From: Agelas oroides
Taxonomy: Eukaryota > Porifera > Demospongiae > Agelasida > Agelasidae
Direction of reading: 5' to 3'
Assembly (NCBI GenBank): GCA_949130485.1
Contig: OX422186.1
Span: forward strand, 1,095,313 to 1,159,312
DNA: 64,000 nucleotides
In this document: positions 1 through 64,000 of the stretch, one piece after another
How positions within the stretch are numbered: the first letter of the stretch is position 1
Layout: every line of letters starts with the position of its first letter
Notes under the pieces: model-generated
Databases searched by the model: none
What the model saw: only the letters and a program-made list of their open reading frames with translations
What the model was told of the DNA's origin: nothing
Translations under genes and position numbers: made by a program

Positions 1-821
1 TGGGTGGCTGGGGAAGCGGTAGGAGTGGTGGTGGACTGGATGTTCGACTAATTCACAACAGACTGAAATTCAAACACTAACTAATGTAAACCGTGTGGAG
101 AACCACGAAATTATATTTTCTGTATATGTTTAATAAGCTAAACCCCAAGTTTTGAAGCATGATTTTGTACAACAAAAGTTTTATACATGCGAATAATATG
201 TGTATGCAAAGCGGTAAAGATAGTGTGCTACAATGTGTACGTGCATAATAAGAATGGACTGCGAGAGGCCTATATGTGAAACAAAACCAAAATATAGAAC
301 GTCCAACCACTTGCGAAAGCCTTTATTAAGTGCTGTTTTGAGGCTTGTATCACAGAAAGCAGTTTGGCACTTCACTGTCATCCTGAAACTACACGTAGGT
401 CACTAGGTAAAAACACCCTAGCCGTATATCGAGAAATAAATTTCGCAGCTTCACGGATTTTGCTCTGCACTATCCCCCCCCCCCCACCTCATGTACATAG
501 TGAAATATTAGTGATGCTTGAAAAACACCTATTATTGTACATCAGAAAATTTTCAAGGGGTTAAATTTTTTGCAGCTTCACAGATTTTGTTCTGCACTAT
601 TCCTCTCCCCCCTCCCCCTCCCCCCCCTCCCCCCCTCCCCCTCCCCCTCCCCCTCCCCCTCCCCCTCCCCCTCCCCCTCCCCCTCCCCCCCTCCCCCCTC
701 CCCCTCCCCCTCCCCCCCTCCCCCTCTTCCCTCCCCTGCCTCTTTGATTCACATGTACATGTATATAGCATCTATCTGATCCTATATAGCTTTCTTCCAA
801 CTATCCCCTCCTCCCCCTCAC
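1..821. other. left edge, no gene recognised
   Basis: This stretch lies downstream of the last recognised exon of the minus-strand ZMYND8-like gene. I looked for the second half of the bromodomain and for a PWWP domain on the minus strand and did not find them, so they probably lie beyond the left edge. About 45 bp beginning with a GCAGCTTCAC motif occur twice, near 447 and 570, each followed by a C-rich run. A CCCTCC/CCCCCT pyrimidine tract fills about 601-736. Confidence 0.5.
601..736. repeat. CCCCCT/CCCTCC polypyrimidine tract
   Basis: Almost pure C and T on the plus strand with an irregular CCCCCT/CCCTCC unit. It gives long proline/serine/leucine or glycine/arginine frames in several phases, which are not genes. 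Confidence 0.9.
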
Positions 822-8113
<7,292 letters not shown>

Positions 8114-8204
8114 AATCCTGTATGGGACAAAACGTTACTAAACTGTACAGTGCCTTACAAAACGTTGCCCATAGTGCCAAAATACAAATTCACGTGCGTA
8201 ACTT

Positions 8205-8322
8205 ATGTCAAAATGGTACCCCAAATCGCTAGCTGATTTGGAGCGTATTTATGGCTTACCTGGTACTAAAATGCTAGTTTATACTCTCACGGAAGGGAAA
8301 GTACGCTTAGCTAACAGTGCAG
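8205..8322 (+). CDS. possible first exon of an unrecognised divergent gene
   Basis: An open frame from ATG (8205) codes about 39 residues starting MSKWYPKSLADLERIYGLPG and reaches a good donor (AGTGCAG|GTAAGA, 8323). It starts 91 bp from the oppositely oriented start of the ZMYND8-like gene, a spacing seen at bidirectional promoters. I recognise no family and found no following exon of matching phase before the TRAM gene. It may be chance. Confidence 0.22.
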
Positions 8323-9256
8323 GTAAGAAACAGCGATTATCATCGCGAGTTTTGCCGACTTTGGCACACTTTCCGACCAACTGGTTCACCGTCTTTCGAT
8401 ATACGGGCGACCGGTTCAAAATTTTGTACGGCACGTTTTTGATGAATGACAACAAAACCGCAAGTATGTAGGTCGTAATTATCAGTAATCGTACAGAGCT
8501 GCAGGTTATGCTCTGCGCTTTAGCCTGTAGACGGTGCAACCGCTGCATTGCCTACGCTTTGCCGACCTGTTTCTCTCAGCTGGACTCTTGAGCATGGCGG
8601 TAGATTCGTTTACTTCGTGGCGAAGCTTAGTTGGCAGACTAAAGCGCGCGCGAAAGAAGCTGCAAAGACGTCTTGTTTGCGTCAATATATAGTAGAGCAG
8701 AAGTTCGCGTTTTGCTATATAAAACTTGTTTGGTGTGTGCAAAAGTCGATTTGCAGGCGACATGTTATAATTTGCGGCTAATGTGTGCAGGAAGTGGCGG
8801 CCAATTCTGAACATGAAATGGGCGGAGAAAATAACCCAGAATCTCAAGTTGCACGTGGACTGCCAGTGACAAGACTATTTGTGCGAGCTTTGGCGTAAAA
8901 CAAAGTCAAGTGGCACTGTTTCGGTAAAGGTGGGAATACCGTAAGTACAATTTATCCATGGTTGCGGGGTAAATCTTAAAAAGTTGGTTCAAGAGCCAGA
9001 GTTGAAGGGGTGGGAGAAGTGGAGGGAAGGCACCATGAGACACGTTGGGCGTTGCATGACCCTTTGTGTTGAGAGGACAGGGTGACTTGGCCTCTCATGC
9101 CTGGAGCAGTGGGGAGGCTATTACAGCAGACGTTTCTTTGCAATAGTTTAAAAAGCCGAAATCCCATAGGGTAATTTTGTGTGATGTTGTATGTACAAGT
9201 TCTTGAGCAAGTATGCTCCCATTTTGAGCAGCAAGAGTGGGCTGATAGTCATGACC

Positions 9257-9644
9257 TAGTCTCGCGAGCCAGACCCACTTCCGCAAGAAAGGGAAGGGTC
9301 TGGTGAACTGCGTATATAAGCCGTGTCCCACCGGAATGCAATTAGCTAGATAACGTAACCAGATTTCAAATAATGCACTCGTGAAATACCTGTTGCGAAG
9401 TGTGCATGCTCTCTGACAAGTATAGTCCAAGTGTTTTTATAGCTCCTGTAGTAGCAGAAAAGATGTCCTAGCTCTCTGTCGCCGTTTTCATTATTGCAAC
9501 TCAAACAGTGATGTAATGTGTCACGTGACAAGATACTGTAACGTGATTGGACCGCACCGTACGGTGCGGCAGGACACGGCTTGTATACGCAGTTCACCAG
9601 ACCCTTCCCTTTTTTTGCGGAAGTGGGTCTGGCTTGTGAGACTG
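9257..9644. mobile_element. MITE of the TAGTCTC family with about 80-bp inverted ends
   Basis: Left end TAGTCTCGCGAGCCAGACCC and right end GGGTCTGGCTTGTGAGACTG are extended by matching arms (CCACTTCCGCAAGAAAGGGA and TGAACTGCGTATATAAGCCG on the left, complements on the right). The flanks are an exact 9-bp direct repeat, GTCATGACC, at 9248-9256 and 9645-9653. There is no coding capacity. Confidence 0.8.
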
Positions 9645-10128
9645 GTCATGACCCATTTTTCATGCCTGGATGAAGGTGGAGTCAGATCATTTGCAGTTTG
9701 TCTCAAGTTCTTTTGGAATGCTGGCACATTGTGATCACATGATCACCAATTCCACCTCCACAAGTCACATAGTTGAGCAGTCTCTACTATGCACACAGGC
9801 TCTCAGGGGATGGAATCTAGCAAGAACTTCATTGACAGCGGTCTTTCTTGCCTCTCAAAATGGTGGCGTACTATCCAGATTTCTGTCAGCTGTCCGTTTT
9901 ATGTTCAGTTATGCGAGGTGTTGCAGTGTCTAATATGTCGGTAACTGATGCTCAAATTGAGTCCCATGTACTTGTAGTGTATTACCAGCTACATTTAAGT
10001 CACGGTCGTATATTTCTGAGTGTGTGTGCTCAAGTCATTCACTCTAGTAAAGTTAGTCCCTTTCACTCTGAAACCAAAACAGGTCTGTTTGCTGCCCCAA
10101 TCTAACTTGGGTTGAAAAGACCAGTGGG

Positions 10129-10649
10129 TAATTATAAGGTGGTACAGTTTTGTTTAGACTGGTCTCTTCCAGCAGACATCTCTTCTTGTTTCTTGCTGTG
10201 GGCAAGTGTGGGCAGTTTCAGTCACACCATCGCCAGTGGCAGGGCCAGACAATCATGGTCATATGTATACCTAAGCGGCAAGGAGTAAGTTGCTGTGCGT
10301 GCTTCAACTTCAGTCGTCTCCGCTTCGGGTCACCGACGCTGCACTCAGGCAATCTATCGAGTGCATGAGCTCGGTCTTCAAATTTAACCACGCTCATTTT
10401 AAATTTACGGTATATGGCCGCAAGCAAGCAAGCAAACAAGCAAACATACACACACACGTGCGCAATGCAGTCCCGCTAGTGTGGGGCTTGCTCAGGCTCG
10501 CCCCAATTATAAGGTAGTACAGTTTTGTTTAGACTGGTCTCTTCCAGCAGACATCTCTTCTTGTTTCTTGCTGTGGGCAGGTGTGGGCGGTTTCAGTCAC
10601 ACCATTACCAGTGGCAGGGCCAGACAATCATGGTCATATGTATGCCTAA
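10129..10649. repeat. 148-bp direct repeats flanking about 225 bp
   Basis: 10129-10276 and 10502-10649 are about 95% alike (both contain GTACAGTTTTGTTTAGACTG and CAGGGCCAGACAATCATGGT). The 225 bp between them is unrelated. This could be a tandem duplication or a short terminal-repeat element. No open frame or polymerase remnant is visible. Confidence 0.75.
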
Positions 10650-11683
10650 TTCACCAGGGACTGGTAGAGTAAAAATTTTGCCAGACATTTTTTTTGCCAA
10701 TCAATCATTACTGCTCACTAATGAACTGATACTCAGAACTGGCGCACCCCAGCTGCATTATGAAAAGCAGCGGTGTCTGGAAAACACGGATCGGCGGATC
10801 ACGGACTATGATGCAAAGTGGGCTGGAACCATGCCCGCTACTAACTGCATTCAGCTGTAGTCTCTTGCCTTTTCACATTGCTTGGAGGAAAGAACCTGGT
10901 GCAACGCCTGTTGCGTCGTTCGTTCCTTGTCAATTACATCATGCAGGTATCGATAATTCTAAGGCACGGTGTAACATGGAATAGCAGTGACAACTGGTCG
11001 TGTGAGAGGCTAGGAATGAAGCTAGCAAGAGCACATGATGACATCAGTTTTATTGATGTCATCACTTTTATTGATGACATCATGCACTCTTGAGCTAGTT
11101 ACACAGTAGTTCTGCAGCAAACATTTTGCCAGACTTTTTTGGTATTTCAGCCAATCAACTCCCCTGCCCACCTAAGGTAGCATATTTATCATAAGGCTGC
11201 CATTCCAAGTTGTTTAAAACTACCCATATAATTACAGAGAAGTACCCAACTTAACTTGTGGTGAGTTTTTTTTTATCTCTTCTTAGCTGAATGTAGGTGG
11301 CTGAAAGTAGGTGGCTGAAAGTAGGAAAAACTGTAGTCTGACCTCAGTAGACATCTTCTCTTGTGTGGTCTCTTGTGGGCGGCTTCAGTCACACCACATC
11401 ACACAGTCATAACGTACAGTCATAACATACAGTACATCAGGACATTTTTATCATTTAATGATTTGTGTAAAAATTAATTTAAAGATACCGAGTAATTAAC
11501 TACATGCAGTGGGTGACTTTGCATAACATCTAGGCCTATTTTTTAAGGGAGTTAGTGGTTCATGGATTGTTCATGTTCGGAGAGTCCGTGGACTCTCTAT
11601 ATATGGTATAAGCATTACATCAATGGAAGTTTTGAGCGCATGCAATGAAAGATTTTTAATGGTTATTAAAAATGTCCTGTTTG

Positions 11684-11686
<3 letters not shown>

Positions 11687-11741
<55 letters not shown>

Positions 11742-11793
11742 CACATTCACACACACAACACACACAACACACACACACACACACACATTCACA
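11687..11793. repeat. (CA)n microsatellite
   Basis: About 107 bp of CA repeat with a few interruptions (CATACACA, ACACATTCAC), about 95 bp before the TRAM start codon. Confidence 0.95.
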
Positions 11794-11888
11794 GGTGAAG
11801 GTACCTATTGGTAACAAGCAGTTGAAGAGCACCGAAAGCTTTACTGCATAAGACGTAAGGTAGCATTGTTTCATGAAGAGTGTGTAAG

Positions 11889-12298
11889 ATGCAGTCGATT
11901 CGACTCCGGAAGCCACACAACAAGGGGGATGGGCCGCCTGTGTTCAGTCATGAGTTTATCATCCAAAATCATGCGGACATCATCTCCTGTCTTGTCATGA
12001 TTGTCTTTGTTGGACTCATTCCACAGGTGTGTGTGTGTGTGTGTGAGGGTGTGTGTGTGTGTGTGTGTGTGTGAGGGTGAGTGTGTGTGTGTGTGGTGTG
12101 AGTGTGTGTGTGTGTGTGTGTGAGTGTGAGTGTGTGTGAGTGTGAGTGTGTGTGTTAGAATCTTATAAATGCATAACCGTGCCAGATTGATAAATTTTTG
12201 TGCACTGTATACAGTTGTGTGGTAGCCACAACAAAGATCAGGTTTTCAGTTTCAAGTGACTCTCCCGTCCATACATGCATGGACTGCACACAACCCTT

Positions 12299-12333
<35 letters not shown>

Positions 12334-14041
12334 CATACCCCAGGCTATTAATCCAGTAGCTTCCAGTATAATCTTTGTACACTACAACACTACAGTGGAG
12401 CCAGAGATTTCGGAATCAGGTACAAGTCTTAGCATGTGCAAAACAATGGAGAAAGCAGCTGCTGCCGTAACAGTGCAATACACTCATATCACATACCAAT
12501 ATTGTCCCTCCCTCCCTCCCTCCCTCCCTCCCTCCCTCCCTCCCTCCCTTCCTACATTTTGTGTCTCCTCCTTCTCTCCCTCCATTTCCCTTTCTCCCTC
12601 TCCAATTCTCTCTTCATTCTTCGTCCCTCTTCATTCTCCCTCCCCCCTTTTCCCCTCCCTCCTTTCTCCTCCGTTCCTCCACCTCTTTCCCCCTCCCTCT
12701 CTCCTTCCTCCACTCCCTCCCTCCTTTCTCTTCTTCCCTCCTTTCTTTCTCATTCCTCCCTCCCAGATGTCCTCACCTCCCGTGTCGACATACGCCCTAC
12801 TGCCGAGACTTACTATTATCATGGCTGGAAGGATGTGTTGAACGTTGTTTTCTATAGCCTTATTTGGATTGTCATACATGCACTCCTACAGGAGTACATA
12901 TGGGAGGTGTGTTCTGTTACTATGGTATTATATCCCAGCAAGCATAAGAAGCTGTATTGAGATACTTTAATGATTGCCCTGAGTAAGCATCCATGGATGT
13001 TTGCAGCTCAATTACATATACGTAAGCTGGTTATATTCTTACCACTTTGTGACTGAGAGGCCAATTTGTGCCACTTGAAATTATTACCCTGAGCAAGCGT
13101 CTGTGGCTGCTTGCAGCTCAGAAGGGGTCAGAACCAGCCTGGGCTCTCCAAAGATCTGCGTTGTGTCACATGGGTGAAGCCGACGGTGTATTGTTTGTTG
13201 TTTTGAGAGCCATATCGTCTTGAGCAAGCATCCATGGGTACTTGTTGCTCAAGCAAAGAAAACACGAAATGAATAATTATGGCAAAAATTCCCCCGTGGC
13301 AGTAGTTCTTCTCTATACAGTAGTGGAAATCATCTGGTGAGAGTTTGTCGCTAGGTTATAATGCTGGTCTTCCATACCTCTAATGTTCAAGACAGAGTAG
13401 TCTCCCTCCCTCCCTCCCTCCCTCCCTCCCTCCCTCCCTCCCTCCCTCCCTCCCTCCCTTCCTCCCTTCCTACATTTTTGTGTCTCCTCCTCACCCTCCA
13501 TTTCCCTTTCTCCCTCTCCAATTCTCCCTCTCTCCTTCCCCCACTCCCTCCCTCTTTCTCCTCCGTTCTTCCACCTCTATACAGTAGTGCAAATTATCGG
13601 GTGAGAGTTTGTTATAATACTGGTCTTCCATACCTCTAATGTTCAAGACAGAGTAATCCCTATACAATGTACATGTACCCCCAATTTTTGGTGCTTGAGC
13701 TGCGAGCGCCCATGGGCACCTGCCCGGGACAGTACGGTACATGCCCTTCATTCCCTCTATGTACGAGTGTGTGCGAGTGTTTTGCTGTGGTACTGAGTAT
13801 ATACTTTGTGTCTTCCAGCGCACGGTGAAGCGGCTGCACCTGTCCAAGGTGAAGACCTCCAAGTACTATGACTCTGGCTGTCTGGTGGTGTTCTATCTCG
13901 TCTCCCTCATCTGGGGAGTCAACCTTATCGCTAAGGTGGGAGAGGAACAACTGTCCAACTGTCTGTCTCTGTGTATTTCTGTCTGTCTGTATTTCTGCTT
14001 GTCTTTCTTTCTGTCTGGTCTGTCTGTCTGTCAGTCTTTCA

Positions 14042-14073
<32 letters not shown>

Positions 14074-17000
14074 GCCTGTCTGTCTGTCAGTCTGCCTGTC
14101 AGTCTGCCTGTCTGTCTGTCTGTTATATCAGCCTGTTTTCTCTCGTCTCTTGCATCTCTCCTTTCACCTCTCTCTCCCTCTCCCACCTCTTCCTCCTCCC
14201 TTTCCCCCTCCTCCCTTCCCTCTCTCACGCTCTGCAGGATGGTTACCTGTGGAGCTGGTCAAAGCTGTGGGAGGATTATCCTCACAAGCTCATGAGGTGT
14301 GTGCTGTACACAGTCTAACAGTGTCACCCACAATGACCTCACTACCTACATGCATGTACATTGTACATATATGGCATGTGAGAGGGGAGTGTAACCTGTA
14401 TGATACTTAGTGTGGTGTGGGTCATACTGACACTCGTTTCTGTGCATGTGTGTCTCTGCAGCCTCTCTCTCAAGTTCTTCATGCTCAATCAGGTTAGTGT
14501 CTTTCCCTCCTCCTGCCCTCCCCCTCCTCCTCCTCCTCCTCCTCCCCTCCTCCTCCTCCTCCTCCTCCTCCTCCTCCTCCTCCCCCTCCTCCCCCTCCTC
14601 CCCCTCCTCCCCCTCCTCCCCCTCCTCCCCCTCCTCCCCCTCCTCCCCCTCCTCCCCCTCCTCCCCCTCCTCCCCCTCCTCCCCCTCCTCCCCCTCCTCC
14701 CCCTCCTCCCCCTCCTCCCCCTCCTTCCCCTCCTTCCCCTCCTCCTCCTCATCCCCCTCCTCCTCCTCCCCCTCCTCCTCCTCCTCCTCCTCTACCCCCT
14801 TCCCACCTCAGTGTACCTAAATGCTGTACTTGTTGCATAATATTGTCGTCAAGTCCCTTATTATATAATCACCCTCTTTTGCTGGCTTCAATCCAAACTC
14901 TCACATGAACTACTAGAACCTAGCTGCAGATAATCAAACAACATGTAGGCACAGTGCTTGACCTGCTGCAAATAAGTCCTGTCTACCTTATTCGTTATTC
15001 ATGAACAATCAACAAACCACATCTCCCTACAAAAATGGCCTAGATGTTGTGTAAAGTCATCCACTGTGCAGGACGCGTTTTGGCCAATAGCAGGCCTTAC
15101 CAGCTGCACTGGGGTGACCAGGAGATGGGGACTGCATGTGATATATCTTCTGTTGGTGTTAACTGGTTTGGGAAGGATGAGTTATGTTGTTGAACGGTTG
15201 TCTCTGTCCACAGTTAGCGTTTTGGTTGCACTGCTACCCAGAACTCTACTTCATGAAGGCAAAGAAGGTGCGTGTAATGATTACCACTTGGATGCATACA
15301 GTGTGTTTTAATTCTTGAAGTTAGGCCCTTCCAACTGGTATTCCTGTTTCTGGTCCTCCGCCCACATCAATAATTACGCCTTACGCAATTTCAGCAACTC
15401 AACTTCTGTGCATGCGCAGTATTGTGGATTCGCGGTGATTTGTAAATCGATCGCCATCAGCCTAGCAAACTAAAATAATTAAGCAAAATAGGAAAGTTGT
15501 CTGTCATATTTGTAGGCTTCAGTATGTTTTATTCATTCTTTTTGTGCCTTTTTGTAGGTATCTCACTTGGCTGTTGTGTATGGCGTTAGTGTTTCGTGTT
15601 GAAGTAATTGGTTTCTAGGTTGCCAAGTACCCGCCCGCCTGCGTCAGGGAAAACCCCTGGCCAGAAACAGGAGTACTGGTTGGAAGGGCCTTACAATTGT
15701 ACTCTACATGTAATGTAATGTAATGTAATATGATATAATGTTGTAATGTGATGTAATGTAATATAATGTAATATGTAATGTAATGTAGTGTGATGTAATG
15801 TAACGTAATATCATTTCATACATAAGGAAAGGGTTGTACATAGGTAATCCTGCCTGGAGTACTTCCCTATACAAACATAACAGAGTAAAATGCTGCTAGG
15901 TACAAATAAACTACCAAATATTTGTATCCCATTTCGTAGACTCGCATTTCAATCACATCACTATGTCTGTATCACCGAACTCTCCTAGTGTGCACAGTTC
16001 AGAGGTGCTTTGTTGGTGTATATGGCCGCTCAAGCACCAAAAATTGAGGGTGGGCGGTTGCATGGAGGAGGTGCTTGAATGGTTCAACTATCTCCGTGCA
16101 AGCGCCCACCCCGGATGTGAAGTTAGCTGCCAGGGGGTACGTCAAGCCAGCCCGATAGTGGAGAAAGCTGTATCATGCTAGAAACTTGACCGATTCGTAG
16201 CCTCGTTGCCAAGCTTCTGCAGCATTCGTCGCTGCAGTACGTAAATTTTGTGCCGCAAGTGGAGAATGCTGTGAACGAGGCTGCGAACGAGGCTGCGAAT
16301 GGGTGTGTGCAAAACTTTGCTGCTGTATGTTGTGGCATCATAAAGATCGTAGCTATGTACTTGAGCTCGGTGGGCCTACTTTCGATTCACTATGCAAGAA
16401 TTTAGCATAGTGGGTTAACCACAAAACTGTCAAAATTGGGGTATGGGCGCTTGTACGAGGTTGGGCGCTTGTACAAGGGTGGGCGCTTGCCCGGGACGAT
16501 ATGGTATTTGTCATTCTTGGATACCTTCCAAAAATGGACATTTTCCATTATCTATGCAATAATCATTGAACCTTAGCTAGAGATTTTCCCAAACACTGAC
16601 CCTATATCAGGTCTCATCAACTACAAGTATTCTCGTAACTTGTGCATAAGAAAGTCGGTCTGTTACCGACACCGTAAACAGCTTTGTAGAGTCCTGTGTG
16701 GTTGGGTATATCCATGTCAGTTTTTTTCGCTCTCGCACCAACCAAACAACAACCAGATAGTTCTCAAGTTGGGATCAAACGTTTCGGCCACTATACAGTG
16801 GCCCTCATCAGTGTAATACAGGCAGTACAACTGCCTGAGAATAAATACAGCAAGGGAAAAGTGGCGGGAATAAAAGGCGGGTGAAGAAATTTTGAAAGAA
16901 AAAAAAAAAGAAAAAAAAAAAAGGTGTAACAGAACAATATATAAAAAACAAGGAGAGGGAGGAGACAGTACAGGGCATACAAGGCATGGTTTAGTTTGCG

Positions 17001-20000
17001 GTGCACACCGCATTAGCTATGTCCATCTACGCAAAGATGCCTTGTAGTAACCTTCGGTAAAGTATTACACAAAGTTTCTTACCTCAGATACGCTTGAGGC
17101 TGTGCTTCTCTTACTCCACGTGAAGCTCGCTCCAGGGTGGGGCGCTCATCGAGTAAACTTTGACCCTGTACAGGAAATTGGGCCAAAAGTAGGGGGTGGG
17201 CGCTCTTTTGTGAGACTACGGTATATGTACTCTTGCCACGTTGGTCGGTATTCACTTGGTATTTTTCTATAGGAAGAGCTGTACTCCAAGCTGGTGCTAT
17301 ACACCTCGTCGCTGCTGCTGATTGGAGGGGCCTACTTCATGAAGTGAGAGAATTGCTTTTGCCCATAAAGCGTAGAGTTGCCATGCCAGAGCCTGTGTAC
17401 AGTGGTCAGTACGTACCATCCTCCTACCTTCCCTCTCCTTCCTTCCTTTTCTTCTTCACCCTCCCATCCTTCCTCCCTTTCTCTCCATCCCCATCATTCT
17501 TCTTCTCCCTCTCTCCCTACCCCCATCCCTCCCCCAGGCTGCAGCGTCTTGCTCTGATTCTACTGGTCCTGCACTACTCAGTGGAGTTCCTCTTCCATAC
17601 CGCTCGTCTTCTCCACTACCACGGCAAAGAAGAGATCGCTACACCAGGGTAAGCATAAGTGACATAAGTGCACTCTACTCACTGCTCCTCACCACTGCCA
17701 CTCCTGAACATGTCCCTCCCTCCCTCCCCCTCCCTCCCTCCCTCCCTCCCTCCCCCTCCCTCCCTCCCTCCCTCCCTCCCTCCCTCCCTCCCTCCCTCCC
17801 TCCCTCCCTCCCTCCCTCCCTCCCTCCCCCTCCCTCCCTCCCTCCCTCCCTCCCTCCCTCCCTCCCTCCCCCTCCCTCCCTCCCTCCCTCCCTCCCCCTC
17901 CCTCCCTCCCTCCCCCTCCCTCCCTCCCCCTCCCTCCCTCCCTCCCCCTCCCTCCCTCCCCCTCCCTCCCTCCCTCCCCCTCCCTCCCTCCCCCTCCCTC
18001 CCTCCCTCCCCCTCCCTCCCTCCCTCCCTCCCTCCCTCTCCCTCCCTCCCTCCCTCTCCCTCCCTCCCTCCCTCCCTCCCTCCCTCCCCCTCCCTCCCTC
18101 CCTCCCTCCCCCTCCCTCCCTCCCTCCCTCCCTCCCCCTCCCTCCCTCCCCCTCCCTCCCTCCCTCCCTCCCTCCCCCTCCCTCCCTCCCTCCCTCCCTC
18201 CCTCCCTCCCTTCCTCCCTCCCTCCCTCCCTCCCTCCCCCTCCCTCCCTCCCTCCCTCCCCCTCCCTCCCTCCCTCCCCCTCCCTCCCTCCCCCTCCCTC
18301 CCTCCCTCCCCCTCCCTCCCTCCCCCTCCCTCCCTCCCTCCCCCTCCCTCCCTCCCTCCCTCCCTCCCTCTCCCTCCCTCCCTCCCTCCCTCCCTCCCTC
18401 CCCCTCCCTCCCTCCCCCTCCCTCCCTCCCTCCCTCCCTCCCCCTCCCTCCCTCCCTCCCTCCCCCTCCCTCCCTCCCTCCCTCCCTCCCTCCCTCCCTT
18501 CCTCCCTCCCTCCCTCCCTCCCTCCCTCCCTCCCTCCCTCCCTCCCTCCCTCCCTCCCTTCCTCCCTCCCTCCCTCCCTCCCTTCAGGTTCAAGTTGTGG
18601 CTAGTGCTATTTGTGCTTGCAAGAGTAGCGACTGTTTTCATATCTGTGCTTACATTATGGTGAGTGCTTGTATGAAGATACTGACAACCAAGATGTAGAT
18701 AGCTATACTGTAAGATGTATTCAGCTTTGTCTTTACTGGTTTGTGCCATGTTGTACTGTACATGTCCCCCCAAAACGCACCCTTTAGGTGCACAGGGGCC
18801 GTCTCTTCCAGTAAAAGAGTGCGTACATAACGTGATGTTGACCAATTACTAATGTAAAGGCATGTTTGATGTTATCAGGTGAAAATAGAGGAATTTGAAA
18901 AGCTGGTAGTCGCAAGATATTTTCTAAGTGTCACTTACTGATATTTGTCACATCAGGAGCTTATGATCCGCTATATATGCAAGAAGGAGCGGCAGTACCC
19001 ATCCTGTGTCGAATCACACTTCAAAATGCACCATATATGGATTTGTGTTAACGAGTTTTGAGGTTACTACGCCCACCTGCTGTAACAAGAGCCAGCTGCT
19101 GGCTTCTTAACGACGTAGGTGCGAACATACAGCTTACCTTATAAGGTGTGTTTGTAGGGCGCCAAATTCGACAGAGAATGGGATCAACTAATGTACTATA
19201 GTTTGACACACATCACTTCGTGGTGCTCATAAGCTCCTGGTCACCTACATGTAGGTTGTTATATCTGTTTTGGAAAGTATTTGTTCATGATTGTCCTCTA
19301 GGTTTGGTCTTGGAAAGGTACATGTGGCTCGTCTTTCTCAGCCTCCCCCTCCCTCTCCCCCTCCCCCTGTTGAAGGGGAGGAGGGAGGAGGTGGGGATGG
19401 AGAAGGGGAAAAGGAGGAGGAGAGTGGGCCTGAAATTGATCTCACCGACTGGAACTACAGGTAAGGGCAACAGCACCATCAGACTTGTGTTGATCATCAT
19501 GGTCTTGAGGGAGTGCCCATGAGTGCTATACTGTCATGAAGACAATTTCCTGTGTTTACCATGAACCATATTCACTTAGCAGCAGGCACTTGTGCCAGAA
19601 AGAGCGTCCAGTTCACTATAGCTGCAAAGCACTTGTGACAGTCCCATGTGGAAATTGAAGATGATTCTGTCACATATTTCAATTGCATCACTGTGCTGAA
19701 CTTGAGTTTAGGGCGGGGCATCACTGTGCTGAACTTGAGTTTAGGGCGGGGCATCACTGTGCTGAACTTGAGTTTAGGGCGGGGCATCACTGTGCTGAAC
19801 TTGAGTTTAGGGCGGGGCATCACTGTGCTGAACTTGAGTTTAGGGCGGGGCATCACTGTGCTGAACTTGAGTTTAGGGCGGGGCATCACTGTGCTGAACT
19901 TGAGTTTAGGGCGGGGCATCACTGTGCTGAACTTGAGTTTAGGGCGGGGCATCACTGTGCTGAACTTGAGTTTAGGGCGGGGCATCACTGTGCTGAACTT

Positions 20001-20341
20001 GAGTTTAGGGCGGGGCATCACTGTGCTGAACTTGAGTTTAGGGCGGGGCATCACTGTGCTGAACTTGAGTTTAGGGCGGGGCATCACTGTGCTGAACTTG
20101 AGTTTAGGGCGGGGCATCACTGTGCTGAACTTGAGTTTAGGGCGGGGCATCACTGTGCTGAACTTGAGTTTAGGGTGGGGCATCACTGTGCTGAACTTGA
20201 GTTTAGGGTGGGGCATCACTGTGCTGAACTTGAGTTTAGGGCGGGGCATCACTGTGCTGAACTGTTTAGGGCGTGGCTCACATAAATGCATGAATGTTGA
20301 ATGCAGTTTATGAACTTTGCCCTTGACGAAAGTTCAGGACA

Positions 20342-20386
<45 letters not shown>

Positions 20387-20565
20387 TGCTGGGTCTGACC
20401 TTCATCCTTCTACTCCAGCTCTGGGTCGGATGGACATTCCTAAACTCACAAATGGAACGGGCAGGCGGTAATCTACAGGAACCACCCCGAAAGAAAACTA
20501 GCAAGAAACCCGACTCCAAGAAGAACGACAAGACCAGCAAGTCAACCAAGCCCAAGACATCTTGA
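11889..20565 (+). CDS. TRAM1: translocating chain-associated membrane protein (TRAM), 12 exons, complete
   Basis: Exons: 11889-12026, 12344-12419, 12767-12906, 13819-13935, 14238-14296, 14462-14492, 15214-15267, 17273-17343, 17538-17648, 18588-18659, 19302-19460 and 20385-20565. All have GT-AG sites and consistent phases, giving 402 aa (human TRAM1 is 374). Family landmarks: [17 protein letters not shown] at the N-terminus, [80 protein letters not shown], then a Lys-rich cytosolic tail. TRAM is a multi-spanning TLC-domain protein of the ER membrane. It helps signal peptides and membrane segments enter the Sec61 channel. Exon 11 holds an unusual Pro- then Glu/Gly-rich insert coded by simple-sequence DNA, before [11 protein letters not shown]. 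The introns are crowded with microsatellites. TRAM1 and TRAM2 probably cannot be separated in this lineage, so the symbol is approximate. Confidence 0.93.
12027..12152. repeat. (GT)n microsatellite at the TRAM exon 1 donor
   Basis: The GT repeat begins at the splice donor itself (CCACAG|GTGTGTGTGT), so the 5' splice site of TRAM intron 1 is part of the microsatellite. Interruptions are GTGAGGGT and GTGAGTGT. Confidence 0.95.
12506..12766. repeat. (CCCT)n and mixed CT tract before TRAM exon 3
   Basis: CCCT units (12506-12549), then CT-rich sequence up to the acceptor at 12766. Its first part is duplicated at 13404-13550, including CTACATTTTGTGTCTCCTCC and the following CCATTTCCCTTTCTCCCTCT. 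Confidence 0.9.
12960..13250. repeat. three copies of a GAGCAAGCATCCATGG motif
   Basis: Near 12977, 13088 and 13218 the sequence repeats a GAGTAAGCATCCATGGATG / GAGCAAGCGTCTGTGGCTG / GAGCAAGCATCCATGGGTA block, the first two followed by TTGCAGCTCA. Spacing is about 110-130 bp. It lies in TRAM intron 3 and has no known function. Confidence 0.5.
13309..13658. repeat. direct repeat of about 85-95 bp around a CCCT tract
   Basis: 13309-13403 and 13575-13658 share TATACAGTAGTG, GGTGAGAGTTTGT and CTGGTCTTCCATACCTCTAA. Between them lies a second copy of the CCCT/CT-rich tract of 12506-12640, so this looks like a small segmental duplication inside TRAM intron 3. Confidence 0.75.
13958..14130. repeat. 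(CTGT)n microsatellite
   Basis: CTGT/CTGC repeat in TRAM intron 4, followed by CT-rich sequence up to the exon 5 acceptor. Confidence 0.9.
14509..14815. repeat. (CCT)n and (CCCCTCCT)n tract in TRAM intron 6
   Basis: About 300 bp of CCT and CCCCTCCT units starting 16 bp after the exon 6 donor. The proline/leucine/serine and poly-Arg frames across it are artefacts. Confidence 0.95.
15056..15118 (-). ncRNA. degenerate hammerhead ribozyme copy
   Basis: On the minus strand this 63-bp block aligns with the hammerhead at 33672-33734. Stem I arms (GTGCAG/CTGCAC inner, GTCA/TGAC outer) and stem II (GGCC...GGCC) pair well. The catalytic core is mutated (CTGGTAA for CTGATGA, CAAAA for CGAAA), so it should be inactive. 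It lies in TRAM intron 6. Confidence 0.55.
15712..15815. repeat. imperfect (TGTAA)n/(TAATG)n repeat
   Basis: About 100 bp of degenerate pentanucleotide repeat in TRAM intron 7. Confidence 0.85.
16777..16815 (-). ncRNA. hammerhead-like core (retroelement type)
   Basis: The minus strand reads CTGATGA, a 6-bp stem II (GGCCAC/GTGGCC), then GAAAC, which is the conserved hammerhead core. Flanking stem I pairing is poor (about two pairs next to the core), and stem III would have to be formed by ACGT self-pairing as in dimeric forms. Penelope-like retroelements carry such motifs (established). Here the assignment is tentative. Confidence 0.4.
17709..18585. repeat. about 880 bp of (CCCT)n/(CCCCCT)n filling TRAM intron 9
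   Basis: Intron 9 of TRAM is almost nothing but CCCTCC/CCCCCT units, from 60 bp after the donor (17649) to the acceptor CCTTCAG at 18587. Only rare T-rich variants interrupt it (CCTTCC, CCCTCTCC). The 331-residue Pro/Ser/Leu frame and the 388-residue Gly/Arg/Glu frame on the other strand are by-products. Confidence 0.97.
19685..20275. repeat. 33-bp minisatellite, about 18 copies, in TRAM intron 11
   Basis: Unit of 33 bp, GCATCACTGTGCTGAACTTG plus AGTTTAGGGCGGG. Copies are identical except for one C-to-T change (GGGCGGGG to GGGTGGGG) in two units near the right end and a shortened last unit. Three frames remain open through it. The flanking TRAM exons join in phase without it, so it is treated as intronic. 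Confidence 0.97.
20339..20384. repeat. (CA)n tract forming the TRAM exon 12 acceptor
   Basis: The CA repeat ends ACACACAG directly at exon 12, so the 3' splice site is the edge of the microsatellite. Confidence 0.95.
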
Positions 20566-21461
20566 ATGAAGCCAATAGATGTATTAGTAGCATGAAAAAA
20601 GCCAATGATCTTTTTTTTTTTCTTTTTCTGCAATTATTGTACAGTAAACCTAGCCTTCTAGTTTCTGTACAGGTGGCTTTAATCTTTGGTGAGCTGATGA
20701 TTGATTTGAGCTCTTGAATGCTGTTTCACTATAAGGAAAGCAACCTGTATTACAGGTCATTCACTTAACATTATTTCATGACTGTGTTTCTCAATGGTGG
20801 TGCAAAACTGCGTGCTCTGTATATGGAAGGAAGTTGTATTATGAATGCCTCCCCCCCCTGCATGTTATAGTTTTACTATGAGTTGGCTGTATATAGCATG
20901 CAGTGGTTCAGCTTAGAGAAGGTTATCAGGACACTGTACCTCCCTCCCTCCCTAGCTGGGTCTTCCCTAGTTCCCTGAGGGGAAGGTATTATAGAGGCCC
21001 TCCTATCATTTACCATTAGTTGGCTCCTACCCTGATGAATTATTCAAACATCAGCAAAAGCATTAGGTTCAGTATGTAACTTTCAGCTATTTCTACTGTG
21101 CCTCAGCATTTCTCTGGAGTAGCAGGAATTGCTGAGGGGTGAGAGAACTTGGTTGTAGGGGCATGCATGCACTGGGGACAAAACCAAAAAAGCGACCACA
21201 AGAATTAAGGTGAGGGTGGTACATTAGGGAAAGTTTGCTCCTGAGCTATATAACAGTGGTGAAATAGTGATTTATAAAAGGCCGAGTGGTGTTGCTGCTA
21301 GGTTAGGTCACACACACACATTAGCTGTCACACATGCACAATGCAAAAACCAGCAGTGTATGGTCTACTAGTTTCCCTTAGTCTGAGTTTTTCGGAGGTA
21401 GCTTGTGTGTAATGAGATCTGACCAACTTGGCGCCTTATGAGGTCAGTTTTCATAACTACT

Positions 21462-21555
21462 CCCTCCCTCCCTCCCTCCCTCCCTCCCTCCCTCCCTCCC
21501 TCCCTCCCTCCCTCCCTCCCTCCTTCCATCCCTCTCTCCCTCCCTTCTTTGCTCC
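21462..21555. repeat. (CCCT)n microsatellite
   Basis: About 70 bp of perfect CCCT followed by CT-rich sequence. Confidence 0.95.
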
Positions 21556-22262
21556 CCTCCCTCCTTTCTCTCCTAGATGTATTAACATAACCCCAGTGCT
21601 ACCCCTGTCTTCAGACTATCTTTGCATGAACAATCAATGAACTGCAAAGAATAAAAAAAGGCACTCTGGTTACAACAACTGTTACTTTGCCTGAACGGTT
21701 CGTTCAATGTATCATCTTATTAGCTAATTCTAAGAGGTTTGTCGGTTCTCTCCTCCAGTCATGTATGTATATAGCCATTGTTCATCTCCAAAGAGGCTGC
21801 TCTATCATACACCTTCTTGGGTGTAGGCTAGTTCCACAATGTGAAGTGATGTTATAACCACCATCTGCCAGGTTAAAGTACTGAGTTAGCTTTCCTACAA
21901 TCTCTGGAGCTTCTTCTGCAAGCTAGCTAGCAAAGGTTGATGTTATGAGGTGAAAATAGAGAAAAGTGGGAAGCTAGCAGTCCCTCAGTAGCAGAATACT
22001 GGGTTTGATTCTTGCTGAATGCCGGTTTTTCCAAGCTTTCCCTTGTTCCACAAGGCAAGAGCACACAGGGATAGGCTCTTGGCAAGGCAAAACAAAGGCT
22101 GGTGAACAAGCAACCATCCTCAATAGCATTATGATTACTGTAGGGTTGTCATTGGACCTTGTGACAACTTGAGTCTCATTGGAACTAATTGATTGAGGTT
22201 TGTATATATACACACCACACACAAATACCTCAGGACATGTTATGCAGCATACGTAGCATACA

Positions 22263-22330
22263 ACTACACACACACACACACACAACACACACACACGCAC
22301 ACACACACACACACACATGCACACACACAT

Positions 22331-22422
<92 letters not shown>

Positions 22423-22424
22423 CC
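22263..22424. repeat. (CA)n microsatellite
   Basis: About 160 bp of CA repeat with rare CAACACA, ACGCACA and ATGCACA interruptions. Confidence 0.95.
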
Positions 22425-22820
22425 TCAACTAAAATTGTGCCTCTGTCCAGCAACACATACATAGCTAAGTTAGCAATATACCAGCCACAGTGGGTGAAGA
22501 GGGGCTTGTTATGCACATGGTTAAGTTGCATACGTAGCCAATTATGTGTATGGTAAATGGTCCATTATATTACATATGGTGTGCTTAATAATGCAAAGTA
22601 AACATTATTCATTTAGCTAGAGGTATTACTGGAATGCTGACACTTAGTTCAATTAGTTCACGTGAATGCTGACATCACCCAGGCCCTGCTATATCTATAA
22701 AAATAAAGAAGACTTCCTGGAGCAAGCATTTTTGATCGTGAAAACAGGCTCCTAGTTAGAAAGTTGATAGCTATATTGAACTAAACACGCCGCTCTTATC
22801 AAGCTATACCTGGAAGCAAA

Positions 22821-23866
22821 ATGAATAATAGAGTTGTCTATAGGGTGCCTTTAAGTTTAGCAAGAATAATGGTTAGGATAAAGCCATTCATGAGTGTCAA
22901 AGTACTTGGAGGTTTGCACAGCCGTGGCTTCTATAGAGAAGACAGCAGTTCTTCTCAGTTTTCGAGAGTTTGTGTGATTGGAAGTGGACCGGCAGGTTTT
23001 TACACAGCCCAGCAGCTACTGAAGGTACATTTACAGCATGTTGTTAGCTGACTATATATATAGATGATGGAAAGTAACATCTTAGTAATTAAAGAGTGAC
23101 ATTTTTAATCAAAAATACATTTGATATACACCTAGGTCAGTATACTGTATAAATTTACAAATTACAATCAATTTTTGGGGCAAAGCTACTGTCATCAGCA
23201 GATGTACTTCAAGAACTATGGGAGTATGTATGTATAACTGGTTATAACTTCTACAAAAGTATCTTTTGAATGTCTAAAGTATCTGAGCTAGCTACCTGCT
23301 CAGTTGTAAATGACTTTAAAAATGTCTCATAGCAGTTGGAATGAAAATAAGACAGTTTAGCGATAATTGATAATCCCTTTCCCTCCTATGTAACTTCTAG
23401 GTATTTGCTCTTGAATGTTTTGTTTATTGGGTCTAAATCTTAGAAGCTCAAGTTGCCAGCATTCCTTGTAGCTAGCAACACCTCCTCAAGTCAACTAAGC
23501 CCTACACTGTATTCCTCTCAAAGAGTGTACACTTGAATCTACAGGATTTTAATGTCAATGTAGCTACCCGGTATAATACTTGATGTTGCTTGCTTACAAT
23601 AATTGTGCAGAGAGAGCTAATTAGAAACCAATCACCAGTCGGGGATCCAGCTGGGAATTGAACCCAAGACCTTCTGAATACTAGTACTACAGTCACACGC
23701 TCTTACTATTGTTAGCCACTGGGACCATGTGACTGTAGTACTGGGACCATGTTATTGTTAGCCACTGGGACCCCTGGGCAGTAGAGCAGAAAACAAGTTA
23801 TAGCATTGCCTAGAGGTCCCAGCTAAATCTGAACTGATTCTCACTATACTCCAACTCCAGCTGAAT

Positions 23867-23915
<49 letters not shown>

Positions 23916-26900
23916 GTTTCACTTTTTCAGCACAACAGCTACCCAGTATGTATAGTATACTGTTTTTCCTACAGTACCATCCAACCATCTCAGTCGACAT
24001 CTTGGAAAGATTTCCGGTGCCATTTGGTCTTGTGAGATTTGGTGCTGCTCCAGACCATGCTGGAATCAAGGCAAGATACTGATGGCTTTCACAGAATCTG
24101 TGTATTTGATATTGTATATTTTGATACTTAGCCTTGCTTCTAGGCTCTCCTGCATCAGCCTGAGAGCCTGTCTTGAACCCAAGCATGCGTGGGTAATGCC
24201 TGAACCGAGAAGAAATTTAAGTACTGTGATGTCACATGAACTCTCTTGCTTCGTCACCTCATTAAAGAGAGATTGAAGTAAGCATTGTAGCTTCGTAGAT
24301 TCATTAGATATTCATGCATCTACGAAGCACGTATGAGCCCCAAGTTCAGCGATACGGCGCTTCGAATGCAGCAATGCGGTCGAAATATGCGACGGAATAA
24401 CCTTCGATTTCTACATAGGACTGCCACATATACATATAACAACATACACAGAAATGACACAGCATTATCCAGAATATATAATTAAGTCTAAGTGATTCAG
24501 AGCCCTCACACTGACCAATCAAATTCAAGCATTTCATAATTAAGTGACAGTGATCTTTTCACGAGTCTAGGAACAAGGCTAATCATTATATAAACAAGTA
24601 AGGTTTGGCAAAATGTGTTTGTTGCACTACAAGCGGTGCACTCCCTACACATATGACCATATAAGGAAGAGAGGTAGTTAGTAGTGTTATTGTCCAGAAA
24701 GTGCCAACTGTTGTTTTTCTATAGATTGCCAGTTGTTATTTTGTTAGTGCAAATGAAATACAAATGATACTGCTTTTCTACTTCACTTAGTATGTATAGC
24801 ACAATGAATCATATCTTACTTTGTACACTGTTTAAATGGTATGTATAGCTCAATTGTAAACTGCTTCCTATTCTACGTATGACAGAATGTAACTCACAAG
24901 TTCACACAGCTGGCCCATTCAGGAAGATGCCAGTTCATTGGCAATGTTGCTCTGGGAAGAGATGTGACTCTTTCCCAACTAAAACCATTCTATAATGCCA
25001 TAGTTCTGGTAAGTTAGGTTATTCATGACAAAACAGGTTTTTTGAGAAGTCATGAATATTGGCAATGATTTTCTGTGTACAGGCTTATGGTGTTCTTGAT
25101 GACAAGAAGTTGGGGATTCCAAGAGAGGTAATCAATCATCTAAACGAGTCCTTCTCTAGAAATTGTTAAGCCTGCAGCTGTCCGAAAAACAAAAACACTT
25201 TTAGGTGATCTTGTGAGGGAAACATACAAGCGCTAAAACAGTGGCCTCATTCCCAGGCTACCTTATTGGGAGATAGCCTGGAAATAAGGCTATGTACTGC
25301 TCCTAGAAACACTCACATGCAAGGTTTTACTGAGAACTGATATGGGTTTTTGTTTGAAAATGGAGAAGTTATAGTTAGTAACCCTGATGGTGGTCTAAAA
25401 TTAGATTGACCATATATAGATGACTTGGCCACATCAATGCTGGTTATACTTTATTGACCTTTAGACTCTAATAATGGATCTCCTGGCTGTCATTGGCATA
25501 AATTTCATTACTAGAAATGTAGTCTAGCTATAAAGTAAAGTGAGTGGGGGTATGTTGAACTGACAGTATTTGTAAATTCTATGTATATCTTTCGCATGCA
25601 CCTATGTTGGTGTGTTTCATGATATTTAATAATAATAATAATAATAAAGGGGGCCGGCTAGCTTAGAGCATATACGTGTGTCAATGATTGATTTAGACTA
25701 GCAGTGCACATAGGTTATTGGCATTGTGTCATGCTACCAATAGGACTTATTTAGCCTCGATCCCACGCCCTCCCACCATCCAGTTTATGATTGCTTCCAG
25801 TTATTCAACAACCTGATGGTTGGAAGGCATGAGAATGAGGCTAAGATATAAACAGTAGCTAACACTCTTGGATAAAGTTATGGTGTGGATGGTCCACTAT
25901 ATAGTAACATCTATGTAACTCTTCTCAACAGAAGTTGTCTGGTATTTATTCAGCACAAAGTTTTGTGGGATGGTACAATGGAATGCCAGAGCATCAGATG
26001 GTATGTTATGTCTATATAATGACAGAAAGCGTTCATTTCACAAACAATGTATTATCGGTTCAACTATCTTCAATACTATTAGGTACAAATACAATCTGCT
26101 TGGTTTTGCATACCAGTAGTTAGCTGGACACCAAAACCAGTGTGATTGGTACAATAAGGTCATAGTGAAGTTCTCCACACTAAGGTGCTCACATGTATTA
26201 ACAACAGATGTTTCTGTGTTTCTCCTTGTATCAGCTCAATCCTCACTTGTCAGGTCATACTGCGGTTATCATTGGTCAAGGCAATGTTGCCATCGACATT
26301 GCAAGGATACTGCTTACACCCGTTGATATCTTAAAGGTGAAAATAATATGTTGAATCATGCTTGTGAGGTGCATTTTGATACCTCAAAGGTTGTCTTACA
26401 CAGTTGATAACTAGGAAGATGCTTCATCATCGTGGGGCAAGCCGAGTGAGCGGCACATTGTTAGTCTCGGTCCCAGACCCAAAACCAACCCCGGCACGGA
26501 TCACTTTCAGTATCGCACGCAGGTGCGTTATACTGGAAGCGATATACACGCCAGATGAGGTTTGGGGACGAGACTATGCCATTGTATGCCCTGATTTCAT
26601 ATTTTTCAGGGCATACAATTCATGCATGTAGCTTTAGCAGAAGGGTTGTCATCCACTGTTACGGTTGATACTAAAACTACAGCATGTAAAGCCATATCCA
26701 GTTTTGTCAGATGCACATTTTGTGAAGCCAGTTGAACAGTCTCGTTCCCAGGTCTTCCCACTATTAAGGGGTAATTACTTTGTGTTGAATCGTGAAGGTG
26801 CATTTTACATCTCAAAAGCTTGTGTTATAGCTACATCACACACTTGATAAATTTAAAAGCCAAAGTGAGGTTTATTGGATAAGGGATTTGTATGAAGCCG

Positions 26901-29900
26901 ATGAAGAGCTTTGTTCTCAGGCCTTCTTACTGTCCAGATTTTACCATTCACAGTATGCAAACAGAGGCTGACAAAACCTGGGTGGTAGGAAGGCCTGGGG
27001 ATGTGGCTACTACTGATAGAATCCATCCTTTCTTCACTAGAGAACAGACATTTGTGACCATGCTCTTGAAGCTTTGAGCAAGAGCGATATCCGGAGGGTG
27101 CACATGATTGGACAAAGAGGCCCCCTACAGGCTACACTCACGTCCAAAGAATTGAGGGAGTTATCAAGACTACGCGGCTGCCAGCCTCATCTTTGCAGAG
27201 AGGATTTCACTGCAATTGGAAGATTGGTAGATAGTAAGCACAGGACAGAATGCTTACGGCTTACAACCACATGCACTTTGTTGTGTGTTCATTAATGATA
27301 TTGATGAATCTGGTACATGCAATTTACGGTTTACCAAGTCTTTCTGCAGTGTTCATTATCCACAGCTGTATGACCTGCTTCGTTTACAGGTTTGCCTAGA
27401 GCTCGCAAAAGATTGACCCTTCTAATGATGCAAATAGCAAAGTAAGCATTACTGTTTGTACCAAACTGGAATAAGACCTTTGATCTATCTCTCTTTTTCT
27501 TCTCCAAGTGAGCAAGCTTCACTACGCCAAGGAGAGAAGCAGTGGGGACTCAGGTTTTTCAGAAGTCCAGTCGAATTCCATGCAGACAGCAGCGACCACA
27601 AACGTGTTTCTGGCATCACATTGGAGATCAACCAGGTGAACTACGAGTATGGAATGTGATATCTGAATACATTAACAGATGGAACTTTGTAACTCATAAC
27701 CGCACCTATGCTTGATATGTGTGCATACCACTTGCTACGTACTGTAGCATTGTACTTAGCATCGTTCCCAGGCTACATTGCAGTGTAGTGCATAAGCTTA
27801 TACACTGTATCTTTATGTATTGTTTACTCCTATGGTTATTGTCCTCATATAGATGGATAAAGTGCTTGCATTTGAGTGTTGTGGAAATAGTTAGTTACCA
27901 CAAACAACACGTTTTGTTACTTCACCATACTGATAAGTGACCTTTGTGCTTTTGTAGAATAATAGGTTGGAATCTTGTGAAGTCACCGGAACTGGGACTT
28001 ACGAACTGATGAATTGTAGCATGGTAAGCAACATACTCAGAACAATGAAATTACTGGTAGAGATATGTAGGTCATGTGAATGGGGAATTTTACGGGACTT
28101 GACCAAATTCCGTGAAGCTGATATCTGCATGCTTTGATGTATGATATCCATTGCTAACTCCATTCATAACCATGAATGCATCCCACGTATTCAAAGGGAC
28201 ACTGTTTTGATGGAGGAGTTAAGTGTAGTTGTGTACATTGGCAATACTGCAATAGGAGGGTTGGGGGGGGGGGAGGTGGGGGTTGTATAGTAACTGACTT
28301 GTTATCATACTGTAGCAATGCCAGCTCCTCGTCCACTTCTTGAACGTCATGTTACCGTGTGTTGCGATATACAATGATAGATCGTGGACTTTCACGGTAT
28401 AGTTGGCATTTTGTTTCGATCACACTCTTGTATATAATCTTCTTCAGGAGTTGCCTGAAGAAGATTACCAGAGTGTGATTGAAACGTTGCAAAAAGAAAA
28501 AAATTTGCCAACTGTACCGTGAAGTCCAAGATCTATCATTGTATATCCAATTGGTATACAAGATTCAAAAAATACACAGAAGAACATTCAGCCATTTTCG
28601 AAACATTCATAAACAACCTTTCAGGCTCTCAATAACCCATCCTAGTCAATTGCTAAAGCAAAAGGCTTACACCTTGAAGTTATGAAGAGCTTGAAGACTC
28701 CACCGTGCATGCCATGCAGACCCAGTAACCCACCTCTCCCTGGCCTGTCTGTGACTGGAGCAGTGAACCTATCTGCCAGGGACATTGCTGGAAATGATGT
28801 CATGATGTTAAAAAGGATTTGTAACTCCACAAATGGCACTCACTGATTAAATAGCAATTACTTCCAGTCAAAACAACTATTTCGTAATCAAATTTATCGA
28901 GTTCTTGGGACTGTACCATTGCAACGTGCAAAGGACACCAACCCTAACGGTACCCCCCACATGCTATTTCCCAAAATTAAGTTAGTTTAGCCTGGAAGCA
29001 TTGAATGTACTAGTAACCTTGAGCATATCTAAATTAAATCAAAACCGCAGCACAGTAAAACCGCAGCACAGTAAAACTGCAGCACAGTAAAACCGCAGCA
29101 CAGTAAAACCACAGCACAGTAAAACCACAGCACAGTAAAACCACAGCACAGTAAAACCACAGCACAGTAAAACCACAGCACAGTAAAACCACTCATATGT
29201 TGAGTAGCAAGCACCAACACACTTCCCCTTCCCTCCTTCTATGTTAAAGCTATGTTTGTAGCTGCTGCTCATGGGTGGCACACCCATTATGCAGAAATCA
29301 AAACGGAAAGTAAATGCTTATGCTCTAGCAAACCATTTCTTTGTGCTCCCACATACAGGTAATCAGGAGTATAGGGTTTAAATGTTTGCCAGTTGATGAT
29401 AGCCTCCCGTTTGACACCACAAAGTGTGTTATACCCAACATCAGAGGCAGAGTTACCACTGGTAAGGCTGTAGAAACTAGCTGTCTTTGAATATAGTCAC
29501 CTTGATACAGCTCATAGCCCATGTAGTTAAGAATTCTCTCATTATTCAGCTCAGTCATGGTTTGGTTCAGTCACAGTTCAGCTCAGTCATGGTTTGACTC
29601 GGTCATGGTTTGACTCAGTCACAGTTCAGCTCAGTCATGGTTTGACTCAGTCATGGTTTGACTCAGTCACAGTTCAGCTCAGTCATGGTTTGACTCAGTC
29701 ACAGTTCATGGTTTGACTCAGTCATGGTTTGACTCAGTCACAGTTCATGGTTTGGCTCAGTCATGGTTTGACTCAGTCACAGTTCAGCTCAGTCATGGTT
29801 CAATTTAACAAGGCTAGCACAGTCACTGTCAAGGATGCTATAGTCATGGTCCTATGTACAATGGTCCATGTGTACCATGTACTCCGCTATTCTATTCTGC

Positions 29901-32123
29901 CTAGCTTATATGGGTAGACATAGCTAGGTGTTTAACCAGGTCTATACATTGCTATAACCAAACTAGATGCCAACTCTATATAGACATCAGCGTATGCATA
30001 CCATATTGGTTGTGCTATATCCAGGTGTCTAAACAATGCAGACATTGTCAGCATGACACTGCAGTTTGGATTGGCAGGCTAATGTTATTAGTAACTGTTG
30101 TAACTTACACTCTTTTCAACAGATGAAAAGAATAATAACATCATACCAGGTAAATTGTCCTGTATACTTATACCTTAGTACATGTACCTGCTATGTGGGA
30201 GAACATCTATTTTGCATGCTGACCACTGTTATAATGGGCCATCGCTTCCAGAGGGCAAAAGTTGGGGTCTGCGTTCAGTGCAGCTGTATGCAAATTACAG
30301 GCAAGGAAGTACTCCATCAAGTTCTTACCAATAGGTAAAAGAAACTGCTTCTGTCTAAGGTGAAAGGTCCGCTGTACAGCTGCCTCTTGGTCAGGTGTTT
30401 GCCCTCAGGTAGTAGCATGCTTAACTGAAATTTGTAAACCATCTATACTGACAGAGTATGCATAGATAGCCTCGTTCCCAGGCCTTCCCACCGTCCAGTT
30501 TTTGATCGCTTGCAGTATGTTTTTGGATACTGCAAGCGATCAAAAACTGGATGGTGGGAAGGCCTGGGAACGAGGCTATGCATAGACTTATAGTTTTTGT
30601 CCGGCAGCATGATTGTACACATTTGTTTCTACCTTGCAGGTCTGTACTGCAGTGGATGGGTCAAGAGAGGCCCATATGGCAATACACCAGTGACCATGCT
30701 AGACGCATTTGAAACAGCTGACAAAATACTGGAAGATCTCGAACAAGGTAAGACTGTATCATCAAGGCATGTATGTGCATGTCAAGTAAAACCCTATCCC
30801 AACCTCAATAATGTAATGAACATCATTTTAGGCTTAAGAGTTGTACAAGAAGGGGTAGAGGATCACATACACTTTTCCTTAAATGTACACTGAGATGTTG
30901 TACAAAATCTCTTGTGAAGAGAAAGGAGGTAGCCTTGTTCCCAGGCTCTCCCCGCTAAGAAAGAGGGTTAGTGAGAAGAGCAGGAGAAGGGGTGAGGCAA
31001 GCAGGAGATACATCAAGTTTATTGGCCTGACCACTTAAAACCCCATCTAACCAGAACCAAACAATTTAGCAAGGTGTACTCGTCTCGTTGTGTATAAAGT
31101 TGAAAATTGACTGACCGTCCTTACCAAGATTGATACCCTTAATCCTGGGATGTTCTTTGTCATGAACTAACCTCCCTTATAGCAAGCCTTTGCTTCCACG
31201 TTTACCAATTGCCTCTTTCCAAGGCTTTTATTTTGGAAAAAAGCTTGGGAGATCTGCTCATTTGTTGTAGACAGACGGTAGACTCATGTCTTGCTTGGTA
31301 TTTCACGACAGGAAGACTGCCCGCCAGGTGCTACTCAGAGAATGTGTTAGAGCTGCTGCACAGTTTACCTGGTATGTAATGTACACATCCTCAAATGTTT
31401 GTGGTTCCCTTGTTACTATATTGGAAACCTCTCCACCTACTTAAAACCTTATTCATGCATGATAGAAGTGTAAAGTAAACTCGTGTGGCTTCACCTGCAG
31501 TATTACCTTTTATAGTCTCGTGCCCAGACACAAGGAAAAGGTCTGGTGACTATTGGTGCTTCCTTGGTTGTGCTGAGTCAGCAATCTTGATTTTTGAATA
31601 AGTGCTGGAGTGATTACATCTTTATGATGTAGTGCTATTTCATTGGCTAGTGTCAACGCTTGTATGATGTATGTAGCGTTAGGTTTGCTCAGAATTGAGA
31701 CTGCTGACTCGGCACAACCAAGAAAGCATTCAATGGTCACCAGACCCTTCTCCTTGTGAGAGGGTGGGGTCTGGGGATGAGACTATGGATTTTAAGGCAT
31801 CTTGGGGTGTAGTGTTCGAGTCACCATGCAAAAACTCATGTGGTGGGCAGTTACACTGCCAAATTTTGGGGGGTGGGTGCTTGTACATTTCATACAAGTT
31901 ATCTCATGTCCTCTGTTTGTATATAATACACAGCCTTATACACATGCCTTGGATAAGAAGCTAAGCACGTTTAATTATATGTTGATTACTAGGGGTCACC
32001 CCAACATCATTTTCTGACTGGGAGAAGATCGACAGTGTTGAAATTCAGAGAGGGAGAGCAAAAGGCAAGCCCAGAGAGAAAGTCGTCTCTCTGAAGGAGA
32101 TGATGGAGATTATTGCACCATAA
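22821..32123 (+). CDS. FDXR: NADPH:adrenodoxin oxidoreductase, mitochondrial (FDXR), 14 exons, complete
   Basis: Exons: 22821-23024, 23975-24070, 24886-25008, 25083-25127, 25932-26000, 26235-26336, 27041-27233, 27390-27441, 27509-27635, 27958-28023, 29359-29461, 30640-30747, 31312-31371 and 31993-32123, giving 492 aa (human 491). The N-terminus is basic and Ser-rich, consistent with a mitochondrial presequence. Then come the FAD-binding GSGPAG motif (about residue 58), [15 protein letters not shown], the NADP-binding [58 protein letters not shown] and [10 protein letters not shown]. The enzyme passes electrons from NADPH through FAD to mitochondrial ferredoxin, for iron-sulfur cluster and steroid or haem-related pathways. 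All junctions are in phase. Intron 2 has a GC donor (ATCAAG|GCAAGA), a known minor class. Several introns contain foldback MITEs. GGCCIATG-type threonine variation appears after RGP (YGNTPVTML), as in relatives. Confidence 0.95.
23866..23910. repeat. (GT)n(AT)n microsatellite
   Basis: GT repeat running into TATATATATA, in FDXR intron 1. Confidence 0.9.
25244..25292. mobile_element. short TAGCCTC-type foldback
   Basis: GGCCTCATTCCCAGGCTACC and GATAGCCTGGAAATAAGGC form a hairpin of about 49 bp in FDXR intron 4. Confidence 0.5.
25752..25843. mobile_element. TAGCCTC foldback element
   Basis: TAGCCTCGATCCCACGCCCT opens and AGGCATGAGAATGAGGCTA closes a 92-bp imperfect hairpin. Inner arms CACCATCCAG and CCTGATGGTTGG also pair. 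It is a diverged relative of the perfect hairpin at 30467-30578 and lies in FDXR intron 4. Confidence 0.65.
26462..26576. mobile_element. short MITE of the TAGTCTC family
   Basis: 115 bp bounded by TAGTCTCGGTCCCAGACCC and GGTTTGGGGACGAGACTA, with 9-bp flanks GCACATTGT and TGCCATTGT (six of nine alike). In FDXR intron 6. Confidence 0.65.
26905..27009. mobile_element. diverged TAGCCTC foldback
   Basis: TTCTCAGGCCTTCTTACTGT on the left pairs with GGTGGTAGGAAGGCCTGGGG on the right. In FDXR intron 6, about 30 bp before exon 7. Confidence 0.45.
28366..28547. mobile_element. 182-bp inverted repeat, two head-to-head units of about 90 bp
   Basis: The left arm starts GATATACAATGATAGATC and the right arm ends GATCTATCATTGTATATC. 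The arms pair along their length and meet at CTTCTTCAGG/CCTGAAGAAG. The right unit contains CCTGAAGAAG...GTGATTGAAACGTTGC, a pattern I associate with Penelope-like or DIRS-like repeats, though weakly. In FDXR intron 10. Confidence 0.6.
29041..29190. repeat. 16-bp minisatellite, about 9 copies
   Basis: Unit AAAACCGCAGCACAGT with AAAACCACAGCACAGT variants in the right half. In FDXR intron 10, before exon 11. Confidence 0.92.
29546..29800. repeat. GGTTTGACTCAGTCAT / CACAGTTCAGCTCAGTCAT repeat
   Basis: A compound tandem repeat of CTCAGTCATGGTTTGACTCA and CTCAGTCACAGTTCAG modules arranged irregularly. In FDXR intron 11. Confidence 0.9.
30467..30578. mobile_element. near-perfect 112-bp palindromic MITE with 8-bp target duplication
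   Basis: Arms of 52 bp differ at one base and enclose an 8-bp loop (GTTTTTGG). Ends are TAGCCTCGTTCCCAGGC and its complement. The flanks are an exact 8-bp direct repeat, TGCATAGA, at 30459-30466 and 30579-30586. It is in FDXR intron 11, 62 bp before exon 12. An 8-bp duplication fits a hAT-type mover. Confidence 0.88.
31513..31785. mobile_element. MITE of the TAGTCTC family
   Basis: 273 bp bounded by TAGTCTCGTGCCCAGAC and GGTCTGGGGATGAGACTA. Inner arms GGTTGTGCTGAGTCAGCA and TGCTGACTCGGCACAACC pair. The 9-bp flanks TACCTTTTA and TGGATTTTA are only partly alike. In FDXR intron 13. Confidence 0.7.
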
Positions 32124-34623
32124 ATTGATATATCTTCTTGTGTTGTGTATCATTTGTTTTGATGCCTATGTCGGAATACCTATTTGTCCAATACAATTTT
32201 TATTGCTGTATACGACACTGACAAATATTTTGTGTGCTGTATTAGCTGTTTATATATAGCTTTATGCTGCTGCTGTCTTATTTAGTGTTATACGGCTGTG
32301 TCATCTATATCATTGCTTGAGTGAAGTTTTATCCAGTACAGATATAAGTTGCATGCTACCCTGACAGAGATGTTGTGTCCATTTCTTGTAACAGGTTATG
32401 AATGTACAAACATTTATAGGAAGTAATGAAATTAAATTGTTGCATGGGACCATGACCGACCTGTTGTGTGCCATGTTAGCCATTTCTTGTAACAGGTTAT
32501 GAATGTACAAACGTTAGTATGAGTTTATAGGAAGTAATGAATTTGATAAGTAAGAAGCCACTTCAAATTCAATATTCCATGAAAAAGTTGCATACTTGTA
32601 CATGGGCTGATTGCTAACCATTAATATAGCTGTATAGCTCAACAGTATGTACACTATTGAGCTAACAGTGTGACAGGGTTAGTTAAACAATGAATAAGGC
32701 ACTGGTATTCATAATACATAAGAAAAGGTTACTAGATGGTAATCATGGTTCAACTGGAAAGACAGCCTGGCAACTGTAACACACATAGCTGTAACCTTTG
32801 GCAGCCAGATTGTAGGTTAGGGTTGGGCAGGTGAACACAATTATAGGTAATACAGAGACTTGAATACAGGCTTCCATTCTGGATCCAGATTTGGATTTGG
32901 TTTGAGGCTAGGTATACACAGCCCACTCACCTTGTAGCCTCGTTCCCAGGCTCTCCGGAACGTGAAATGTACACACGTGGAGAGCCTGGTATCTTTTCTC
33001 ACGTGATCATGACGTAATCGAAATAGGACCAGAGTTTATAGAACAGAAAGGCAATGTTTTGCGCGTTATTCAGCCAACTTTGCGTTCAACGCTCGGTGTG
33101 TACAATATTGGCCCCCCGATAGCTGGATACGTGTGTTAAGTTTCCGGATACCTTCGCTCTTTTTCCTGTTACCGGCTACTGGCTGGTCTTATCCATGACG
33201 TGGGATAGTAGCATCTCAAAGGTAGTGCCTCTTCGTGCAGATTGTTTCACATGTCACCACAATTGAGAATAATCCACAAATAAGATTGATCAGGTACAAT
33301 AGCCCTTGTTCGCAGGCCTCTGCCCAGCTTTCCATCATGTACTGGAAGCAGTGGAAAGCTAGGTAGGGGCTTGGGAACAAGGTTACAGGTGCTAGGTAGC
33401 ATGTGGTGTGAAGTGGCACTGGTGAATAGACGGAAGAGACAGCATACATGTTACACTAAAAATTAGTCCAGCCTATGGTCCTCTTTTCATGAGGCATGGT
33501 GTGGGTTTTTATTGTAATATACCTTGTAAGGATCTATCTGACATGCGTAGTCACACAGTACAATATTATATCTAAACTGTAGGTGTCCAAAACTATGGTT
33601 AAACTTCCATACATGAACAATCAATGAACCATATCTCCGTAAAAAAAAAAAAGGCCTAGATGTTATGTAAAGTCACCCACTGCACAGGACGCGTTTCGCC
33701 CCATACCAGGCCTCATCAGCTGCACTGGGGTGACTGGGAGATGGGGACTGCTATCTCATGCACAAAATGCAGTCAGGTGGCTGGCCTTATCCAAAAGGTC
33801 AGTAGAAGCTCTTCAAAGGCATCTTCACTTAAACTTCCATACATGCATACCGTATTTCCTTGATTTCTTCCCACCCTTGAATCAACCCCATATGCACACT
33901 CCGCTTGAGCTAAGGAAAATTAACCCCGCCCTTGAATAGTTCCTGCACGGTACACAGCCACGCTCATTGCTGGCAACAAGGACGAATTGCATGACTCAGA
34001 TCACTTGTCTAGCTGGTCTTTTGTCATGCAATGTACTGCACTGTACGTTACTAGCATTTGTGCCGTACAAAGACGTCAGCCGTGTGCATTTCGATGATGC
34101 GTATGCGATCGGAGCACACACCGGACTAGGCTAAAGTTAATTGAATCTGTCCTTGTTTTGTTCCCGCTGTCGTATTGTACCCGTGGGAAGTAATCAAGGA
34201 AATACGGTATTTGCACGTCACCAAGAATAGTCCTGGAAAACAAAGGTTCATACCAGATTGATCAGATACAATGTGTATTATGAATTGGCAGTGAAAATAG
34301 AGAACATGATGATACTGGTGAATCAACGGAAGGGAGATACCACCACATACATGCTAAATGTACACTATGTAAAGGTATAATGTACGATGTTCCACATGTA
34401 AAAGTGACATGGTATATACTGAGGTATAGTGACGCAGTGACAGAAAATGCCGTGAACAAATTGTGATCTGTTGAATGTTTCACTATAGTCTTACAATAGG
34501 ATGCAATATGAAGTGTCAACTGGGCTGTTGTAACTGATCTTGGTATAATTATGATGATAGACTAGATACCTGCGATGTCCACCCAACCATGCAGTCTCTA
34601 TTCTGTTGAAGTCTCCATTGGAG
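32124..34623. other. gene-free interval between FDXR and NUDT1
   Basis: No gene seen on either strand. It has TAGCCTC-type foldbacks near 32936-32990 (TAGCCTCGTTCCCAGGCTCT ... GGAGAGCCTGGTA) and 33303-33388 (CAGGCCTCTGCCCAGCTTTC ... GGGGCTTGGGAACAAGG), a duplicated block CCATTTCTTGTAACAGGTTA (near 32379 and 32480), and a hammerhead-bearing repeat at about 33610-33740. Confidence 0.5.
33672..33734 (-). ncRNA. type I hammerhead ribozyme with intact core
   Basis: The minus strand reads stem I 5' arm GTCACCCCAGTGCAG, core CTGATGA, stem II GCC...GGGC, core GAAA, a minimal stem III AC-GC-GT, cleavage triplet GTC, then stem I 3' arm CTGTGCAGTGGGTGAC. Stem I pairs 6 bp next to the core and 7 bp at its outer end with an internal loop between, as expected for natural hammerheads. 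The very short stem III is typical of metazoan retrozyme and Penelope-like ribozymes (established family knowledge), which often act as dimers. A degenerate copy sits at 15056-15118 with the same flanks, so this is a dispersed repeat. Stem II has an unpaired G next to the core. Confidence 0.7.
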
Positions 34624-37600
34624 TCAGTTGACTACCCTTGGTGTTATGGAGTAGTCCAGCATCTTGCTAATCCCATGAAACTTGAAGCATGCATCAAAGT
34701 AGCCATTGTTGAGCATGATGGGGTACCAGAGATGGTCGTCAGGCCACATGGAGTCAAAGGGAATGTTGGCGTGCTTGAACCAACACGGACGCATCTCTGA
34801 GATGAAAGAAAGACAAAAAGATATTGTGAATTTACTACTTCAAGGCAGAAGACATGACGTCTTGTAGCAACAATTAGCGTGCTCTGATGACATTCCAACA
34901 GCAAGAATCATGATTACACTTCTACACAGCACATAGAAGCCCTGTCCTTAACGAAAGTGCAATTGACAAAATCATGTCTACCCAGACAATCATGACGACA
35001 AATGTATCTGCCTCCTCACCTTCTGTTTCCTGTGGTTCTCCCTCGTAGTTCCGGGTCCGAAACACATGCACCTCCATCAGCTGAGGCTCATTGACAAACT
35101 CAAACAACATCACACCGACCTTGTCCAAGTCAGACACACAGAGACCACTCTCCTCCAACATCTCCCTGAAGAAAAATAACGAACAATACAGACTAGTCTA
35201 CCCAGAAAATTGTAAGGAGATGATTGTGGTACAGCCTTGGTTGGCATTGTTCTCAGGTTCTCCCTCTTGTTATGATGTTAAAACAGTCCCTTCAGAGTTC
35301 AAGGAAATCGGGACGGGGGTGGGGTGGTGGGGGGGTACAGGGGTCAACATGCAGTACCACATCAAGGGTTTGAGAGCCATGGAACAAGGATATAGCATAA
35401 GTATGCATAGTTGTACTTCTGTCATCCATCTAACCGATTCCACTGGAAAAACAATTTCCTAACTACAAATTTAGCATCATTCTCAGCCTCACCCACTATC
35501 TCTCCTATTATTGCAATGAGGAAATGAGGTTTAGGCTTGGATACACACTCCTTAAAAGGACAACATCCAGAGACAGGAAAAGGGTGGGCTGCACATGTAC
35601 TATTGTTACTAGGAATACGCATGCGCAGAGTATGCCTCGCGCAGAAGAATATCCGGAAATATGCAAGTAGATATCCGTTGTAACCACGTGTAGTGGTGTA
35701 GGTGCTAGGTGCTGGAGATGAGATAGAGCGATGAAGATGGCAAAGCGGTCGTCTGAAGAGTTTCAGGAAGTGAGCGTAGTGTCATGCGAGCAGTGGCGTA
35801 GCTAAGGTAGGGCCTGGTAGGGCCTAGGCCCTACCAACTGCTGCAAGTGCCCTACCAACTGGAGCCCTACCGTCCAGCTTTCTCACTTACTGGAGCTACA
35901 CAACCGCCAGTGTAACAGTGCTGTACGTACGTAGCTTCATTTGAGCAACCGCCAGGCACGCTGGGCTTCTCTTCGTCTACTGAGTACGACAGACATGTGT
36001 CTACAAACCACACCTACACAAGTACATGTCTCGTTCCCAGACGTGGAAGCGTGATCTCGTCCCCAGACTTTTCATTACATCAGCCACGTGGCACGATTAT
36101 GGCTAAGCGGAGTGTCCAGCCTAATTTGTTTTCGTTTTTACCGTCGAAAATATCTGACATCCACACAAACAAGGTGAAAAGGAGTAGAGTGGATGAGAAT
36201 GAGGAGCCTGATGACTCAAGCTCCGAGTTGGAACCCGAGTTCGGTGCTGAAGCGCCCCCTGGATCACCATCACCTCGGCCTCGTGGGGACGAAACAAACG
36301 TAAGTGCAGAGGTAACTAATCCCAATCGTACCGAGCATCAAGATAACTACGTGACAGTAGAGAAACCTTCTGGATCAACTACTATTATTATTAACAACCA
36401 ACTGGAGACGAGTGCAGATCGTGAAAGCACAATCAGTACAGACCCTACATTCAGTAGGCAACCGTCTGGTGTTGTGTCCGATATTGCCCAGGGTATTCTT
36501 CAGTCACCTGTTCAACCACTAAATAAATTTCCCACTACCCTTTTTGGGACAAAAGGTAGGTCTTTCAATGGACTATGGTACCACAAATACCCGTGGTTAG
36601 AGTATTCTGTTCAAAAAGATGCAGCATTTTGTTATGCTTGTCGTCTGTTTTCCATTGGTGCTACTGGTAGAGCTGATGATGCGTTTACACGAATAGGCTA
36701 TCGCGATTGGAAACATGCAAGTGGTAAACAAGGCCTTTTTGAGAAACACAACAACTGTCACACTCACAAGCAAGCGATGGTGGCATGGTATGACTATAAG
36801 AAAAACACACAAAAAAGAACAACCATTGCCGACAGACTAGATTCTGCACGAAGTTTACAAGTCCAACATAATAGGCACTACATAAAAACAGTGGCTGAAG
36901 TTATTTTGCTTTGTGCTCAACAAGATATTGGCCTCAGGGGGCATCGTGAGTCCCAGTCATCCTTGAACAGAGGTAACTTCCTGGAGATCCTTAGTTTAGT
37001 TGCAAGTCACGATACAACTGTCCAAGAAAGGCTTCTTTGTGGACCCAGAAATGCAGTTTATACTTCTCCAGACATACAGAATTCCCTGCTGAATGTGATG
37101 GCAAACATGGTTAGGAAAAAGATCTGTAATGCTGTAAGAGAGGCTGGTGTTTTTTCGCTATTAGCTGACGAGTCGAAAGACTGTAGTAAACAGGAGCAAT
37201 TAGCTATCATTTTGAGGTATGTGGATGACAAGGCAATAATCCACGAGAACTTCCTAACTTACGTACAAGCAACAAGTCTCACAGCTGAAAGTTTGGCAGC
37301 ATACCTTGTGGATACACTCAGAGAGTGTCAGCTGGACCCAGAGAGCATCGTCTCACAGGGTTACGATGGGGCCTCTGTAATGAGTGGTAGGTGTTCAGGA
37401 GTTCAGCAGCGCCTCAGAGAGTTTGCACCGCATGCAATATATATACACTGTTATGCTCACACATTGAACTTGGTTTTGGTAGATTGTGCAAAGGTGGTTC
37501 AGTCTGTCAGGGAATTTTTCTGTCTACTTGAGCAGCTCTATGTGTTTGTGTCAACCACAAAAGCCCATGTGACTTTCATGGCTAAGCAGAATGAACTGCA

Positions 37601-39988
37601 CCCAGGTAAGCAACCACTACAGCTACAGGCTTTGTCGGACACTCGCTGGGCATGCAGATATGGAGCAGTGAATGCAGTATGCCGTACGTATGATTGCATT
37701 TTGGCCACACTGAGGGAAGTAGGTAACGGCTCTGACAGTACTAAGGCAGTGGAAGCAAGAGGTCTCTGTCATCAAGTAGCAGCTTTTCCATTTCTAGTAT
37801 CCCTAGTCACGTTTGACAGGATTCTGTCATGCACGAAGAGTCTTTCAGACCACCTTCAGTCTACTCAGATTGATCTGGCTGGTGCTGCTAATCTTGTGAA
37901 TGCCACTAAAGAAACTCTGAAAGACTACCGTAGCGATTCCATGTGGAATAAAGTGTATGAGTATGCTAAGAGTGTCGCAGAGCTTCATGGTATTGAAGTA
38001 GCTGTTCCTACCTCAGCTAGGAAGAGGAGACTTCCAAAACGTTTTGAAGAGTGTGTACTCCTACAGTCTACGGGATGCCGTGAGTCTGTGTCATCTAGCG
38101 AGGAGTACAAAAGAGAGCTCTACTTTCCTGTTGTAGATGCCTTTCTCTCTGAACTTAGACGGCGCTTCGACGACAAGAATATGGATGTAATGCGTGGCAT
38201 CCAAGCATGCAATCCACACTCTAAGAATTTCCTGTCACTGTCTGTGCTCATACCACTTGCAGAGATGTACAGTTTTGACAAAGAGGTCCTTGAGATGGAA
38301 GTAAAACTAGCGAAGCGGACACTAGAAACAAAGGAACTAGAACACATCGGTGATGTCTTCCTGGCTCTCGTTTCGCTGAAGGCTGCATTTCCTGAGTTCA
38401 CTAAACTAGTAAGGATTGCAATGACCATTGCTGTATCGACTGCACATTGTGAGAGATCGTTTTCAGCCCTCAAAAGGATCAAAAATTACCTACGTTCCAC
38501 AATGGGTGAGAACAGGCTGACGAACTTAGCAATTATTTCAATTGAAAGAGAACTTTCCAACGCTCTAGTCTTAGATGATGTAGTCACCGAATTTGCTGGA
38601 CTCGATCAAAACAGGAGAATTGTATTGGTATGTTTTTGAAGTGTTTTCTGTATTGTTTACATGTGATTTTTGAAATTTCAACCTGGCTCTTAGCAATTAA
38701 AGTTGTAAGGTTCAAGTTACTAGGAACGCATTACAGGCTTAATTGACCTTGGGGGACTCAACTGGGATTCTGTGGGGTATATATGCTATGGAGCATTAAT
38801 TTGGGCCAGTCTGTACTTGTGCCCTACCAACTGTCAGCTTCTAGCTACGCCACTGCATGCGAGTATCTGTCAGACTCTTTCTCCTTTGCCTTACTCTCTT
38901 CTGATGCAGTGTCCCTTTGTTTCCGTCTTCGCTCTCTAGCACGATCACGCTTTGACTGCTTCTGCTCCATTTTGGCTCTCGGACGATCTTTTTCACACGT
39001 CGATCGCCTCCTGCTCCCACCAGTACCATGTGGCCCCTGCTCCGTTTCGGCTCTCGCACGCGCACGATCTTTCGATCGCCTCCTGGTCGGACCAGTACCA
39101 CGTGGCTAGTAGTCTGGGGACGAGACCACAGAAACTGCGCCCACGTAATCAAAGTGTGACGGATATATATATATATATATATATATACATACATACAAAC
39201 GCGAGCTGACTACGCTGCACGATTAGTAGCCTCGCACTAAGGCGCTCGGCAATGACCATCATCTTGGAGACAGTAATGAGTATTGATTGAATGCCTTAGT
39301 GTGAAGAACATAATCATGCAGGTGCAGCGGGCACTGGTGAGGTCTCACTGTGAGCATAGATATGCTGTGAGGTTGTGCTTGTATCTATGTATGTACCATA
39401 TGTATGTATGCATGCATGTTTCAATGTGTTTAAAATTGTAGAGAATTGTAGTCCGAACTGCCGTAGATATCTTGGAGCGAAATATGCAGAAGATGTCATA
39501 GGACAAAATGTTGTGTATTTTGCCGCAAGATAGCTGCGACAGTTTGGACTACAACTTCCTACTATGTTCGGATCAGTTGGAATATACAGCACCGGAAACG
39601 TCACCTGAAATCCTGTTCACCTACCCAGCCCTAACCCTTACCCTACCTGCATGTGTGCTAACTAATCCGAATTTCCGGTGCCGTGTATTCCAACTGGTCC
39701 CTATGTTCTACTGAATGTAGGCCTAACAGCAGTTCAGACAAAGCAAGCCAATCATTGCTGGATCCCCTCCACCCTTCTCCGAACATAACTTTAACATAAT
39801 AGTTGTTACCTCTTGGCTGCTTCCTCAATGGTTTCGTCCAGATCTACTTTCCCGCCAAATCCGTTCCACCTTCCCGCGCCAAATCCGCGCTTCTTCATGC
39901 CCAGCAGAACCCGGTCAGATTCGACCACAAACAGCAACGTCAACAACTTGTTTGGGGGACGTTTTGCAGGCTCTCCGCCTTGCTCCAT
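34624..39988 (-). CDS. NUDT1: oxidised purine nucleotide hydrolase NUDT1 (MTH1), 3 exons, complete
   Basis: Minus-strand exons 39988-39810, 35165-35020 and 34796-34624, phases 2 then 1, 165 aa (human 156). Start chosen at [10 protein letters not shown], the first ATG in frame before the conserved body. Diagnostic stretches: [20 protein letters not shown], then the Nudix box GX5EX7REUXEEXGU spread over exons 1-2 (GKVDLDE...REMLEESGL, both metal-binding Glu present), [27 protein letters not shown] and [11 protein letters not shown]. In the family it hydrolyses 8-oxo-dGTP and 2-OH-dATP to monophosphates, cleaning the nucleotide pool in cytosol and mitochondria. Intron 1 (39809-35166, 4.6 kb) splits the Nudix box and carries a full-length hAT transposon, two small MITEs and a possible RS-rich exon. 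Splice sites are intact, so the gene is expected to work. Confidence 0.93.
35731..35769 (+). CDS. possible short first exon next to the hAT insertion
   Basis: An ATG (35731) codes [13 protein letters not shown] and reaches a donor-like GTGAGC at 35770, 13 bp before the hAT target duplication. It follows a short GC-rich stretch. No following exon is recognised. Low confidence. Confidence 0.18.
35791..38855 (+). mobile_element. complete hAT DNA transposon (3,065 bp)
   Basis: Perfect 14-bp terminal inverted repeats CAGTGGCGTAGCTA (35791-35804) and TAGCTACGCCACTG (38842-38855). The perfect 8-bp target-site duplication is CATGCGAG (35783-35790 and 38856-38863), the hAT hallmark. Subterminal GCCCTACCAACTG motifs occur twice near the left end and once near the right, and are candidate transposase binding sites. 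One uninterrupted transposase frame lies inside. Lack of decay points to a recent insertion. It sits in NUDT1 intron 1, in the opposite orientation to that gene. Confidence 0.96.
36099..38639 (+). CDS. hAT transposase, ZMYM1/TTF-zinc-finger type
   Basis: 846 aa from ATG at 36099 ([17 protein letters not shown]). The frame is open upstream to 35997 but without an earlier ATG. After an acidic, Ser-rich N-terminus comes a TTF-type zinc finger (about residues 156-185; [20 protein letters not shown]). A DUF4371/RNase H-like region follows, with LLADESKD (Asp about residue 357) and [16 protein letters not shown] (Asp about 423), the first two acidic positions of the hAT catalytic triad, and [10 protein letters not shown]. 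The C-terminal hAT dimerisation segment is near residue 782 ([18 protein letters not shown]). It cuts and pastes its own element by DNA hairpin intermediates in the family. No stop or frameshift is present, and the length suits the group. Domesticated ZMYM1-like genes look similar, but the TIRs and target duplication show that this is a mobile copy. Confidence 0.95.
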   Translation: MAKRSVQPNLFSFLPSKISDIHTNKVKRSRVDENEEPDDSSSELEPEFGAEAPPGSPSPRPRGDETNVSAEVTNPNRTEHQDNYVTVEKPSGSTTIIINNQLETSADRESTISTDPTFSRQPSGVVSDIAQGILQSPVQPLNKFPTTLFGTKGRSFNGLWYHKYPWLEYSVQKDAAFCYACRLFSIGATGRADDAFTRIGYRDWKHASGKQGLFEKHNNCHTHKQAMVAWYDYKKNTQKRTTIADRLDSARSLQVQHNRHYIKTVAEVILLCAQQDIGLRGHRESQSSLNRGNFLEILSLVASHDTTVQERLLCGPRNAVYTSPDIQNSLLNVMANMVRKKICNAVREAGVFSLLADESKDCSKQEQLAIILRYVDDKAIIHENFLTYVQATSLTAESLAAYLVDTLRECQLDPESIVSQGYDGASVMSGRCSGVQQRLREFAPHAIYIHCYAHTLNLVLVDCAKVVQSVREFFCLLEQLYVFVSTTKAHVTFMAKQNELHPGKQPLQLQALSDTRWACRYGAVNAVCRTYDCILATLREVGNGSDSTKAVEARGLCHQVAAFPFLVSLVTFDRILSCTKSLSDHLQSTQIDLAGAANLVNATKETLKDYRSDSMWNKVYEYAKSVAELHGIEVAVPTSARKRRLPKRFEECVLLQSTGCRESVSSSEEYKRELYFPVVDAFLSELRRRFDDKNMDVMRGIQACNPHSKNFLSLSVLIPLAEMYSFDKEVLEMEVKLAKRTLETKELEHIGDVFLALVSLKAAFPEFTKLVRIAMTIAVSTAHCERSFSALKRIKNYLRSTMGENRLTNLAIISIERELSNALVLDDVVTEFAGLDQNRRIVLVCF
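38856..39105 (-). CDS. possible RS/RE-rich coding exon cut by the hAT element
   Basis: On the minus strand, after an acceptor-like CTACTAG (39106), an open frame codes about 80 residues strongly biased to Arg, Lys, Glu, Asp and Ser: [13 protein letters not shown], then [20 protein letters not shown], then [16 protein letters not shown], where the hAT target duplication begins. About 75 bp inside it is duplicated (two RRRS units). Composition resembles SR-protein or other low-complexity nuclear proteins. No neighbouring exon was found and the opposite strand is also open, so it may be chance or repeat-derived. The exon lies within NUDT1 intron 1 on the same strand. Confidence 0.3.
39164..39195. 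repeat. (TA)n microsatellite
   Basis: About 12 TA units followed by CATACATACA. Confidence 0.9.
39446..39554. mobile_element. 109-bp foldback element
   Basis: TTGTAGTCCGAACTGCCGTA opens and CTGCGACAGTTTGGACTACA closes. The arms pair imperfectly for about 40 bp through ATCTTG...GCGAAATA and the complement. In NUDT1 intron 1. Confidence 0.65.
39574..39696. mobile_element. 123-bp MITE with 25-bp inverted ends
   Basis: Left end begins CAGTTGGAATATACAGCACC and the right end is its complement with two changes across 25 bp (through ACCGGAAA). Flanking 8-mers GTTCGGAT and GTCCCTAT agree only in part. In NUDT1 intron 1, close to exon 1. Confidence 0.7.
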
Positions 39989-40443
39989 GGTTAATAGTGA
40001 CAGTAACAGTGTGACTGTGTGTTCTCGGATGCCCGCCACTTTCACGTGCACTCTACACGTGTGTTTGAGTAACGCCCACTTCGTATTGCGGGCAAGCCAA
40101 CCCCCAGCCCAGGCGAGGAGAGCCTGGAATTAGACTATGGTGAGCTAAATTATAGTAAAAAACATATATCCCCCAATACCTCCGAGAGAGTTCAAATTTA
40201 ATAGCCACTGTTTGTATTGCCATTGATATAATCTAGGTTACATACTGGGTATCATTGTGAACTGCATCTACAGTTGAAGATGTGATCACAATGTGTGTGT
40301 GTGCGGTGGTATGGCATAGTTATATTGTGGAGTACAATTCATTTTGTTATCATGATTTTGCTACCTGGATATTTCTCCCACTAATTGCATAACTATCCTT
40401 TTGGGAATGAACTGTGAGAATTTGGACAGGACGTGAGAAAATG

Positions 40444-41017
40444 GGTTAGTCTCATTTCGCCTACTCCCATTTTGCCTACTCCCATTCCGCCTACTAAAAA
40501 TCAAATTGTGCCATTTCGCCTACTCAGCCAAAAATAGTTTTTTAACACTAAGACAAACATCCAAGCAACTGAGCTTGCCTTTTCTACAACAGAGGTGAAG
40601 AGGTGCTTTTTCCACTTTGCTCAAGCCCTAAATCAGAGGATATCCACACTTAGGCTTCTTTTATTCATTTCATATGCCAGAACGTTGCACCAGTTTTAGT
40701 GCCTCTTCAATTTGTATACAACTACCCTGGCAGCAGCCAAGGTTACAGGTCCTAATCTGCCCAGAGTTGATGAGTTTTGTAACATACTTTGAAGGAAGAT
40801 GGTTGGTGGACAATAGCTGATTGAAAATTTTAAACAGGAACAGACACACACAGAAGTTGATCTCTCAGCTTGTAACTGGTTCCCAACCACCATAAAGTGT
40901 TGTAGTAACTAAAAAATACTTGTTGCTTTACTTAGAAACTGTTTTTAGTTGAGTAGGTGAAATGCCACATTTTGATTTTAGTAGGCGAAATGGGAGTAGG
41001 CGAAATGGCACCAAACT
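40444..41017. mobile_element. 574-bp element with CATTTCGCCTACTC terminal repeats
   Basis: Both ends carry tandem CATTTCGCCTACTCC modules in inverted orientation, followed by ACTAAAAATCAAA and its complement. Flanks GAGAAAATG (40435-40443) and GAGAAAAAT (41018-41026) look like a decayed 9-bp target duplication. The interior has no intact frame. Upstream of the receptor-like array. Confidence 0.65.
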
Positions 41018-41384
41018 GAGAAAAATATCTTCGACTACAACCATACAGCATAGCTAGTATTCAAAATAAGTATGATTACACTGTATATACACATTTTGCA
41101 TCCAACCTTAGCTCATGTTATGAAACAATTTGCTAAGATGGGACAGTTCACAATTTCCTGCACCACATTCAACTCTAAAAACCTCTGTGCTAAAAGGGAT
41201 GTTTCACTGACATGTGCAGTGTCTGTGCATATCAAAATCACTTGTTGCGCCTAACTTTCTCACACTTGTTGATAATGGGACTAACCGATATATCCTGAGA
41301 TTGGATGTCCATTGCACCCTGGCAATTACGTTATTCAGTACCCGTGTATGTGGATCTTTTTTTCATCTTGGTGTAATGATCAAC

Positions 41385-41761
41385 ACTGTATCTTCCCAAC
41401 GACAATTCTAGCGTCCCTAAGTTCAACGTCTTATTGTCCCAGCTTGGGATTTTTGTACACAATATATCATGTGAGTGTTCAGCCTTTCCTAAACATTGAG
41501 GCAGTTTGTCTACATATGCATAACTGCTACCATGTGACTAAACCATGACTCAATACACTCTCTATACTACCCAGCCCTGTTCCCAGATTTCCCTGTTTAA
41601 AATTGACTTTTTAGTAGCTAGCTCCAAAATCTCAGGTCAGCCTTCTGGGACTAGCAGTACATCCTTGAGAATAACACTTACAGCTATAAAAGGATCTTGC
41701 TTCTTAAAGAAACTATGCTTGTATAAGTTATCCCTCTGCTACACACAAGGTTCTTCTTGTG
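41385..41761 (+). promoter_or_regulatory. conserved 5' flank of copy A
   Basis: About 375 bp, from CTGTATCTTCCCAACGACAA through GTTCAGCCTTTCCTAAACAT to the start codon, recurs before copy B1 (from about 46787), in front of D (from about 57105, cut at 57231) and before the stub at 61450 (from about 61121). It therefore belongs to the duplicated unit and is the likely promoter region. Confidence 0.65.
41685..41693 (+). promoter_or_regulatory. TATA box of copy A
   Basis: TATAAAAGG lies 77 bp before the ATG at 41762. The same element at the same distance precedes copy B1 (47087). Confidence 0.7.
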
Positions 41762-44700
41762 ATGCTTTGTTCAGCTGTTCTACCACTTCTTGTGCTCATA
41801 GCTACTGTTCATGAGTGCAGGGCTGCTCACCACTACTATGTGACAGCAACCAATGGCTCAGACTGCCCTCTGACCTTTCCCTGCCATCCTCTGAACTATT
41901 ATGTGCAGAATGCCGAGTCATACTTTACTTCCAACACAGTGGTGGAGTTCCTCCCAGGACTGCATGAGCTCAACTACACTGGACATGTTTTTGTCACACT
42001 TGCAAGAAATCTTACTTTGATTGGCAGTGAATCTAATGTGAAACCCTCCACAAGATGTAGCCACTCTGACTCCATTGTGTTTTGTACAGACTACGCAGGG
42101 TTCTTCTTTGTAATGATCAGTGGCTTGAATATTGTCAACTTACACTTTTCCCACTGTGGTGCTGTATTATACTCTGACTCTTTCCCAAAACTGCCATTAA
42201 TTGATACTGCATTCCTTAAAGTATACATTGCTCTGGCCACGTGGCAGGTGCAGAATCTTGTTATTTCCAGGGTCACAATAGAGAAGAGCTATGGATTTGG
42301 GCTCTATGGAACAAGCATTTGGAACAGATCAGTGATAACTGACAGCTGTTTTATCAGTAACAATGAGTATGTTGGCAAGTATCAACGCTGCATTGATCCT
42401 GAATACCCTGCAAGCTGTACTGGTGGGAATCTTCGTCTGGCTTACTTGGACTTCCCCTTCCCAGGCACACCAGCCAATAACAGCCTAGAGATAAACAACT
42501 CCGAATTTAGGCGAGGGATTTCTACAATACAACAAGAGCCAAAATCAGGATTTGCAGGTGGATTAGAGATATTGGTTGGTGGTTTGGGTGGTCACGAAAT
42601 TCATATCATCATAAACAACACAGTTATTGCTGAAAACAGTGGGTTCATAGCTGGAAACATGTATATCAGCATTATGTATGGTGTAGATCACATTGCAATC
42701 AGGCTTGACAGATGTCACATTCACTCAGGCAATTTGACAAGTATTTCAGATCCTCGGTCATTTGCTACAGGACTTTTATGTGGTGTTACTGTTGTGAAGG
42801 AACATGCTGATGGGAACACAATGCCTGTGCATATATCCAACACAAGATTCATTTCTAACTATGGTGGCGCAGTAGCATTCTTTGTTGGTGGCAGGCGTAC
42901 TTACACTTGTAACAGCTCTGCATATATGATTTTTGTGGACAGATGTGAGTTTTCCAACAACTCTGCACATTTTGGGCATACTGCAATAAAGGCTGGAATG
43001 ATGTCTGATAATGTTAACCCTAGAGTTACTGTTCATGAAAGTGTACTCAAAGTGAGGCTAGTAATTCAAAATTCAACCTTTCACCACAATATTGAGTTGC
43101 CAAGTATTTCTTCACAAACAAGTGGTCTCCTTGTTTTTGTCCAGCTTCCAGAAGTTGTTATTGTAAATTGTAAACTTTATAGTAACACTGGATCACGTAC
43201 CATAGTTGTCTACAAATCCCGGATCATCTTCCAGGGCCAAGTTGTGTTCGAGAACAACACAAGCACCACAGATGGAGGAGCACTCCATCTTGATGAGAGC
43301 TCACTACTGCACTTCAAATCAAACACAAGTATTTTCTTCATCAAAAACAAGGCTTTACAAAGAGGGGGGGCAATCTATGTTGAAAACACAAAGGCAGATG
43401 ACAATTTGTATTACCTATTCTGTTTTTATGAGTTGGAGGACATGATGAAGTACCCTCAAACAAATGTCCAGCTGGTATTTGAGGGAAATCTTGCAGGAAT
43501 AGCAGGAGATTCTCTATATGGTGGACGGATTGACAAATGTATCTTGTTTCCAACTACATCACTAGCAAACCGAAACTTATTAATGGATGTGGAATTCAAG
43601 CAGAAAAATATACGTACCCTTATACTAGATCCAGCAGATGTGTTTGAATCTCTTTTCAACTTTACGGACAAAACTCCACAAATATCCTCAGACCCATTTC
43701 GAATATGCTTCTGTAGCAATGAAAGTGAACCAGACTTTGCTCTTGAGCAGTCCATTCAGAAAGAGGCCTATCCGGGACAAATGTTTTATGTAGAAGCTGT
43801 GGCAGTTGGTCAGTACAATGGAACAACACCAGGTGTAGTCCTTGCAAGAGCTGTCACAAGTAATACAACCAGCATACTAAGGCAGGTGCATTTGGCACAA
43901 GAAAGCAAACGCTCATGTACCAGGCTTCAGTATACAGTTTTCTCCAGTCAGGCATGTGAGGTAATTCAGTTAGTCCCTTCAGGAGTATCCAGAAATTTCT
44001 TCTTTGCTAACGTAAAAGTTACATTGCTTGCATGTCCACCTGGTTTTACACTTCAGAATGGCACTAGTAAGTGTGATTGTCACCCTCTGCTGAATGAATA
44101 TAATGTGACATGCAACATTGATAACCAAACATTAACTAAAGCAGACAGTGCGTGGATTTCACTCGATAAATCCCTTGCATCCGAAGTATTACTGCACCCA
44201 GAGTGTCCTTTTGACTACTGTAAAGTAGGAGCTGTAACATTTAAGCTCACTGAAAACCCAGACTTCCAGTGTGCTTTCAGTCACACTGGTGTGCTCTGTG
44301 GCGCATGCTTACCAGGGTTGAGTCTTGCCCTGGGAACCTCCAAGTGTCTGGAGTGTTCCAATGTCTGGCTTCTCCTTCTGCTTCCATTCGCAGCCGCAGG
44401 GCTGGCTCTTGTATTTGTATTACTAACTCTCAACCTCACAGTGTCCACAGGGACTATCAATGGGCTCATATTCTATGCAAACATTGTCAGAGCCAATCAT
44501 GCAGTGTTCTTCCCTCCTGGAGATCGAAGCTTCTTCTCCCTATTCATAGCCTGGCTGAACCTGGACCTTGGGGTAGAGACGTGTTTCTGGGACGGCCTGG
44601 ATGGCTATGCCAAGACCTGGCTTCAGTTTGTGTTCCCTGTCTACATCTGGGCGATTGTTGCCATCATCATCTGGCTAAGTAGGTGCTACGTGCTTGTTGC

Positions 44701-45568
44701 AAAGCTTTGTGGCTCACATACAGTTAAAGTATTGGCTACACTCTTTCTCCTCTCTTATGCCAAAGTGTTGCGAACTGTCATTACAGCTCTTTCATTTACT
44801 AGTCCTAGACTTCTGGATGGATCCACAATAACAGTTTGGCTATATGATGGCAATATTGACTATCTTGGTGTGAAGCACTCTTTCTTATTCTTCACGGCTC
44901 TTGTGTTTGCTGTTGGGTTTGTACTTCCCTTCACACTGCTGGTTCTGCTTGCTCCTTGCTTGCAAGCATGGTCTAACAAGCGCTGCTTCAGGTGGGTTCA
45001 CAGAATAAAACCTCTACTAGATGCTTACCAGGGTCCCTATAGAGACAAATTCAGGAGCTGGACTGGAGTGATGCTAGTTGTTAGAAATGTACTTTTTCTT
45101 TCATTTGCTGTAAATGGCCTGGGTGACCCAGATGTTAACCTGGCACTGATCACTACCATGGTGCTTGGTTTCATTCAAGCTTTCATGTGGCTCCCAGATA
45201 AGGTGTACAAGATATTGATTCTAAACATTCTTGAAGCGGTTTTCATTACAAAACTTGGAATTTTCTCAGCATGGACTATTTTCATACGTCACAACAATCC
45301 TGATCCAGTGAAAGGTCAAATGATTGCTGCCTACACAATCACAACAATCACCATCATCATTTTCATGGCCATAGTGTGTTACCACATTTGGATCGCTATC
45401 AAAACCTCACAAATAGTCAAGAATCTCACCAGGAAACCTCAGAGACAACAGGAAGGTGCTCAACAGGAAAACTCTATTGACGGAAGTGGCAATGCTGCTC
45501 AGCCTTTCCATGCTCCAACTATTACCTACATCAACATGAGTGAGCTGAGAGAGTCATTGCTGTCATAA
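41762..45568 (+). CDS. intact copy A: secreted-signal, beta-helix ectodomain, multi-pass membrane protein
   Basis: Single exon, 1,268 aa. A signal peptide (about 1-21, ending HECRA) leads to a long N-glycosylation-rich ectodomain whose repeats (ENNTSTTDGGALHLDE, KALQRGGAIYVEN, about 495-540) look like right-handed parallel beta-helix coils with the GGAI and FxxN motifs of Pmp-like repeats. A cysteine-rich juxtamembrane region follows (CPPGFTLQNGTSKCDCHP, HPECPFDYC, GVLCGACLPGLSLALG, to about 866). About 8 membrane helices follow, from WLLLLLPFAAAGLALVFVLL (868) to TITTITIIIFMAIVCYHIWI (near 1206). The cytosolic tail of about 55 residues ends TYINMSELRESLLS. Start: ATG 41762, with a TATA box 77 bp upstream; polyadenylation signal AATAAA at 45658. 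I know no function for this family. A cell-surface receptor or adhesion role is inference from architecture. Confidence 0.9.
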   Translation: MLCSAVLPLLVLIATVHECRAAHHYYVTATNGSDCPLTFPCHPLNYYVQNAESYFTSNTVVEFLPGLHELNYTGHVFVTLARNLTLIGSESNVKPSTRCSHSDSIVFCTDYAGFFFVMISGLNIVNLHFSHCGAVLYSDSFPKLPLIDTAFLKVYIALATWQVQNLVISRVTIEKSYGFGLYGTSIWNRSVITDSCFISNNEYVGKYQRCIDPEYPASCTGGNLRLAYLDFPFPGTPANNSLEINNSEFRRGISTIQQEPKSGFAGGLEILVGGLGGHEIHIIINNTVIAENSGFIAGNMYISIMYGVDHIAIRLDRCHIHSGNLTSISDPRSFATGLLCGVTVVKEHADGNTMPVHISNTRFISNYGGAVAFFVGGRRTYTCNSSAYMIFVDRCEFSNNSAHFGHTAIKAGMMSDNVNPRVTVHESVLKVRLVIQNSTFHHNIELPSISSQTSGLLVFVQLPEVVIVNCKLYSNTGSRTIVVYKSRIIFQGQVVFENNTSTTDGGALHLDESSLLHFKSNTSIFFIKNKALQRGGAIYVENTKADDNLYYLFCFYELEDMMKYPQTNVQLVFEGNLAGIAGDSLYGGRIDKCILFPTTSLANRNLLMDVEFKQKNIRTLILDPADVFESLFNFTDKTPQISSDPFRICFCSNESEPDFALEQSIQKEAYPGQMFYVEAVAVGQYNGTTPGVVLARAVTSNTTSILRQVHLAQESKRSCTRLQYTVFSSQACEVIQLVPSGVSRNFFFANVKVTLLACPPGFTLQNGTSKCDCHPLLNEYNVTCNIDNQTLTKADSAWISLDKSLASEVLLHPECPFDYCKVGAVTFKLTENPDFQCAFSHTGVLCGACLPGLSLALGTSKCLECSNVWLLLLLPFAAAGLALVFVLLTLNLTVSTGTINGLIFYANIVRANHAVFFPPGDRSFFSLFIAWLNLDLGVETCFWDGLDGYAKTWLQFVFPVYIWAIVAIIIWLSRCYVLVAKLCGSHTVKVLATLFLLSYAKVLRTVITALSFTSPRLLDGSTITVWLYDGNIDYLGVKHSFLFFTALVFAVGFVLPFTLLVLLAPCLQAWSNKRCFRWVHRIKPLLDAYQGPYRDKFRSWTGVMLVVRNVLFLSFAVNGLGDPDVNLALITTMVLGFIQAFMWLPDKVYKILILNILEAVFITKLGIFSAWTIFIRHNNPDPVKGQMIAAYTITTITIIIFMAIVCYHIWIAIKTSQIVKNLTRKPQRQQEGAQQENSIDGSGNAAQPFHAPTITYINMSELRESLLS

Positions 45569-45657
45569 GGGTCATGAGTCTGAGTCCCTGTTTACAACAA
45601 TCATCACGTATATTTTTAAGGTACCGAATTCACTACCAGCTTTGCATTGTTTTTGAT

Positions 45658-45663
45658 AATAAA
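45658..45663 (+). promoter_or_regulatory. polyadenylation signal of copy A
   Basis: AATAAA, 90 bp after the stop codon, within TTTTTGATAATAAACATTCAG; conserved after C (55518) and D (59587). Confidence 0.65.
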
Positions 45664-46657
45664 CATTCAGTAAGTAACTTTTGCAAACTCTTGTGTATCA
45701 TTGGGTAGTTAGTTGTCTCTGTTGTATAATTAGGAATGTAATTGAATTGTTTACTGCCATCTGGAAGAAGTATTGGAAGTGGACATGTGATTGCCAGTGC
45801 ATGATTGAGCGAATGAACACCGAGATGATTGGATAGAATTTGTGACTTTAGAGGCTAGTGGGAGGAGCTACTACATTGCAGGTTAAAAAAAATGTGACAA
45901 CATGTCAAAGTGGGGTAGTTAGTGGTATGAAGCTGGCAAGGAAGGTGCATGAAAGGAGGGAGAAAATTAAGAGAATATTGTAGAGCTAGAGGGTCTCAGG
46001 CATGAGTCAGTGTGTACTGTCGTTAGAATGGTAGATCTAATCTGAGTTCGGGAAATTTTAATCCAGTGGAAGCCAAGTTTTATATTTTCCACTGCATAAG
46101 GATGGTACATTGTTTGAGAGATGCAGCCATGCATTATATTGTCTTGGTCAGTTTGAAAGTGACTGATGTTGGACTTGTTATTTCCAGAAAGCAATTTCCC
46201 TTTTCCCAACACATGTCGTTTTGTACACAAAAACTTGATATAGTAGGAGTAGTTGTGTTTTAACAGCTCAAGTGCATATCACACTTTGGTAGACAGCCAG
46301 TCTCAGTGAAGAGCCAGCACATGTTTAAGAGTTGGTTCAACTCAGTGTGATGGCTAGCAATTATTCCCAGAAAGCTTTTATTTGTTTTGTACACAATAAA
46401 AAGAGCTTATTAATTGCTAGCATCTTCCAAACCACAATTTCAGTTGTTGTTTTTGTACATGTACAGGTTTTCCTAAACTTTATGAGTCCCAGATTGTACA
46501 TCAAGTTCTCAGTTTGTACATACATCCTCACCATGTGACAGTTAATAGCAAAACACCCATGTACAACTGTTTTACATGCAATATAATTATATTATTGATA
46601 CATAAACTGCTTGCTATTGGCTACAACATATCATCCTTCTGGGACTGCAAAATTGGT

Positions 46658-46688
46658 ATCTTCCCATGAAATTATTGCATGGGAAGAT
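46658..46688. promoter_or_regulatory. hairpin in the upstream flank of copy B1
   Basis: ATCTTCCCATG and CATGGGAAGAT pair over 11 bp around a 9-bp loop. Equivalent hairpins lie upstream of D (56958-56995) and of the E region (60935-60970), where the arms are longer. Function unknown. Confidence 0.5.
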
Positions 46689-47086
46689 AGACTGCTTCAC
46701 AAACTAAGGTTGTGTACAAGTGAGGCTCTCATAATGCTTTGTTGTGTTGACATTCCACATCTTGGCATAATGATCTAATGTGTCAACACTGCATCTTCCC
46801 AACGACAATTCTAGCGTCCCTAAGTTCAATGTCTTATTGTCTCAACATTTTTTGTACACAATATACCATGTGAGTGTTCAGCCTTTCCTAAACATTGAGG
46901 CAGTTTGTCTACATATGCATAACTGTTACCGTGTGACTAAACCATGACTCAATACACCCTCTATACTACCCAGCCCTGTTCCCAGATTAATTTTGCCTGT
47001 TTAAAATTGACTTTAGTAGCTAGCTCCAAAATCTCAGGTCATCCTTCTGGGACTAGCAGTACATCCTTGAGAATAACACTTACAGC

Positions 47087-47095
47087 TATAAAAGG
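47087..47095 (+). promoter_or_regulatory. TATA box of copy B1
   Basis: TATAAAAGG, 77 bp before the original ATG (47164), in a flank nearly identical to that of copy A. Confidence 0.65.
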
Positions 47096-47163
47096 ATCTT
47101 GCTTCTTAAAGAAACTATGCTTGTATAAGTTATCCCTCTGCTATACACAAGGTTCTTCTTGTG

Positions 47164-48250
47164 ATGCTTTGTTCAGCTGTTCTAACACTTCTTGGACTTA
47201 TAGCTACTGTTCATGAGTGCAGGGCTGCTTACCACAGCAACCAATGACTCAGACTGCCCTCGGACCTTTCCCTGCCATCCTCTGAACTACTATGTGCAGA
47301 ATGCTGCCTCATACTTTACTTCCAACACAGTGGTACAGTTCCTCCCAGGACTGCATGAGCTCAACTACACTGGACATGTTTATATTGCGTTTGCAAGAAA
47401 TCTTACTTTGATTGGCAGTGAATCTAATGTGAATACCTCCACAAAATGTAGCCACTCTGACTCCATTGTGTTTTGTACAGACTACGCGGGGTTTGTTTTT
47501 TGGATGATACGCGACTTAAAAATTGTGAATTTGCAGTTTACTCACTGTGGTGCTGCTTTATATTCTGAAGCTTTACCAGAAGTGTCAAAAGTATACTTTG
47601 CATTGGCTATTTTACAGGTGCAGAATCTTGTCATTTCCAGGGTCACAATAGAAAAGAGTTACGGATTTGGAGTATATGCAGTGAACATTTGGAACAGATC
47701 AGTGATAACTGACAGCTGTTTTATCAGTAACAATGAGTATGTTGGTAAGTACCAATGCTGCATTGATCCCAAATACCCTGCAACCTGTACTGGTGGAAAT
47801 CTTCGTCTCTCTTACATGGACTTCCCATTTCCAAGTACACCAGTTAATAGCAGCCTAGAGATATATAACTCAGAATTTCGGCGAGGAGTTTCCACAATAA
47901 AACCAGAACCTCAGTTGGGACTTGCAGGTGGGTTAGAAATAGTGGTTGGCATGTTGTTTGGTCATAACATTTACATCACCATCAACAACACAGTAATTGC
48001 TGAAAACAGTGGATTTATAGCTGGAAATGTGTATATCAGCCTTATGTTTGGTGTAGAACATGTTGCGATCAGGTTTGACAGATGTTACATTCACTCTGGA
48101 AGCAACTGGTTTGACAAGGTTATATTTGCTACAGGACTCACATGTGGGGTTTATTTTGTGAATGAACATTCTAATGGAAATGCAATACCCGTGCAAGGTA
48201 ATGTGGTTCTAGAAGTGTGTCTACATATGGCTACTATAGCGAATGAATGA
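47164..48250 (+). pseudogene. copy B1: N-terminal fragment of the beta-helix membrane protein
   Basis: The original ATG (47164) starts the usual signal peptide, but an 11-bp deletion after HECRAAYH shifts the frame and brings a stop within ten codons. The body frame stays open from an ATG at 47213 to 48250 (345 codons) and matches the first quarter of copy A with many amino-acid differences (for example SKVYFALAILQVQNL). Homology stops at about 48197, inside the sequence that reads MPVHISNTRF in copy A, next to a donor-like GTAATG. The cysteine-rich and membrane parts are missing. If translated from 47213 it would have no signal peptide. It is probably dead. Confidence 0.8.
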
Positions 48251-48975
48251 GTGTTGTCAATTTTAAAACAGTAGCTAATAAGAACATGCAAAGCATACTT
48301 GCATAAGCTCTGGGTCAATTGCATCACATGTGCACCATCATGTCCCTACCTAAATACGACTCAAATTATATAGCTAGACTAGTGAGAGAAGTTTCAATGC
48401 ACTACACTACAGGTTGTAACAAGTGTGACTACATACCTAAGTACATGTTGTGTTAAATGCATCGAACTGATGTAGTTATTATCAAGCTGAGAACCAGGAA
48501 AGAGGAAAGGGGGGCATGGAAGCAGGAGGAAGGAGGCAGTACAGTAGGTAGTGTTGCAGCTAAGAGTCAGTCAGTGTACAGATTGAGAGATGCAGCTTTT
48601 GCCTTGGTGATAGCAGCTGGCATGTGATTGGTAACTGTAACTTACCCTTTCCCAAAAGGGCTCATTGCTATTGTGTTCTAAACAACAATTTCTATCCCAA
48701 CTCATTTTATTTTGTACATCAAGTCCAAGTTACCATATCATGGATTATGTTTTGTACATAAAATCTCACCATGTGATGGAAAACCGAAAAACACTACAAC
48801 ACACAACTTATGTGCAGTTGTATTCTGTATTGCATCTAGAAACTGCTTGCTATTTGCTATATACCTTGATCATTTCCTACAGAATTCCAGATCACTCTAA
48901 ACTTAAGGTATGAAAACTCCTTAAATGTTTCTTTCCTGGGAATAATAATATAGAATTGATGCCATCATTCCTCAC

Positions 48976-50196
48976 CAATGCACTACTATGTGACAGCAAC
49001 CAATGGCTCAGACTGCCCTCCGACCTTTCCCTGCCACCCTCTGAACTACTATGTGCAGACTTTGAACACAGTGGTAGAATCCTCCCAGGACTGCTAGAGT
49101 TCAACTTCACTCGACATGTCTTTTGACAAGCTTGTGAAAAATAGTAACTCCTGTATGAATATTTCGCAAGATGTTGCCACTCAGACTTCCTTTTGTTGTA
49201 CAAACAATTCAGGTTTTTTGGGCAAATTTGTGAGTGATTTGAAGAGTATGAATTTGCACTTTGCAGTGCTCATTATTTAAAAAAAAATCATACCAGTACA
49301 TGTTTTTAACTTGGGCTATTTTACCAGATGTACAGAATCCGTAGCTACATGGTGTCTCTCTTATGAGCCAATGTGCAGAATGTTTGATGTATACAGCTAT
49401 TGTCAGAGTCATAGCTGACATGTGATTAGTTACTAAAGCTCAGAACACAACTCCTTTCCCCAAACGTGTTATGTTTTGTACACAAGTTTGCTTCCACCAT
49501 CCTATAAGCCAAACTTTCTTTTGTATGTGTTTTTCAACTTTGAGTTAAAGTTCCCATATCATGCTATCATTTTGTTCATTAATACATTGCATACAAAAAA
49601 TGAGCTGTTTAATGAAAATACAATGCCCGTGCATATCTCAAACACAAGGTTCATTGCAAACTATGGAGATGCAGCAACATTTGCTATTTATGGCGGGAGT
49701 AGTTGCACTTGTAGCAGCTCTGCATATTAGACCGCCATGAAATAATTTGGCACATTTGGACACACTGGATTAACAGCTGCAATGATGTCCGATAAAGATG
49801 TCCCTATAGTTACTGCTCAAGAACCTGTACTCAAAGTGACATCTGCATTAATTCTGAACATTCTTGAAACGATTTTTATTATAAAACTTGGGAATTATTT
49901 CAGCATGGACAATTTTCATACATCAAAAGAATTCCAATCCAGTAAATGGCCAAATGATTGCTGCCTACACAATCACAACAATCACCATCATCATTTTCAT
50001 GGCCATAGTATGTCACCACATTTGGATCACTGTCAAAACCTCACAAATAGTCAAGAATCTCACCAGGAAACCACAGAGACAACAGGGAGGTGCTCAACAA
50101 GAAAATAAAGTGGAAATACTGCTCAAACTACCCATGCGACATTTATGTGTTACATACACCAATATGAATAAGCTAAGAGAGCCATTGTGGCTCTAA
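48976..50196 (+). pseudogene. copy B2: strongly decayed relic
   Basis: Scattered pieces in the correct order: start of the ectodomain (48976-49270, CACTACTATGTGACAGCAAC onward, with frameshifts), a short bit near 49318 (GGCTATTTTACCAGATGTAC), a mid-ectodomain piece (49618-49830) and the last membrane helix with the tail (49841-50196, TITTITIIIFMAIVCHHIWI, ending YTNMNKLREPLWL). Large internal deletions and many indels leave no usable frame. It is the oldest-looking member of the array. Confidence 0.85.
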
Positions 50197-50429
50197 GATG
50201 TGATACTTCACAAAATATTAGGATGTGCTACATGTTTTGTTACCAACTTGGTTGCGTTTGTAGACCATAATACTAGTATAAATTTTCTAAGTAGCAAACT
50301 CCTGTTAGATATTTGTATTTTAATAATGGGTGTTGCAATTTTTAAAACTGTCATTGAGTCATGATAAAACCATCTACAAGAGTAACCATAGGAAGAAAGT
50401 TCTGGAAGCATGTATACATGACTACAAAT

Positions 50430-50636
50430 AAATGAATGAATGAATGAATGAATGAAGGAATGAATAAAAGAATGGATGAATGAATAAAAGAATGAATGAA
50501 TGAATGAATGAATGAATGAATGAATGAATGATTGAATAAATGAGTGAATGAAAGCATGGATGAATGAGTGAATGAATGAATGAATGAATGAATGAATGAA
50601 TGAATGAATGAATGAATGAATGAACGAATGAAAGAA
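50430..50636. repeat. (GAAT)n microsatellite
   Basis: About 50 tetranucleotide units with AAAG, GGAT and GATT interruptions. Apparent Ser/Phe/Ile/His frames across it are artefacts. Confidence 0.95.
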
Positions 50637-51665
50637 AAAGTATAATGACATATACTTTAGGCTGATGGAGGACATGCAAAGTGCAACTGTAGAAGTTCCT
50701 GGTCAATCGCATTACTGTGTGCAGCTAACTCCCTCTACTAGTGTAGGCTAGTGAGCAAAGCTTTAATGTATTACAATTCACAGCAGGTTTTATCATTTCT
50801 GCCTACCTAGCTACAAATCGAACAGGATTAATTGACCTAGCTATATGAAGCTGGCAAGGAAGAAAACCAAAGAAGAAAGGAGGAGCTGGAAGCAGGAAGT
50901 ACAGAAGGTGGTACAGTAGATAGTATGACAGCTTTGAGTCAATACATGTGCAGACTGTTTGGACAAGATGCAACAGTTGTCTTTGTCAGTGTAATGGCTG
51001 TTATGTGATTGGGTATTCCCAGAAAGCAACTTCCTCTTTCCTAACATAATTTGTTTTGATTACAATTGTTGATAGCATATTTCTAAACTGCAATTTTAAA
51101 CCAAACTCACTTTATCTTGTACATAATTTTCCTAAATTTTGAGTCCAAGGTTCTATGTCAGTTTGTGTCTCATTAAACTTTTAGTTACTGGTAGAATGGT
51201 TGTTGCAAATTGCCACAACTGCAAGGCTGCGGGGAATACTAGCCTAAAGCACACAGCAAGCTTGCTGAGTGCAAGGAGGGAGAAAAGGGAGAGCACTATA
51301 GATAGTGTTAGAGTCAGTGTACATATGATAACTCGCATCCCCAGAACTACGGTTTCATAGACCCTAGTCAGTATCTCACAGATAACCTCAAGTTTGAGCC
51401 CAAAGCTGCAACCCAGCACCCCCCTCCCTCCCTTCCCCCATATAGATAATCTTACAATCTGTCTTACTAGCATAACACAACCCAGGGACTATGAATGAAT
51501 CTGAGTATACCTCACTCCCAGGCTTTGGGAACAAGGCTACATTGCAGGAGGCCTTGCCACATTTGGGGAGTTTTCCACTAATTTCCCCGTTTGTCATTAC
51601 ATGAATAAGTTGATGTGTCCCTTGTGTCCCTGTCGTACAATAGAATTGACACCAACTTGTACAGT

Positions 51666-51674
51666 TATAAAAGG
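51666..51674 (+). promoter_or_regulatory. TATA-like element too close to the copy C start
   Basis: TATAAAAGG lies only 12 bp before the first usable ATG (51678), against 63-77 bp in A, B1 and E. About 65 bp of leader including the original ATG are missing, so normal initiation at 51678 is doubtful. Confidence 0.5.
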
Positions 51675-51677
51675 AGA

Positions 51678-54600
51678 ATGCTTCTTGGGCTCATAGCCAC
51701 TGTTCATGAGTGCAGGGCTGCTCACCACTACTATGTGACAGCAACCAATGGCTCAGACTGCCCTCCGACCTTTCCCTGCCACCCTCTGAACTATTATGTA
51801 CAGAATGCTGCTTCATACTTTACTTCCAACACAGTGGTAGAGTTCCTCCCAGGACTGCATGAGCTCAACTACACTGGACATGTTTATATTGAATTTGCAA
51901 GAAATCTTACTTTGATTGGCAGTGATTCCCATGTGAATACCTCCACGAGATGTAGCCACTCAGATTCCATTGTGTTTTGTACAGACTATTCGGGGTTCTT
52001 TTTTGGAATGATCAGGAGCTTGAAGATCATGAATTTGGATTTTACACACTGTGGTGCTGTTTTGTATCCTGAATCTCTTCCAAAACTGCCATCAGTTGAC
52101 ACTACAATTTTTAAAGTATACATTGCTCTAGTCATGTTTCATATACAGAATCTTGTCATTTCCAGGGTCACAATAGAGAAGAGCTATGGATATGGACTAA
52201 TTGGAACAAACATTTGGAACAGATCAGTGATAACTGACAGCTGTTTTATTAGTAACAATGAGTATGTTGGCAAGTATAAACGCTGCATTGATCCTGAATA
52301 CCCTGCAAGCTGTATTGGTGGAAATGTTCGTCTGGCTTACATAGATATCCCATTGCCAGGTGTACCAGCTAATAACAGCCTAGAGATAAAGAACTCTGAA
52401 TTTCGACGAGGAATTTCTAATATACAACTGCAACCACAGTTTGGACTTGCAGGTGGATTAGAAATACTCGTTAGTGTCTGGCTTGATCATAACATTGTCA
52501 ACAACACAGTAATTGCTGAAAATGGTGGATTTATTGGTGGAAACATGGCTATCAGCATTATGTATGGTGCAGAACATGTTGCAATCAGGCTTGACAGATG
52601 TTACATTCACTCAGGCAACTTGACAAATTCTTTACCAACTCGGCCATTTGCTACAGGACTTTTATGTGGAATTAACTTTGTGAACGAACACTCTGATGGG
52701 AACACAACACCTGTACACATCTCAAATACAAAATTTATTTCTAACTATAATGCAGTGACATTCTTTTTTGGTGGCAGGCGTACTTACACTTGTAACAGCT
52801 CTGCATATATGATTTTGGTGGACAGATGTGAGTTTTCCAATAATGCTGCACATTTTGGGCATACTGCAATAAAGGCTGGAATGATGTCTGATAATGCTAA
52901 CTCTAGAGTTACTGTTCATGAAACTGTACTCAAAGTAAGGCTTGTAATTCAAAATTCAACCTTTTACCACAACTATAAGTTGCCAAGACATTCTTCAGAA
53001 ACTAGTAATCTTATTGATTTTTCCCAGCTTCCAGAAGTTATTATCGCAAATTCTAAATTTTATAACAACACTGGATCACGAACCATAGTTTTGTTCAAAT
53101 CCCGGATCATCTTCAAGGACCAAGTTGTGTTCGAGAACAACACAAGCACCACAGATGGAGGAGCACTCCATCTTGATGATAGCTCACTACTGCACTTCAA
53201 AACAGACACAAAGATATTGTTTATCAACAACAGAGCTTCACAACGAGGAGGAGCAATCTATGTTGAAAACACCAAGACAAATGACTATTCCTCATTCTGC
53301 TTCTATGAGCTTGATGATGTGCTGAAATATTCTCAGGCAAATGTTCAACTTGTGTTTGAGGGAAATCTTGCAGGGGTAGCAGGAGACGCAGTCTATGGAG
53401 GGAATGTAGACAGTTGTATTTTGCTTCCAAATGGAGTTGGGCCATTCTCCTTAAACATAGCAGACTTTATGACAAATAATACGCGCAAAGTGTCCTTGAA
53501 TCGAGGTGGAGTGTTTGAAGCACTCTTCAACTTCACAGACAAAGCTCCTTCACATTCACTAATATCCTCAGACCCATTTCGAATATGTTTTTGTAGCAAT
53601 GAGAGTGAACCAGATTTTGCAGTAGAACAGTCCATTCAGAAAGAGGCCTATCCGGGACAAATGTTTTATAGAAGCTGTGGCAGTTGGGGAGCATAATGGA
53701 ACAACACCAGGTGTAGTCCTTGCAAGAGCTGTCACAAGTAATACAACCAGCATACTAAGGGAGGTGCATTTGGCACAAGAAAGCAAACGCTCATGTACCA
53801 GGCTTCAATATTCCATTTCATCCATCAGTGAGTATGAAGTGATTTATTTAGTCCCTGCAGGAGTATCGAGACGTTTCTTCTTTGCGGACATCAATGTCAC
53901 CTTGCTGGAATGTCCACCTGGTTTTGCACTCCAGAATGCCACTAGTGAGTGTGATTGTCACCCTATGTTGAACCAATACAATGTGACATGCAACATTGAT
54001 AACCGAACATTAACCAAAGCAGACACTGCTTGGATTTCACTCGATAAATCCCTCACATCTGGAGTAATACTGCACCCTGAGTGTCCTTTTGACTACTGTA
54101 AAGTAGGAGCTGTAACATTCAAGCTCACTGAAAACCCAGACTTCCAGTGTGCCTTCAGTCATACCGGTGTGCTCTGTGGAGCATGCTTACCAGGACTCAG
54201 TCTAGCTCTGGGAACCTCCAGGTGTCTGGAGTGTTCCAATGTCTGGCTTCTCCTTCTGCTTCCATTTGCAGCTGCAGGATTAGCTCTTGTATTTGTATTA
54301 CTTACCCTCAACCTCACAGTATCCACAGGGACTATCAATGGGCTCATATTCTATGCAAACATTGTCAGAGCCAATCATGCAGTGTTCTTCCCACCTGGAG
54401 ATCGAAGCTTCTTCTCTCTATTTATAGCCTGGCTGAACCTGGACCTTGGGGTAGAGACATGTTTCTGGAATGGTCTCGATGGCTATGCCAAGACATGGCT
54501 TCAGTTTGTGTTCCCTGTCTACATCTGGGTGATTGTTGCCATTATCATCTGGCTAAGTAGGCGCTATGTGCTTGTTGCAAAGCTTTGTGGCTCACACACT

Positions 54601-55443
54601 GTTAAAGTATTGGCTACACTCTTCCTTCTCTCTTATGCCAAAGTTCTGCGAACTGTCATCACAGCTCTTTCATTTACTAGTCCTAGACTTCTGGATGGAT
54701 CCACAATAACGGTTTGGCTATATGATGGCAATGTTGACTATCTTGGTGTGAAGCATGCCTTCTTATTCTTCACGGCTCTTGTGTTTGCTGTTGGGTTTGT
54801 ACTTCCCTTCACACTGCTGGTTCTGCTTGCTCCTTGCTTGCAAGCATGGTCTAACAAGCGCTTCTTCAGGTGGGTTCACAGGATAAAACCACTACTAGAT
54901 GCTTACCAGGGTCCTTACACAGACAAATTCAGGTGCTGGACAGGAGTGATGCTAGTTGTTCGAAATGTACTTTTCCTTTCATTCGCTGCAAATGGCCTCG
55001 GTGACCCAGACATTAACCTAGCACTAATCACAAGCATAGTACTTGGTCTTCAAAATTTCATGTGGCTCTCAGGCATGGTGTATAAGGTCTTGATTCTAAA
55101 CATTCTTGAAGCCTTTTTTACTTTAAAACTTGGAATTTTCTCAGCATGGACACTTTTTATACGTCGCAACAATCCTGATCCAGTAAAAGGCCAAATGATT
55201 GCTGCCTACACAATCACAACAATCACCGTCATCATTTTCATGGCCATAGTATGCTACCACATTTGGATCGCTATCAAAACCTCACAAACTGTTAAGAATC
55301 TCACCAGGAAACCCCAAAGACAACAGGAAGGTGCTCAACAGGAAAACCCTTTTGATGGAAGTGGCAATGCTGCTCAGACTGCCCATGCTCCAACTATTAC
55401 CTACATCAACATGAGTGAGCTGAGAGAGTCATTACTGTCATAA
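51678..55443 (+). pseudogene. copy C: nearly intact, broken by one 2-bp deletion
   Basis: From the first usable ATG (51678, a shortened signal peptide MLLGLIATVHECRA) the frame is open through the ectodomain to about 53696. A GT is missing between 53669 and 53670 (TTTTATAGAAG against TTTTATGTAGAAG in A and D). The next frame then continues without further damage through the cysteine-rich region and all membrane helices to TYINMSELRESLLS and the stop at 55441. The promoter side is also damaged, as the TATA box is only 12 bp from the ATG. The rest is as well kept as in copy A, so loss was recent or the deletion is an assembly error. AATAAA at 55518. Confidence 0.85.
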
Positions 55444-57231
55444 GGGTCATGAGTCCCTGTTTACAACAATCATCACATATTGTTAAGCTACCAAATTCAC
55501 TACCAGTTGTTTGTGATAATAAAAATTCGGTAAGTAACTTTTGCAAACTCTTGTGTATCATTGGGTAGTTAGTTTTCGTTGTATAATTAGAAATGTAATT
55601 GAATTGTTTTCTGCCATCTGGAAGTGGACATGTGATTGCCAGTGCATGATTGAACGAATGAACAATCAGATGATTGGATACAATTTGTGACTTTAGAGGC
55701 TAGTGGGAGGAACTACTACATTGGAGGTATTAAAGAAAATGTGACAACATGTCCAACTGGTGTGTATTTAACCGTATGAAACTGGCAAGGAAGAAAAAAG
55801 AAGTGTATGAAAGGAGGGAGAAAATGAGGAGTATATTACAGAGCTAGAACGTCTCAGGCATGCATGAGCCATTGTGTACTGTCATTAGAGTGGTAGATCT
55901 AATCTAGTATAAAATTGAGTTCAGACCCAGTGGAAGCCAGTTTTATATTTTCTACCACTGTATTAGAATAAGGATGGTAGCTACATTGTTTAAGAGATGC
56001 AGCCATGCATTGTCTTGGTCAGTTTGAAGTGACTGGTGTTGGACTTGTTATTTCCAGAGAACAAATTGCCTTTTCCCAACGTAATTGTATTGTTTTGTAC
56101 ACCAAATTAATGTTTAACTAGGACCAAAATTAAAAATGTTTCTTTTGTACATGTTAGCAGGGTTTATTTCTTACCATGTGACTGATTACAAATGCTGAGA
56201 CTCACTTGCAGTTTCTGTAGCTACATCTTTACTTACATGCTATACTATTATTGCTTGCATGAATTCACATGGTTTCTATTGGTTATGTACCATCACAATT
56301 CATGACTAAATAGAACAAAATCATCCCATGCAGTTACAAAAGATCACAGATTTGTATATTCTTCACCAAGCAGTGCGTGCATACATACCTCAGCTAAGAT
56401 TGCAGTCAGGCTTAACAGAACATATACTCAGCTATAATGCCCAAAACTTAAATATCTTTAACATCTTCAACACCAACTGCTACAGGACTCATCTGTTTTG
56501 AACACGCTAACAATGCCTGCATGTGTATACCTCAAACACACAGTTTATTTCCACTATGGTTCTAATGTTCAAACTTTATATTGTAGGAGTAGTTGTGTTT
56601 TAACAGCTCTGCATATCACACTTTGGTAGACAGCTAGTCTCAGTGAAGAGCCAGCACATGTTTAAGAGTCTGTCCAACTCAGTGTGATGGCTAGGATTAT
56701 TCCCAGAAAGTTACCTTTTATTTGTTTTGTACACAATAAAAAGAGATTGTTAATTGCTAGCATCTCCCAAACCACGTACAGGTTTTCCTAAACTTTGAGT
56801 CCCAGATTGTACATCAAGTTCTCAGTTTGTGCATACAACCTCACCATGTGACAGTTAATAGCAAAACACCTATGTATACATGCTATATTATAAATGCATA
56901 AACTGCTTGCTATTGGCTACAACATATCATCCTTCTGGGACTACAAAACAAAATCGGAATCTTCCCATGCGATTATATAATTGCATGGGAAGATTATTTT
57001 ACAAAGACTGCTTCACAAACTAAGGTTGTGTACAAGTGAGGCTCTCATAATGCTTTGTTGTGTTGACAGTCCACATCTTGGCGTAATCATTCAATGTGTC
57101 AACACTGCATCTTCCCAACGACAATTCTAGCGTCCCTAAGCTCAATGTTTCATTGTCTCAACATTTTTTGTACACAATATACCATGTGAGTGTTCAGCCT
57201 TTCCTAAACATTGAGGCAGTTTGTCTACCTA
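55444..57231. other. spacer between C and D
   Basis: 3' flank of C and 5' flank of D. AATAAA at 55518-55523. The hairpin AATCTTCCCATGC...GCATGGGAAGATT is at 56958-56995. The conserved 5' flank runs from about 57105 to the deletion junction at 57231. A diverged ectodomain scrap may lie near 56470-56560 (CTACAGGACTCATCTG, CTCAAACACACAGTTTATTT). Confidence 0.6.
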
Positions 57232-59493
57232 TTGCACTTTGAACCAGACACACGAGTATTATTCACCAACAACAGAGCTTTACAAAGAGGAGGAGCAATT
57301 TATGTAGACGGCACAAAGATAGAAAGCAATGTTCCACATTGTTTTTATGAGCTGGATGAGGTGCTGAAATATTCTCAGAAGAACATCCAGCTTGTATTTG
57401 AGGGAAACGTTGCAAAAATAGCAGGAGATGCTCTATATGGTGGGCGAGTTGATAGATGTAGCTTGCTTCCAAATGCATTTCCACTAGGCCCTTATTTCAA
57501 AAATAGAGTAGACTTTGAAGGGAAAGATTTACGTGAAGTGTTCTTGAATCCAGATGAGGTGTTTGAATCACTCTTCAACTTCACAGACAAAGCTCGTTCA
57601 CATTCATTAATATCCTCAGACCCATTTCGAATAAGTTTCTGTAGCAATGAAAGTGAACCAGACTTTGCTGTAGAACAGTCCATTCAGAAAGAGGCCTATC
57701 CGGGACAAATGTTTTATGTAGAAGCTGTGGCAGTTGGTCAGCACAATGGAACAACACCAGGTGTAGTCCTTGCAAGAGCTGTCACAAGTAATACAACTCG
57801 TATACTAAGGCAGGTGCATTTGGCACAAGAAAGCAAACGCTCATGTACCAGACTTCAGTATTCTATTTCATCCATCAGTGAGTATGAGGTGATTCAGTTG
57901 TTCCCTGCAGGAGTATCCAGACATTTCTTCTTTGCTGACATCAATGTCACATTGCTGGAATGTCCACCTGGTTTTGCACTCCAGAATGCCACTAGCAAGT
58001 GTGATTGTCACCCTCTGTTGAACCAATACAATGTGACGTGCAACATTGATAATCAAACATTAACTAAAGCAGACACAGCCTGGATTTCACTTGACAAGTC
58101 ACCAGCATCCGAAGTAATACTGCACCCAGAGTGCCCTTTTGACTATTGTAAAGTGGGAACTGTAGTATTTAAGCTCACTGAAAACCCAGACTTCCAGTGT
58201 GCTTTCAGTCGCACTGGTGTGCTCTGTGGTGCATGCTTACCAGGGCTTAGTCTAGCTCTGGGAACCTCTAGGTGTCTGGATTGTTCCAATGTCTGGCTTC
58301 TCCTTCTGCTTCCATTTGCAGCTGCAGGACTGGCTCTTGTGTTTCTATTGCTTACTCTCAACCTCACAGTGTCCACAGGGACTATCAATGGGCTCATATT
58401 CTATGCAAACATTGTCAGAGCCAATCATGCAGTGTTCTTCCCTCCTGGAGATCGAAGCCTCTTCTCTCTATTCATAGCCTGGCTGAACTTGGACCTTGGG
58501 GTAGAGACATGTTTCTGGGATGGCCTGGATGGCTATGCAAAAACCTGGCTTCAGTTTATGTTTCCAGTCTACATCTGGGTGATTGTTACAATCATTATCT
58601 TGCTAAGCAGGCGCTATGTACTCGCTGCAAAACTGTGTGGCTCACATACAGTTAAAGTATTGGCTACACTCTTTCTCCTTTCTTATGCCAAAGTGTTGCG
58701 AACTGTCATCACAGCTCTTTCATTTACTAGTCCTAGACTTCTGGATGGATCCACAATAACGGTTTGGTTGTATGATGGCAATGTTGACTATCTTGGTGTG
58801 AAGCATGCCTTCTTATTCTTCACAGCTCTTGTGTTTGCTGTTGGGTTTGTACTTCCCTTTACACTACTGGTTCTGCTTGCTCCTTGCTTACAAGCATGGT
58901 CTAACAAGCACTTCTTCAGATGGGTTCACAGGATAAAACCACTACTAGATGCTTACCAGGGTCCCTATAAAGACAATTTTAGGTGCTGGACTGGAGTGAT
59001 GCTAGTTGTTCGAAATGTACTTTTTCTTTCATTTGCTGCAAATGGCCTCGGTGACCCAGACGTTAACCTGGTATTGATCACTACCATAGTACTTGGTCTC
59101 CAAAGTTTCATGTGGCTCTCAGGCAGGGTATATAAGTTAATGATTCTTGACGTCCTTGAAACTATTTTTACTGTGAAACTTGGAATTTTCTCAGCATGGA
59201 CTATTTTCATACGTCACAACAATCCTGATCCAGTGAAAGGTCAAATGATTGCTGCCTACACAATCACAACAATCACCATCATCATTTTCATGGTCATAGT
59301 ATGTTACCACATTTGGATCGCTATCAAAACCTCACAAATAGTCAAGAATCTCACCAGGAAACCTCAGAGACAACAGGAAGGTGCTCAACAGGAAAACTCT
59401 ATTGATGGAAGTGGCAATGCTGCTCACACTGCCCATGCTCCAACTATTACCTACATCAACATGAATGAGCTGAGAGAGTCATTGCTGTCATAA
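57232..59493 (+). pseudogene. copy D: 5'-truncated, membrane half intact
   Basis: The conserved promoter flank (GAGGCAGTTTGTCTACCTAT) runs straight into mid-ectodomain coding sequence (TTGCACTTTGAACCAGACAC), so about 1.6 kb of coding sequence plus TATA box and signal peptide were lost. A CTAT match at both sides suggests microhomology joining. Downstream the frame is open for about 754 codons: last beta-helix coils (RALQRGGAIYVDGTK), cysteine-rich region, about 8 helices and a tail ending TYINMNELRESLLS. No ATG lies near the junction and no signal peptide remains, so it probably does not make a normal protein, although an internally started membrane protein cannot be excluded. AATAAA at 59587. 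Confidence 0.85.
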
Positions 59494-61449
59494 GGGTCAT
59501 GAGTCTGAGTCCCTGTTTACAACAATCATCACATAATTATATTTTTAAGGTACCGAATTCACTACCATCTTTGCATTGTTTTTGATAATAAAAATTCAGT
59601 AAGTAACTTTCGCAAACTCTTGTGTATCATTGGGTATATAGTTCGTTTTCTCTGCTGTATAATTAGAAATGGAATTGAATTGTCTGGAAGATCTATTGGA
59701 AGTGGACATGTGATTGATTGCAAGTGCATGATTGTGCAAATGAACAATCAGATGATTGGATACAATTTGTGACTTTAGAGGCTAGTGGGAGGAACTACTA
59801 CATTAAAGAAAATGTGACAACATGTCCAACTGATGTGTATTTAACCATATGAAACTGACAAGGAAGAGAAAAGAAGTGCATGAAAGGAGGGAGAAAATGA
59901 AGAATATATTGCAGAGCTAGAGCGTCTCAGGCATGAGCCAGTGTGTACTATCATTAGAATGGTAGATCTAATCTAGTAAAAAATTGAGTTCGGACCCAGT
60001 GGAAGCCAGATTATATATTTTCTACCACTGTATCAGAATAAGGATGGTACTTACATTGTTTAAGAGATGCAGCCATGCATTATATTGTCTTGGTCAGTTT
60101 GAAGTGACTGATGTTGGACTTGTTATTTCCAGAAAACAATTCCCAACATAATTATACACTGCAAAATTAATGAAGCAAAATTAAAAATATTTCTTTTGTA
60201 CATGTTAGCAGGGTTTATTTCTTACCATGTGACTGATTACAAATACCGAGACTCACTTGCAGTATCTGTAGTCATCTTGCATGAATTCACATGGTTTCTA
60301 TTGGTTATGTACCATCACAATTGATGTCTAAATAGAACAAAATCATCCCATGCAGTTACAAAAGAAGATCACAGATTTGCATATTCTTCTCCAACCAGTG
60401 TGTGCATGCGTACCTCAGCTAAGATTGCAGTCAGGCATGCACTCAGCTAAAATGCCCAAAACTTCAATATCTTCAACATCTTCTGCTGCAGGACTCATCT
60501 GCTTTGTGAATGAACACACTAACAATGCCTGCATGTGTATACCTCAAACACACAGTTAATTTCTGACTATGGTTGTAATGTTCAAACTTTATATAGTTGT
60601 GTTTTAACAGCTCGAGTGGATATCACACTTTGGTAGACAGCTAGTCTCAGTGAAATAAGAGCCAGCACATGTTTAACAGTCTGTCCAACTCAGTGTGATG
60701 GCTAGGATTATTCCCAAAAAGTTACCTTTTATTCGTTTTGTACACAATAAGTACAGGTTTTCCTAAACTTTGAGTCCAAGATTGTACATCACGTTCTCAG
60801 TTTGTACATACAACCTCACCGTGTGACAGTTAATAGCAAAACACCCATGTATACATGCTATATTATAAATGCATGAACTGCTTGCTATTGGCTACAACAT
60901 ATCATCCTTCTGGGACTACATATCCAAAATTGGTATCTTCCCATGCGATTATATAATTGCATGGGAAGATTATTTAATCAAGACTGTTTCACAAACTAAG
61001 GTTGTGTACAAGTGAGGCTCTCCTAATGCTTTGTTGCGTTGACATTCCACATCCTGGCGTAATGATCCTTCCTGGTGACCATAGGTTTTTTCATCTTGGT
61101 GTAATGATCCAATGTATCAACACTGTATCTTCCCAACGACAATTCTAGCGTCCCTAAGTTCAATGTTTTATTGTCTCAACATTTTTAGTACACAATATAC
61201 CATGTGAGTGTCCAGCCTTTCCTAAACATTGAGGCAGTTTGTCTACCTATGCATAACTGCTACCATGTGACTAAATCATCATTAAGCACACTCTCTATAC
61301 TGTTCCCAGATTTCCCTGTTTAAAAGTCATCCTTCTGGGACTAGCAGTACGTCTTTGAGAATAATCACTTACAGCTCTAAAAGGACCTTGTTCCTTAAAG
61401 AAACTATGCTTGTATAAGTCATTCCTCTGCTACACACAAGGTTCTTGTG
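59494..61449. other. spacer between D and the E region
   Basis: 3' flank of D (AATAAA at 59587-59592) closely similar to that after C, then diverged ectodomain scraps near 60485-60565 (GGACTCATCTGCTTTGTGAA, ACACACAGTTAATTTCTGAC), the hairpin at 60935-60970, and the conserved 5' flank from about 61121. Confidence 0.6.
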
Positions 61450-61551
61450 ATGCTTTGTTCAGCTGTTCTAACACTCCTAGTACTCATAGCTACTGTTCAT
61501 GAGTGCAGAGCTGCTCGTCACTACTATATAGAGCTAGGTCTCAAAACATGA
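61450..61551 (+). pseudogene. stub: promoter and signal peptide only
   Basis: The conserved 5' flank (TATA changed to CTCTAAAAGG near 61376) leads to ATG 61450 and a 33-codon frame MLCSAVLTLLVLIATVHECR that diverges after HYY and stops at 61549. This is a separate truncated copy 0.5 kb before copy E. Confidence 0.75.
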
Positions 61552-61874
61552 GATATTGTGTATAGATGGTCTGAGAAATGCAGCTATACATTGTCTTGGT
61601 CAGTGTGAAGTGACTTGTATTTGGACTGGTTATTCCCAGCAAGCAATACAGATGTGTACCTTTTTCAAAACATATGTATTGTTTTGTATGCAAGGTTGCT
61701 GCTAGCATCCCACAGTTTCAAATCTTTCTTTTGTGTAGGTCACTAAAGATTTGAATTCACAGTTCCACATCCTGTTTTAGATTTGTAAATGGGAATACTG
61801 ACAGTCACAAAACACACCCTTCATGTCACTGTTCTGGAATTCAGAACAAAACAAAACACATCATCCCATGTGCT

Positions 61875-61883
61875 TATAAAAGG
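61875..61883 (+). promoter_or_regulatory. TATA box of copy E
   Basis: TATAAAAGG, 63 bp before the first ATG (61938). The flank differs from that of A and B1, so copy E may be regulated differently. Confidence 0.6.
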
Positions 61884-61937
61884 AGAGTTGTTTGCACATC
61901 CTCCTCCGAAGACTGTGCTGCTACACATAAGGTTATC

Positions 61938-64000
61938 ATGATGCTTTGTTCGACTGTTCTACCACTCTTGGTGATCATAGCTACTGTTCATGAGTGCAGG
62001 GCTGCTCACCACTACTATGTGACAGCAACCAATGGCTCAGACTGCCCTCCGACCTTTCCCTGCCACCCTCTGAACTACTATGTGCAGAATGCTGCCTCAT
62101 ACTTTACTTCCAACACAGTGGTAGAGTTCCTCCCAGGACTGCATGAGCTCAACTACACTGGACATGTCTTTATTTTGCTTGCTAGAAATCTTACTTTGAT
62201 TGGCAGTCACTCTCATATGAACATATCCACAAGATGTAGTCACTCTGGCTCCATTGTGTTTTGTACAGACTATGCGGGGTTCTTCTTTGGGTTTATCAGT
62301 GGCTTGAACATTATGAATTTACACTTTGCCCACTGTGGTACTTCATTATTGCCTGACTCGTTCCCAAAACTGTCATTAATTGACACTGCATCCCTTATTG
62401 CTCTGGGCATGTTTCAGGTGCAGAATCTTGTCATTTCCAGGGTCACAATAGAGAAGAGCTATGGATTTGGACTGTTTGCATCAAACATTTGGAACAGATC
62501 AGTGATAACTGACAGCTGTTTTATCAGTAACAATGAGTATGTTGGCAAGTACCAACGCTGCATTGATCCTGAATATCCTGCAAGCTGTACTGGCGGAAAT
62601 TTCTGTCTGACATACTTGGACTTGCCCTTCCCAGGCATACCAGCCAATAACAGCCTAGAGATAAACAACTCAAAATTTCTGCGAGGGATTTCTACAATAC
62701 AGCCAGAACCACACTCAGGCTTTGCAGGTGGGTTAGAGATAGTGGTTGGTGTTTTGTTTGGTCATAACATTTACATCACCATCAACAACACAGTAGTGGC
62801 TGAAAACAGTGGGTTCATAGGAGGAAATGTGTTTATCAGTCTTCTGTTTGGTGTAGAACATGTTACGATCAGGTTTGACAGATGTCACATTCACTCTGGA
62901 AGCCAATGGTTTGACAAGGTTATATCTGCTACAGGACTCATATGTGGGGTTCATTTTGTGAATGAACATTCCAATGGAAACTCAATGCCCGTGCATATCT
63001 CAAACACAGAATTTGTTTCTAACTATGGTGGTGCAATGACGTTTAGTTTTGGTGGCAGAAGTAGTTGTGTTTGTAACAACTCTGCATATCAGATTTTGAT
63101 AGATAGTTGTGAATTCCGCAATAACTCAGCACAAATTGGATACTCTGGATTAGCTGTTGTGATGATATCTGATAAATTTAACGCCAGAGTTACTGTTCAA
63201 GAAGCTGTACTCAAAGTGAGGCTTGTAATTCAAAATTCAACCTTTCACCACAACTATAAGTTGCAAACAGTTTCTCCACAGAATGTTGATGTCATTTGGT
63301 TCTACCAGCTTCCAGAAGTTGAAATTATAAATTCCACATTTTACAGCAATACTGGGTCACGAACCATAATGATCTCTAAATCAAAGATCATCTTTCGAGG
63401 CCAGGTAGTATTTGAGAACAACACAAGCACCACAGATGGAGGAGCACTCCATCTTGATGAGAGCTCACTATTGTACTTTGAACCACACACACGGGTAATA
63501 TTCACAAGCAACAGAGCTTCACAACGAGGAGGAGCAATTTATGTAGATGACACAAAGATAGAAAGCAACGCTCAATTTTGTTTTTATGAGCTGGATGAGG
63601 TGCTGAAATATTCCCAGAAAAATATACAGCTTGTATTTGAGGGAAACGTTGCAAAAATAGCGGGAGATGCTCTATATGGTGGGCAAGTTGATAGATGTAA
63701 CTTGCTTCCAAATGGAATTCCACAAGGGCCATATTTTGTCAATAAAGTAGACCTCGTTGACAAGAACATGCGAGAATGGTTCTCAAATCCAGATGATGTG
63801 TTTAAATCACTCTTCAATTTCACAGACAAAGCTCGTTCACATTCACTAATATCCTCAGACCCGTTTCGAATAAGTTTCTGTAGCAATGAAAGTGAACCAG
63901 ACTTTGCTGTAGAACAGTCCATTCAGAAAGAGGCCTATCCGGGACAAATGTTTTATATAGAAGCTGTGGCAGTTGGTCAGTACAATGGAACAACACCAGG
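61938..64000 (+). CDS. copy E: beta-helix multi-pass membrane protein, open to the window edge
   Basis: I read this frame codon by codon from ATG 61938 to the window end (687 codons) and found no stop or frameshift. It begins MMLCSTVLPLLVIIATVHEC (signal peptide), HHYYVTATNGSDCPPTFPCH, then the beta-helix ectodomain (FENNTSTTDGGALHLDESS, ASQRGGAIYVDD) and the conserved block EPDFAVEQSIQKEAYPGQMF. It ends in the window within AVGQYNGTTPG, before the cysteine-rich and membrane parts. Ectodomain residues differ from copy A in many places (for example FQVQNL against WQVQNL, and a FIGGNVFISLLFGVEHVTIR block), while the flanks of that region agree closely. Its late ectodomain resembles copy D (TKIESN, LKYSQKNIQLVFEGNVAKI), suggesting recent exchange between D and E. 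Confidence 0.88.
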   Translation, partial: MMLCSTVLPLLVIIATVHECRAAHHYYVTATNGSDCPPTFPCHPLNYYVQNAASYFTSNTVVEFLPGLHELNYTGHVFILLARNLTLIGSHSHMNISTRCSHSGSIVFCTDYAGFFFGFISGLNIMNLHFAHCGTSLLPDSFPKLSLIDTASLIALGMFQVQNLVISRVTIEKSYGFGLFASNIWNRSVITDSCFISNNEYVGKYQRCIDPEYPASCTGGNFCLTYLDLPFPGIPANNSLEINNSKFLRGISTIQPEPHSGFAGGLEIVVGVLFGHNIYITINNTVVAENSGFIGGNVFISLLFGVEHVTIRFDRCHIHSGSQWFDKVISATGLICGVHFVNEHSNGNSMPVHISNTEFVSNYGGAMTFSFGGRSSCVCNNSAYQILIDSCEFRNNSAQIGYSGLAVVMISDKFNARVTVQEAVLKVRLVIQNSTFHHNYKLQTVSPQNVDVIWFYQLPEVEIINSTFYSNTGSRTIMISKSKIIFRGQVVFENNTSTTDGGALHLDESSLLYFEPHTRVIFTSNRASQRGGAIYVDDTKIESNAQFCFYELDEVLKYSQKNIQLVFEGNVAKIAGDALYGGQVDRCNLLPNGIPQGPYFVNKVDLVDKNMREWFSNPDDVFKSLFNFTDKARSHSLISSDPFRISFCSNESEPDFAVEQSIQKEAYPGQMFYIEAVAVGQYNGTTP

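Follow-up and report, generated by a model that had tools for sequence, protein, structure and literature searches.

Early-branching animals are not known to have adaptive immunity, and it is an open question how they distinguish microbes, symbionts and one another; the genes described here form a strong and directly testable candidate family for such a role. They were met as a cluster of single-exon genes in the genome of Agelas oroides, in a stretch of 64,000 nucleotides (the window; contig C4, positions 1095313-1159312), and the question is what they encode, how far the family extends and what its products could do. The genome searched comprised 259.3 Mb in 141 contigs.

A sequence-only reading had described at least seven head-to-tail copies or pieces of one family in the window (A, B1, B2, C, D, a stub and E) with duplicated flanks, and tblastn with copy A recovered all of them, every one on the forward strand (Table 1). 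Only copy A is complete within the window, and copy E is intact once the flanking sequence is added; B1, B2, C, D and the stub are broken, and no A-type 5' end or upstream flank was found at copy C. Beyond the window lie a remnant (71354-72081) and a further intact copy, G (72699-76514). A tblastn search with 12 family members turned up no further member in 313,201 contiguous bases, composed of the window with 9.9 kb before and 239 kb after it, of which 5,000 bases are N.

Table 1. Features of the gene array. Positions are those of the window; residues of copy A are numbered with the GTG at 41759 as residue 1; TM, transmembrane helix.
Feature	Position	Strand	tblastn match of copy A	Basis
Copy A upstream flank, with TATA-like box (TATAAAA, 41685-41691, by eye)	41380..41761	+		sequence; flank comparison
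Copy A, intact single-exon gene from the ATG at 41762, 1268 aa	41762..45568	+	41759-45565	open frame; genome search, no stops
A ectodomain: beta-helix, Pmp-type repeats, ~residues 24-583	41828..43507	+		
A cysteine-rich neck, mostly beta, ~residues 584-868	43508..44362	+		AlphaFold2
A membrane domain: eight predicted transmembrane helices, residues 869-1216	44363..45406	+		AlphaFold2; charge alternation
Highly conserved segment GTINGLIFYANIV...IAWLNLDLGxETC, residues 891-948, between TM1 and TM2	44429..44602	+		
C-terminal tail motif LRESLL of A	45545..45562	+		motif class in homologue tails
Copy B1: flank and residues 1-357, truncated near residue 357; frame shifts after ~residue 25	46783..48195	+	47161-48193	
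Copy B2: gutted remnant, residues 25-131, 353-432, 1158-1267	48981..50187	+	48981-50187	tblastn
Copy C: residues 10-1269, broken by one 2-base deletion near 53669	51681..55440	+	51681-55440	tblastn, flank comparison
Copy D: duplicated flank (56571-57232) joined to residues 516-1269, without the first ~515 codons	56571..59493	+	57229-59490	tblastn
Stub: A-type upstream flank and residues 1-28	61086..61530	+	61447-61530	
Copy E, first 687 codons	61938..64000	+	61938-63998	intact past the window end, 61938-65735

The duplication of the flanks was borne out as well. Upstream, A and B1 are 94% identical, A and the stub 81%, and E and G 93%, 138 bases of A's upstream sequence recur at D with 90% identity, and the 3' flanks of A and C and of A and D share 82-83% identity. 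Two upstream types can be told apart, one in A, B1, the stub and part of D and another in E and G, each with a TATA-like box (by eye) ~60-80 bases before the ATG. Open frames and tblastn support the single-exon structure of the copies, and the broken copies, remnants and uneven divergence support their turnover. Between B2 and C, a minisatellite (50208-50675) reads by eye as FIHS repeats on the reverse strand; it could favour unequal exchange.

Elsewhere in the window, a tandem minisatellite (19572-20313), open in several frames, encodes a protein repeat of 11 letters, and a fragment of a glycosyl hydrolase family 16 protein is found at 3160-3732 (+, E 5e-6). The pattern ATGNNNNNNTATAAAGCNGG, often read as ATGCGCGAGTATAAAGCAGG, gave 149 genome matches versus 2 for its reversed control (e.g. 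C4:1274906) and is probably part of an interspersed repeat. Telomere repeats, (CCCTAA)n, were present at 11 of the 20 contig starts read.

The tandem array thus stood as first described, and the family proved far larger than its seven copies: the codon pattern for AWxNLD[LF]G matched 390 times in the genome and that for NGLIFY[AV]NI 121 times, with 0 matches for the controls. Scoring the best 37 of 1281 candidates from a genome search with A yielded 31 rows outside this array, none with an internal stop and 30 with open frames of more than 1000 residues. In the search with P0111 (best 35 of 1315 candidates scored), 0 of 50 rows had an internal stop; these stop-free rows are the best-scoring loci, from which the intact share among all 390 motif copies cannot be read off. 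For the first 100 of the 390 copies, 43 of 61 places on contig C1 and 19 of 28 on C2 had a neighbour within 30 kb, versus 6.3 and 1.7 at random. Other dense clusters, richer in motif copies than that of the window, were seen at C1:22.56-22.75 Mb, C1:30.0-31.9 Mb, C2:25.0-25.5 Mb and C3:0.47-1.1 Mb.

Many dispersed intronless copies, some of them broken, might be expected of mobile-element cargo or relics spread by transposition without a host role, and a hAT-type transposase (35997-38639, +; 880-residue open frame; DUF4371 E 9e-26, Dimer_Tnp_hAT E 9e-11) lies 2.7 kb upstream of the array. This origin appears very improbable to us, since the copies are tandem rather than scattered, their duplicated flanks carry TATA-like boxes, the best-scoring rows lack internal stops and selection is purifying: among A, E and G, dN/dS was 0.35-0.39 overall, 0.43-0.45 for residues 301-640 and 0.17-0.20 for the membrane part. 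It was below 1 in every segment tested in these three copies, with no sign of positive selection.

A full-length query gave 1024 homologous 90% clusters among 7991 scored, and a membrane-part profile gave at least 5194 among 7995. Among the matches listed, several contigs, told apart by their equal lengths, apparently bear two to four family members each, and homologue lengths reach 1839 residues; in P0128 the additional length sits in the ectodomain. A scan that requires exact conserved peptides confirmed no relative among genomes from 84,980 prokaryote species, nor was one confirmed in the viral sequence collection, and no account of the family appeared among the results listed by full-text literature searches. 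Sequence, domain and text searches met no characterised family with a known function, in keeping with the earlier description of these proteins as uncharacterised. The family is real, very large and apparently undescribed.

Inspection of copy A agreed with the architecture first proposed for it. Its Pmp-like repeats score above cut-off (PF02415, 33.2 bits, cut-off 20.6; TIGR01376, 32.9 bits, cut-off 15); in the distant members P0031 and P0099 they fall below the Pfam cut-off, and they are unlisted for P0083 and P0111. The signal peptide was called from hydropathy only. AlphaFold2 supported the beta-helix ectodomain, the cysteine-rich neck and eight helices (pLDDT 86.5 and pTM 0.84 for the membrane domain), so that neither a different ectodomain fold nor fewer than about five helices appeared. 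Of the 14 cysteines that are invariant in the family alignment, 13 lie in the neck, and the proteins are likely to contain disulphides. N-glycosylation sequons are abundant in the beta-helix (21 vs 8.8), which is probably glycosylated.

The core of the membrane domain has many invariant positions in the family alignment, and this part is 45-94% identical to that of A family-wide. Residues 891-948 (GTINGLIFYANI, AWLNLDLGxETC) rank with the best-conserved parts of the family's proteins, and the helices are broken there in the AlphaFold2 model. Charges (K+R/D+E per sequence, 87 sequences) were read as inside for TM2-3 (1.49/0.03), TM4-5 (7.02/2.06), TM6-7 (1.61/0.06) and the start of the tail (2.41/0.51), and as outside for the stretch before TM2 (0.14/2.93), TM3-4 (1.52/2.43), TM5-6 (0.09/0.70) and TM7-8 (0.57/1.07). 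With the ectodomain outside, TM1 running inward and TM2 starting outside, residues 891-948 must cross once as a discontinuous element; charge and model together suggest an N-out/C-in topology with nine crossings, this element included.

The NGLIFY-type core was present in 111 of the 120 listed homologues, and 92 of these 111 carry a tail of the class [LYFV][RQ][EK][PSTAQ][LVAMD] within 45 residues of the end, versus 1.3% of shuffled tails; this expression was set after inspecting the misses of a narrower one, which matched 72 of 121. The commonest tails among the 92 matches are LREPLL (45) and LRESLL (25), and the 19 core-bearing homologues without the motif include truncated proteins and one LRECLL. 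A trafficking role of the tail is only a guess, since an acidic dileucine-like pattern fits just 13 of the 111.

Pfam (filters on) returned no model for the membrane part of A at E up to 10 and no 7tm family in A, which also had no autotransporter family match. Foldseek found no convincing PDB match for the membrane part; GPCR chains, among the 50 matches listed, reached E values of at least 0.72 and TM scores of at most 0.23, and in place of a GPCR seven-helix bundle the model shows eight helices and the broken segment. In BFVD the top three matches all come from Megaviridae (Foldseek E 0.019-0.062, probability 0.98-1.00, TM 0.36-0.52) and include A0A5J6VHI1, a protein that carries the name 'Transient receptor potential ion channel' (E 0.019, probability 1.00, TM 0.46, rmsd 10.9, 12% identity). 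This match is a lead toward a channel and not membership, the relation being unproven. The broken, highly conserved membrane segment may be pore-loop-like, and large tandem single-exon gene families are typical of chemoreceptors. The products could accordingly be chemosensory or mechanosensory channels, with a membrane domain whose relatives would be the TRP-like proteins found in protists and giant viruses, and with the beta-helix acting as sensor or tether, a possibility that we consider rather unlikely.

Lyases, epimerases and glycosidases are among the solved structures closest in fold to the beta-helix, as would suit membrane-anchored glycan-processing enzymes. None of the 41 columns conserved at 90% or more in residues 24-590 (87 sequences) is D, E, K or R, and one is H, which makes an enzymatic ectodomain unlikely; we give such enzymes hardly any weight.

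Silent divergence is uneven along the genes. Among A, E and G, dS was 0.51-0.64 in residues 301-640 and 0.13-0.23 in the membrane part, and the same contrast is seen in four-fold sites (differing sites 28/89 vs 24/261 for A/E, p 2.9e-6; 28/94 vs 38/257 for A/G, p 0.003; 26/93 vs 40/263 for E/G, p 0.008), with segment limits picked after the dN/dS and silent-distance results. In residues 24-300, 0.14-0.15 of four-fold sites differ, about as in the neck and membrane part, so that a plain split into a variable outside and a constant inside would oversimplify. Loops are no richer in variable sites than strands (0.47 vs 0.49). Codon bias could lower silent divergence.

Between A and E, the silent distance starts at 0.50 and drops to 0.05 near alignment column 660; the two blocks that follow give 0.29 and 0.23, and from there to column 1260 it stays at 0.06-0.17. 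The two genes are 94-97% identical from gene base 2401 to 3600, and their own upstream and downstream flanks do not match each other, except that ~90 bases of A's 3' flank resemble E's 5' flank. A recent whole-gene duplication would not leave such a pattern. Over residues 301-640, A has 78-80% identity to P0003-P0005 and only 59% to E, E is 78% identical to P0006, and G is 92.5% identical to P0007. In the membrane part, identity is 95.5% for A/E and 93.2% for A/P0004, and the A+E node has a support of only 0.88 in the membrane-part tree (deeper node 0.03). P0004 and P0005 share 98.9% in the membrane part and 87.8% in the helix. Judging from their divergence, P0003-P0009 probably come from other species. 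We read this pattern as old ectodomain types with conversion of C-terminal halves between some copies, gene conversion being the probable cause of the alike halves; the case rests on A and E, since G groups with P0007 in both parts.

Ectodomain types with close relatives in other assemblies, together with the tandem layout, broken copies and uneven divergence, would also suit allorecognition molecules whose ectodomain types are compared between individuals. Such a role seems improbable, as the 390 motif copies are spread over many contigs rather than in one linked locus and dN/dS is below 1; the self/non-self layout suggested earlier is no better supported than microbe recognition or chemosensation.

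On balance, we favour the view that the array is one cluster of a large surface-protein family that joins a variable ligand-binding beta-helix to a common output. The models are most simply read as a binding ectodomain on a conserved membrane domain, and the receptor, adhesion or recognition role put forward in the sequence-only reading stays putative and is the best inference, its premises of fold, membrane architecture, single exon and copy turnover having held. The proteins of these single-exon genes, polytopic and probably N-out/C-in, would sit at the cell surface, where the variable beta-helix would bind a ligand; a glycan is the likeliest, or some other polymer on the surface of microbes, symbionts or other cells. 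Through the cysteine-rich neck the beta-helix would be coupled to the membrane domain, which is much better conserved than the rest and would end in a short cytosolic motif, and different ectodomains would thereby feed one common kind of output, be it a flux of ions or lipids, a signal or the uptake of whatever particle is bound. The sources of diversity would be duplication in tandem, a beta-helix that grows and diverges, and copy loss, with conversion keeping the C-terminal halves of some neighbours alike.

More tentatively, the family may represent a major and so far undescribed class of recognition receptors in animals, with hundreds of intronless genes per genome. In each, an evolvable beta-helix that reads glycans would be joined to a strongly conserved signalling or channel domain with nine crossings, conversion would keep the output modules alike, and ectodomain types would be maintained across species. 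The membrane domain is in addition a candidate for a membrane fold that has no recognised relative among solved structures and that giant viruses may share.

Among known systems, chlamydial Pmp autotransporters share with A the GGA[ILV]/FxxN-type repeats and the modelled beta-helix, but the C-terminal part of A models as an eight-TM helical domain and not as a beta-barrel translocator. The beta-helices that handle polysaccharides (tailspikes, AlgE, PL6, RbmB) have the same fold as A's ectodomain, whereas the present family has no highly conserved acidic or basic residue there and is joined to a membrane domain, for which Megaviridae A0A5J6VHI1 is the best viral-library structural match. The nearest eukaryotic analogue met in print seems to be the trichomonad Pmps, an expanded set of Pmp-repeat surface proteins that raise adhesion and whose cytoplasmic tails often carry endocytic or trafficking motifs, NPx[YWF] (PMC6701047). 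They resemble A in repeats, family expansion and tails, and differ in their NPx[YWF] motifs and in having one membrane span near the C-terminus in place of the eight TM helices modelled for A; the available portions of that report describe no polytopic domain for them. Large, partly individual-specific recognition families of sponges (NLR, SRCR, C-type lectin, GPCR and TIR) have been counted by Pfam domains (PMC8242945). The membrane domain of A, unlike these, matches no Pfam model, so Pfam-based screens would not class A as a receptor, and receptor counts that rely on domains would register its beta-helix at most. If the receptor-class reading is true, the family would amount to a repertoire for innate recognition that has escaped domain-based surveys.
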